From assembly GCF_021347895.1 (NCBI RefSeq), contig NC_067123.1, forward strand, positions 5,213,828 to 5,277,827: a stretch of DNA of 64,000 nucleotides, written 5' to 3'. The DNA comes from Acanthochromis polyacanthus (taxonomy: Eukaryota > Chordata > Actinopteri > Pomacentridae). Both the position numbers and the translations under genes were made by a program. The notes under the pieces were generated by a model, which ran no database searches, was not told where the DNA came from, and saw nothing but the letters and a program-made list of their open reading frames with translations. Shown here piece by piece: positions 1 through 64,000 of this stretch; position 1 is the stretch's first letter; each line of letters begins with the position of its first letter.

Positions 1-150
1 AAATAGCAGTACCGTGTGCAGTATTTACCAGTAGCAGCTCGTATACTCGCAGTCCTCGCGGCTCGGTGTGAGGCTTTCTGTCTTCATCACGTTTTAACGT
101 CAACGATCCGCCGGAAGCACACTCATGTCGTCACATCCAGCAAGGACAAG
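1..150. promoter_or_regulatory. CpG-bearing edge region, possible promoter of a gene outside the window
   Basis: The first 150 bases carry several CpG dinucleotides and an ETS-like CCGGAAG motif near 112-118, unlike the AT-rich DNA that follows. A short ATG frame at 125 runs into a donor-like GT at about 151, so a first exon on the plus strand is conceivable. No protein can be recognised. This is an inference from base composition only. Confidence 0.25.
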
Positions 151-350
151 GTACTTTCAAATTAAAAGCCTCAGAACAGTTAACAGTGTATTCAACTACT
201 AAAGCATGAGGAGAAAGTGTTTATAGATTTATTCTGTGAAATCTGAGTAAAACCTGTTTTGAAAGAATGTGTTGCTCCATCAAACAGCAGCTTTAAAGCA
301 CAATATACGTTGTATAATAACAAAACAGATTCTGAGAATGGCAATACATG

Positions 351-352
351 TG

Positions 353-405
<53 letters not shown>

Positions 406-407
406 GT
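351..407. repeat. (TA)n microsatellite
   Basis: An almost uninterrupted run of alternating T and A. The short frames read through it on both strands are artefacts. Confidence 0.95.
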
Positions 408-409
408 AT

Positions 410-1300
410 GAACAAAACGCAAAAAGTTTCCCTAAACCTCCTCAGAACCACATGGTTATTTTTTATCTACAGTAACTTTATTTAATGAATCAAAGTTTTA
501 CCCTCATACTGTGGATATTTTCAGTTTCAGACCCCTAAACTGTTAAAATATTTATTAGAAAATATTTCTCCACAGAATCAATCATGTCTTTTAGATGGCC
601 CTGTGATCTTGCGTTGGTCAAAATGATCTTTCATTGTCTATAATATTTCAGACCAATCACCTACCACACATGCTGATATGAGCCTTGAAAGTTCACCCAA
701 AATGTACTTTGTAAAGTTTCTTTCTGGTGAATTATCAGAAAACAGACACACATCCAGGGAACCAATGATTGTTTCTATGACTCCATGTCATTAAACTGCT
801 GCAAGTTTACTGTTCATACTATGACACATCCCATAATACTCATGCTCACAGTTGGTTATAGAGAAAATGAACAGTAAACAGATCTAGTGTTTAGACTGTG
901 ACAGCTGGATCGATGTAAAACTGATCTGGTGTCAGTTTTTAATCAGACTTAAGATGTGTTTTTCCTCTTCACATGTCATGGTTCTATCTGCTGGACTGAT
1001 GAAGTCCTCAGGCTCAGAAATGATGGAAAAAGTCCATTAAAAAGTAATAAATCTGAAACAAAATTCCTGATTTTGGACCCTGAAGTGGACACCTTCAATC
1101 CAGCAGACTCGGCTCTAAACTGATTATTTTCTATTAGACATAATTAATAAACTGATTGATTATATCGATATATCAGAGATGCAGCAGGTTTCATGTGATC
1201 TTATTCCTGACAAACAGCAGGGGGCGCTGTAACGGCACTAATCACCGCGGCAGCAACAAACTGCACATAATGCAACACAAACAAAAATTCAGAAAGTTTC
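410..1300. other. Intergenic DNA without a recognised feature
   Basis: AT-rich sequence downstream of the bop1 3' end. I see no exon, RNA gene or mobile-element end in it. Confidence 0.5.
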
Positions 1301-1302
1301 AG

Positions 1303-1308
1303 TTTAAT
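1303..1308 (-). promoter_or_regulatory. Possible bop1 poly(A) signal (ATTAAA)
   Basis: The minus strand reads ATTAAA about 130 bases after the bop1 stop codon. No AATAAA lies closer, so this common variant is the best candidate. Confidence 0.4.
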
Positions 1309-1340
1309 AAAAACAAACTACATAAAGTCACGTCTTCCAG

Positions 1341-1390
1341 CCTGTGGTATCCTAGCAACAAGTCAGCAGTGGTTGCTAGGATACCACAGG
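1341..1390. repeat. Perfect inverted repeat in the bop1 3' UTR
   Basis: Two 19-base arms, 1341-1359 and 1372-1390, are perfect reverse complements around a 12-base loop. In the bop1 transcript this forms a strong hairpin about 50-100 bases after the stop. The inner ten bases of the right arm occur again at 1435-1444, overlapping the stop codon. Confidence 0.9.
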
Positions 1391-1439
1391 TGGGCAGATG
1401 CAGGTGGTCCACCCGCAGGGTCGGTTGCCGGGCAGGTTG

Positions 1440-4400
1440 CTAGGTGAAGAGGCGAATGGTGGCGTCGGCTCCGGAGGAGAAGATCCACGGCTGAGTGGGG
1501 TGAAAGGTCACATCCAGAACGCCGAGGTCATGAGTGATCACATGACCTCTGAGCACCTTCACCGGGACGATCAGTGGGTTCTGCAGCAGGTCACTGGAGG
1601 GAGAGGGAGGGAGGGGTTAGCGTGTTCACATGGGACTGTCGGCTGATCAATGAACCGTACTGACTGTATTTGAGAGTCTTACTTGTAAACGGTTCCATGA
1701 CAGACGATCACTGATCCGTCATCAGACGCCGAGGCGAAGAGTGGGTACGATCTGTGATAGGCCACGCCCCTCACCGCCTTCTTATGGTGTCTGTAGTGAT
1801 CAATCAATATACTTATGGTCAGTAAATCAATATTATTATTATTATAATCTATACCATGAAGAGACATCAGTATTACAACAGATCATGAACAATCAAGTAT
1901 CAATAATCTACCAAATCTGTGATTTGTGCACAAGATATCAGTGATTGACAGGCCCTGTTGCCAACTCCTCAGTAAGGAAAGTCGCTATTGGCTGTCTTAA
2001 AGTCGCACAATGAAATCATTGCCTAACTTGCATAATTTTCGTTTGCATGTAATTGTAATCAACACTGACTACGTTCATATGCCATCAATATTCAGGTTAA
2101 GGTCAATATTCCGGTTTCTGAAACATTTGGAATAACCCGTTTACATGCCTAAACAGACAGAGTTACTCCTGTTGTGTGATGCTGTGCTGACGCTGTGTGG
2201 CGCTGTGGTGCCGCGTGTGGGGTTCACCATGTCTGTTTACCTCTCCTTGTGTATTTCCAGTGGGTCGCACGTCAGACGCGGCATATAAGTAGCTGCCGTA
2301 CTCAAGATTCCTTTCGGATGAAACAAGCGCAGAACGCAAACTAATGTTTCTTTCTACGGGAATATTCCGATGCGTGTTTATATGACGAGATATTCGGGTT
2401 AGAAAAGGAGTAACCCAGGGGTCTTATTCGGGTTTTTAAAAACCGGAATATGAACATATTCGGGTTTTTACATGGCCGTACGCAACCGGGTTATTGCTAA
2501 TATTCCGGTTAAGAAAGGGTTTTTGACCTGCATATAAACGTAGCCGCTGTAGGAGAGAGGAATAATGTTGTGGGAGAGACAAAAAGCGAGTATAAAACAC
2601 CCAAAACATGTTTTTGAACTAGAGGCTGTGCGAGTCAAATGCAGTGATTTATTAGTATGACAGAGATGGGATCTGCAGCGGCTTTGCTCATGCGCGATTC
2701 ATCTGCGGTAATGTGGGTCTCCTCTAATCAGACAATGGGACTGCTGTGGGGTTACTAGACTGACCGCCTGTGAGTGCTTTGGGATGGGGAGGAGATCACG
2801 GCAGCACATTCTGCTCGTTGAGGACAGGAACTGCAAAACGATACGATCTTTCAAGTCAGAGACTCCAAAACACCAGAAAAAGTCACTAGAAATGTCGCTA
2901 GTCACTTTTGACAAAAAAAGTCGCCAGGAAAATTTGGGAAGTCGCTAGATTTAGCGAGAAAGTTGCCAAGTTGGCAACACTGTTGATAGGTGTGAGAGTG
3001 ACTGACAGGTACATACCGCAGCATCTTGTAGGGTTTGGTTGAGAGGTCGAGGTCGAACCAGCTCAGCCTGCAGTCGTAACTCCCACAGATCACATGATCA
3101 CCTGCAGACAGACAGACAGGTTAGACACAGGCTCCGCCCCCCAGCAGTGATGTCATAATTATAACATGAGGTGTCGTTAAAACTTTGGTTGTAGTAGATC
3201 AGGTATTTTGGTGGATCAGGTGTAGTCTTCACCTCCAGGATGGACGGCCATGCTGGAGATCCATTTGGAGTTTGCTTGAAGTTTTTTAGTCATTTCCTGT
3301 TTGACCAAGTTGTAGATCCGGACGGAGCGCTGCGTCGCCACGAAGAAGTAGGGCCTGACGGGGTGGAAGGATACACACTGAACCAGACCTTTGTTCTTCC
3401 TGAAGGGGTTCTGGCTCCGCCTCCGGCTTAGCTGGTGGATGAACACCTGTAGGTTGCTAGAGTGGTCCGGCATCACCGAGGCCAGGTAGTCTCCCTTAGC
3501 ATGCCACGCCACCTGGTGGACGGCCTGAAGAGAGCAACAATGATCATTAGTTCAGTCCAGGTGTGGATCAGAATCCTGGCATCAAACAATCAGGTTCTCA
3601 CTTTGGGATGTTGTATTTTGAGGCGGATGCCCTGGCTTAGCTCCTCCCCCTCAGTCTCAGACCAGACAGGCCCCGCCCCCTCTGATGGCTCCTCCTCTTG
3701 CTGACCAGCAAGGAGTCGCTCTGATGCCGAGATGACTTGTTTGTCTGCCAGAGACGGAGACACGATCAGAACCACCGAGTCCCTGGAACCAGACAGATGG
3801 GATGATGTCAGAGAGAGACACGGTGATGTCACACAGACAGGTGAACAGAGAGACAACAGGTAGGTCCTTACAGGGCGACAGCTAGCAGACAGACGGATGG
3901 GTTTGGGTTCCAGGCGACGCTTTTCACAGCTCCGCCCACCTGGACTGTTTTCACACAACGAGACGAACAAACTTCCCAGAACCTGACGGATCCGTCGTCA
4001 CTTCCTGTAAACACAAAGCCCCGCCTTCAACACCTGAACTCTCGTTAGCTGGACTCTCGTTAGCTTGCTGGCTGAGCAGCTCTGATGGATTCTAACAGGA
4101 CAGGTGAGTGAATGGCGTTACCTGAAGCGAGCCACTGTCCTGATGGAGACACACTGATGGAACGAACCAGACCGCTGTGACCTCGATACACCTGAACACA
4201 GGTAAACATAGGTAGGTTATGTCAGTGACAACTTACCTCATTGCTGTGTGTAGCCGGGTGTGTGTAGATAGGTGTTTGTAGCCAGGTGTGTGTAGCTAGG
4301 TGTGTGTTTACCAGAGACTGTGTTGTTGGAAACGGCTGCAGGTCTTTTGGTTTGGGCAGTTTGGGAATCAGATCCTCTGGGTTGACATTCACCTGTGGGC

Positions 4401-7400
4401 AGACAGACAGGTAATGTAGCTTTGTGCTAACAGTGCAGCTCCCCCTGCTGGTGAGACAGATGTTACTGTAGCTGTTACCCTCATCTTCCTCTGCCGGGGA
4501 CACAGGTAAAGGTCGAGGCAGCGCTCAAACCGCTCGTGGATGAAACGAGGAAACGCTGGAACCTGACGGAGACTCGAGAATTTTTTAGGAACAAACGGAA
4601 GCTTTCTGTCTGATGGATCCTGCTGCTCCCACAGAGCTCGCTGCAGAGACAGAGACAGGTAGACAGACAGGTAAAGAGAAGCGTGGACAGGTTTGTTTAG
4701 GTTCAGACTTTAATCTATTCTGCAGACTGCTCCATTCACTCAGATGAGGTGACCAGGTAACGTACCTCCTCATCAGTGAACAGGTACTCAGGTGGGGGGT
4801 TGTAGGACTCCTGGTGACCAGGTAGAGGGATTTTGGGGGCAGGTAGGTGCATCTTGTGTTGAGCCAGAATAGAAGAGTCCTCAGTGGCCCACAGGTCGTA
4901 GTAGCGCCCCCTGCTGTCGTCCTCCACCCGCCGAGGTTTGATCCAACCCATCTTTATAGCATGGACCAGCTTAGACACCTGCACACAGGTGAATGTCAGA
5001 AAGCTGAAGGTCAGACAGGTAGAGATTAGACAGGCAGGTCAGACAGATGAAACAGACAAGTGAGATGACAGTTTGATCTCAGCAAGGTGAGACAGACAGG
5101 TGGAGCCAAGACAGGTTAATGTCAGAATGCTGAAGCTCAGACAGGTGGAGGTCCAGACAGATGAAACAGACAGGTGGATGTCAGAAACCTGAGTTCAGAC
5201 AGGTAAGGCCTGGCAGGTGAGACAGACAGGTGGACGTGAGACACGCGAGACAGGGAAGGTGAAGTCAGACAGGTAGAGCTTAGAAATGTAAGACAGATGC
5301 ATGGAGGTCAGCCGTGTGAAGGTCAAGACAGATGAAACAGACAGGTGCACGTCAGACACCTGAATTCAGATAGGTGAGGCCGGCCAGACAGACAGATAGA
5401 GATCAGACAGGTGAGACAGACCGGTGGAGGTCAGACAGGTACCTTCTCCTTCTCAGTCAGTGAGGGGATGAAGCTGCGTTTGTCTGCAGGTCTGTTGGTG
5501 ACTGGATGAAGCATCACTTCGTTAGAGAAGAACTCCACCGACGGCTGAGCAGAGACACATGAGCAACAGGTGATTTTCAGGTGAACATCAGGTAGACCTA
5601 CCTCACTGCTTACATATCACATGGATGGCAACTTTGGATAAATCAGCTTCAGTCAACTTGTTGACATTTTACAGCTGAAGGATTTTAACAGAGGAGATTT
5701 TAAATGAACCAGAAAATACAAACAGGGGGAAAAACCTTCATGTTTTTGGGAATAAACTGTTGAATGAGTAATTTATGCACAAACTTCTCTGTACAAACCT
5801 TCAGGCACAAATAAGACAATCTGATGAGATTTTTGGACATTGTGGCAGAAAGAAAATAACAAGAAATTCAAGAAAATGTATAAAATGTCCAGAAATCTTA
5901 AAAAACAAAAATAAACAAAAAAATAGAAAAAATCCTTAAAACAAATCGAATATCTAAAAAACAAAATGTCTGAGAATTACAGATAGATTAACTAATTTCA
6001 TTATATATTAACAAAATGCAAAAAATATAAATCCCAGAATAAGAAAAACAAAGTCAGCTTCACTACAAGAAACAACAACTTGCGACTGAGCACTGAAAGT
6101 TTTTCTGAGGACATCGATCCTTTATTAAAGCACCTTTACTAATTCTGTCAGTGAATTAACCATTTTCATGACAGTTCTCGTGTCACTGCTGCGAATGTTT
6201 CACCAAAATAATTCGGGGACATCGTTACTGCATCCTGGCTTAGCTCCACCCACAATCACTCTGATTGGTTTAAAAAAAGAACACAAACAAGTCAGAGTTG
6301 ATCCCCTGCTGCAGATTAGCATGTAACAGATGTGATCTTCACTCTATCTACTGATTTCACAATATTGAGGTCAACACCCAACAACATTGACAGGTAATGA
6401 GCTGTGTCCAGGTGTTTACAGGTCTAACAGTTCACCTGGGAACATCAGGAGCTCCCTGAGTTGGCGGAGCCTCTGAGCATACCTGGTACTCGTTGAAGCT
6501 GACGTCTCCAAACTGGCCTCTCTGCAGACGCTTCACCAGCTCCACCTGCTCGTCCGACAGCACGATGTCGCTCTCCGTCTGCTTGTCGTGGACCGTTCTC
6601 CTGCAGAGACACAGTTAACATCGTTAGCATCCTCCATTTAAACCTATGGAGAAGCTAGCGTCACGCTAGCGGCTCACCAGTAGTCCGGGTTCTCCATTTT
6701 GTCAAGGAAGTCGTCCAGCTCGTCCTTGTTCCTGATCGGCTTGTAGATCTTCTTCCCGTCCAGGTCGTAGCCAATGTGAGGGAAGTCTTTGTACCACTCC
6801 ATGGGGATGTTCCCCACCGTGTTTCTGATGTCCTGCAGAATGTCGGAGAACATTAGAAACCAGACAGAACAAGCAGAGAGACGATCACAGGAGATAAACT
6901 CGTCTGACCTCCTCATCTGAAGAGTCGTGTTCGTACTCGTCTGCTTTCTTCTCGTCTTCACCTTCACTACCCTTCTTCTTGTCCTCCGTCTGCAGGTGGA
7001 ATAGAGCACAGGTGATGTTCTTCAGGAGAACCTGACAACACTTTCAACACAACCAACCAATCACAGCTGAACTCTACCTGCTGACTCTGTTCCCCATCAG
7101 CATCGTCTTCATCGTCATCGTCTTCATCATCATCATCATGTGATCCCTCCTCCCTCTCTTCAGAGTCGCTCCCAGAATCCTCCAGTCCTGAATAAACGCT
7201 GTCCTCGCTGTCGGACAGATCTTCATCATCATCGCCTTTGTCTGCAGGTTTGTTAAAGTTGAACACCTGAAGAAGACACAGATTTCAGTACAGATTTAAG
7301 GACCTTACGCTGCACCATGCCCCATTCAAAACCCTGATGATTTTAGCTTTTCTGAACAAAGATTAAAACGAAATAAGCAATAAACATTGTATTTTTAATC

Positions 7401-8090
7401 TTCAGTCTGAACTTACATTCATTAAGCTTACTTTATTTTCACACTGAATATCAAAAAATAAGATGTACATTCAGTAAAAGCTTGACGAGTTTTCTAAGAC
7501 AAGTGAAATACCTTAAAACGGTCAGATTATGAATGGAGTTTGGTATGTTTGTTGTTAGCAGCATCTCCAGCTCTGCTCAGACCGTCAGTGAACAGCAGAG
7601 CTAGCATGCTAACAGCTGCAGATTGTATAAAGTGTCGGTACCGGATCAGCTGCTGTGTTCAGGTAATGAAATTGTTCGTTAGAGAACGTAGCCCACAGAT
7701 GCTCTTGTCTCCGTTCAGAACTCCATTCACAATCTGACCTTTTTAAGCAGCGCTGGTTCTGTGTAGCTCCGTCAGAAGTTCAGCAGTGAATAACCGGCTC
7801 GGTTCGGCACCCCTCTGGTAATACTGACACCGACCTTTCAGGATGTCTCCTTGTTTATCTCTTCAGTTGCCTGTTGTTCTGCTGCTTTTCCCGGTTAGCA
7901 TGCTAACAGGTAGCTGCAGCTCCGTACCAGTCCTCCCAGTGCTCCCAGTATTCCCCTTCACGTCCACCTGTGTGTGTCTCACCTGCTCCTCCTCCTCATC
8001 TCCATCTCCTTCTCCTTTATTCCTCTTCTTCGTCCTCTTCATCTTTCCAGACTTCTCGGAGCTCAACACGTTGCTGCTGCTTTCCTCCAT
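1440..8090 (-). CDS. bop1: Ribosome biogenesis protein BOP1 (complete, 16 coding exons)
   Basis: BOP1 is the WD40 subunit of the nucleolar PeBoW complex (with PES1 and WDR12), needed for 28S/5.8S pre-rRNA processing and 60S assembly. Coding exons, 5' to 3': 8090-7983, 7266-7078, 6989-6909, 6832-6678, 6600-6483, 5544-5443, 4978-4766, 4640-4479, 4392-4312, 4191-4122, 4004-3872, 3782-3602, 3524-3233, 3101-3017, 1790-1683 and 1593-1440. All junctions are GT-AG and keep frame over 2232 bases (743 residues; the human protein has about 746). Residues 1-126 are Lys-rich then strongly Asp/Glu-rich. Residues about 127-403 form the BOP1NT region, with family motifs such as [30 protein letters not shown] and SYNPPPEYL. 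Residues 404-743 are WD40 repeats ([44 protein letters not shown]) ending in ATIRLFT. The Met at 8090 opens the first exon. It is divergent from hsf1. Confidence 0.97.
1953..2982. mobile_element. Non-autonomous hAT-like element in bop1 intron 14
   Basis: The ends are inverted: CTGTTGCCAACT at the left, AGTTGGCAACA at the right. Near-identical 8-base duplications flank them (TTGACAGG at 1945-1952, TTGATAGG at 2983-2990). An 8-base duplication is typical of hAT transposons. Repeated AGTCGCTA-type words lie inside both ends. No transposase frame is visible, and a second fold-back lies within it. Confidence 0.75.
2067..2547. mobile_element. Fold-back (MITE-like) segment nested in the hAT element
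   Basis: The outer ends are inverted and read roughly GCTACGTTTATATGC with a few mismatches. Further in, words such as AATAACCCG and ATATTCCGGTT recur in opposite orientation. The segment therefore folds on itself. I cannot assign the superfamily. Confidence 0.55.
4990..5440. repeat. Degenerate minisatellite in bop1 intron 6
   Basis: Imperfect copies of CAGACAGGTGGAGGTCAGA-type units fill most of the intron between exons 7 and 6. Confidence 0.8.
5600..6470. other. bop1 intron 5, AT-rich, no feature
   Basis: This is intron sequence between exons at 5544 and 6483, AT-rich around 5820-6040. I see no further exon or element ends. Confidence 0.5.
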
Positions 8091-8120
8091 TAGACCATGT
8101 GGGAAACAGCCGGGTCAGAG

Positions 8121-8193
8121 GTCACGTGACACACACAAAGTGCTGAGTTTTCTGATGACGCCACCTAATGGACAAACGTCATGACTACACGTG
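8121..8193. promoter_or_regulatory. Two CACGTG E-boxes in the bop1 promoter region
   Basis: The palindrome GTCACGTGAC lies at 8121-8130, 31-40 bases upstream of the bop1 ATG. A second CACGTG is at 8188-8193. Canonical E-boxes bind MYC/MAX and MITF/TFE factors, and BOP1 is a known MYC-responsive ribosome-assembly gene. Use at this site is inference. Confidence 0.6.
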
Positions 8194-8250
8194 ACTGTTT
8201 GACCCACACCAGAACCTTCATGCATCAGAAATGAGTAGCTGCAGGAGAAG

Positions 8251-8300
<50 letters not shown>

Positions 8301-8319
8301 CATCATCATCATCATCATA
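8251..8319. repeat. (TAA)n/(TCA)n microsatellite
   Basis: About 16 TAA units are followed directly by CAT units, immediately before the LINE fragment. Confidence 0.95.
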
Positions 8320-8341
8320 ACTGTGTGATACTGCAACCACA

Positions 8342-9655
8342 TGGTTCAACAACTACCTAACAGATAGAAGTCAGGCTGTTTTCTTCAATGGTTGTTACTC
8401 AGATTTTTTAAAACTGGCATGTGGAGTACCACAGGGAAGCAGCCTTGGTCCTTTGTTGTATAGTATCTATACCAACGATTTATCCCTAGCTTTGTCTAAA
8501 GCCAAGAGTGTTATGTATGCAGATGATACAATATACACATCAGCATCAACTAAGGAAGAATTAAACAGTGTCCTACAGGCAGAGTTAAATGCAGCTTTTG
8601 AATGGATTATCCACAACAAACTGGTTCTGAATATATCCAAAACAGTTAGTATTATTATAGGTTCCAGTCAATCTGTTAATCAAAATCCTCTATTAAATAT
8701 TAAAATAAAAGATATTGTAATTAAGCAAGTTAATGAAACAAAGCTTTTAGGGATAACAGTTGACAATAAATTATCTTGGTCAAAACACATACAGACAATG
8801 TGTGCCAAAATGGGAAGAGTTATTTCTATGATCAGAAGATATGGATATTTCTTGACAACCAAAATAAAAAAAACAGTGATTGTGCAGGCTCTAATATTGT
8901 CAAACCTCGATTATTGTCCAACTGTATAGTCTAATGGCACCAAAGATGATATTAAAAATTTGCAAATTATACAAAATAGAGCAGCACGTTTTGTGCTGCA
9001 CTGTAATTATTATACTAGCATTCAAAGTATGCATCGAAAATTAAACTGGCTAACGGTTCAGGACAGACTTAAATATTCTATACTGTGTTTGTGTAGGAAG
9101 GTTTTTCTAACAAAAACTCCTCTGACACTTTATCAAAAACTAATGTTAAGCTCTGACATACACTCCTATCCAACCAGACATGCCTTTGCAAACAAATTTA
9201 CTTTACCTAAAATATTAAACAACTATATAAAAAGAACCTTTGCTTGGAGAGGCATGAAAGAATGGAATTTACTTCCCAAAGAGATTACATCAATTGAAAA
9301 TGATTTAAAATTCAAAAGTGCACTGAAAGAGTTTCTTTCTGCAATATAATCACCAGCTGTGTGTTGAAATACATGTCTGAACGAAGAACTGTTGTTATTT
9401 GCTATTGTAATTTTCAGTGTCATTTTATGATGACACTTGTTTATTTAAACTAAGGTATAATTTAAATGTGAAATATTTTATTGTCTGATTGATTAATTGA
9501 TTGATTTAAAAGTGAAATATTTTATTGTTTGATTAATTGAGTGATTGTATTTTTAGAATTGTATGTCATTGTAATTTTTTAGGACCCCAGGAAGAATAGC
9601 TGCAGCTTCTGCTGTCGCTAATGGGGATCCAAATGAATAAACATAAACATAAACA
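8342..9655 (+). mobile_element. 5'-truncated LINE with reverse-transcriptase and C-terminal regions
   Basis: A single frame from 8342 to 9349 shows late RT motifs: WFNNYLTDRSQAV, GVPQGSSLGPLLYSIYTNDL, the catalytic YADDT and LLGITVDNKLSW. After these comes the conserved tail QIIQNRAARFVL with LNWLTVQDRLKY. One in-frame TAG at 8927-8929 replaces what is usually Trp in this region. The 5' end is lost, with no endonuclease domain. A 3' region with repeated AAACATA follows up to about 9655. It is a non-LTR element of the jockey/L2/Rex-like type common in fish; the exact clade is not resolved. Confidence 0.88.
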
Positions 9656-9712
9656 TAACTGTATTGATTGAAAATTTTCTATCAACAAAATTATTATTAT
9701 TATATCTGCTAG

Positions 9713-9815
<103 letters not shown>

Positions 9816-10259
9816 ATAGTAAGAGCAGCACACAATACTCATATTCTCTTTAAAGAAGAAATATAAATGTTTGTAGGAAAAATACTAAACAGAAAAAAAT
9901 CTGTGCAAATACTGTATAGATTTATTACATTATTACTACACAGTTGGAGTTTGTGGTTGAAATGAACTGCTGGGAGCAGGCTTGATTGTACAGTCTGACT
10001 GCAGCAGAAAGGAAGGACTTTTTCTCCTTTTTTACAAAATCATTTAACAAACATTGTGGAATACAATCTTCACAAAGGCATTTTTGTAATGAACAGATGC
10101 TTACATTGCAGTAAAATATTATATAATATATCTATTAGAAGAGGCAGTTCTTGAAAATTATATGAAGTGCAAACAAAAATTTGAACAGAATCAAAGCAAA
10201 AAGGAAAAAAGAGAGTAAAAAGAAGCAAACAAAACAGAACAAAACATAGAGCTAGGGCT

Positions 10260-10700
10260 TTTTTTGCAGATCATAATTCTCAAGAAAACTAAACAGTTTC
10301 ATTGCTTGTTGAGTCTAAATTTTTTAAGGGCTTGAGTGAAGGATAGAAGCTCCTTATGAAACACATAAAATCTAGGATTTACCATCGTGCATTTGCATTT
10401 GTGTATGTAAAATTTCCAGAGGATGAGGATATTGTTAATCAAGAAGTCATAATCTTTGTTTTCTGATGCAAAAGAAAAAATAATATCTTTCAGAAGAAAG
10501 GGTTCAAGTAGAATATTGGTGTAATGCCAGTCATATGTATCAGCCCAAAGCCCTTCTGTGAAAATACATTGAAAGAACAGATGATCTGTAGTTTCTACAC
10601 CCCAGGAAGGAAGGACCTGAGTATCTCTCAGTCTGTCACTAAAGGAGCTGGCCAGTGACGTTCCTGTTCCTAAAGAACTTAAAAGGTTTGACACAACCAC
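10260..10700 (-). mobile_element. 3' end of an L1-like LINE ORF2 (fragment)
   Basis: The minus-strand frame contains ETTDHLFFQC, DIIFSF, NNILILWKFYIHKCKC and FHKELLSFTQALKKF. This layout matches the zinc-binding C-terminal end of fish L1/Tx1-type ORF2 proteins. Only the last part is present and no RT core is visible. Confidence 0.65.
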
Positions 10701-10847
10701 AGTACAGATAAATATAAAGTATAAATATAATCATTTAAACCTTAATGGTCAAATCACCATAATTTATATATCAAGCCATTCAGACAAAGTGTTTTCCAAT
10801 TGAAACATAAGATTAACATTTTAAATTTACCGAACAAGTTTAATTGT

Positions 10848-11212
10848 GGGCACAGTGGGGTAGTGGTTAGCACTTTCGTCTTGCAGCAAGAAGATCCCTG
10901 GTTCACGTCTCAGCTTTCCCGGGATCTTTCTGCATGGAGTTTGCATGTTCTCCCTGTGCATACGTAGGTTTTCTCCTGGTACTCCGGCTTCCTCCCACAA
11001 TCCAAAAATATGCTGAGGTTAACTGATAACTCTAAATTGCCCATAGGTGTGAATACGAGACTGTCTGTATATGGAGCCCTGCGACAGACTGGCGACCTGT
11101 CCAGGGTGTCCCCTGCCTTCGCCTGAGTCAGCTGGGATAGACTCCAGCACCCCCTGCAACCCTAGTGAGGATAAAGCGGTGTATAGAGAATGGATGGATG
11201 GATGGAAGTTTA
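10848..11212 (+). mobile_element. SINE-like dispersed repeat, copy 1
   Basis: This copy starts GGGTAGTGGTTAGCAC and continues through GTTTGCATGTTCTCCC, CTCTAAATTGCCC and GACTGGCGACCTGTCC to a GGATGGATGG tail. The same unit recurs four more times in the window, on both strands. The head resembles a tRNA promoter, so I infer a tRNA-derived SINE. Confidence 0.8.
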
Positions 11213-11377
11213 ACTGTTGAAATTGTGAAGAAATACTGAGCAGAGACTATGTGAAGATGTTGCAGCACAATGTTTTACTGACTTTGTTTTTTGTTCATTT
11301 AACTTTCAGCCACAAGAAACATGTTGGTCAAATAAAGATGTACTATAAATTTAAATTTGGAATGAATAACTTTGGGC

Positions 11378-11735
11378 TGCACATTGGTGTAGTGGTTAGC
11401 ACTTTTGCCTTGCAGCAAGAAGATCCCCGGTTCAAATCCCAGGGTGGGTCTGGGATCTTTCTGCATGGAGTTTGCATGTTCTCCCTGTGCATGCGTGGGT
11501 TTTCTCCGGATACTCCGGCTTCCTCCCACAGTCCAAAAATATGCTGAGGTTAATTGGTTACTCTAAATTGCCCGTAGGTGTGAATGTGAGAGTGATTGTT
11601 TGTCTGTATATGTAGCCCTGCGACAGACTGGCGACCAGTCCAGGGTGTCCCCTGCCCATCCAGGCTCCAGCATCCCCCACAACCCTAGTGAGGATAAAGC
11701 GGCGTATAGAGAATGAATGGATGGATGGATGAATA
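11378..11735 (+). mobile_element. SINE-like dispersed repeat, copy 2
   Basis: A second, better preserved copy. Its head has an A-box-like GTAGTGGTTAGCAC and a B-box-like GGTTCAAATCC, supporting a tRNA origin. It ends in ATGGATGGATGGATG. Confidence 0.82.
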
Positions 11736-11869
11736 ATTTATGATGTGAAGGTAACTGTTGTTTGTATATTATTGTCATGTTGTAAAAACGTTCTGGGTTT
11801 AGAAATAAACAAAATGTGGACTTAAATAACCCACCTCTGAACTCTCAGGTGTGGGTTTAAGTCAGGGGT

Positions 11870-12224
11870 TAAAATGGAACTAATCCGGATTACGGCGCTC
11901 TACATCAAAACTATGCGACCAAACGTTCGAGTTACGTGTGCTCTGACGTAATCATAATGCGACAGCCAGCTAGATACGCAGTTGTTGTTTTATCGGATTT
12001 GTAGGAATTTTCCGTCACGGACTGAGTTCTGATTGAAGTTTATCGAGTCACTGGCGAACCGGAGGAGAACCACAAGAGTCTAGGACCAGAACTGAGCTCC
12101 CTGTGACCCGGGTCAGACCAGAATCCATCTGCGTGGCGCAGTTTGTCGCTCTGTTTGTGGGTCTTTGAGAACGCTAGCTTTTAGCATAGTTAGCTCTGAT
12201 TAGCCGTGCGTTTGATTCTGTCTG
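11870..12224 (+). promoter_or_regulatory. Probable hsf1 promoter and 5' UTR
   Basis: CpG content rises just upstream of the hsf1 ATG. A CRE/ATF-like TGACGTAA lies at 11944-11951. No TATA box is evident. No tight run of inverted NGAAN units is seen, so no heat-shock element is called. The transcription start is not determined. Confidence 0.5.
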
Positions 12225-15200
12225 ATGGAGTATCCCGGCGGAGGAGGGGCGGTGCTGAGCGGCGGGAACGTCCCGGCCTTCCTGACGAAGCTGTGGACCC
12301 TGGTGGAGGACCCGGACACCGACCCGCTCATCTGCTGGAGCCCGGTACTCACCTTAGCTTAGCTTAGCTTAGCCTTAGCTTAGCTTAGCCTAGCCTGTAG
12401 AGCTAACGGCTAACAGACAATCCGTCAGAGAGGAGCAGGAGTTTATGCAAACAGCAGAGCGGAGATAGTTTTCCAACACGTTAACTTTAATGAACTAGTG
12501 AACTTTATGTAGTTGTTCGCTTCAACACGTTTAACTTCTGAGGTGACTGAGCTAACAGGCTAACAGCTGATCAGTCAAACATCAGATCTCGATTCAGACT
12601 TCTCTGCTCCTCCACTGACTGATTGATGTGAAATAAATCGTTTCTGCCTGATAAAGTCCCCAGTCAGCTCTGCAGGCTCAGCTGTTAGTTTGTGTCTGAG
12701 GAGATGAGCAGCTGAACTAACTGACGACAGAACAGCTCCTCCACTTTAATTCAGCAGATATAAACTGGTCAAAGCTGGTTTTAGGTGTCCACTAAGTTAC
12801 GGCCCTAAATGTAAACAGGCTGTAAACACCAGCAGTGATGCAGACTTCAGGTTATATCATCATATTAGACGGCCTTTCTGCTGTGACAACATAAAAATAG
12901 AAGCAACAGTATTTTCATCAGCAGACAGTCTGAGAGCTGCACAAACACACAAAGCAATCAACTCAACCTAATAAAACATAGAATACAAACATCCATCCAT
13001 TATCTATAAACTGTTTAATCCTCATTAGGGTGGGGGGTGGGGGCTCGAGCCCATCCCAGCTGACTTGGGGTGAAGGCAGGGGACACCTTAGACAGGTCAC
13101 ATTCACACCTGTGGACAATTTAGAATCAACAATTAACCTCAGCATGTTTTTGGACTGTGGGAGGAAGCTGGAGAACCAGGAGAAACCCCAGGTATGCACA
13201 GGGAAACATACAAACTCCATGCAGAAAGATCCCGGGAAGGCCAGGACGCCAGGGATCATTCAGTTTGCAAGGCGAAAGTGCTAAACAAGGCAAATGTTCC
13301 TGACAGAAGAAAAGTCCAACATTTCATGCTGTTTATACTTGCTGAATAATAAAATTGCTGAATATAACAGCTGAATGCAGATTATTCTGTTCCCATGTCT
13401 GTAGTTAAGGCTGAATATTATGCACACAAAAAAAACCCATTCTAAGTGATCTGACAGATGTTGACGTAGAAATCATGACTTTAGTGGATGACTTTTGCTT
13501 TTCTACTGAATCAGTTCTATTTAGCTATTTTTAAATAGTTGCATATTTTGACAAAATAGTCAAAAATATATCAAATACAATACTCAGAGTCCAACAGTTT
13601 AAGATAAAAATATTAAGAACAGATCTATAAAATAATTTTTAATCGAACCCCCCCCCCAAAAAAAAACAAATCTACTGATGTTTCTTCTTTATTTAGCCTC
13701 TCAAACCTGTGCAATGTATTTCCACTTCCCATCAATGCAGTGTTTTGCAAAGATCGAGCCATTAGCGCCCACCTCTCTTCCAGCGTCTTGTTTCAGTTAA
13801 GTAGATGTTCTGTGAATTTTGCTGCATGTTCATTTATATGACAGGGTTAGTAGTACTTCATGATGACAAAAAGGTGTGACATAGTTCATCAGTATTAATG
13901 CAGCTCCTTTGATTTCGATAATATTTTGGTTAACTGTTCACTGATCGAGGCTGAAATCAGTAAACTCAGAGAAATTCCTTTGCACATTATTCCCTCTCTG
14001 AACGTTGCTTCATGTTGCAGAAGATCGTTCTCTGCAGCGATTTCTTTACCAACGGGATGGAGCGGTTTGTGCAGTAAATATCAGATAAAGTAGAACAGAC
14101 GTCTTAACAGCAGCTCCGTGGTTGGACGAGTTCAGATCAACCAGATTGACTCAGATAACTTTAAAAACATCTGAAACTCGAAGCTACAAACTCTCACACT
14201 TCTTTGTTCTGTTGCACCAGTTTAACTCACTGGTTTGGGCCACAGTGAACTGGATTGTGTCCAGGATTCATGCTGGTAGCTAGAAGGACTGACACTGGAA
14301 GAAACCTGATCCAGAACCAGCCCAGTGTGCTGGACTTCAGACCAGTGTGTGCTACCTGTCACATCGTCTGGCTGTAAACTGATCTGCAGTCTGCTGCACA
14401 CTGAGCTGCTACTGAAGCATCTGAGGACCAGCTGAACATCTTGATGTTACTGACTCGTCTGCTGCTTGTTATTTACTAAAGAAAGGCTTAAAATTGATTA
14501 ATCAATTAAGTCTCTGAACTGTGAGCAGCTTCGCAGTGTTTTTTCTTCGCTGTGGCTCATTTTTCACTGCAATAAAATTGGCTAGAAAGAGAGAATATTC
14601 AGAAATGTCTTCTTTGCAGTATAGCACAGTTAGATTGACAAACTATAGAAAATCAAGTCGAGCAATTACTCATTTGAATTTTACACAACTAGGAGGATAA
14701 AAACCTGGAACCAACACGTCCAACATGTTTCCAAGTGTCAACCGATGTTCAACACTGGAACAATAATGCAGATATTTAACTGTGTATCTTTTGGCCTCGA
14801 CAAACGCCTTTGTTTGCTGTTTTCGAACATTTATTTGTGCATTTATTTTATTGATCCAGTAGGTTTGATTTTCCTCTCGGTCTCTCTGTGGAAACATTGC
14901 CTGCAGTTCCCCCGAAAACTCTCTGAATGCTTCACTTTTGGTCACAGAATTTTAATTTTTCATGAAATCTCGTTTGAGCTAACAGTTTGATTTTGGTGAT
15001 TTTTATGTGAGACTTGTAGAATAAATAGATTTTAATGAAACATTCTGATGATTTTGTCGCATGATGCGTTTAAAGAAAAACAGTTCTTTCTGATTTTACA
15101 GTTTCTGGTTGATAAATGGTGTCATTTAGGAGTTCTTTTGAAGAAAATATGTCTTTTCACCCTGCTGGGTTTCATATAGTTTATGAATCAGTTGATTAGA

Positions 15201-18200
15201 TGTCATTCTGTTGTTAACACTCTTTTGTTTCTTCATCAGAGTGGAACCAGCTTCCATGTGTTTGATCAGGGTCGGTTCTCTAAAGAGGTTCTACCAAAGT
15301 TCTTCAAACACAACAACATGGCCAGCTTCATCAGACAGCTCAACATGTGTGAGTATGAGCTGTTCTAACAGGAACCGATCAATATTACCAATAATCGATC
15401 AGCCAGTCACAATGACAATTGATCTGACGCTGATCGTGTTCCACGTTCTGCGTTCAGACGGGTTCCGTAAGGTGGTTCACATCGAGCAGGGAGGTTTGGT
15501 GAAACCAGAGAGAGACGACACCGAGTTCCAGCATCCGTTCTTCATCAGAGGACAAGAACCCCTGCTGGAGAACATCAAACGCAAAGTCACCAACGTATGT
15601 ACCAGCAGACACACTGAGAACACCAGCAGATACACACCTGAAAACACCTGAGAACACCTGCAAGTAAACGCCTGAAAACACCTTAGAACTAGGGATGGCT
15701 CAGTACCACTTTTTCACATCCGATACCGATATCGATACTGCAGCCTTCAGGATCGGCCGATACCGATCCGATACCGATATGATTCTTTTTGTCATTCTAA
15801 AAGTTGTTTAATAATAGATGGATGTAATTTGCTTGACACTGACATCTAAAAACACCACGTTCATTGTACAACACCTGTTCTGGTCCCCCAAAGAAAGAAG
15901 GAAAACATGTGACAAGTTATGTGTAACTGCTGTGGCTTTATTAAAACTTAAGCTCACAACAGACCCAGCTGCACCATTCAAATGTTAGGAATAAAACTGC
16001 AACTTGGTGCACATATTTAAATTAAACTAAATAATCCCAGTGTATAAACAGAAAAGCCACATTACACCTCAATGGCATTGCAAGGCTGCAATAAATAATT
16101 TATGAATTAACATAAAAGAATAGCATCTCCACAAGAACAATGTAGGTAGTACTCAGTAAGTTGCACATGGCTTCTCAAGACACACAATCAAAACAATAAA
16201 AATCTAGGCTATACACCTGATTTGCTGCACCAAAACAAAAACAGAAAAACAAGGTAAACAGTGACAGTGCAATCTAGTGTCTTTCTTCTTTTGCATGCAG
16301 CCGCTGATGTTGTACTGTAAAACACAGTGAAGAATTATTTTATTGACACGTGTAGAACACTGATGGAATATAAACAATATCTGGGGATTAAACCCTGGCT
16401 TGTCCTAACGTTCTCATGCGAGTGAAGCTGAGAGCAGCGTAGGATCTCCCCTCATGCCATTTAGACACCGATGCGGATGAGAAGAGGAGAGACCTGTCAT
16501 CTAATCATATTTAACACGAAAACATGTCCACAGTTTGCTACTTAATCACATTTAACCCAAAAAACAGTAGAAAACAAAAAAAAACAACAGTAAACGTACA
16601 ACAGAAAAGCCGTCAAGTGGCCACAGAGTGAAATGTAAGGCGCACGCGTTCATGTGAAAATACTACAACAATCCACATTTTCCACCACACAAGGTGGTTG
16701 GTCATTCAGAAAAATTAACTCGACAATTTTCTCTGTTATATTTTGACGTTGGAGCGAGTTTTGTACTCTTCTGTAGCGCTTCCTGCAACTATGGTTGCCG
16801 CGGCTCACTTTCTGTTTTGCACTCGCCTGTAAAAAGTCTCCGTACTGCTTTCCATGATGCTTCTGCAGATGCTTTATTAAGTTCGTTGTGTTAAAATGTC
16901 CGGTTTTGCTGCCACCCCTTGAGACACTCATTTTGCAAACATTGCACTCAGCTATTTTACTTTTCTCCTCCGTTCGCATATAATAATTCCACACGGAAGA
17001 GATGACCACAGGCTTCTGTTCACTCTCTGTTCACGTGACGAAAACACGGGCACATGGCAACCATGGCAACAGCTCGTCTGTGTTACGTCATGTCGTGAAA
17101 GTGAAGATGAGGATATATGAGACAGATTGGGCTTATTGATGATCGAACGAGTTCTAATATAAAACTCCGATGCTCGATCCAGTCATTTTGGCCTGGATCA
17201 AACTCAATACCGATCCAGCAGATCGGATCGAACCATCCCTACTTACAACACCTGCAAGTAGACACCTGAAAACACCTGAGAACACATGCAGATAGACACC
17301 GGAAAACACCTGCAGATACACACCTGAAAACATCTGCAGATACACACCTGAAAACATCTGCAGATACAGACCTGAAAACATCTGCAGATACAGACCTGAA
17401 AATACCTTTAGATACACACTTGAAAACACCCGAGAACACCTTTAGATACACACCTGAAAACACCTGACAACACCTGCAGATATGGTTACACCTGTAAGAA
17501 AAATCTGTACCTGCAGCTACACTTGAACTTGGTGACCCACCCCTCTGTCTCCATGGTAACAGTGTCTGTGCTGTGATTGGTCCAGGTGGCGTCGGTGCGT
17601 CAGGAGGAGGTGAAGATCTCTGCAGACGAAGTGAGCAAGATCCTAACAGACGTCCAGCTGATGAAGGGAAAACAGGAGACCATCGACTCCAGGATCATCG
17701 CCATGAAGCAGTGAGAACCAGAACCAGAAACTCCACTACTTCCTGCTGTCGGTCTCAGGTGTTCTCATTAATGAAGCATCTGTTTGTGTGTTCCAGTGAG
17801 AACGAAGCTCTGTGGAGGGAGGTGGCCAGTCTGAGACAGAAACACGCTCAGCAGCAGAAAGTCGTCAATAAGGTACGAACAAAAGATCAGCAGAACCCAG
17901 CAGAACATAGTAGAACTTAATGGAAGTTCTTTCGGCCCCTCTCACACTCAGTCTTCATGGAGTATCAGGTGTGAGGTCACCTGGGGATGAGCTGTGTGCA
18001 GAGGTCACATGATGACCGTCTGTTAGCATGGAGTCAGCACAAAGCTAGCAGCAGTTGTTTCGCCTCGTTAGCATATTAGCTTAGCCTCCATCTGAACTAA
18101 TAATAAACTATCTCTCTCTCTCTCTCTCTCTCTCTCTGCAGCTGATCCAGTTTCTGGTGTCTCTCGTCCAGTCCAACCGGATCATGGGAGTCAAGAGGAA

Positions 18201-20718
18201 GATGCAAGTTTACTGCTAATACTGCAAATTCTACACACTTTACTACACATGCTACTTAAAATACTTTAAAAAGTAGAAACTTCACTTTAAATGCTGCTGC
18301 TTTATTTGAACCACGGCAGACTGTATCTTGAAGTGCGGACTGTGGTTTTCTTTCTGAGCTTCAGGTGTAAAATCACTGGAATGCCCCTCAGTTTGTTACT
18401 CAGTGTTTCCTGTCTCCACCTGCAGCCCTCTGATGCTCAACGACTCTAACTCCGCCCACTCCATGCCCAAATATAGCCGACCATTCTCGTTGGAGCACAT
18501 GCAGGTAACCTGTCTCTTCCCCACCTGTCTGCATCAGGATTTAGAGTTTAGTGCTGATCAGGTCAGCTCAGTAGGGGACTAGCCTCAGGTATCTGCAGGT
18601 ACGAACAGGTAGGAACAGTACAGGTAGAAGAGATGGGCTTTCACAGGACAGATAATTGTCACTGCTGGTATTCAGTGTTTGAATTTATGATGGTCCAATC
18701 AGCTTATTTCTAAGCTGATTAACTCCCTGTCATCTGTTTGTTGGCACACCTGTGCAGGTGTTTGTCCACCTCAGTCACAGGTGATCAGTGATCAATAAGT
18801 CCAATCTGACCTATGTCTGTTTGTCTCCAGGCTGCAGCAAATCTCTTCTCAGCCGACTCACCGCTGACTTCAGGGCCCATAATCTCTGACATCACAGAGG
18901 TGGCCACGCCCACCGCAGATGATGTGGTCGGTGATTGGACGGACCCAGGGTGAGGACCAATCCGATCAGTCTTCTGTAGTGAGTGATTGATCAGACAGAC
19001 TCTAATGTTCCTGACTCACCTGCAGAGACATCCAATCAGTGGACATCAAAGAGGAGCCATGCAGTCCTGAGGTGGAGGTGTGTCCTGTTCTAGAGGGCGT
19101 GGCTACACCTGTGGACACGCCCCTCTCCCCCACCACCTTCATCAACTCCATCCTACTGGACACGGAGACAACGCCACCAATGGGCACCCCGACCTGCAGC
19201 CCCTCTACAGGTGTGCACAAAATCTGGTGTTGGTAGTTTGAGTCCTGTTCCTGGTCGGTGAATTTAACTTCCTGTTTCCCTTGCAGCCACTCCTGTTGTG
19301 GTGACAAACCCCGCCTCTGCTGGGTCACTCCCACCAACTCCAGCCAGCCAATCGCCTGCCTCCTCTGCCCCAACAAATTCTGCCCCCAAGCCCCCAACAA
19401 CACCTCAACAGAAATGTCAGACCATTGCTTGTATCGACAGGTAAGTGTGACACCTGTGTACAGATGTTCACATGTTAGCCAGAGTGACTGTAGGTAGTGT
19501 TAGCGCCACCTGCTGTTAAAACTGCTAGCAACACCTGCCCCAACACTTGTAAAAACTGCCCCTATACCTGTCAACAACTGCAACAAGCAACTTTCAATAA
19601 CTACCCCAACATTTGGCCAAGAACTGCCCCAACACATGTCAACAACTACCCTAACATCTGTCAACAACTGCCCTAACACCTGTTGATAACTGCCCTGGCA
19701 CTTGTCAGTAGCTGCCTCCATACGTGTCAACAGCTGCCCCGACACCCGTCAACAACTTCCTCGACAGCTGCCCCCACACTTGCCAATAGCTGCCACCACA
19801 CTTGCCAACAACTGCCCCAATAGCTGCCCTCACACCTGTCAGTAACTGCCCCAACATCCGTCAATAGCTGCCCCAACACCAGCAATAACTGCCCCTATAC
19901 CTGTCAACAACTGCAACATCTTTCAATAACTACTCCAACAATTGGCCAAGAACTGCCCCAACATGTCAACAACTGCCCCAACACCTGCCAATAGCTACCC
20001 AAACACTTGTCATCAATTAACCCAACTGTCAATAACTGCCCCAACGGCTGCCCATAAACACCCCTAATGCCCAGCAGTGCCCCATGTTACCCAGAATGCC
20101 ATGCTGCCTCAGTGCTTACCTGTGTGATGTATGAAGTGTGCTCCAGCATTCTAGGTGTTGGCGTGTTTTTGTCACATGACCTCCTGCTGACCAACAGGTG
20201 TGTCATTAAAATCCCTGTGCTTCCCTCAGACCCCGCCCCCTCCCTCTGCAGGTGGACTCCCACCTGACGTCTGGCGCGTTGTATCGACACCAACTGACAA
20301 GTGAATCAGTGAAACCATAAATTCTCATTTTAAACACACGTTCTTACCTGGTGACGTTCTACATTTCTCTTGCTGTGGTGCAGAGACAAACCAACGTTGT
20401 ATCCATCCGCTGCTGAAAGTAGTCCCACCTGCAGTGACCAGGTGTTGCTGTTGGTTTGGACCTGTGTGGACAAGAAGGGAAATGTAGAAAACTACCTGCC
20501 TGATGATGTCACGTCTCACCTATCCACCTGTGTATGTCTCAGGTCGGAGCTGCTGGATCACGTGGACCTCATCGACAACAGCTTAGAAAACCTGCAGAAC
20601 ATGTTGAACACACAGACCTTCACCTTCGACACGTCTCCTCTCTTTGAGGTCAGTCACCTGGAGACACCTGAGTGTTCCAGTGCTGATGTCACCTGTATGT
20701 GTTACCTGAGTGTGACCT

Positions 20719-20766
<48 letters not shown>

Positions 20767-20851
20767 TGTTACCTGTGTGTGACCTCACCTGTGTGTGTGT
20801 GTTACCTGTGTGTGACCTCACCTGTGTGTGTGTGTTACCTGTGTGTGACCT

Positions 20852-20933
<82 letters not shown>

Positions 20934-21467
20934 CTGTGTGTGACCTCACCTGTGTGTGTCTTGTCAGTTTTTCAGTTCGTCCGGTCCTCCAGCAGACTTC
21001 GACCTCGACAGTTTGGACACGGTGAGTTTATTACAGGCTTTTATTTTCTCAACTGTTTCCAGAATAAGAGCAGTGACTCATTTTGTGTTGGTGATGATGT
21101 CAAGCCTGTCTGACTGTGATGTCACTATTTCCCGTCAGCTGCTGTCTGAAGAGACTCCTAAAGGAAGCGCTGAAAGCAACACAGGTAGCTCACACCTGCA
21201 GACCCCCACACCCACCCACCCCCCTTTCAGCTAACTGTTGCCGTGGTGACTCCATGCTGCTCTCTGATTGGTGCAGGGAAACAGCTGGTGCAGTACTCCG
21301 TAGCCACACCTGTCCAACTGTCTGAACCAATCAATGCGGGGGAGGGCGGAGCCGACCTGCCATCCCTGCTGGAGCTGGAGGGGGAGCCTTTCTTTGACGC
21401 CGACCCGCCCGCCGATGATCCCGCCACCGCCCTGCTAAGCCATGCCCACCTGGACTCTGACCTCTGA
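12225..21467 (+). CDS. hsf1: Heat shock transcription factor 1 (complete, 14 coding exons)
   Basis: HSF1 trimerises on stress, binds heat-shock elements in the nucleus and activates chaperone genes. Coding exons: 12225-12344, 15240-15348, 15458-15594, 17586-17710, 17797-17872, 18142-18203, 18426-18504, 18831-18949, 19026-19210, 19287-19440, 20543-20648, 20968-21021, 21139-21184 and 21277-21467. These join in frame to 1563 bases, 520 residues (human 529). Residues about 17-120 are the DNA-binding domain ([52 protein letters not shown]). Residues about 125-208 are the HR-A/B coiled coil ([51 protein letters not shown]). The sumoylation motif IKEEPCSP is at 283-290. HR-C is at about 389-412, and an acidic activation region follows. 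All introns are GT-AG except intron 6, which starts with GCAAGT. It is divergent from bop1. Confidence 0.97.
12351..12398. repeat. Short AGCTT/AGCCT tandem repeat
   Basis: A run of CTTAGCTTAGC-type units lies just inside hsf1 intron 1. Confidence 0.85.
12989..13285 (-). mobile_element. SINE-like dispersed repeat, copy 3 (in hsf1 intron 1)
   Basis: The reverse orientation of the family at 10848 and 11378: CCATCCATTATCT at the left, then GGGGACACC, CAGCATGTTTTTGGACTGTGG and AAACTCCATGCAGAAAGATCC. Confidence 0.8.
13290..15235. other. Remainder of hsf1 intron 1, no clear feature
   Basis: AT-rich intron sequence with a short poly-C/poly-A run near 13648. A weak frame on the minus strand at 14670-14945 has no recognisable domain. 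Short words around 14890-14910 recur near 61013, hinting at an old dispersed repeat. Confidence 0.4.
15600..15689. repeat. Minisatellite in hsf1 intron 3, left part
   Basis: ACACCTGAAAACACCTGAG-type units resume after the hAT insertion at 17250, so the transposon split one array. Confidence 0.8.
15690..17241 (-). mobile_element. hAT element with BED-finger remnant in hsf1 intron 3
   Basis: The ends are inverted (TAGGGATGG at 15690, CCATCCCTA ending at 17241). They are flanked by CTTAGAAC (15682-15689) and CTTACAAC (17242-17249), an 8-base duplication with one difference. GATACCGATCC-type words are enriched in both ends. A minus-strand frame at 17009-16650 encodes a BED-type zinc finger: SSVWNYYM, then [12 protein letters not shown], then [11 protein letters not shown], giving a C-x2-C and H-x4-H pattern typical of hAT transposases. 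No catalytic RNase-H part is visible, so the copy is internally deleted and cannot move alone. Confidence 0.88.
17250..17500. repeat. Minisatellite in hsf1 intron 3, right part
   Basis: About ten copies of a roughly 24-base CAGATACACACCTGAAAACACCTG-like unit (positions 17255-17490). Confidence 0.85.
18110..18137. repeat. (TC)n tract forming the polypyrimidine tract of hsf1 intron 5
   Basis: Fourteen TC units end directly before TGCAG at the exon 6 acceptor (18142). Confidence 0.95.
19500..20065. repeat. Minisatellite in hsf1 intron 10
   Basis: Degenerate units of about 24 bases, typically CAACAACTGCCCCAACACCTGT, run through the intron between exons 10 and 11. Confidence 0.88.
20718..20932. 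repeat. (TG)n microsatellites in hsf1 intron 11
   Basis: Two long TG runs (about 20718-20764 and 20853-20931) are separated by three TTACCTGTGTGTGACCTCACC units. The cysteine/valine peptides read from them are artefacts. Confidence 0.95.
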
Positions 21468-22968
21468 CATCACAAGGATGATCCGTCAGTAACCATAGCA
21501 ACAGACACTCTGAGCACGGACTCAGCCACAGCAATAGATGATAATGAAGTCAATCAGCTGTAGATCAACCGTTAGGTCAAAGTTTTTATTATGCAGATAT
21601 TATTGATCGATATTAACCATTTATATACCTGTCCTCTTCTTCTTCTACTCTTTTTATTTTAGCCTTTGTTTCTTCTTCGCTGCTTAAATTAAATCCTTTG
21701 TTTGTTGCTCACTGTAAACACAAACAACAAAGGTTCTCAGAGAACCTGGGTCACATGGTCCAATCGGAAACAGGTGTGGTGTCCCTGTGCAGGTGAGTCA
21801 TGTGACCCAGGGGTTCTCTGCGCTCTGCATGTTGAAGTCAGTTTTTATGGTTGTTTTCATGTGTACAACATAAAGAAGAGAATCGGGATATTTTTGAAAA
21901 TGTTTATTTCTGAGTGTCTTCTCGCCTCCTCTGTTGCCATGGAAACAGCCTGCAGGAACAGACCAATCCGATCTCCTTCAGGGCTTTTTCACGTCAGCTT
22001 GCCTGAATCAGTCGTCCAATCAGATGTGTAGCTGCTGGACACCTGAGACAAAAACCACTTGAACGCCTCCTGCTGGACGCTGATGGAACTGCAGCCGCAG
22101 CTGGATCATTTCCAAGGAGAGACTTTTAGGATTTATTAGCTCTGTGACCAGAATCACTTTCTGAAAGAATATTGTGATCTAAAGTATTAAATGACCAAGA
22201 AATACCTGAATAAAAAAACTTGCCAAAATTCTTACCTAAACATTTAGATACATGCAGACGTCGTTCTGAAACATGCTAAATAAATCTGTCATTGTTATTA
22301 AAATTACATGAATATTTGATACATTAATGGAAAAAATCTAATTTAAAAAAAATGTAAAAACTAATGAAGTGTCAAAAACAGTAAAAAAAATTTTAAATGT
22401 CAAAATTCATTAAATTCTTCCAAACTGTTGTAAAAATTAAAAAAAACTAAATGTGCAAACAATGTATGAAAAATAAACTATTTCGTTTCACAATTTAAAA
22501 AGAGTGAAAATGTCAGAAGAATATTTTGTAAATGCACTGAAAAGCAACGGATGGGTAATAAGGATTATTTTTTTCTGAATTACTGTCTAAAAAAGCTCAG
22601 AAAAATATTTAGAAATGGTTACTAATAATTACAATTAGTGAAAATATCAATATTTACAAAACGCCCCCCAAAATAGTAATAATGATAGTAATTTTAATCA
22701 TAGTTCAAATTATATTTCAGTAAATTTCCCAACAATGGTATGAACATTATATTTAATAATGTTGCATTCCTTTATTTTAAGAAAATAATAATTAGCATTA
22801 AAAAAATCTGAAATTTAGTCCAAAAACTGCCAGTAGTAAAAAATGTCATAATTACTGAAGAACATTAATAGATTAATGGAGTGGTAAAAAAAACAAAACA
22901 TTATTAATGGTAATAAAATGTGCAAACATCTGTAAAATATTACCCAAGCAGATGAAATTAAACTGTAT
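21468..22968 (+). other. hsf1 3' UTR and downstream AT-rich DNA
   Basis: After the stop codon at 21465-21467 the sequence becomes AT-rich. AATAAA hexamers occur at 22209-22214 and 22279-22284 and are the nearest poly(A) signal candidates, about 745-815 bases after the stop. From there to 22968 I see no other feature. Confidence 0.5.
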
Positions 22969-23469
22969 TTAACCCTCCTGTTTGTCCTCAGTTACGGGCA
23001 CCAAAAAATATTGATGATCCAAAAATTCAGCAAAAAAATTCCCCACATTTATAAAAATTTGCAAAGTCTTCAGTAAGAAAATCCAAATATTCCTTAACAG
23101 TTTCCCTTAAAAATTTTGTTTAAGAAAAGAAAAAAATCACCAAATTTGGTAAGAAATAAAAATCCAAATAATTAATAAAAATCTTACAAAAAATCCTAGA
23201 AATATCTAAAGTGATTACATTATATAAGTAAAATTTCTAATATTTTCTTGAGGAACATTTGGAAAAAAGTGAAATTCACTGGATTTTGGTTGACTTTTTT
23301 CCCCAAATGTTCTTAAAGAAACATTTTTTTCAACATTTCTTATTTTCCACAAAAAATGTTCAAAAATTTCCCAAAAATATGGAAATTTTCACTGTGAAAA
23401 TACATAGTTTTCCATATTTTCAAACTTTAAAACGGGTCAATTTGACCTGTAGGACGACATGAGGATTAA
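22969..23469. mobile_element. TTAA-flanked MITE, copy 1 (piggyBac-like ends)
   Basis: TTAA at 22969-22972 is followed by CCCTCCTGTTTGTCC. The other end reads GGACGACATGAGGA followed by TTAA at 23466-23469, so the ends are inverted and the target is TTAA. AAACGGGTCAATTTGACC lies close to the right end. A related copy lies at 61228-61738. Confidence 0.78.
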
Positions 23470-24330
23470 GAATGAAAAAGGACGATGTTGATCTGTTGCA
23501 CTGAATTAAAGAAATCTGGAACCAGAATGAAGATCTGAGATGTTCTGCAGCTCAGATCCAGTCTGGATGTTAAATGTTTGACTTGACCTGCGATGAAAAA
23601 GCCCTGATTGATTGATGTTCTGATGGATGTTTGTTCCTGTGTGATTCTTCATGTTTCAGATCACGTGTAAGACCAGAACTGAAACTGGTTTTAAGGTTTA
23701 AATCATCAATTCAGCTAAACTTGACTCAAGATTTTCAGAATAAAGCGTCTGAAAACCTGAAACACTCAACGATTTCAGGTCATCGTGCATAAAATGGTGG
23801 AAAATGTGGATCAGTTTCCTAAAATGTCTTCCATTTACTGTCACAGAGGAGGAAAGAAGGACTAAAACGGTTTTTATCCAGAAATGACTGAAACTGATTT
23901 ATGAATCATCAAAATAGGGATTCATTCATGGTTGCACAGATTTATCTTTGATGAAAACTGAAGCAAAGATAGTTGGATGTTTACTTCCTGGTTTTAAATG
24001 TTTGAATTCTCAGTTGAACAGAAGCTTCTCAGGTGTTTCTGGGTCTGAACAGTTTAAAGTGATGCAGTAACTGGTTTAATTTTCTTTCATCAATCAGCTG
24101 TGATCAGTATATCAGTTTTAATAAGCCATTCCTTCAGCCTGAGCTCACCTGACAGCTGTTCCCCTGCTGCAGAGGAGGATTGTGGGAGACGAAGTTCAGA
24201 TAAAGTGTTAACTGCGAGGTTTAAGTTCAATAAAACCATTTAAACGGCTTCCTCTGAGTGATCGATGGTTATTGATCCGGAGCTGATCGCTGACGAGATG
24301 CAAAATCTCAGTTTGATGTTCAAAGTCGAC
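23470..24330. other. Tail-to-tail spacer between hsf1 and the unknown minus-strand gene
   Basis: Non-coding sequence. No exon or element ends are recognised. Confidence 0.5.
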
Positions 24331-24337
24331 AAAAACT

Positions 24338-24343
24338 TTTATT
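24338..24343 (-). promoter_or_regulatory. Poly(A) signal of the unknown 30-exon gene
   Basis: The minus strand reads AATAAA 242 bases after the stop codon at 24585, an ordinary 3' UTR length. Confidence 0.65.
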
Positions 24344-24584
24344 GAAGTTAAACATTTTACAGTGAGGATGATGTCGCACCTGTATGATGTCACTGGTTCT
24401 CTACAACACAATAAACGTCTATAAACAACATTTTTTAAATATTTAAAAAACACCAATGAGCCGCTGCCGTTCAGTGGGCGGGGCCTACAGCTAGTGGGAG
24501 GCGTCAGGTTTCCTGGGCCATGCTGATTGGTCGGTACACTGAAATCTGTAGCGCAGGAATCGAACTCGCGGCTTGATGTGGAAG

Positions 24585-27500
24585 TCAGCAGGTATCCTCC
24601 AGTTCCACATTTTCTGCACCTAAGACACAAAACAGGATCAGAGATGGAAAGAAACTCGGAAAACATCATTTTAGGCTTGATTTAATGTTTAGAAATCTGG
24701 TTTCACTCTGACATGAAAGGCTTGAGGAATCGGATAAGTTTATATCAGAGAACAGCAGGTTCTGATTAGAACGGGGTCAGAAATTTACGGACCTTCAGGA
24801 CCCTGACCAGATGGGTGGTACTGTTCAGTGACTGGACCTGCAGAGAACAAGCAGAACCAAGAAGACAGAAAGAACAAGCCTTCAGCACCTGATCTCAGAG
24901 AGCACACTGACAGCAGAACCAACAACAGAACCAACAGTAGAAGCAGAACCAACAACAACCAACGGTAGAAGCAGAACCAACAACAGAACCAATAGTAGAA
25001 GCAGAACCAACAACAACCAACGGTAGAAGCAGAACCAACAACAGAACCAATAGTAGAAGCAGAACCAACAACAGAACCAACAACAGAACCAATGGTAGAA
25101 GCAGAACCAACAACAACCAACGGTAGAAGCAGAACCAACAACAGAACCAACGGTAGAAGCAGAACCAACAGCAGAACCGACAATAAAATCAGAATCAAGT
25201 ACAAAACCAGAACCAACAACAGAACCAAAACTAACAAGTCTGGTTTCAGTCTGGTTTGTTAACTGGTTTGCTGACTAGATTCAGACCTGTTAAAACCAGT
25301 TTGTAGTCTGGAATCAGGTTTGTTTTAAACTGGTTTCTGATGTTTTCAGATTAAATTCAGCGAGTTTGTTGACTGGTTTCATACTGGTTTGCTGACTGGT
25401 TTCATGCTGGTTTGTTGACTGGTTTTATTCTGGTTTGTTGATTGGTTTCATACTGGTTTGTTGATTGTTTCATAATGGTTTGTTGACTGATTTCACAATA
25501 ATTTGTTGACTGGCTTCATACTGGTTTGCTGACTGGTTTCAAATTGGTTTGTTGACTTGTCTGTTGACTGGTTCCATACTGTTTTCATAATGGTTTGTTG
25601 ACTGGTTTCATACTGGTTTATTGACTGGTTTCATAATGGTTTGTTGACTGGTTTCATAATGGTTTGTTGACTGGCTTCATACTGGTTTGCTGACTGATTT
25701 CAGACTGGTTTCAAACTGGTTTGCTGACTGGTTTGTTGACTGATTTCAGACTGGTTTCAAAGTGGTTTGTTGACTAGTTTCAGATGGGTTTGTTGACTAG
25801 TTTGTTGACTGGTTTCATACTTATTTGTTTCTTGGTTTGCTGACTGGTTTGTTGACTGATTTCTGACTAGTTTCATACCAGTTTGTTGACTGGTTTCATA
25901 TTGATTTGTTGACCGGTTTTTTGACTGGTTTCATATTGGTTTGTTGACTGGTGTCAAACTAGTTTGTTGACTGGTTTCAGACTGATTTCATAATGGTTTG
26001 TAGACTGGTTTCATACTTATTTGTTTTCTGGTTTGTTGACTGGTTTCAGACTGATTTCATAATGGTTTGTAGACTGGTTTCATACTTATTTGTTTTCTGG
26101 TTTGTTGACTGGTTTCATACTGGTTTGTTGACTGGTGTCATACTGGTTTGGTGACTGGTTTTCTACCGCAAACATCTGTAAAACTTACCAGCCATCTGTG
26201 TGTGATCCGTCACAGCCGGATGACCTGTTAACAAACACACACAGTGTGCATTTAGACACACGTATTTCTGCAGCAGAAGAAGAAGTGACACCCATGAACG
26301 CTTCTTCTTCTTCTTCTACTGAGTAAATGAAAGCAACTTACTGGAGTCGAATGGTGTTCCTGTTGAATCTGCTGCAACTAAAACACACGCACAGTTTAAG
26401 GCACTTGACCTTCGACCTCTCACCTGGAGGCTGTGGCGGAGGGCAGGACTTACCTGTGTCTGTACCTATGGAGTCTGTCGCCATGGTAACAAGGTCTGTG
26501 TGGGAGTAAACACCTGAAACTGAATAAATAAAAACAGCAAGATGAGAGTCAGACAGGTGTGCAGGTAAATAGGTGTGTGTGTCAGAGAGGTGTGCAGATA
26601 AACAGGTGTGTGTGTCAGAGAGGTGTGTGTCATACAGGTGTACCTGGGTCCAGTGTGACTCCGCCCGCAGACTCTGTGTGAAGGATGACTGGCGATGACT
26701 CTGCAACACAGGATCATGTGACAGATAGAGATGTTAAACACACTCTTCGGGTTGGCAGATAGAGTTGCAGTTGTTATAGCAACGAGTCCTACCTGTGACA
26801 TCATGGCCGAGTCCGAGACCTGACGCTGGAACAACCAATCAGAACGCACGGTCAGCTTCACCACATATCAGTACAGTGATTGATTAATCTTAGGTACGTC
26901 TCACCTGTGAGGTCAATGTGAAGACTGGTCACTGACTCCGCCCCACCTGATGACATCATCATGGTGTGTTTATTTATATGGACTGAACACATTACATATT
27001 ACAGGACAATAACACTGAACTGATACTTGAGTCAGTCTGAAGTTTGTTTCTATGGAGATCCGATAATAACAGACACATAACACCAGCTCAGGTGTACCTG
27101 TGAGATCAGTGTGGAGGTTCTGAAGATCACTGAAGGACACCAGTCTATCCGTCACGGCTGCAGAAACAGAACCAGAAGTGATTTCAGCTGATCCACAGTT
27201 TAAGAATAATATTTTAAACATCTGCAGTTTAAAATGTTCTCGTGATGATTAAAGCTATTTTGAATGCTTTTTAATTAACCCAGAATTCCTAGCAGATTAG
27301 TCCTACTTAGGACAGTTAAGATAAATCTAGGCTTCACTGATTAGATCTAAGTACACGTCAAAGCCTGTGTTTGTGAGACCGGCTCCAGATGTTAAAAAAA
27401 TGTCTGATGTGAGAAATGTTTAATGTGCTCTGTTCTGGGTCTAAATGTGTTGCTGAAAGGGAATTGAAAAAGACGTGACAGTTTACCTCCATTTGTGTCC

Positions 27501-30500
27501 GTCAGCAGCGTCTGTCGGCCGTTTCCTAAACAACACAGTAGGAGCAATCCGAGATCAGAGAATAAAGAGCTCAGTGGTTGTTTTGTTCACAAGTACAATC
27601 CAACATTCAGAGTCTGCATTTATAAAAATCTAAACCAGATTTACCTCTAACGTCCATCAATGTCTCAGTGCTGCTCTGCTCCCAGAGCTCCAGCAACAAT
27701 TACTCTGAAGTCCTGGAAGCATGTCAGACCCATCTGTTCTGTGTCTTTTTGTGGTTGTTTTATGTCTCTTTGCAGCTCATTTGTGTCTCTTTGTAATAGT
27801 TTTGTGTCTTTTGTGGTTGTTTTGTGTCTCTTTGCAGTTGTTTTGTCTCTTTGTGGTTGTTTTGCCTCTGTGTTTTTTTGTGTCTCTGTGCGGTTGTTTT
27901 GTGTCTTGTGGTTGTTTTAGTCCTCTGAGATCATTCTGTGTATCCTTGGGATTGTTTTGTGTCTCTTTATGGTTGTTTTGTGTCTCTTTGTAGTTGTTTT
28001 TTCTCTTTGTGGATCTTTTGTGTCTCTTTGTGGTTCTTTTGTGTCTCTTTGTGGTTGTTTTGTGTGTCTTTGTGTCTCTTTGTGTTTGTTTTGTGTCTCT
28101 TTCTGGTCACCATGAAAATCCTCGACATGAAGATTTGGATCGTCCGGCTGCTGATTTATACTATACTTAGTAAAATATATTGTAAATGTAATAATAATAA
28201 TAATCTGGTTTTAGATATTATTCAGTTATTATAGTTATTGTTTACTCCTTATCCCAAATAACTAGAGAAAAAACTAAAATGCAAGCCCAACCGACACTCG
28301 CGTCTTAGGAGGCTATGGTGTTGGATCTCCATGGTGATATCATGTTTATAGAACAGGACTTCCAGGTTTGCGGTGTTGCAGGAGCTCTGGGAGCAGAGCA
28401 GCACTGCACAATGAGACACTCCAGTTTGGATGGAGATTTATTTGAAATCAGGTCCAGCTTTAGGTTTAAATAAACAGTCCTCATATACTGATTAAGAGAG
28501 AAAATCCAGATGTTACCGTGAGAATCAGGTGAGTCTACTCCATCTGTGACCACAAATACAGCATCAGTACAAAGAAATAAAAAATAATGTGTTTAATACA
28601 CACAGAGAGTCTGTAATTTCATAGATATTTGGTGAATTTATTTGCCAAATGTAGAATATAATTAAAACCCAGAATCTGTGAAGGGCAATAAAACTTACAT
28701 AAATGTTACATTTGTTTAAGAAAAAAGACTTAAAATATGCATTTATTGTAATTTAATGCAGTTTGTGTTGTTATGTAAATGTATAATTTATCATTATATT
28801 ATTCTATTGCATTAACACAAAACAATATTATTCATTAGCTAAATATTAAAAAGCTAAAAAGGGCACATGATCTTATGTAAAATTTAGGCCCAGTCGTATT
28901 TAATCATGACAAATTATTGTTTTTTTACAGTGTATGAAAGGTTTATCATGTGAATTGTTGATATTGTTGTTTGTTTATATTTTTTATCACTAAAAAAATT
29001 AAGAAATAAGTCCATAAGAAGATTTTCTGAGATTGCAATAATTCAATTAAAACCATTCTTTGGCACTTTGCACCTGTCTAGGTGAGCTCACCTGTCTGTT
29101 CTCTGTGAGCGCCGCTGTGTGATGATGATGATGATGAAGACGATGAGGATGAAGCAACTGATGAAGGATTAGTGAGTGAGACTGTAGGTAAACTTCAAAT
29201 TAAAAGGCTGTAAAACCCTTTCGTCTGCCTACCTGCAGAGTGGGAGGAGCCTAAGACAGAGCCGAGCACTGATTGGTCTGGTCCTGAGCTCACAGAGGAG
29301 CCGACGGATCCTGATTGGTCGATGCTGACGTCAGCATGATGAGCTGAAGCTTCAACAGCAGAAACAGAAGATTAAATTAGAAAACAGGGGCAACAGGTGA
29401 CACCTGAGGGGCGGAGCCTGTACCTGCAGGTGAAACCAGACTGTCCTGATCTGTAGACGGAGCTGCAGTCACTGAAACACAAACAGCAACCAGACGGATC
29501 AATGACACAGCCCATCAATAACATAGTCGAACAATAACACAGCTGATCAATAACAGATAATCAAGAAGAAGAGGAGTCCCACCTGTGGAGTCCAGGTGAG
29601 TGGGCTGAGTCATGTGACCTGTCAGAATAAAAGACAAACTGATGAAGCATGATGAAGCCAACTGATCCTGTATTGATCAGAAACAGACATGAGCTGAGAC
29701 CTGGAATGTTGATGTGAGCGTCTGAACCGAACGGATCTCCACCACCTGAAAAGAACAACAAGTAAACAACAACATATAAAGACAGACAGTGACCGAAAAC
29801 GCCACAGAGTGTAAAAAGTACCTTCGTTCATTAAACATATTGATATGAGACTGATGCATGTTAGTGCTGATGGAAATTTACCCATAAGGCCAAGCAAAAA
29901 GTCATGGCTGGATGGGTCGATGATTCCTGAAGAAGAAGAAGAAGATGAAAAAGGAGAAGAAACAAAAAGAATAAAAAGAGTAAAACCAGCAGATATCAAG
30001 GACTTTCTCTTTTCAGGCTGCTGAGCTTCAGAAGGATCAACAATCAGCAATAAAATCTGAAGAAGAATCAACACAGTAAAAAGAAGCGATAACACACCTC
30101 ACCTGGACACTCACCTGTATAATCCAGGTGAGAAACTCCGCCCACAAATGAACCCAAAACACCTGAAAGAAATAAAGAGAGACAAAAATGAACAGAACGT
30201 CTCCGTGGTTCTTTAGGGTGTTTCACCAAAAGTTTTTTTTTCAGTTTGGGTGTTCTCACCTCAAATCACATGACTAATACATGACCCCTGAGTTACCCCT
30301 CACCAGGTAGTTTAACCATCATTAACACCTTGAATCATCCCTCACCTGGTAGTTTTACCATTAATAAGATCCTGAATTATCCCTCACCTGGTAGTTTAAC
30401 CATTAATAAGATCCTGAATTATCCATCATCTGATAGTTTTACCATCATTACCACCTTGAATCATCCCTCACCTGGTAGTTTTACCATCATTAACACCTTG

Positions 30501-33500
30501 AATCATCCCTCACCTGGTAGTTTAACCATTAGTAAGATCCTGAATTATCCATCATCTGATAGTTTTACCATCATTACCACCTTGAATCATCCCTCACCTG
30601 GTAGTTTTACCATCATTAACACCTTGAATCATCCCTCACCTGGTAGTTTTACCATCATTAACACCTTGAATCATCCCTCACCTGGTAGTTTAACCATTAA
30701 TAAGATCCTGAATTATCCATCATCTGGTAGTTTTACCATCATTACCACCTTGAATCATCCCTCACCTGGTAGTTTTACCATCATTACCACCTTGAATCAT
30801 CCCTCACCTGGTAGTTTTACCATCATTACCACCTTGAATCATCCCTCACCTGGTAGTTTTACCATCATGAACACCTTGAATTATCCCTCACCTGGTAGTT
30901 TTACCATCATGAACACCTTGAATCATCCCTCAACTGGTAGTTTTGCCATCATGAACACCTTGAATTATCCCTCACCTGGTAGTTTTACCATCATGAACAC
31001 CTTGAATCATCCCTCAACTGGTAGTTTTGCCATCATGAACACCTTGAATTATCCCTCACCTGGTAGTTTTAACATCATTAACACCTTGAATCATCCCTCA
31101 CCTGGTAGTTTAACCATTAATAAGATCCTGAATTGTCCATCATCTGGTAGTTTAACCATCACTAACACCTCAAATCATCCCTCACCTGGTAGTTTAACCA
31201 TCAATAACAGCTCACCTGTGTGACTATCGGCTCCGCCCCCTCCTCCTCCTCCTCCTCCATTCAGGAGCTTCTGTCCGTTACCTGAACAAACAATAATCAA
31301 TAATCTATAGATTTTCTTGAATCAGCATATTTTTATGAAGGTTTTGATTGATCGATTGATTAATTTATGTTATGAAATACACTGTTTTTTTATTGATCAG
31401 CATGTATTGATTAAAGGTTTCACCGTTGGACTCTGAGTCAGCTCCATCCGCACCTGCAGACACAAACACACAATTCACACCATATCTATTAATTTATCAG
31501 TGATTCTGTTATTGATCGATTCCTCCGTTCTTCTGTCATCAGTCGTGTAGAATCACAAATGTTTGATGGATTTTAAAGTCAAAGCGAATCGATCGGTGAA
31601 CAGACAATCAGACTGATGATGGAAACAGCTGCTTCCTGATAAACATAGCGCTCATTTAATCTGACCAATCAGAGCTTCAGGCTGAGTGATGTCATGATTG
31701 AAGTGCTTTACCGTTTGTGTCTGTGTGAGGAGAAGCTGCAGGAAGTTCAGCTGCTGAAAACACAAAACATGTCTCACTGAAGAACATCTTGGACATCGTT
31801 AATAACATTTATTATTCACACTAACACTGTTACTGAGGGTTTACCTGCAGGCTGAGTCTGATCTGCTGAGACATCAGCTGCTGCAGAAGCTGCAGAACCT
31901 ACAGAACCTGAGGGGAAAACAGGAGGATATTCAGTGTTCTCTATACACAAAGTATCAAGAGCAAAGCAGAATACAGAAACACTGCAGCATTAAATAAGAA
32001 CAATTAACAGTTTTTATTTAGTGTTGAAGTAGATTCTAATAAATCAATCATGATCAGAAATCTGAGGATCAACACCAAAGGTCATTTCCTTCATTAGAAC
32101 TCAGTTAAAACCTACTTTCTAAAAACTTCAGTTGTTTTATTTTGGAGTTTATCATACTGGTGTAAACATGGACCTACTGATGGGCTGGAGTTTATCTGCT
32201 GAGCTGCTCGGATCTCCAGCAGCTGAAAAACAAACACAAGTTAAAACTCCTGATTTATTGTATGTGAGCATCAAACAGCACAGAAACACAAAAAACGGGT
32301 TCCACTAGTGGATCAACTGATCTGATCGGAACCTCCTCCTTCACTGTCCTTCACTTCAGAACCACCAGAGATCCATGACTATGAAGTAAACATAAACCCA
32401 AGTTCACTTTATAGAAGATCCAAAGATTTGCTGTGGAGACAGTTTCTCTTGCTCCTACTTTTAAAGATCGTTTAGGAACTTTGAACAGTTGATAAGTGAC
32501 AGTAAAGATGAAGGAGAACAGATGAGGAATGTGTGGTTCTTTAAATACTAGAACAAGAACATATAGTTCTTTAAATATTACAACAGGACAATGTAGTTCT
32601 TTAAATACTAGAACAGGAACATGTGGTTCTTCAAATACTGAACAGGACATGTGGTAATTTAAATACTACAACAGGACAATGTAGTTCTTTAAATACTAGA
32701 ACAAGAACATCCATCCATCCAACCATTCTCTATACACCGCTTTATCCTCACTAGGGTCGCGGGGGGTGCTGGAGTCTATCCCAGCTGACTCGTACGAAGG
32801 CAGGGGACACCCTGGACAGGTCGCCAGTCTGTTGCAGGGCTACATATACAGACACACAATCACACTCACATTCATACCTACGGGCAATTTAGAGTCATCA
32901 ATTAACCTCAGCATGTTTTTGGACTGTGGGAGGAAGCCGGAGTACTACAACAGCAACATGCGGTTCTTCTGAAAGTTAGTTTGTTCTCGTTACTGGGTCC
33001 AGCAGCTGGTTTACAGGTTGGACTGCTGCAGCGAGTTAATGAGATTATTTCTGAGGAGCTCATTGGGTGCAAACAGGACACAATATCTGGAGAACTTAAA
33101 ACTCCCTGCCGTGTTTGGGCTGTTTCAGAAGTATGAATAAATTACTACTGCTACAGCTCTGTAGGGATGTAAACCTGTGGATGATGGAGAATCTTCTTGG
33201 ACAGACAGAAACCATAAATTGGCGGTTGAGGTGGAGGTTTAGGATCAAAACCTGATTCATCTTCCTTTGATCACATGATTTAGGAAACAGGAAGTTACCT
33301 GCTGGGTCCACAGAGGAAGAATCACCTGCTGGACCTGAGAAACAGGAAGAACATTGATGCTGATGTTGGGTTTCTGTAGTTCTTCATATACAGTCTGTGG
33401 TTCTATATATTTAGTCTGTGATTCTTTATACAATCTGTGGTTCTATATACAGTCTGTGGTTCTATATATTTAGTCTTTGATTCTTTATACAATCTGTGGT

Positions 33501-36500
33501 TCTATATACAGTCTGTGGTTCTTTATATACAGTCTGTGGTTCTATATATACAGTCTGTGGTTCTTTAAATACAGCCTGTGGTTCTATATAAAGTCTGTGC
33601 TTCTTTATATACAGTCTGTGGTTCTATATACAATCTGTGGTTCTTTAAATACAGTCTGTGGTTCTATATACAGTCTGTGGTTCTTTAAATACAGTCTGTG
33701 GTTCTATATATACAGTCTGTGGTTCTATGTACAGTCTGTGGTTCTTTAAATACAGTCTGTGGTTCTAAAAAGAGTCTGTGCTTCTTTATATACAGTCTGT
33801 GGTTCTATATACAATCTGTGGTTCTTTAAATACAGTCTGTGGTTCTATATACAGTCTGTGGTTCTTTAAATACAGTCTGTGGTTCTATATAGAGTCTGTG
33901 CGTCTTTATATACAGTCTGTGGTTCTTTATTTACAGTCTGTGGTTCGATATATACAGTCTGTGGTTCTATGTACAGTCTGTGGTTCTTTAAATACAGTCT
34001 GTGGTTCTAAAAAGAGTCTGTGCTTCTTTATATACAGTCTGTGGTTCTATATACAGTCAGTGGTTCTTTATATACAGTCTGTGGTTCTTTATATACAGTC
34101 TGTGGTTCTATATACAGTCTGTGGTTCTTTATATACAGTCTGTGGTTCTATATACAGTCTGTGGTTCTCTATATACTGTATGTGGTTCTATATACAGTCT
34201 ATGGTCTCAATATACAGTCTGTGGTTCTATATACAGTTTGTGGTTCTATATACAGTCTGTGGTTCTTTATGTACAGTCTGTGGTTCTATATACAGTCTGT
34301 GGTTCTTTATATACAGTCTGTGGTTCTAAAAAGAGTCTGTGCTTCTTTATATACAGTCTGTGGTTCTATATACAGTCAGTGGTTCTTTATATACAGTCTG
34401 TGGTTCTTTATATACAGTCTGTGGTTCTTTATGTACAGTCTGTGGTTCTATATACAGTCTGTGGTTCTTTATATACAGTCTGTGGTTCTAAAAAGAGTCT
34501 GTGCTTCTTTATATACAGTCTGTGGTTCTATATACAGTCAGTGGTTCTTTATATACAGTCTGTGGTTCTTTATTTACAGTCTGTGGTTCGTTATATACAG
34601 TCTGTGGTTCTATGTACAGTCTGTGGTTCTTTAAATACAGTCTGTGGTTCTAAAAAGAGTCTGTGCTTCTTTATATACAGTCTGTGGTTCTATATACAGT
34701 CAGTGGTTCTTTATATACAGTCTGTGGTTCTATATACAGTCAGTGGTTCTTTATATACAGTCTGTGGTTCTTTATATACAGTCTGTGGTTCTATATACAG
34801 TCAGTGGTTCTTTATATACAGTCTGTGGTTCTTTATATACAGTCTGTGGTTCTATATACAGTCTGTGGTTCTTTATATACAGTCTGTGGTTCTATATACA
34901 GTCTGTGGTTCTCTATATACAGTATGTGGTTCTATATACAGTCTATGGTCTCAATATACAGTCTGTGGTTCTATATACAGTTTGTGGTTCTATATACAGT
35001 CTGTGGTTCTATATACAGTCTGTGGTTCTTTATGTACAGTCTGTGGTTCTATATACAGTCTGTGGTTCTTTATATACAGTCTGTGGTTCTATATACAGTT
35101 TGTGGATCTATATACAGTCTGTGGTTCTATATACAGTATGTGGCTCTATATACAGTTTGTGGTTCTATATACAGTCTGTGGTTCTAAAAAGAGTCTGTGC
35201 TTCTTTATATACAGTCTGTGGTTCTATATACAATCTGTGGTTCTTTAAATACAGTCTGTGGTTCTATATACAGTCTGTGGTTCTTTAAATACAGTCTGTG
35301 GTTCTATATAGAGTCTGTGCTTCTTTATATACAGTCTGTGGTTCTTTATACAGTCTGTGGTTCTCTATATACAGTCTGTGGTTCTTTATTTACAGTTTGT
35401 GGTTCGATATATACAGTCTGTGGTTCTATGTACAGTCTGTGGTTCTTTAAATACAGTCTGGGGTTCTAAAAAGAGTCTGTGCTTCTTTATATACAGTCTG
35501 TGGTTCTTTATACAGTCTGTGGTTCTCTATATACAGTCTGTGGTTCTTTATTTACAGTCTGTGGTTCGATATATACAGTCTGTGGTTCTATATACAGTCA
35601 GTGGTTCTTTATATACAGTCTGTGGTTCTTTATATACAGTCTGTGGTTCTATATACAGTCTGTGGTTCTCTATATACAGTATGTGGTTCTATATACAGTC
35701 TATGGTCTCGATATACAGTCTGTGGTTCTATATACAGTTTGTGGTTCTATATACAGTCTGTGGTTCTATATACAATCTGTGGTTCTTTGTGTACAGTCTG
35801 TGGTTCTATATACAGTCTGTGGTTCTTTATATACAGTCTGTGGTTCTATATACAGTTTGTGGATCGATATACAGTCTGTGGTTCTATATACAGTCTGTGG
35901 CTCTATATACAGTTTGTGGTTCTATATACAGTCTGTGGTTCTATATACAGTCTGTGGTTCTTTATATACAGTCTGTGGTTCTATATACAGTCTGTGGTTC
36001 TTTATACAATCTGTGGTTCTTTAAATACAGTCTGTGGTTCTATATACAGTCTGTGGTTCTTTAAATACAGTCTGTGGTTCTATATATACAGTCTGTGGTT
36101 CTATGTACAGTCTGTGGTTCTTTAAATACAGTCTGTGGTTCTAAAAAGAGTCTGTGCTTCTTTATATACAGTCTGTGGTTCTATATACAGTCTGTGGTTC
36201 TTTATATACAGTCTGTGGTTCTATATAGTCTGTGGTTCTTTATATACAGTCTGTGGTTCTATGTAGTCTGTGGTTCTTTATATACAGTCTGTAGTTCTAT
36301 ATAGTCTGTGGTTCCTTATATACAGTCTGTGGTTCTGTATACAGTCTGTGGTTCTTTATATACAGTCTGTGGTTCTATATACAGTCTGTGGTTCTTTATA
36401 TACAGTCTGTGGTTCTATATGCTGTCTGTGGTTCTTTATATACAGTCTGTGGTTCTCTATATACAGTATGTGGTTCTATATGCAGTCTGTGGTTCTTTAT

Positions 36501-39500
36501 ATACAGTCTGTGGTTCTCTATATACAGTATGTGGTTCTATATACAGTCTGTGGTTCTTTATTTACAGTCTGTGGTTCTTTATATACAGTCTGTGGTTCTA
36601 TATATACAGTCTGTGGTTCTATATGCAGTCTGTGGTTCTTTATATACAGTCTGTGGTTCTATATACAGTCTGTGGTTCTATATACAGTCTGTGGTTCTAT
36701 ATACAGTCTGTGGTTCATTATTTACAGTGTGTGGTTCTTTATATACAGTCTGTGGTTCTATATACAGTCTGTGGTTCTTTATATACAGTCTGTGGTTCTA
36801 TATACAGTCTGTGGTTCTTTATATACAGTCTGTGGTTCTATATACAGTCTGTGGTTCTATATGCAGTCTGTGGTTCTATATACAGTCTGTGGTTCTTTAT
36901 ACATTCTGTGGTTCTATATTTACAGTCTGTGGTTCTTTATATACAGTCTGTGGTTCTCTATATACAGTCTGTGGTTCTATATACAGTCTGTGGTTCTTTA
37001 TATACAGTATGTGGTTCTTTATACAGTCTGTGGTTCTATATAGTCTGTGGTTCTATATATACTGTCTATGGCTCTATATACAGTCTGTGGTTCTATATAG
37101 TCTGTGGTTCTTTATATACAGTCTGTGGTTCTCTATATACAGTATGTGGTTCTATATGCAGTCTGTGGTTCTTTATATACAGTCTGTGGTTCTCTATATA
37201 CAGTATGTGGTTCTATATACAGTCTGTGGTTCTTTATTTACAGTCTGTGGTTCTATATGCAGTCTGTGGTTCTTTATATACAGTCTGTGGTTCTATATAT
37301 ACAGTATGTGGTTCTATATACAGTCTGTGGTTCATTATTTACAGTCTGTGGTTCTTTATATACGGTCTGTGGTTCTATATACAGTCTGTGGTTCTTTATA
37401 TACAGTCTGTGGTTCTTTATATACAGTCTGTGGTTCTATATACAGTCTGTGGTTCTATATGCAGTCTGTGGTTCTTTATATACAGTATGTGGTTCTATAT
37501 ACAGTCTGTGGTTCTATATACAGTCTGTGGTTCTATATGCAGTCTGTGGTTCTTTATATAGTCTGTGGTTCTCTATATACAGTATCTGGTTCTATATGCA
37601 GTCCGTGGTTCTATATATACAGTCTGTGGTTCTTTATACAGTCTGTGGTTCTATATTTACAGTCTGTGGTTCTTTATATACAGTCTGTGGTTCTCTATAT
37701 ACAGTCTGTGGTTCTCTATACATTCTGTGGTTCTTTATATACAGTATGTGGTTCTTTATACAGTCTGTGGTTCTATATAGTCTGTGGTTCTATATATACT
37801 GTCTATGGCTCTATATACAGTCTGTGGTTCTATATAGTCTGTGGTTCTTTATATACAGTCTGTGGTTCTATATACAGTCTGTGGTTCTTTATATACAGTC
37901 TGTGGTTCTCTATATACAGCATGTGGTTCTATATGCAGTCTGTGCTTCTATATATACAGTCTGTGGTTCTATATACAGTCTGTGGTTCTTTATATACAGT
38001 CTGTGGTTCTATATAGTCTGTGGTTCTTTATATACAGTCTGTGGTTCTATATACAGTCTGTGGTTCTTTATATACAGTCTGTGGTTCTTTATATACAGTC
38101 TGTGGTTCTATATATACAGTATGTGGTTCTTTATACAGTCTGTGGTTCTATATAGTCTGTGGTTCTATATATACTGTCTATGGCTCTATATACAGTCTGT
38201 GGTTCTATATAGTCTGTGGTTCTTTATATACAGTCTGTGGTTCTATATAGTCTGTGGTTCTTTATATACAGTCTGTGGTTCTATATACAGTCTGTGGTTC
38301 TTTATATACAGTCTGTGGTTCTCTATATACAGTATGTGGTTCTATATGCAGTCTGTGGTTCTTTATATACAGTCTGTGGTTCTATATAGTCTGTGGATCT
38401 TTATATACAGTCTGTGGTTCTATATACAGTCTGTGGTTCTTTATATACAGTCTGTGGTTCTCTATATACAGTATGTGGTTCAATATGCAGTCTGTGCTTC
38501 TATATATACAGTCTGTGGTTCTATATACAGTCTGTGGTTCTTTATATACAGTCTGTGGTTCTATATATACAGTCTGTGGTTCTTTATATACAGTATGTGG
38601 TTCTTTATACAGTCTGTGGTTCTATATAGTCTGTGGTTCTATATATACTGTCTATGGCTCTATATACAGTCTGTGGTTCTATATAGTCTGTGGTTCTTTA
38701 TATACAGTCTGTGGTTCTATATAGTCTGTGGTTCTATATATACAGTCTGTGGTTCTATATACAGTCTGTGGTTCTATATATACAGTCTGTGGTTCTCTAT
38801 ATACAGTATGTGGTTCTATATGCAGTCTGTGCTTCTATATATACAGTCTGTGGTTCTGTATACAGTCTGTGGTTCTTTATATCCAGTCTGTGGTTCTTTA
38901 TATACAGTCTGTGGTTCTATATATACAGTCTGTGGATCTATATACAGTCTGTGGTTCTATATATACAGTCTGTGGATCTCTATACAGTCTGTGGTTCTAT
39001 ATATACAGTACGTGGTTCTTTATACAGTCTGTGGTTCTATATATACAGTCTGTGGTTCTGTATACAGTCTGTGGTTCTTTATATCCAGTCTGTGGTTCTT
39101 TATATACAGTCTGTGGTTCTATATATACAGTCTGTGGATCTATATACAGTCTGTGGTTCTATATATACAGTCTGTGGCTCTATATACAGTCTGTGGTTCT
39201 ATATAGTCTGTGGTTATCTATATACAGTCTGTGGTTCTTTATATACAGTCTGTGGCTCTATATACAGTCTGTGGTTCTTTATATACAGTCTGTGGTTCTA
39301 TATACAGTCTGTGGTTCTTTATATACAGTCTGTGGTTCTATATACAGTCTGTGGTTCTTTATATACAGTCTGTGGTTCTATTCACTTTTACCTCCAGCTG
39401 TTCCATCGTGGGTTCCTCCTCCTGCTGCTGACTGACCACCAGAAGCTGAAACACATTTTATCTGATTATAGATTCACATTTAAACATCTGAAAATACACA

Positions 39501-42500
39501 CTTAGTCTGAATTATTTTCAAATTTAATTCACTTCCTGTCCTCCGAGATGCTACAAGTCTGCTGATTGATAAAATAACCAAAGCAGCCGAACTAAAACAC
39601 AAAACAACCCAAAGATAAAAACAACCACAAGAATATATCAAATCACCACAAAGAGACACAAAACAACCACAAAAAGACATCAAGCACACAAAATTAAATG
39701 CAAGAAACCATGACGAGACACGACACAACCACAATAAGTCATTAAAAAAACACAAGAAGACACACAATGATGTAAAACGTCTACAAACTAAACTAAAATC
39801 TACTTTTTGTTATTGTGAATTTTGTTATTAATATATTGGAGGATGGAGTTAGAAAATGATTCTCTGCTTGAAGAGCTTCTGTTCTGAGCTGTGAAGAGAT
39901 GTGACTGATTTCATAGATCATAAAACAAACTATTGACATCTATTCTTTTGTTCTGTAGCCTCTTCTTCTTCTTCTTCTTCTGCTTCTTCGTCTTCTTATT
40001 CTTATTCTGTTTCTTCTTCTTCTTTGTCTTCTTCTGTTGCTCCTTCTTCTTCTTCTTCTGCTTTCTCTTCTGCTGCTTCTTCATCTTCTTTGCTGCCCCT
40101 TGGACTCATCTGTTGTTGCCGGACTCTTCTGCTGGTGGGAGTTTTTGTTCCTTCTCACCTGAGTTTTGTTAAATCTGTCTACACGTGACAATACTGACCT
40201 AAACATATTCTAAATACAAGAACCAGGAAACAAACCAGGAGAGCCAGATGTTGATTCCAGTATGCAGGATACAAAGAAAAATTAGCAAATGTCCCACAAA
40301 ACAAACACGGAAAATGTAAAATGACCAAAATGAGACACAAAACTGTCAAAAAAGAAGTAAAACAACATAAATGTGAGGCCAAATCACTATAAATATTCTC
40401 TATATGATTAAATTAAAAGCCATCAATTGCAAAAAGACATAAAGCAATCAAAATGTGATCATAAAAATTGGGCTCTTGTGGTGTTTAAGTCTTAACTTGT
40501 GTATCAATGTCAGTTTTGTTTTAGTTCACCTGTTATTGTGGCTTTTTGCTGCTACTTAAATTAAGTTTTTTTTGTTCATCTGACCCGATTTAAACCTTAA
40601 AGATGCTTCAAAATACAAAAAAAAAAAAAAACAGACAAAAATGTCCAGCAGGTAAAGACTGAAACATAAACAGACGAACAGTGTTTGTTTTGGGTCTCTT
40701 TCTGCAGGTGGGGCTGTGGCTCTAACTTCACCATCTGCAGCATCACCTGTTACCGGGCAGAACCTCCAGGATGTGGCACAAACCTAGTCAGGTTAATCCT
40801 GGTCTGAAAAGCAGCCGGTTAATCTGGATCAAAGTGGAACAAACCAACTGTTGAGGAGGTAAAACCCGATAGGGTGGACTCACCTGAACCTCCGGCTGCC
40901 GTGGTGGTCTGCTGGCTGCCGAGAACACCTGAGGAGGAAGATCAGGTGTTCAGCATGAATACGGCCTCTGTTCATCAGCTGAAGGAACTCAGAGATTATT
41001 GAGACATGAAGGATCAGTGACAGAAACTGAGTCATTCACAAATAACTGAGTCTCACATTTTAATAAAAGCTGCTTTAGTCTTCTGATAACAAGTGAAGAG
41101 AATTTCAAACACTGAGCTTCGTTCAGTCTGACTCGTGTTTGAATGTTTAGTTCAGGTGTTTATGCAGGTTTATGTGGTAAAGTTAAAGTGTGCTTTAGCT
41201 TCTCACCCTCAATCTTATCCTGACTCTTGGAGTCATCATCATCTGAAAGAAAAGACATCCAACATTTATTCCCCTAATTAAAGAAGTTTAACAGCATTTT
41301 ATTCACTTCCTGTCTGTTTGGTCTTTCAGGGGCGTTTATGATCCAACACATCGTTGCTTTTTGCAGTTGTGTTTCCTTGATGCTCTGAATCTCTCAACAA
41401 GATACGACTGTCGATGTCTTAGCAGAACTTAGAGGGTTAGTTACAAACTACCAGTTTAGCTTTCATATATTTAAATTCAGGCTCCATCTTTCATTAGATT
41501 CTTTGGTTCTTTTAGTCCTTCGTATGTGCATCTTTTTTTCTGATGACAAACTCCATCCTCAGCATGGAGGAAACCAGAGTCCACTAGTTTCTCCTGCTGG
41601 ATGGGTTGTGTTGCTCTACCTTTCTCTAGAAAACACCACAAAAAGGTTCTGTTTGACTTTGGATAAAATTTCAACTTCTTTTGGACAAATTTAGTCATTT
41701 TGGACAAATTTAGAGTCATTTTGGATAGAATTTTGAGTAAGTTTTGAACAAATTTTGGATACATTCTGAGTCATTTTCAAATTATTTTGGACAAATTTGG
41801 AGTTTCAGGTCATTTTTAAAAAGATTTCTGTTTTTTTGGACAAATTTCAAATAATATAGGTCATTTAAGATAAGATTTTCGACAAATCTTAAGTGAATTT
41901 CGACCACTTTTAACTAGTTTTGGGAAATCTTGAGTGGTTCTGGTCGGATCTTGAATCAGTTTGAGCAAATATTTACTCTATGTACAATGCTTTAGTCGTT
42001 TTGTATGATTTTTAATGCGTGTTGAAGTAATATTGAGACATTCTGGATGAATTTTGAGTAGTTAATAACAAATTTCAGCAAGTTCCAACTGATTAGACTT
42101 CAAGTGATTTAGACAAATTCTGAGCAGATCTTGATGGTTTGGAGTCATTTTGGACTAATTTCGACTCATTTTACGTCATTAAGTTATTTGGGTTACATTT
42201 TGAGTCATTATGGAAAAATTTCAAGTTATTTTGGACAAATTTTAAGTTTCAAGTTATTTGAGAAAAGATTACAGTCCATTTTGAATAAATTTCAAATAAT
42301 ATGGGTCATTTAGGATAAGATTGTAGACAAATCTTAAGTAATTTTGGACCATCTTTAACTAGTTTTGGAAAATCTTGGGTGGTTTTGGACGGACCTCGAG
42401 TCATTCTGGGCAAATATTTCCTAAATATACAGAGTTTGAGTTGTTTTCGATGATTTTTAAAAAAGAATATGCAGAATATATCCCCTTTGCACCCCACAAG

Positions 42501-45500
42501 TCGTGTCCTTTTCCACAGTGTTAGCTGATTCGTTCCAACCCCACAGTGTTTGGAATAGCATCCCCATCTTCCTAGCTTGACATCCTGATTTTCCTAACTG
42601 GAATTTTGAATGGATGGTTGGTTTTATTCCTTTGGGAATCAAGAGGAAGAAAGACCTGACTGGCTCCATGACCTCAGATCAGATGAGACATCCCGCTGAA
42701 TTTAAGCAGATTACGTAGATGAAGTAACTTTGAGTCATTTTGGATGTATTTTGAATAGTTTAGGACAAATGTCAACTAATTTGGAAGAAGTTCCAACTTT
42801 TTTTTAGACATATTGCACATCTTGTTGGCTTGGAGTCAGTTTGGACTAATTTCAACTCATTTTACAAGTTATCTGGGTTAGACTTTCAGTCGTTATGAAC
42901 AATGTTGAACTCCTTTAGGCAAATTTTGAATCATGTTTTAAAAACTTTGTGTTCTGAACAAATATTGGACAAATTTCCAATCATTATGGACATGTTTTAT
43001 TTCATGTTGACCAGATTTCAATTTATTTTGGACAATATTTAACTTTTTTGACAAAAGTCTTTTTGCACACATTTTAACGAGTTTGAGATGGTTTTGAATA
43101 ATCTTTAATACTCTAGTTCCACTTTGTTCAAGCTCTTGCATGATCGTTTTTTCCAGCTTTTGCAGACTGGGACTCATCTGATCAGCCGGCATTTTGCATC
43201 ATCCTCAGACATTCATGGTGCATCTAGAAATGTCTTTAACACCTTTTACACTCATGCACCTCCGTGCTTCACTGTCAGGACTATGCATTCACTGTGGTAG
43301 TCCTGGTCAGGCTCACATCAAACATGCTGGACTCCATCTGAGTTCGACTAATTTATCTTCATCTGACCTTCTTTTTATGTTCTTTAGCAAACTTTCATTT
43401 TAAAGTTTAGTTCAGAGCAGCAACTTGTTCAGTTGCTCTGATTACAAATCAAAGCTGCACTCAGTTTAGTTTCTCTTTGAGTTTCTACTTTGGGGTCTGG
43501 ATTTTAGTTTTTCTAAAATGACGTTTAGTTAAAGTTTATGTCTGATAATTTGCGAATTATTCCACCAGAGGTCACCCTAAGATAAGGTAGACAGAGTATT
43601 TACCCTCCTCCTCCTCCGACAGCTCCCCCTCCACCTCCTCTGTGGCCTCCACCTCCACCTCCTCCTGCTCCTTCTCTGAAAGATGCAACACGAACTCTGA
43701 TCACTAATCAAACATTCATTTCTGATTAAGAAGAGCTAAAAAGAACAGTATATTTCATCATCAATAAAACATAAATATTTAATCAATAATGAGAAATAAG
43801 ATTTGTTTATTTCATCATCAATAAAACCTAAATATCTCATGAATAATTTGAAATAAGGTCAGTATATTTCATCATCAATAAAACACTAATACATAATCAA
43901 TAATATAAAATATGATCAGCATATTCCATCATCAATAAAACACTAATATCTAATCAATAATGTGAAATATGAGTATTTTTACCCTCCACAGGAGCCGTAG
44001 AAGCTGATGCTGCCAGTAAGACGATCATCGACACAATCAATAAGTTTCTGTTGGGACAAATCAATTCTGATCAATACTGAGAAACCGATCAATAACAGTC
44101 AATGAAACACCAAAACCCCCTAATCAATGTTCAGCAATAACTCAAAGGGATCTGACTGGACAGAAAATAGACAACAACAATCTGCATCCAATCAAGATGA
44201 AGCACAACGATGACATCATGGGAAGTAGTGCTAAAGTACTATTACAGTACTACTGAGTATTACAGTCATACTCGTTTACTGAGTATGTACAATCAGAAGT
44301 AGAAAGAGTAATGGTGGTAGTAGTAGTAGCAGTAGCAGTAGTAGAATCAGCAGCAGTAGTAGCAGCAGTCGTAGTAGTAGTAGTAGAATCAGCTGTAGCG
44401 GTTGTCATAGTAGAATCAGTATGATGGTAGTAGTAGAATTAGCTGTAGTAGTAGTTGTAGAATCAGCAGCAGCAGTAGTAGTTGTAGTAGTAGTAGTACA
44501 ATCAGCAGTAGTAGTAGAATTAGCAGTGGTAGTAGTAGGAGTAGTAGTACTCGAAGCAGCAGTGGCAGCAGGTCATTCCAGATGTTTCTACCAGCAGTGT
44601 TTGCCAGCTGTTCCTGGAGGATCTCGAAGTGCTTAATAGATAAATGGATCTATAGAGAGTTCTGGTTCTACTCGGTTCTTCTCCCAGCTGAAAAGCTCCA
44701 AAGGAGGATCTTTGCTTGGAGCTCCCAGATGGAACAACCCGCCGGTTCTGATCAGAGGACCACGTTCTCAGGTTTGGCTCTTTCACACCCTGACTGCACC
44801 ATGAGGTTCTGTCCATAAACATCACAAACAAGATCTGAGACCAGGAACAACCCTGGAACATCTGTCAGGAACATGTTGGGCTTTGTATAGAACACACAGA
44901 ACAGACAGAACTTCCTATTCTCCAGTGCCTTTCCACCAAGTCCCCTGGCCAGTCCACACAACGTATGTGGACTGGCTGGTTAAACCTCATGAGCTCCTCA
45001 GCAGCTCTGCTGGGTAAAGAGAAGGTCCTCTGTTCTACAGCCAGAACCACAGTGTTCTTCCTGAAGCTGAAGTTCAACAGTCAGAGCATCTCTTCCAGCA
45101 TCCGGAGTAAACTGAGCAGATATTTGGAGAACATTCTCCAGTCCGTCTTTCAAAAACATGAACCTGATCTGCTGCTCCACAGGCACCGATGTCCAGAACC
45201 CTGAATATGCACATCAGCCAAGAGATTAGTGTCCAGAACTTTCAGCATCTCAGGTGTTCACCACCTGAACTCTATGGAGCTTCTACATACCTCAGAGACC
45301 TCCACTACAGATACAGCTGAGGCTTTCTCCAGTTCTTCAGGCTATGTCTCCTCCACAGAGAATGTGTTGGTCGGGTTTAGGAGCTCCTCAAACTTCCACT
45401 TTTACTGCAGAACATCCCAAGTCTCCTCCGGCTCCACAGTCTGGACCAAGACCCGCCTCCCTTCCTGAAGAGTTAAAGGGTTTTCAAGATCTTGAGGTGG

Positions 45501-46576
45501 CTGTGGCTCAGGTGGTGGAGAAGGTTGTCCACTGGTCAAGAGTTGGCTCTTCCACATACTGAAGTGTCCTTGAGCAAGACACTGAACCTGAAGTTGCTGC
45601 TGATTGCAGCAGCTCCTTGTATGGAAGTTCTGTCTCCATCAGAGCATGAATGAGGAATGTTGTAAAGCTCTCTGAGAACCAACAAGGTAGACAGAAGCTG
45701 TAGGAGTGTAGACCACTTATCCTCTGTGAGGCCACCGAAAGTCCTCCTCCATAGCTTCCCCTGACCTCCTCCCATGTTTTAATGATTTACTGTAAGATTT
45801 ACAGTAAAACAGTAGTACTTTGCAGTAGTAGTATTAGTAGTAGTTTATTAACAGTAGTACTCAGTAGTAGTATCAGTAGTAGTGTAATAACAGTAGTACT
45901 TAGCAGTAGCAATATAATAACAGTAGTACTAGTACTACTAGTACTACTACTAGTACTAGTATATACTACTACTAGTAGTATTATCAGCAGTGGTAAATAT
46001 CAATAGAACATAACAGTAGTAGTATCAGTAGTAGTATAATAACAGTAGTATTTAGCAGGGGTAGTATCAATAGTAGTATAATAACAATAGCATTGAGCAG
46101 TAGTAGTATCAGTAGTAGTATAACAGTAGTATTCAGTTGTAGTATAATAACAATAGTACTCAGTAGTAATATCAGTTGCAGTAAAAAACCGATAGAACTT
46201 AGCAGTAGTCGAATCAATAGTAGCATAATAACGGTAGTACTCAGTAGTAGTAACAGCAGTGGTAAATATTAATAGAACATAACACTAGTAGTATCAGTAG
46301 TAGTATAGCAACAGTAGTATTTAGCAGTGGTAGTATCAATAGTAGCATAATAACAATAGCATTTAGCAGTAGTAGTATCAGCAGTAGTATAACAGTAGTA
46401 TTCAGTAGTAGTATCAGCAGTAATATAATAACAGTAATATTTAGCAGTAGTAGTATCAGTAGTAGTATAATAACAGTAGTACTCAGTAGTAGTACTCAGT
46501 AGTAGTATAATATTAGTAGTACTCAGTAGTAGTATTAGTAGTAGTATAATATTAGTAGTACTCACGGTGGCAGCAT
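24585..46576 (-). CDS. Unrecognised secreted, low-complexity protein with phase-1 micro-exons (complete)
   Basis: I do not recognise this gene. Exons, 5' to 3': 46576-46566, 44047-43983, 43675-43604, 41242-41207, 40928-40884, 39445-39392, 33334-33299, 32222-32178, 31907-31845, 31753-31712, 31453-31424, 31281-31216, 30162-30115, 29926-29882, 29745-29701, 29618-29583, 29471-29424, 29349-29233, 29157-29092, 28543-28517, 27525-27487, 27157-27098, 26946-26905, 26819-26793, 26700-26644, 26513-26454, 26371-26342, 26224-26189, 24837-24793 and 24619-24585. They join without a stop into 1428 bases, 475 residues. Exons 1-2 give a signal peptide (MLPPNLLIVSMIVLLA, then AASAS and a likely cut before TAPVE). 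Exons 3-29 are all multiples of 3, phase 1 at both ends, mostly 27-66 bases. The mature part is Glu-rich first (GELSEEEE), then Ser/Thr/Asp/Gly/Ala-rich with no Cys until the C-terminal EDTC. Disordered extracellular-matrix, biomineral or mucin-like roles are possible; none is shown. Confidence 0.75.
24905..25235. repeat. Minisatellite in the last but one intron of the unknown gene
   Basis: Units such as AGAAGCAGAACCAACAAC and AGAACCAATAGT alternate. The leucine/valine-rich minus-strand frames here are repeat artefacts. Confidence 0.92.
25240..26160. repeat. Minisatellite (TGGTTTGTTGACTGGTTTCA units)
   Basis: Roughly 40 imperfect units of about 20-22 bases lie in the intron between exons 28 and 29. 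Confidence 0.93.
27662..28420. repeat. Short inverted pair flanking a minisatellite
   Basis: About 50 bases at 27662-27720 (with GTGCTGCTCTGCTCCCAGAG) are matched in reverse complement at 28355-28420. Both arms sit in intron 20 of the unknown gene. Confidence 0.7.
27735..28105. repeat. Minisatellite with TTTGTGGTTGTTTTGTGTCTC units
   Basis: About 15 units of 21-24 bases. The same unit forms an array at 57610-57990, and in reverse a degenerate patch near 39590-39760. Confidence 0.92.
30300..31212. repeat. 42-base minisatellite next to exon 12 of the unknown gene
   Basis: About 21 units of 42 bases contain CCCTCACCTGGTAGTTTTACC and TTGAATCATC. Because 42 is a multiple of 3, a 297-codon frame stays open on the plus strand; it is an artefact. 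On the transcribed strand most units carry CCAG followed by GTGAGG, a donor-like word. Confidence 0.93.
32300..32705. repeat. Degenerate array of TGTAGTTCTTTAAATACTAGAACAG-like units
   Basis: Imperfect 29-30-base units around 32535-32705 resume briefly after the SINE-like insertion. It lies in intron 7 of the unknown gene. Nothing is seen in 32300-32500. Confidence 0.65.
32709..32947 (-). mobile_element. SINE-like dispersed repeat, copy 4
   Basis: A reverse copy running from CCATCCATCCAACC through CTCACTAGGGTCGCGG and CAGCATGTTTTTGGACTG to GGAGGAAGCCGGAGTAC. It is truncated at its head and inserted into the array of AGTTCTTTAAATACT units. Confidence 0.82.
33380..39380. repeat. 6-kb minisatellite (ATACAGTCTGTGGTTCTTTA units)
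   Basis: Roughly 300 units of 19-21 bases fill most of the intron between exons 7 and 6 of the unknown gene. Higher-order patterns, such as blocks with AAAAAGAGTCTGTGCTTC, repeat within it. All three plus-strand frames stay open for hundreds of codons (up to 700), which is a repeat artefact. Each unit contains TGTGGTT, and many read TATATAAAG on the transcribed strand. Confidence 0.97.
39955..40095. repeat. (CTT)n-rich tract
   Basis: Imperfect CTT repeats with CTG interruptions. The phenylalanine-rich frame is an artefact. Confidence 0.88.
40732..40746 (-). other. Possible extra 15-base micro-exon of the unknown gene
   Basis: A GTAACAG acceptor, 15 bases in phase 1-1 (coding Gly-Asp-Ala-Ala-Asp) and a GTGAAG donor fit the pattern of the neighbouring exons. 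It is very short and may be unused. Confidence 0.3.
41660..43100. repeat. Degenerate AT-rich minisatellite
   Basis: Variants of AGTCATTTTGGACAAATTT recur over about 1.4 kb in intron 3 of the unknown gene, interrupted at about 42460-42720. Confidence 0.85.
42669..42713 (+). pseudogene. Fragment of the 5' end of 28S rRNA
   Basis: The stretch starts GACCTCAGATCAGATGAGAC and goes on CCCGCTGAATTTAAGCA. It matches the highly conserved start of eukaryotic 28S rRNA with about three differences in 45 bases. Similarity stops after ATTAC. The rest of 28S is absent, so it is a relic, perhaps part of a composite repeat. Confidence 0.82.
44290..44570. repeat. (AGT)n-rich tract
   Basis: Imperfect AGT/AGC trinucleotide repeats lie in intron 1 of the unknown gene. 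Confidence 0.92.
44575..45480 (-). mobile_element. Decayed LINE reverse-transcriptase remnant
   Basis: Minus-strand frames give broken pieces that resemble fish non-LTR polymerases. SQILFVMFMDRTSWCSQGV sits where the RT usually has a FMDRISR motif. FNQPVHIRCVD sits where it has QPVHMCFVD. LYRSIYLL is further downstream. Frameshifts and stops separate them. It is old and immobile, and lies in intron 1 of the unknown gene. Confidence 0.65.
45490..45700 (+). mobile_element. SINE-like repeat fragment of a second family
   Basis: The string GTGTCCTTGAGCAAGACACTGAACC with a GGTGGCTGTGGCTCAG head belongs to a repeat I know from many fish genomes. Its class (tRNA SINE or hAT-derived) is uncertain. 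Confidence 0.6.
45820..46555. repeat. AGTAGT-type tandem array
   Basis: About 730 bases of AGTAGTATCAGTAGTAGTATAATAACAGTAGTACTCAGT variants lie directly behind the first exon of the unknown gene. Partial palindromes such as ACTAGTACTAGT occur near 45930-45980. Confidence 0.93.
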
Positions 46577-46641
46577 GCTGCTGCTGTCTGAGTGTTTTCT
46601 GTTGAACTGAATTTTGGCTGCAGAGCTGAAGGACCTTTATA
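46566..46641 (-). promoter_or_regulatory. TATA box and first exon of the unknown gene
   Basis: The minus strand reads TATAAA at 46641-46636. Transcription should start about 30 bases on, near 46610. The first exon ends in ATGCTGCCACC followed by a strong GTGAGT donor. That leaves two bases of a codon, which the acceptor at 44047 completes in frame. Confidence 0.72.
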
Positions 46642-46866
46642 CTGACTGAGGGAGGAGCTACTGCAAAAATACTACAAATAATCATATTTATACTGACCGA
46701 GGGAGGAGAAATTACAAAAAATACTACAAATAATCATATTTATACTGACTGAGGGAGGAGCTACTGCAAAGATCTTATATTCATATTTATACTGACTGAG
46801 GGAGGAGCTACTCCAAGAAATACTACAAATAATTATACTTATACTGACTGAGGGAGGAGCTACTGG
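46641..46866 (-). repeat. Tandem repeat of promoter units
   Basis: Four full units (about 47-52 bases) and a partial fifth start at 46641, 46692, 46744, 46791 and 46843. Each begins ACTGAC on the plus strand. Adjacent ends join to give AGTATAAATATG on the minus strand, so extra TATA-like sites lie upstream of the used one. Confidence 0.88.
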
Positions 46867-46869
46867 CTA

Positions 46870-47560
46870 AAAATCTTCAGACAGTACTGCTAACAAATAC
46901 CACTACCACTGAAAGTACCACAAACACTAGTACTAACAAATACAATTACTGAAAATATTACAAACAACCACAAAGAACTACAGACACTACTGCTAACAAA
47001 TAGTACTACTGCTGCACGTACTGCTGCTTCAGTCCCTCCTGTGTCTTGTGCTGCCGGCTGCAGTGTTTCCCAGCATGCTCTGGGGCAGGGTTCACCTGGA
47101 CAGGTGTCATGCTGTTGTTTGTATACACATTACAGACAGAAAATATTGATCATCTGTATCATTTTAAACATGATCAGTTATTGATCAAAGAATGTTTGTT
47201 TACATCCTGCTGTTAGCCTGTTAGCCTGTTAGCTACCACAGCTCATGTCTATCACCCAGACCATGCTGCTTCCTGTCTCACCTGTGCGACCTCACTTGTC
47301 TCTTGGTCATCTCTGAATCACTGCACTCATCTCTGCTCATTGGTTCTGAGGTCTGCTCCACCTGTGCACAGGTGAATCTGGAAGTGGTGTTTGCTGTTAG
47401 CTGTCTGCGCTGGGGAAAGTTCTGCTTCTGACCTGCTTACATCACTTCCTGTTGACATGTACAGGTGCAGCTTTTCTTCCAGGATCAGCAGCACCTCTAA
47501 ATGTTTTGGTCTTTAGAGTTCCAGCTGCAGGTCAGAGATGTTTTGGTTCCTCCCTCAGTC
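46870..47560. other. Upstream spacer of the unknown gene, no feature
   Basis: No exon, element end or RNA gene is recognised. Confidence 0.4.
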
Positions 47561-47565
47561 CACAG

Positions 47566-47566
<1 letters not shown>

Positions 47567-47644
<78 letters not shown>

Positions 47645-47656
47645 TGTGTGTGTGTG

Positions 47657-47712
<56 letters not shown>

Positions 47713-47736
47713 TGTGTGTGTGTGTGTGTGTGTGTA
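47567..47736. repeat. (TG)n microsatellite
   Basis: About 80 TG units with a few interruptions. Confidence 0.97.
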
Positions 47737-47739
47737 TTG

Positions 47740-48434
47740 CAGAGGGGGCGGGGCAAGTCACCATGGTATCCAAGAAGATGGAGGAGAAAGTTCAAACATG
47801 CAGTTAAAAGTCCGTATTTAAGACAACATGCAATATTTTGCTAAACTAACAGTGAAGGTGCAGCTGAAGTCTTGACTTCAAGCTAAGTGAGAAGCTGTTT
47901 CTCTCTAAATGTTGAGCAGTAAGGTGATTTTTGGGAAACAGGGTTGTGATTGACAGCTGCTGGAGGAAAGACTGTCCAATCAGAGCTTTGCGGGAGGGTT
48001 TAGGAGGAGTGATGTCATTTCCCTGAAGACAGAAGACAGACAGAAGTGATGTCAGAATCTGTAGATCTGATGTTGGATAGAATATGGCAACTCCAGTCCG
48101 CTTAAAGAGATTTGCTGTCAGTCTGTTGGAGCTGCTGCACATCTGGCATCAAACATCTGCCGAATATAAAACTGATTAACATGACAAAAATACATACCTG
48201 TAATATTTGTGAGTGTATGTCAGGACAATTTACTTCTCTGAGGGAGAAAAGAATGAACTGAATTCTCTGCTACAATGAAGGAGAATGTTTTCGTAAATTT
48301 TGACAGAAACTCAAACAGACGTAAATCAAGCAACAGCTGTTTCCAGAGAAATTAAACAAACTGCAGGAAACATGATCAGTGTTCAGGTGAACAGTGTTAA
48401 CCGTCAGCCAGTGGAGGGCACAGCTAACCTGCTA

Positions 48435-48470
<36 letters not shown>

Positions 48471-49300
48471 AGCTGATCAGGTTTCAGCTGTAATTAACTT
48501 CAACAGACGGTTATTGTTCAGCTGAAAGATGCGTCCGTGAAAACCTCCAACAATAAAATGAATATTGCAGGAATGTGAAGGCAGCAGATTTGTTAACAAC
48601 AAACAGCCTAACAACAGAAACATGCGCTGCTGGAAACAGAACAACGTGAAACTCAGACATGTCTTCTGTTAGTAGATCAGTTCGAATGACAGAAACCAGA
48701 GAAATGGGGAAAAAAGTGGAATTTCTTTGGTTATTTATTCTGCAAAAATATTTTTAAAAAATGGAACCAACATGTTTCCTTATTAGAATTTACTACTCTG
48801 GAACTAATGTTGTCTCCTCAAACTGTAGATGCTTTTCTATCTTGCTTCCTCTCTAGATGTTTCCTTTCTACTCTGCTCATCAGCTGTAGAAAGATGTTTC
48901 ACCATGCTGAATATATCTCCAACAACCTGCTCCTCTGTTCACTGTTTCTTAGCCATGCTGCATTTTTTATTGATCCAGTCTCTCTGTCTGCAGTTCAACT
49001 TGAAATAATTGTTAAATGATGTTTACAGGAAGACATCAAAAAAATTGCAATCATTGGTTCCCTAAAATAACATTCCTAAAACTAAACAATAAATGAACTC
49101 TTTGAGTAAAAAACTACTTTTTTTCTGAATTTATTTAAAGTTCTTGTGTTGAGTTGACCTAATATTTTGGTGTTTCTGTCTGACATCATTTATTCACGTT
49201 GGTCAGACTAATTATTCTGGATTAAAAATTACATTTTAAATAAAGTTTATCCAAATTAATGAAGATTCACGATTTCAGAGACTTTTATTCTTCATTCGTT
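47740..49300. other. Spacer without a recognised gene
   Basis: Contains a short (CA)n at 48442-48468. A minus-strand frame near 48142-47846 has no known domain and no supporting splice pattern. Confidence 0.4.
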
Positions 49301-49309
49301 CTCCTCACT

Positions 49310-49850
49310 TCCTTACCTCTGTCCCTCCTCACCCTCCTCCTCCTTCCTCACCTCTTCCTCCTTCCTCACCTCCTCCCCTCCTCCCCATCTTCCTCACCTC
49401 CTCACCTCCTTCCTCACCTCCTCCTCCTTCCTCACGTCCTCCCCTCCTCCCCATCTTCCTCATCTTCTCACCTCCTTCCTCACTTCCCTCCTCACCTAAT
49501 CCCCCTCCTCACCACCTCACGTCCTCCCCCACCTCTTTCCCTACCAACTCACCTCCTTCCTCACCTTCTTTCCTCCTTCCTCACCTCCTCACCTTCTTTC
49601 TCACGTTACTCCCTCCCTCCTCTCCTCCCCTCCTCTCCTCCTTCCTCACCTCCTCCCCCTTCTCCCTCTTCACCTCCTCTCCCTTCCTCACTCTTCTCTC
49701 TTCCTCACATCCTTCCTTACCTCCTTACCTCCTCCTCCTTCCCTCTTCACCTTGTTTCCCTCCTCCCATCCTTCCTTCCTCACCTCCTTCCTCACCCTCT
49801 CCCCTCTTCACCACCTTCCATCCTTCCTCCTCTCCTTATCCTCCCTCGCC
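49310..49850. repeat. Polypyrimidine CCTCCTTCCTCACC minisatellite
   Basis: An almost pure C/T strand over 540 bases with recurring CTCACCTCCTTCC units. The proline/serine/leucine frame is an artefact. Confidence 0.93.
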
Positions 49851-50039
49851 CTAAAAACTAAGTATAAAATTAAAGCCTTGTTTTCATCAGATTCCTGTTT
49901 ATTCTGCTGCAACAAAAAATGTTTGTCAAGGTAAAAGATTTAAGAACATCAGGAACTTTACAGCTTGAAACCACCCAGAGTTTTATTGTTTTATGCTTTA
50001 CGGGCTGATTTTATAGTTTTAGTGTTTTCATGTTTATAC

Positions 50040-51612
50040 CACTGGTGTAGTCCAGGGTATACGGCGGTATACGGCGTATACCCACTTATTTTTCAGTTAG
50101 CATTGTCTATACCCACTTCTAATGCTCCCTGGTGCGCATTATTCAGTAATATCTGTGTGCCAGGTAGCCCTCTTTTCCTTAAGGATGATGAAGCCATGAA
50201 CAACCCTCCTCTGCCTGTAATTGGCTGGTACATGCTACCTTCACTGATTCGATTGGTTAACTTTAGGGATGAGCCAATCAGAGGCAGAGTAGGGCGGGTC
50301 ATACAGAGGAAAATTTTGCTAACACCTCTGTGGCACTCCAGTTGATTGACAGGTCTGCTTGAAAGATGCGTGGAAATGCGAGAAAGTCAGAATAAACACC
50401 TTTCAAGTGAGTGGCACGTACCTACTTTCATGGACGATATAATTCTCAGGTAAGTTTTAAGGTGGTTTCCAAATGAATCATTGTTTTAAACTACTGGCAA
50501 CATGACTGCACATTTCAAGGAGAGGATATTTTGTCGCCATTGGTTAAAGCTGCAGTCAATTCCAGCCATTTTCAGTACAAAAAATCGCTAATATTCTATT
50601 TGTAAATAAAAAATATGACGAGAAATACAGGGAATATTGGACGCGCATCGTGAGGTGCATTTCCTTGAAAACGACCTATTCGTGGAGTATATACCGTCTT
50701 CAAGACATGTTTTGGACAAAATAGTTTACTGGCTTGTGTCGTCTGGATGTCTAAGGTTGGATTATGGCCGTTTTTTGTGGAATATTTTCATCTGTATGTA
50801 ATAATGAACCTGGAAATGTGAGTCGCACTGTGTACGTTGAAGCCGTGTATAGAGAACGGATGGATGGATATTCGTTGTTTGTCGGACAAATGTGTTTATA
50901 TTACCGCTGTGGTAATCACATCTGAAAGTGGTTTATATCGGCGGATTCATGAGAATCTAAGCTTTCCATCGGCGTATAGTGTTTGTATAATCGTGTTTGC
51001 AGTTTCAGACATTTAGCAAATTGCTTATGCAGATCTCAAAGTGTACCGCGGGCGGGACACTGAAGCATAACTGAAGCGCAACAGGTTAAACTGAGTGTCG
51101 GGCGAGTCTGACTAACGTTTTGAAAGGCTAACGTTATTCTAACGTAAGTCTGAAGCTAGCTAGATTGGGATAATGTGGGAAAACCTCCAGGCTGGTAGTT
51201 GATTTTAAAGTAAGTAAAAACACAAGAATGGGGACAGGTAGTTTAAGATTCGACCTAAAACAATATTGAAGTTTTTTTCATGATGAAATATGAACAAGGA
51301 TGCACTGTCAACTTCATATTTGAAGTATTTTATTTAAATAAATGTTCAAAAGTAACTGAAACACCATGCTTGCCTCATGATAAATACATGTTACATTAAT
51401 CCAGTTTGCTTGTGTGACCAGTAACAACTACAAACTGCTCCTAATCAAGTCATGATAATTTTATAATAGTGGGCAAGTAGAAATGACTGAATAAATTGAA
51501 CAGAGTAGTCTTCTATGTCACTGTTTCTAAAACAGGGCGTTTTTCTGGACTAATTAAAAAAAAGGTGAAAATTAAGAGTATACCCACTTCTCCAGGGACC
51601 ACTACACTACTG
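50040..51612. mobile_element. Non-autonomous hAT element with perfect 8-base target duplication
   Basis: The ends CACTGGTGTAGT and ACTACACTACTG are inverted, and GTATACCCACTT words lie just inside both. GTTTATAC flanks it exactly on both sides (50032-50039 and 51613-51620). No transposase frame is seen in the 1573 bases. A short piece with the SINE-like tail lies inside near 50845. Confidence 0.88.
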
Positions 51613-51629
51613 GTTTATACTTGTATAGT

Positions 51630-52785
51630 CTTTATGTTTTATTGATTAATTACTGTTTCACTTTGATCCTTTAATTTGTGATATTTCATTATTTTGATGT
51701 TTGTGGGTCTGTGTGTTGCACTGCAACCTGACAATAACTGGACTGTCAGTCCTGAGTTTGTTACTCCTGAAGATTACAGTGGATCAGACGGAGTGAAACT
51801 CGGGAAACCCGGCGACCTTCTGCGGTTTTATTTGGAGCTGAGTTTCGTGCTGTCTGTGGGAATCGGGGCAGAACATGAGTTTGCATCCATCTGCTGCAGG
51901 ACGTCCTGAAACCGGAGGCGAGCTGGAGCCGGTCGGCCTCCGGGATCCGGTCCAGAACAGGAATTAGGGGCACTTTAAGGTATAGTCTGGTCCAGCTCGG
52001 TTCTGAATGACTGGAGCTCACCTGGACCTTTGATCCTGATGTCCGACTGAAACCAAGAGCTGTGGGAGCAGCGGGAGAGACCCAGAAACTCCAGGACCAG
52101 AACCAGATCAGATAAATATGGACTAATGTCCTGAATCATATTCTACTGACAGTAACTCTGCTTTGATGGACATTTAAACACTTTAACTCGTTAATAAGTG
52201 CAGGTTTAATAGTTTAACTCTGCTTTAATAAACATCCAAACACGATGAACACCCCCACCTGCTCAGGTGTGTGTGTGTCTCAGGTAAAAGGTAAATCTCT
52301 TCTCACAGATATCCGCCTATCAGCTGCTTCCGTGTGAAGCTTGCCTGCACAGTTTTATTTTACATCACTCACAGTTATAAGTCAGGCTCCACTGAGTCGC
52401 CCCTGCTGACCCCCATTAACCAATCAGGGCTCGATCTGGAACAAATGCTCTTTATCTGGCAGGAAGTCCCCTCCTCTTCTTCTTCTGTGGTGTGTGTGCG
52501 GCGGTTAACCTCCGAGGACCCGCAGGTCAGTTTTCATTCATCTTCTCACAGAAACTTCATCCTTCCATCTCAGGAGTCACTCTTCCACACCAGCAACCCG
52601 TGCAGCAGGTAACCCGACTCCTCCCCCCAACTCACCTGAAATCAGCTTCAGGTGAGCTGCCCCGAATACCTGGAAATGTCACAAGCACCGGCCTGACAGG
52701 TGATGTGAAATGATGGTTCAGGCTGCAAGAGTGAATGAAAAATAGACAGAAAACCTGAAAACATGTTGAAAATGTCCAGAACAAA
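51630..52785. other. Spacer with an unassigned open stretch
   Basis: GC content is higher at 51730-52100. Short frames on both strands (for example plus 51694-51909) show no domain and no consistent splice sites. I make no gene call. Confidence 0.35.
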
Positions 52786-52789
52786 AACA

Positions 52790-53060
52790 CTCAAAACACA
52801 GGTGGAACAACAGGTGGAACAACAGGTGGAACAAAAGGTGAAACAACAGGTGAAAACGTGGATAACAGGTGGAACAACACATGCAAAATAGTTAGAAGAA
52901 CAGGTAGAAAGCTGGTGGAACAACAGGTAGAAAATAGGTGGAATAAATGGTAGAAAACAGGTGGAACAACAAGTGAAACAACAGGTGGGAACATGGAAAA
53001 CAGGTAGAACTACCAGTAGAAAACAAGTGGAACAACAGGTGGAACAATGGGTGGAAATGG
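52790..53060. repeat. GGTGGAACAACA minisatellite
   Basis: Twelve-base units, in places extended with GAAAAC variants. Confidence 0.93.
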
Positions 53061-53429
53061 TTTTTTGCGCTTTTGATCGATCGTGACGGTTTATTAAACT
53101 GCTGCAGTCCTGGTTTGATGTGCTACTTGTATGTTTTAGAGCTTTATCTTTGTATTTTTGACCCTTGAATTAATATTAAGGTGAGAAAACACAAATTTAG
53201 ATCTGCCTGTGTTCGTGGCTGAACATGTGCATTTGTCTGTTTTTGCAGTTCCTATGTAAGCCACTAGAGGCAGAGCTTCCGTTTCACTCGTCGATGTAAA
53301 CAGGTGAGTTTTTCGGTCTCAAGGAACGTGAAGCCTATACATGTTATTAACAGTGATATAGGCATGTTACGCAGCAATAATTAGAAATATAACTTCCTTG
53401 TTGTTGTGCTATGCCAGCCCCCTCCCCCA

Positions 53430-53585
53430 TCTCCATTCTCACCCCAACCAGTGGAGGCAGACGGCTGCCCTCCCTGTGCCGGGTTCTGTTGGAGGTTTTA
53501 CTTTCCTCCCTGTTAAAGTTTTTGTTGTTGTTGTTGTTCTTTCCTAGTGTCGCTGACTGCTGCTCAGAGGGAATCAGAAATTAGT
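53430..53585 (+). mobile_element. Fragment of a common fish dispersed repeat
   Basis: CAACCAGTGGAGGCAGACGG, then GGTTCTGTTGGAGG, then GTCGCTGACTGCTGCTCAGAGGGAA follow a string I recall from many fish genomes. The class is not resolved from this piece. Confidence 0.55.
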
Positions 53586-54489
53586 GATTCAGAGTTTGAG
53601 GAGTTTTGTTGTTATAAAAATAAGCCCCGTCCATTTCAGACATCCAGTCCATAATAAGCTGTGGTTACTCTGATTGGTCAACCCGTAAACCTCAAACAGA
53701 TAAAGTGTGTTCACTCTGCTGCTTCTGAGGAACGTATTCGAGTCAGTAAAAACTGACTGAAGGAGCAAACAGGTGAGCTCAGGTGTGACGCTGCTGCCAT
53801 GTTGTAAGAACGTTATGAACACAATGCGAGTGGAACAAACAGCAGAATGCAGACGGGAAACATCGGGAATCTGATCCAACCTGCTATTTACAGTAAAACT
53901 CATGAGTGCATGTAGTCCCGCCCACTGCCACAGGTGAAACAACACATTCAACAACATGTACTGCATGTACACAAACCAGCCATGAAGCTTTTACAGCTGT
54001 AATTATCTGTGTGTTGTTGTTGTTTATTTGTTCTGATATCATGAGGGTGTTTCCAGGTGTCATCATCGGTTCAGTCATGTGACTACAGGTGACACCTGAG
54101 ACAGCTGACTGCACGTTCACCTGAGCTGCTGTAGGAATCTTTATTTCATTTCTCTTGTTCATGAACTCGAAGTGTAACTACTAATTATCTTTGCATGAAT
54201 ATTTACAACAGCTAAACTGGTTATTTAGTTTTGATGAATAAATAAGTGAAAATAAAGAATCTTCTTTGTGTTTCTGGTCTCTGCTCTAGACTTCTTTATA
54301 GATTAGATTGATTGTACTGTCATGATTTTCACTAATTAGTCATTGAAAGACAGAAGTAAGCTTCAGTCCAACTTCTTTCCATGCAGTGAATTTTATTTCT
54401 CAGTTCATGTTCTATCTGCTAAAAGGAGACTAAAAATAGACTGAAAATGAGAAAACTTAGACAAAAAACAACAAAAAGAGATTGAAAAT

Positions 54490-54816
54490 TTGTTAGTGGT
54501 TAGCAGTTTCACTTTGCAGCTAGAGGATCCCCGGTTGGCGTCCTGGCCTTCCCAGGATCCTCCTGCATGAAGTTTGCATGTTCTCCCTGTGGATGTGTGG
54601 CTTTTCTCCAGGTTCTCCAGCTTCCTCCCACAGTCCAAAAACATGTGGAGGTTAACTGGTGATTGTAAATTGTCCATAGGCGTGAATATGAGTGTGACTG
54701 TTTGTCTCTATGTGTAGCCCCGTGATGGACTGTTATCTGTCCATGTGTACTAAGTCGGCTGAGATAGACTTAGTACCCACGCGACCCTAACGAGGTGTAT
54801 AAATAATAGATGATCA
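54490..54816 (+). mobile_element. SINE-like dispersed repeat, copy 5
   Basis: A diverged forward copy: GTTAGTGGTTAGCAG, GTTTGCATGTTCTCCCTGTG, CCTCCCACAGTCCAAAAAC and a decayed 3' end. Confidence 0.8.
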
Positions 54817-54829
54817 AACTCTTAAGTGA

Positions 54830-55720
54830 TCTCATTAAAATCACATTTAAACTGTTTCTGTTTGTGTGAACGACACTCTGCATCTTCTGATTTGTTTCGA
54901 TGCGTATTATTGTTTTCGAGTTATTATATTCTCTGTATGTTTTTCGGTTGGTTTGCAGAAACAAACATGACCTGAAAGTGAAACAGCAGTTTGCTGCGAC
55001 TGTCACTGCACATTTCTGGTTCAACTTTGATCTCAAAAACGGGTAAAGTTGCTGCAGTGAAGCCCGCGCTTCATGGATGTAAAACAGGTGGTGAAAGCGC
55101 CACCATGTGGTGAGACATGAAGTCGTGAACATGTTTTGGATCAAGTGTAGAAGCTGAAGATGTTGGATTAGGCTCCGCCCCTTTACCCCGTCAGTTTTTT
55201 TTTGCCATTTTGATTGTTTTTGTTTGATCCATAGTCAACATTTTTCATCATTTTGACACCAGACTTGGATGGAATATTTTTGGATCAGAATAAATTCTAA
55301 CCAGGTGTTTGGTTTCCTTCATCACTGTTTCATGATTGGCTAACAAACTGTAGTGGGCGCGGTCAAATCCTGAAAACCTTTCTGGAGTTATAAGTTTAAC
55401 CTGACTCTCTGGATCAGATTTAGATGTTTTTTTAGCACAAGGTGGCCCTATAATAAATGACCAGAAACGACTAAATCAGCTTGTTGAGGTTCGAACAGCT
55501 CCAACAAAACATTCACATTTCTACCTTTCAGTATCTTCGGCGTCGGCAGCAGCTCCGTTTGGCGTCTTCAGCTTCACTCTGGGATGTTTTCTAGATTTAA
55601 TGTTTTTTATCTAACGTACCACATTAGTTCTGCTGGGTCATCTTCTGATCTGAAAATCTATGTGCATCATCAACGCGCTCATAAAAACATTGAAATAAAG
55701 ACTCTGTGAGGTTCTGACAG
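54830..55720. other. Spacer downstream of the acidic gene, no feature
   Basis: I see no exon or element ends. Confidence 0.4.
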
Positions 55721-55727
55721 TTCAAAC

Positions 55728-55733
55728 TTTATT
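55728..55733 (-). promoter_or_regulatory. Poly(A) signal of the acidic gene
   Basis: The minus strand reads AATAAA about 290 bases after the inferred stop at 56022. Confidence 0.65.
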
Positions 55734-56021
55734 AGCACTTCGTCCGTGTACAATCAGCGACTTTGTGCTTGTCCCTCGGCTCCTCTTAAAAATCAGTAAA
55801 CGATGGACTGTATGTACACGTTAATGTGAAATCAGCAGCAGTTTAATGTTTCTGCGGAGCGTTAAAGGTCACATGACAGCGACGCCGGCTGGCGACTGGT
55901 GGAAGAGTTCAGGTTTATCGCTACGGCAACCAGAGGAGGAAGAGACAGACGACCAATCAGGATGCAGGCGGGAAAACAAACAGAGGGTAGGGGGGTTTCA
56001 GATGCGTTTAGCGGGTTGTTG

Positions 56022-59000
56022 TCATGGCAACAGTATTCCACTGTGGAGGTGTGGCTCTGTGGAAACAGGAAAATGATGTAAATCATGTTTACATGCTTCT
56101 GTTGTCAATAGTAAGAGTCATCATTTATGTGTAACAAATTAGTATTTAAATTCAGATTAAGTCATGTAAAATGAAAAATACATAAAAAAATACTTAAATG
56201 GAATATTTAAATTAATCAGGTAAAATTATATAATAAATGAAATTGTAACAATAACATGTAAAATAGTCAGGAAAATTTACAGAATCCGTTCATAATATTG
56301 TCTTTACCTGAATATTTAAATAATCAGCTTAATGTACAGAACTAATAATATTGTTTCAGGCCTTACTTGATTATGTAATAAATCAGGTTAATTTACATAA
56401 TTAATAACATTGTTTAAAACTCAGTAAAATGTACATATTAAATTATATTGTAGACTTGTCATGTACATTATTTGAATTATTAAGATACATTTATATAATA
56501 AATAACATTGCAGGGTGTCAACTTTAATATTTAAATTAGTATGGTATATTTACATATTAACAAATATTTAAATCAACTGGATACGTTTACATAATAAATA
56601 ATATTCTAGGGTCTTAACTGTAACATTTAAATTAATCAGATAAATCACATAATAAGTTACACTGAAAAAGCTAAACTTTAACACTTTGCTCAGGAAAGTT
56701 TACATAATCCACTCATAATATTGTTTTACCTGAATATTTAAATTCAGGTAAATTTATGTAATAATTAATCAGGTTAGTTTACAGAATTAATAACATTATT
56801 TTAAATCCAGTAAAAAGTATAATATTTGAGTTATTTAAATACATTTGTATAATAAATAATATTGCAGAGTGCTAACTTTAATATTTAAATGGTAAGGCAT
56901 ATTTATATAATAACTCATATTTAAATTGGAAAGGTACATTTACTTAAGATTAGTATTGAAATTATTCCAATAAATGAACATAAATAACATGGTAGTTTCT
57001 GAACCATGATATATAAAATGGTTAACTGATAAAACTGTGGTGTTACACTCTGGCTCTGTGTCTGTTGTTTTAGAAGTTCTGCGTAATTAATAACTATATT
57101 AAATAAAGTGTGATTAGTGTTAGGTGATACCTGAAGTCTTCGAGCTTCCACAGTTCAGACGATCAGCATCTAATTTGAAGCTACAAGAAGAAAAACGATT
57201 TAAACAGAGTCCGAAATCATCAGTAAACAGCTGGAAACACTGTCTCTGTCTGTCAGAGCTTCAATGTGATTGGCTGTGAAACTTGATTGGCTGTGAAACG
57301 TGACTGGATGTGAAATGTGATTGGCTGTTGAACTTTACCCTGTGTGGTGTCATCAAGCTGGTCTGGTTTGTCAGACGCCGTCGCTGCAACAGAAAACAAA
57401 CCATAAATGTGAAATTCTCTGTCGGAGATTTTGTGACTGTTGAGCTGTAAATAAATTAAGTAAATTAATCTCACATGTGAACGTTCAGATTATTGGGTTT
57501 TTATCATTTCTCTGACCGATCACTTTTAAATTATTCATCTGGACCATTAATCTTTCAGCTTGAAGTCTTGTTTATGCCAACCTCCAGAGAACCTTTTCAG
57601 TTCTTGTCTTTGCCATTCCTTGAATGTCTCTTTGCGATTGTTTTGAGTCTCTTTGTGGTTGTTTTATGTCTCTGAGACTGTTTTGTATCTCATTGTGTTT
57701 GTTTTATGTCTCATTGTGATTGTTTTGTCTCTTTGTGGTTGTTTTGTGTCTTGTGATTGTTTTGGGTCTTGTTTAGGCTGTTTTGTATCTATTTGCGGTT
57801 GTTTGGTTTCTCTTTGTGGTTGTTTTGTGTCTCATTCAAGTTGTTTTGAGTCTCTTTGTGATTGCTTTGTGTCTCGTTTAGGTTGTTTTGTATCTCTTTG
57901 TGGTTGCTTTCTATCTCTTTGCGGTTGTTTAGTTTCTCTTTGAGGCTGTTTTGTGTCTCTTTGTGGTTGTTTTGTGTCTCTTTGAGGTTGCTTTTCTATA
58001 CACATTGATCTGTGTTGTGTTCTGTCAGTCATCAGTTTAATAAATCAGCAGTTTACCTTCAGTGGAGTCTTCAGGGTTTGGAACCATCACCACCTCCTCT
58101 AGCTCCTTGTCCTCCTCCTCTGTGTCCTCGTCCTCGTCTGGCTCCTTGTTCTCGTCCGACTCCTTTTCCTCCTCCTCCTCCTCTGACTCCTTCTCCTCCT
58201 TCTCATCCTCCTGTTTTTCTTCCTCCTCTTCTGCTTCATTCTCCTCCTCTGAGACGGACTCGGAAGTGTCACTGATCTCATCACTGACATTCTCAATACT
58301 CTCACCTCCTTCAGTTTGACTTTCATCGTCATCAGCTGTGATTTCAACCTCTACGTTATCTTCTGTGGCCTGCTCTGAGCTCTTCTCATCTTTATTGCCT
58401 CCTTTATCTCCTTCCTTATTTTCGTCACTCTTCACATCCTTGTCTGACTCCTCAGCCTCCTCTCCATCCTGAACCTGACTTGCATCTTCGCTTGCCTCTA
58501 CATCAACTATCACCCCCTCCTCTGACTCCTCCCCCTGCTGCCGTTCCTGCTCCTCTGTATCATCCTCTACCTCAGCCCCTTCGACACTCTCCACTCTGTC
58601 ATTCTCATCGCTATTAATGCTGTCGACTCTTTCTTCTGTACTGTCATCTCTGTTGTTTTTGGCATCACCGTCAGGACCGTCATCAGGACCATCATCGGTG
58701 CCGTCATCAGGACCATCATCGGTGCCGTCATCAGGACCATCATCGGTGCCGTCATCAGGACCATCATCGGTGCCGTCATCAGGGCTATCATGATCAGCGC
58801 CATCGGTGACGTCATCAGTGTCTTTGCCTTCATTGATCTCCACATCATCAGAGCTGTTGTCTTTGCTGTTGTCGGTTGCTTCGTCCTCATCAGCTTTGCT
58901 GCTGCTGTCATTGTCTTTGGCATCTTTTTCTTCATCGGTCTCTTTCGTGTCTGTGGATTAAAGATGTTGCATCATTAATCCATTTGTTGCGATTCTGAAT

Positions 59001-62000
59001 GCAAATACAGGAGCAGAAGTTCAGACTCATTTAAGGATTTCACTTTGTAGGACATAACTGAAGACCTAAAAAATGTGAAAACATATTCATGAATTTATGT
59101 GGTGAACAAAAAGGAGAAACACGTCCAACACTTTCAACACCTCCAACATCTCCAACACCTTCAACATCTTTGACACTCTTGACATCTTCAACACTTCTGA
59201 TATCTCTGACACCTTTGACATCTGCAACACCTTCAACACTTTCGACACCTTCAACATCTTCAACACCTCCAAAACTTCCAACGTGTCGGGCACACCCAAC
59301 ACCCCCGACACCTACAACATCTCCAACACCTTCAACACCTTCAGCACATTGAACATCATCAACACCTCTGACATCTTCAACACCTCCAACCTTTCCAACA
59401 TGTCCGAAATGCCCGAAACCCCGACACCTCCAACAACTCCAACACCTTCAACACCTCCGACACCTTTGACACCTCCAGCACCTCCAACAATGTCAATACC
59501 TAATCACCTTCGGCATCTCTGACACTTCTGACATCTCTGACACCTTCAACACCTTCGACATCTCTGACACTTCTGACATCTCTCACACCTTCGACATCTG
59601 CGACATCTCCAGTACCTTCAACACCTTTAACAGCTCCAACACCTCCGACATCGTTGATATCCCCGACACTTCGGACATCTCTGACACCTCCAACACCGTC
59701 AGTACCTCAGACACCTTCAGCATCTCTGACACTTCTGATTTCTTTGACACCTTCACCTTTCCTGTCTTTTTCTCCTCATTTTGTGGTTGTTTTGTGTGTT
59801 TTGTTCTTGTTTTAGCTTGATTCTCTCACATTTTCTCACTCCATAATCACATTTGTGTAACTTCAGTGTCTCCAGTTTGTTCTACACAGTAAAATTAAAG
59901 GAGAACCCTTGAATGAGATGGTCTGTGTGAGTTATCGGGGTTCCTCTGTTCTCGCCTGGTTCTTCTCATTGTGTCAGCTGGATGAACATTCAGTGTATTT
60001 ACCAATGTCATTGGCCTTCTCTGTAGACTCTCCGTTATCTTGAACTGCAGACACAAAACATCAGAACAACGTTTTAACAACACTGAATGAATGCAGCAGA
60101 TCCGTCAGTGTGAATTAAACAAATATTAGTCAGACAGATTAGCAGCATCTGTGGAGACAAACGTGTGTCAAGATGGAGGTTAATCAACCAGTCAATAATT
60201 AAATATCACTATTGTACTGCTGCATCACTGACTTCATGTCAGATTGACAAAACAATAACAGAAATGCACATATTACACCAAGAGACCCCAAAAAGAGACA
60301 AAGACACAGAAAAAACAGAAAGAGACACAAAAGAAAAAGAGACATAAAAAACACAAATAGATGTTGGTTCAATGCAAACACAGAAAATAAACAATTTTTA
60401 AATGAAAAAATGGACTGCTAGATACAGAATGACTGAAAAGAGATGCAAAAGAACCACAAACAGATGCAAACTAACACTACATAACTACAGCATTATTGAC
60501 ACAAGATGCGAAATGAAATCAAATACAAGTAAAAGTGATCCACAATGACCACAATGACACAAAATTACTCAAAGTAAATAGAAAAGCACAAACAAATAAA
60601 CACAAATAGAGGAAGATTTAGTGCAAACATTAAAACATACAAACCAATAAAACAGAGGTGGAGAATAAACATAAAAAAATGCAAAACTTCCAGTCAAGAC
60701 ACGCAAAATGTCTAGAAGGGAATAAAAGTGACTCTCACAAACAGGAGACACAACAACACTCGAAAACAAACACAGACACGACAAACTAACTGGTGTCAAA
60801 GAAGTCGTTGGTGTTTCTGGATCCGTGAAAAACACCAAAACCACAGATGTGAAACCTTTATCTCACCTTCAAGGCTGCTGATGTCGGTGCTGTCTACGTT
60901 GAGGTCCTCTGAACCAGCATTTTAAAAAAGGACAGGATTTGGAATTAAACAACGCAAAAATAGAACATAAAACACAGACATAGAATTAGAATGAAGTAAA
61001 ACACTGAGCAGCCGTGGAAACACTGCCTGCAGTTCAACTGAAAGCTTTTCACTGTCATGGAGAATCATTTGTAACGAAGAGGGGAAAGGATTTTTTAAAA
61101 TAAAACGTAGAATAAAATAAATTTGAATAAGCATGATGATTTGACTTTGACTTCACCACAGAACTGGAAATCATCCGTGACACGTTCATGAACATCTGAA
61201 AACCGAAAATCTGATGATTCTTTCTGTTTAACTTATCGGTCCCCTGTTCCCTTGTCTGAAAAAAATCCAAAAATTCAGCAAAAAAAAATTCACAAATTTA
61301 TAAAACAAATTTGCAAAATCTTCAAGAAGAAAATTTCAAAAATTCCTTGAAAATTTCCCTTAAAAATTTTATTTAGAAAAATTAAATAAAATTGTAAATA
61401 TTTTCAAAAAAAATGAATAAAAATCTTTCAAACAAAATCCTAAAAATATCCCAAGTGATTACATATATATCAAGAAAAATTATAATATTTTCTTGAAGAA
61501 CATTTGGAAAAAAATCAACCAAAATCCAGCCAAATTCGCTGGATTTTGGTTGATTTTTTTCTGAATGTTCTTAAAGAAACGTTTTTTTAAAATAATTTCT
61601 TTTTTCCACCCAAAAATGTTAAAAACATTCCCAAAAATGTTGAAAATGTGAAAATTTTCACTGTGAAATTAATTTTTTTCCCACATTTTCAAACTTTAAA
61701 ACGGGTCAATTTGACCAGCTGAATGATACGAGGGTTAAATGATTTCCAGCTGATAATTTGATTCAGATTCACAGATGTTTTAAAAGATAACATGCCTTCT
61801 AAAAATGCACACTTGGTCTGGACTTCAAAGTTAATAAAACATCCAGATGTGACAGCTGAAGGTTTTAATGTATTTCTGGTTGCTATATTCACTGCTGTTT
61901 GATTTACAGCCAGTGTGTTGTGATGCCAGCAGAAACATTTCCCAAACAACAAACCGGTTTCCAGTTAGAAGATGTGTCTATTTGTGGTAATTTTATTTCT

Positions 62001-63115
62001 GTCATTGCTCTTTTTGTGAGTCTCGCTGGTCATTTTGTGTATCAGTAATCACCTATGGCAGCACATTCAGAAACTACAAAGACTGACACAAATAAAACGT
62101 TGATCTCACCCCCAGCACTGCTGCTGTCTGCATCTGAGGTCTCTGAAGCAGCTTTAAAAAATAACAAAGTTTAGAATTAAACTATTTACAGAAAGCAAGT
62201 CATAGTATCACTAATCAGGGCTGCAGTTATAAAATAAGACATTCTACTAATTAGGGCTGCATTGGCTTTCCTCTCAGACCAAGGCTTTCTATCTTCTGAC
62301 TTTTTCACTGAAGATATTTTTAAATGTAAATATGTGTGAGTTCTCAGCAGTCGTTGTTTTTAACTCCTGTATTTAGTGACTTATCTCGTTCTGCTGTGGG
62401 ACAACAGAAACATCTGTCAGTGAGAACAGCTTTGTTGTAGTTCAGCTGTATTAAAATGCAGTTTAATGAGCACAGAGAGCAGGAGAGAAGCTAACAGATG
62501 GAAACATGAAAACACTGTACCCCATTCGGTCCTGGTTTACCGGTTTTAATAACCATCTCTGAATGTCTCACAGTGTTACAAGTTCAACATTATTTCAGTT
62601 TACTAATGAACTGAAATAAGCTTCAATAAAACACAAACCTGGTGATTCAGTTGAACCATCTGTAGGAGCTGAAACACACACCAGTAAACGCATAGGTAAA
62701 CACACAAGTAAACACATAGGTCTGTTAATTGTTATTAGAACAAAATATGACATAAAAGTATAAAAATTTGATCTCACCTTCGCTGTTGCTGCTGTCACTG
62801 TCGTCTGACGAAGCTGTAAAAAAGACAGAATTTAAAATTAAACTGTCAAAAATAAAACACAGAAGCAGCAGGATAACATTCATCAAACAAAGTTTAAAGT
62901 GGAAAATAATTTCTATGTGAAAATATCAGATCTATACTGACTTGATGCTGCAGTAGAATCTGGGACAGCTGCAACACAAACACACAGGTAAACACACACA
63001 CAGGTAAACACACATACAGGTAAACACACAGATCGTTATTAGAACAGAACACAACATTAAAGATATAAAAACTTGATCTCACCTTCACTGTTGCTGCTGT
63101 CACTGTCGTCTGAAG
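56022..63115 (-). CDS. Second phase-1 micro-exon gene, Asp/Glu/Ser-rich (5' part outside the window)
   Basis: I do not recognise this gene. Exons, 5' to 3': 63115-63083, 62968-62942, 62813-62778, 62668-62639, 62151-62110, 60908-60867, 60044-60003, 58950-58057, 57383-57339, 57169-57131 and 56056-56022. All internal exons are multiples of 3 with phase 1 at both ends, as in the neighbouring gene at 24585-46576. They add up to 1267 coding bases, about 422 residues. The small exons encode Ser/Asp-rich pieces (SDDSDSSNSE twice). The 894-base exon encodes about 298 residues dominated by Asp, Glu, Ser and Lys, with four DDGTDDGP repeats and long Glu runs near its end. The terminal exon adds about 11 residues (PHLHSGILLP) and a stop. 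Strongly acidic secreted proteins of this kind bind calcium in mineralised tissue or otoliths; that is analogy only. The start and any signal peptide lie beyond 64000. Confidence 0.68.
56100..57125. other. AT-rich intron of the acidic gene
   Basis: Imperfect ATATTTAAATTAATCAGGTAAATTTACATAATAAATAA-like segments recur (for example near 56280, 56700 and 56880), so it is a degenerate long-period repeat. No exon is seen. Confidence 0.5.
57610..57990. repeat. Minisatellite with TTTGTGGTTGTTTTGTGTCTC units
   Basis: The same unit as the array at 27735-28105, here in the intron before the 45-base exon of the acidic gene. Confidence 0.92.
58677..58772 (-). repeat. Four perfect 24-base coding repeats
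   Basis: Four head-to-tail copies inside the 894-base exon each encode eight residues of the type DDGTDDGP. The near identity of the copies points to recent expansion. Confidence 0.93.
59100..59765. repeat. CAACACCTTCGACATCTC-type minisatellite
   Basis: Short units built of ACACCT, ACATCT and CAACACC run over 650 bases in the intron before the large acidic exon. The threonine/serine/proline frames here are artefacts. Confidence 0.9.
60240..60780. repeat. Degenerate A-rich array (AGAGACACAAAA units)
   Basis: A loose purine-rich repeat related in reverse complement to the GTGTCTCTTTGTGG minisatellite. Confidence 0.55.
61228..61738. mobile_element. TTAA-flanked MITE, copy 2
   Basis: Same orientation and same internal order as the copy at 22969-23469: TTCAGCAAAAAAA, then TTCCCTTAAAAATTTT, then AAACGGGTCAATTTGACC. 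TTAA is present at 61228-61231 and 61735-61738. The left end is more decayed. Confidence 0.75.
62700..63115 (-). repeat. Tandem duplication of an exon with its flanking intron
   Basis: The exons at 62813-62778 and 63115-63083 encode nearly the same peptide (SDDSDSSNSE). The downstream introns also match (GTTATTAGAACA, then TATAAAAA and TTGATCTCAC). One unit of about 300 bases was duplicated. Confidence 0.85.
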
Positions 63116-63199
63116 CTGTAAAAATGGCATAAAAACACAAATAAAATAATAATAATGAAACTTAGAACACCTGTAATCCAGGTCAAAAAACCTGTCTTA

Positions 63200-64000
63200 G
63201 TCTCTCTCTCGCCTTTCTCTCCCACTCACCTATTTTGTCTCCCCAAATCTCACGTTATTCTTTGGATTTCGCGGGGGTAAATGTCATGGGACTATTATCC
63301 AATTAGTACCCTCCATTCAGTAACTCCGTTCTCTTTAGTATGGCGCTGCCTGTCATTCCAGCAGCCGTGGGGCAGGCAACACGTGTTCGGAGCTACAGGT
63401 CTGTTTAAACCCCTTTAATTGTGCTATTTCTGCGTCACTTTCGCTTAGCATTTACTATTTCGAATTGCTAAACTTGTAGATTCCCCCTACCGTGACCCTA
63501 TCCGCGTGGAAACGGGCGTTTGGGTGGTGATTAGACTGGGAACTGGTGAGTGTTTGTATGTCCTCACGCTAGCCGCATTAGCATTAGCCTAGCCGCCTCC
63601 ATTCATTTACATGGAGCACTACCCTGTTTATGCCTTGTTCATCAAAGCATTGCAACCAAACAAGCATAACTGTGTCTGAAGTTCTATGGAAGCATATTTA
63701 TGGCAAAAGTCCTTTTGTGATTTAATGTGGGTTTTTTTTTATTTTTGGTGTTTATTCACTGAGCTGAGATATTAAGCACATTTATTTTTTTTACCCATTT
63801 ATTGAATAAAATTGTGTACATTTTTCCTTTATAAAAATAATGTAGGCAAAGCTTATTTTTGAACTCTTTCAATTGTAATTGGTATACATTGCTTTTGATA
63901 TTTATGAGTTTTGTATGCATTTATATTTGGAAAATGTATTTTAGAATCTCAACTTGCATTTATCATGCAATAAGCGCCATTTAATTCTGAATTTTGTATA
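63200..64000. other. CpG-bearing edge sequence of unknown nature, then AT-rich DNA
   Basis: The part at 63250-63600 has more CpG than the rest of this intron and a GCTAGCCGCATTAGCATTAGCC string. It may be the start of a mobile element or a promoter. No open frame or terminal repeat decides it. From 63700 on it is AT-rich. Confidence 0.3.

Follow-up and report, generated by a model that had tools for sequence, protein, structure and literature searches.

In Acanthochromis polyacanthus, two neighbouring minus-strand genes had been described in an initial annotation as a tandem pair encoding unrecognised, secreted and disordered proteins made of phase-1 micro-exons, which raises the question of what these genes are and what such proteins might do. 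We analyzed the window (the whole stretch of 64,000 nucleotides) together with extended coordinates past its right end, and found that the two genes are indeed paralogous, but that they belong to an array of four related genes rather than a pair, all on the minus strand (as are all features given below), in tandem beside hsf1 and with a micro-exon architecture.

An 11-nt first exon is common to genes 1, 2, 3 and 4, and a 17-base pattern drawn from exon 1 of the four genes (ATGCTGSSACSGTGAGT) has 4 matches in the 957-Mb assembly, all of which are exon 1 of genes 1-4. The signal exon of genes 2-4 likewise has 3 matches in the assembly, all at the array. Large acidic exons occur in genes 2-4, rich in Asp/Glu in gene 2, mostly Glu in gene 3 and built of Asp-Ser repeats in gene 4, and the features that gene 1 has in common with these genes are only exon 1 and the design of the signal exon. 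The array is best explained by a single phase-1 micro-exon gene that was duplicated several times, to give four relatives whose products are secreted, acidic and of disorder-type composition; taken jointly with the inner-ear matrix role discussed below, we consider it somewhat more probable than its negation.

Exon anatomy of gene 1

Gene 1 spans 46576-24585 in 30 or 31 exons, and our splice model joins 31 exons encoding 488 aa. A TATA sequence (AGTATAAAGG, 46634..46643) precedes the 11-nt exon 1 (46566..46576; ATGCTGCCACC, MLPP), which ends in phase 2, and exon 2 (43983..44047; ..MIVLLAASASTAPVE) encodes the signal peptide and is entered in phase 2 and left in phase 1, such that the gene is complete, with signal peptide and TATA box, as had been proposed. 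Only the first intron is in phase 2; all 29 that follow are in phase 1. Internal exons measure 21-117 nt, a wider range than the 27-66 bases first given, and the last exon base is G at 27/29 phase-1 junctions, so that codons are usually split after G as described, though this preference follows from the consensus last base of exons.

To set the exon chains against chance, we took open symmetric exons of at most 150 nt, weighted their splice sites by the consensus, and compared the best-scoring chain with those of 100 dinucleotide shuffles per stretch and of the plus strand. The minus-strand phase-1 chain scored 116.3 at 24500-33400 (shuffle maximum 24.3, plus strand 0.6), 32.7 at 39380-44100 (18.5 and 9.7) and 61.4 at 57100-68200 (25.4 and 21.5). 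Chains in phase 0 (70.0, 29.7 and 52.4 in the same three stretches) and in phase 2 (58.5, 15.2 and 29.9) also exceeded their own shuffle maxima, because splice sites are common to all phases; the top-scoring phase in each of the three stretches was phase 1. Together with the gene models, these scores confirm the symmetric phase-1 anatomy, with a phase-2 first intron in both gene 1 and gene 2.

The annotated A. polyacanthus entry P0001 (locus LOC110958971) matches the splice model with 98% identity over 100%, and differs from it by the lack of the 21-nt exon 8, the lack of one Ala at a tandem acceptor, and Arg in place of one His. Exon 8 (33175..33195), which has a weak donor, is probably not real, since it is missing in both P0001 and P0002; without it, and with exon 11 (31712..31753; CAGCAG tandem acceptor, isoforms with or without one Ala) shortened by 3 bases, 30 exons give 481 codons, equal to 480 aa and a stop. 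The predicted isoforms differ mostly by whole cassettes. An alternative first exon (47282..47340; MSRDECSDSEMTKRQVRSH..) is used by isoforms P0002 and P0003, both with H at a position that is Q in the window; P0002 skips exon 4 (41207..41242; DDDSKSQDKIE), and P0003 skips exon 20 (29092..29157; a Ser run) together with exon 21 (28517..28543).

The remaining exons of the model include both conserved and variable segments when compared with 39 other aligned proteins. Exon 3 (43604..43675), with the conserved acidic block ..GELSEEEE.., is occupied in 39/39 of these at 80% mean identity, and is followed, after exon 4, by exons 5 (40884..40928), 6 (39392..39445) and 7 (33299..33334), the last occupied in 16/39. 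Past exon 8 lie exons 9 (32178..32222), 10 (31845..31907), 12 (31424..31453), 13 (31216..31281; NGQKLLNGGGG..) and 14 (30115..30162), where an alternative donor 12 nt further would add GECP; a TGEC[PQ] sequence occurs in 10 of the 120 family entries listed. The conserved core SSHDFLLGLMG falls in exon 15 (29882..29926), occupied in 37/39 proteins at 78% mean identity. Exons 16 (29701..29745), 17 (29583..29618), 18 (29424..29471; occupied in 1/8 non-percomorphs) and the 117-nt exon 19 (29233..29349) come next, and, beyond exons 20 and 21, exons 22 (27487..27525; NGRQTLLTDTNG), 23 (27098..27157), 24 (26905..26946), 25 (26793..26825), 26 (26644..26700), 27 (26454..26519), 28 (26342..26377) and 29 (26189..26224). 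Exon 30 (24793..24837; PVTEQYHPSGQGPEG), with a possible SGxG glycosaminoglycan site, and terminal exon 31 (24585..24619; AENVELEDTC*, with a C-terminal Cys) are occupied in 39/39 proteins at 81% and 97% mean identity, respectively, and an AATAAA poly(A) signal follows at 24338..24343.

A conserved teleost family behind gene 1

As the splice model matches the annotated protein, gene 1 is, judged by its sequence, the orthologue of si:ch211-80h18.1, a member of a known but uncharacterised teleost family. The initial annotation had named membership of the exons in a known annotated gene family as an outcome that would count against it, and this is what we found for gene 1, which is therefore unrecognised in function only. 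The family's automatic names (among them apomucin, mucin-19, dentin sialophosphoprotein, collagen alpha-2(I), PE-PGRS and type 3 secretion system secretin) are misleading.

From conger to percomorphs, both ends of the gene 1 orthologues are common to all and strongly conserved, while the middle exons differ between species; conservation is among the highest in the acidic block near the N-terminus and in the final ten residues. The C-terminus reads LEDTC, LEDSC or AEDTC in 104/120 entries listed. Among 79 entries selected for complete ends (ending in EDTC or EDSC), 62 have the single terminal Cys and no other after the signal region, 17 have a second or third Cys, and 75 carry SGQG inside the last 30 residues. 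The proposal that these genes are built for rapid change is thus borne out for exons that come and go, and for an exon-pair duplication in gene 2, but not for the highly conserved ends of gene 1.

The protein is rich in Ser, Thr and Gly, acidic, and contains 1.1% Lys after the signal region. It is predicted to be disordered, as the annotation had suggested, with a mean AlphaFold pLDDT of 48.7 and 325/480 residues below 50; by charge-hydropathy, gene 1 minus its first 45 mature residues falls barely on the folded side, as does the bop1 control. At E <= 1, Pfam gave no family for P0001, for two distant orthologues or for the N-terminal 187 aa of the gene 2 model, in agreement with the earlier view that these proteins hold no known domain.

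The acidic genes of the array

Gene 2 has 15 modelled exons, 9 inside the window and 6 past its right end, with its 5' end beyond the window. A start codon directly upstream of its signal exon was rejected, as inspection by eye revealed an in-frame stop; exon 1, recognised by its resemblance to that of gene 1, lies ~2 kb farther upstream at 70262-70252 (extended coordinates, outside the window), preceded by a TATA sequence at 70398-70388, also outside the window (AGTATAAA). Exons 2 and 3 (68143-68085 and 67842-67828) and exons 4, 5 and 6 (65093-65067, 64984-64928 and 64861-64835), all in extended coordinates, lead to exon 7 (63083..63115) and to its duplicate, exon 8 (62778..62813). A duplicate of exon 6 (62942..62968), whose donor is weakened and whose use is uncertain, was left out of the model; the duplicated stretch holding this exon pair has 84/92 aligned bases equal, with 4 gaps. 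Exons 9 (62639..62668), 10 (62110..62151), 11 (60867..60908) and 12 (60003..60044) precede the large Asp/Glu exon 13 (58057..58950; 894 nt), exon 14 (57339..57383) and terminal exon 15 (57170..57180; ASN*), and the gene has its own poly(A) signal (55728..55733), so that both of these earlier observations hold. After exon 2, exon lengths range over 15-894 nt, again exceeding the 27-66 bases proposed, and 13/14 introns are in phase 1, the first being in phase 2. Like gene 1, gene 2 has a signal exon, consistent with secretion of both products as claimed. The modelled protein (433 residues) contains 20.3% D, 19.4% E and 12.9% S, with no C or Y.

The modelled sequence of gene 3 (297 residues), for which no terminal exon was found, is 66.7% E, and that of gene 4 (395 residues) is 31.9% D and 26.6% S; the gene 4 TATA sequence lies at 105369-105357, outside the window (AATATAAA). 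The C-terminal ..VELEDTC of the gene 1 family is absent from the gene 2 and gene 4 models, the latter ending in VDGRL*.

Genes 2-4 could instead be decaying duplicates in which simple-repeat expansions stay open by chance, and not working genes. In gene 3 the TATA sequence is lost or changed and the large exon is nearly pure Glu, while gene 4 has few exons, an odd basic tail and a frame end that looks degenerate; given the lost TATA and the degenerate frame end, genes 3 and 4 may both be pseudogenes. The gene 4 signal exon is 88% identical to those of genes 2 and 3, where the adjoining introns are 87-98% identical; its divergence roughly matches or exceeds theirs and gives no sign of constraint. 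Decay would also agree with two database searches, in which none of the 7990 candidates scored against the gene 2 protein reached E <= 0.001 and none of 861 reached E <= 10 against its residues 1-140. Arguing against decay, the signal exons of genes 2 and 3 are identical at 59/59 bases, whereas their flanks are 93% and 87% identical with gaps, and the modelled chain of gene 2 stays open all the way between its TATA box and its poly(A) signal. We regard decay of genes 2-4 as unlikely.

Possible matrix role and comparison with known systems

In zebrafish, si:ch211-80h18.1 marks supporting cells of cluster SC0 in the adult inner ear (PMC9540346). It also appears in PMC5752677, in a table of genes from the injured brain that lists mgp, loxl2b and col5a2a too, and is therefore not restricted to the ear. 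Among the matches listed for its exact name, these two papers mention it once each, and no function was found in print. Gene 1 might instead be a general extracellular-matrix or mucin-like protein, of cartilage, meninges or skin mucus, with genes 2-4 functionally unrelated: the Ser/Thr/Gly-rich composition, the mucin and collagen names and the injured-brain table all agree with it. The inner-ear supporting-cell expression and the first exon that gene 1 has in common with the acidic genes speak against it, and we judge it distinctly the less probable account.

The reading that we favour, with confidence slightly better than even, is that genes 1-4 form a cluster of non-SCPP, phase-1 matrix proteins of the inner ear, of otolith type. 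Gene 1, the conserved member, would be made by supporting cells and act in the extracellular matrix, in either otolith or otolithic membrane. Its acidic block (..LSEEEEDDDD..) may carry phosphate and serve to bind calcium or mineral, its Gly/Ser/Thr-rich middle may serve as a spacer whose length is tuned by inclusion or skipping of whole exons, and its conserved C-terminus (SGQG..VELEDTC) could act as an anchor through a glycosaminoglycan site and the cysteine. Genes 2-4 would then supply fast-changing polyanions of the Starmaker, Starmaker-like (Stm-l) and OMM-64 kind that steer calcium carbonate growth. Of this picture, the gene structures, the common first exon, the acidity, and the conservation and predicted disorder of gene 1 are observed, and the modification, matrix role, mineral binding and kinship with Starmaker are inferred. 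Such a reading would give a sparsely described supporting-cell marker a testable role, and would correct the record of a family whose present labels, apomucin, PE-PGRS and type 3 secretion system secretin among them, mislead.

Elastin genes also have symmetric phase-1 exons, and elastin is cross-linked through Lys and contains VPG-type hydrophobic repeats. An elastin-like elastic matrix family would account for the small phase-1 exons and the Gly-rich composition, and a resemblance to elastin had indeed been pointed out, but it extends to exon phase only: gene 1 has no VPG by eye, has no Pfam match, and is acidic and Lys-poor. We rejected elastin membership of gene 1 on these grounds, and consider the idea extremely improbable.

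The SCPP family, the known vertebrate mineralisation family, includes disordered acidic members and tandem clusters, and the Asp-Ser repeats of gene 4 resemble those of Starmaker and DSPP. Genes 2-4 might accordingly be SCPP genes of DSPP type, given their acidic composition. Starmaker itself has been counted as an SCPP (PMC4260845). SCPP genes such as DSPP, AMBN and those of enamel proteins have symmetric exons that permit frame-safe skipping, as in genes 1 and 2, but their introns are virtually all in phase 0 (PMC6732285), whereas in the models of genes 1 and 2 the first intron is in phase 2, all others are in phase 1 and none is in phase 0. This already contradicts SCPP membership, which we rejected as very improbable, and upholds the distinction from SCPP genes drawn at the outset.

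Otolith proteins behave alike across fish species, yet Stm and Stm-l have no obvious sequence similarity to each other (as stated in PMC4260845). We tentatively suggest, at somewhat less than even probability, that a second mineral-matrix family exists in bony fishes, separate from the SCPP genes and recognisable by the 11-nt first exon, the phase-2/phase-1 signal exon and the phase-1 micro-exons, in which si:ch211-80h18.1 is the conserved founder, while Starmaker, Starmaker-like and OMM-64 are fast tandem offspring. If true, this origin would explain why Stm and Stm-l act alike without sequence similarity. In the present cluster the 11-nt exon and intron phase tie members together although their acidic exons have drifted to Asp/Glu, poly-Glu or Asp-Ser, which offers a means of tracing such genes by structure and not by sequence. 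Literature searches found no paper naming hsf1 together with starmaker, and among the matches listed (in one search 25 of 40,615) none was recognised that deals with clustering of starmaker genes or the phases of their introns. Starmaker is mentioned in PMC3038909 and PMC3250972, and appears once, in the reference list, in the croaker genome paper PMC8515026; for the six terms checked, the main text of the otolith paleoproteome PMC9992438 has no uncharacterised, mucin or DSPP entry.

Like Starmaker, Stm-l and OMM-64, the products of genes 2-4 are, by their models, secreted, extremely acidic and of disorder-type composition, with charge-hydropathy covering gene 2. The figures for gene 2 compare well with those for medaka Stm-l, whose printed composition in PMC4260845 (16.9% D, 20.4% E, 15.2% S, no C or Y) is near that of gene 2 in D, E and S, with a difference in Met, of which Stm-l has 11 and gene 2 has 1 after the signal region.

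Gene 1 and the extent of the array

Reading the minus strand with splice-site scoring, we obtained for gene 1 (window 46576-24585) a chain of 31 exons encoding 488 aa, and a protein database search returned A. polyacanthus LOC110958971, which matches this model at 98% identity over its whole length. The annotated isoform P0001 lacks the model's 21-nt exon 8, has one Ala fewer at a CAGCAG acceptor and carries Arg in place of one His. From this agreement, A. polyacanthus or a very close relative is very likely the host. Isoforms P0002 and P0003 have another first exon, located at window 47340-47282. At E <= 0.001 the search yielded 135 proteins out of 7988 candidates scored, and among the best 120 of these, used throughout, every named entry is a fish, judged by genus names (three are nameless). 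Gene 1, called unrecognised in the initial annotation, is on this sequence match already known to databases, and is the orthologue of si:ch211-80h18.1. The matches listed form one orthologous family, yet their names include apomucin, mucin-19, collagen alpha-2(I), PE-PGRS, homeotic protein ocelliless, putative lysozyme-like and type 3 secretion system secretin, a mixture that probably stems from automatic naming through low-complexity similarity.

Chains of symmetric open phase-1 exons scored far above 100 dinucleotide shuffles in all three stretches tested, with the plus strand scoring lower than these chains in each. Phase-0 and phase-2 chains also exceeded their own shuffles, because they share splice sites with phase 1, yet they stayed below phase 1 in every stretch. 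The observation first described, a tandem pair of phase-1 micro-exon genes, is confirmed and enlarged to four genes; its interpretation is supported in part.

The gene 2 model has 15 exons, nine of them inside the window and the first ones within the next 10 kb. Its exon 1 is ATGCTGCGACG, followed by GTGAGT, and equals that of gene 1 at 15 of 17 bases. In a scan of both strands over 224 kb, running rightwards from the window's left end, ATG-led 17-mers with at most 3 mismatches to gene 1's were found only where genes 1, 2, 3 and 4 have their first exons; another four differ by 4 mismatches. The pattern ATGCTGSSACSGTGAGT, built from the four first exons, has 4 matches in the whole assembly (957 Mb, 81 contigs; about one expected by chance, by our estimate), all at the array, and 0 when reversed. 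The signal exon of gene 2 occurs in three copies in the assembly, all inside the array: those of genes 2 and 3 agree at 59/59 bases, against 93% and 87% in their flanks (gaps excluded), and the gene 4 copy, at 88%, does not exceed its flanks.

To the left of the array lie bop1, identified by BOP1NT, and hsf1, identified by HSF_DNA-bind (window 15186-15371, with an open frame that overlaps it); to the right are a glmp-like gene (NCU-G1), a cct3-like frame whose Cpn60_TCP1 match falls under Pfam's cut-off, and a frame judged nmrk2-like by eye, which has no Pfam match. Between bop1 and hsf1, two reverse-transcriptase-like open frames that adjoin each other with one stop between them (window 8321-9349, plus strand) look by eye like a retrotransposon fragment.

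Fixed ends and a variable middle in gene 1

We aligned 40 proteins, one per species, chosen from the 120 listed matches, and called an exon occupied when letters filled at least 70% of its columns, which for other species describes the alignment rather than gene structure. The last exon is occupied in 39/39 other proteins (mean identity 97%), as are exons 30 (81%) and 3 (80%); exons 4 (83%) and 15 (78%) are each occupied in 37/39. Less well kept are exons 7, 11 and 9, occupied in 16, 18 and 22 of the 39, and exon 18 is occupied in 27/39 but in only 1/8 non-percomorphs. Among 25 hand-picked same-species pairs of database entries, mostly predictions rather than transcripts, 19 are mismatch-free, their differences being shifts of one residue, small shifts of splice sites and entire cassettes, and six have 1 to 14 mismatches. 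An alternative donor 12 nt past exon 14 in the window corresponds to a TGEC[PQ] sequence in 10/120 listed entries. Occupancy and isoform pairs therefore uphold the proposed frame-safe exon turnover for the middle of gene 1, while both ends are kept fixed.

The C-terminus reads LEDTC, LEDSC or AEDTC in 104/120 listed entries. Of 79 entries picked for having complete ends, 62 lack a second Cys past the signal region, the other 17 carry one or two extra, and in 75 SGQG lies inside the last 30 residues. A second frame is likewise open across exons 30-31 and continues beyond the VELEDTC stop (window 24837-24491, minus strand; ..KMWNWRIPADFHIKPRVRFLRYRFQCTDQSAWPRKPDASH*), and this other-frame C-terminus ends 9/120 listed entries, from live-bearers, Fundulus, Scatophagus, Channa and Takifugu; the last exon is possibly dual-coding.

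Pfam found no family in the gene 1 protein, and AlphaFold, with a 39-sequence alignment, gave a mean pLDDT of 48.7 with the signal peptide as sole helix. By charge-hydropathy the whole mature protein falls on the disordered side; without its first 45 mature residues it lies just on the folded side, about level with the bop1 control. Sequence motifs suggest that it may be phosphorylated and carry glycosaminoglycans.

Two introns of gene 1 hold tandem repeats. In one, a 21-bp unit repeated about 300 times forms a 6-kb array that takes up most of the intron (window 33373-39379); the array's plus strand has stop-free frames of up to 701 aa that are a repeat artefact; another contains a 42-bp minisatellite of about 22 copies (window 30297-31209).

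Acidic exons and likeness to mineral-matrix proteins

Gene 2 has an Asp/Glu-rich large exon, and the large exon of gene 4 is made of Asp-Ser repeats; that of gene 3 is 711 nt long, and the whole mature gene 3 protein is 67% Glu. Within gene 2 a micro-exon pair is duplicated together with its introns (156/170 aligned bases equal with 18 gaps, and 84/92 with 4 gaps), which is exon addition caught in progress. Exon turnover may be still ongoing in gene 3, where possible micro-exons lie in two regions past the window's right end (L007, extended coordinates 81663-80545; L008, 85919-84964). Putative micro-exons repeated around its large exon read GSGDSSSSPK (twice) and YGVLEPTDVPGDF (twice).

A limited look at the literature found no precedent for a four-gene array with a common first exon and three acidic-exon flavours, and a similarly limited look at the protein database, with gene 2 as sole query, did not meet the array. 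By analogy, the array proteins would work like acidic, disordered mineral-matrix proteins. They may be members of the Starmaker group; zebrafish Starmaker, which starts ML.R and has an APV-type end of the signal, offers a lead in that direction rather than a test. In the inner ear of adult zebrafish, si:ch211-80h18.1 is a marker of SC0, a cluster of supporting cells (PMC9540346), but the gene also appears in a brain-injury gene table (PMC5752677). SCPP genes have phase-0 introns (PMC6732285), whereas genes 1 and 2 are in phase 1, so by intron phase neither belongs to that group. The composition of gene 2 is near the values in print for medaka Stm-l (PMC4260845).
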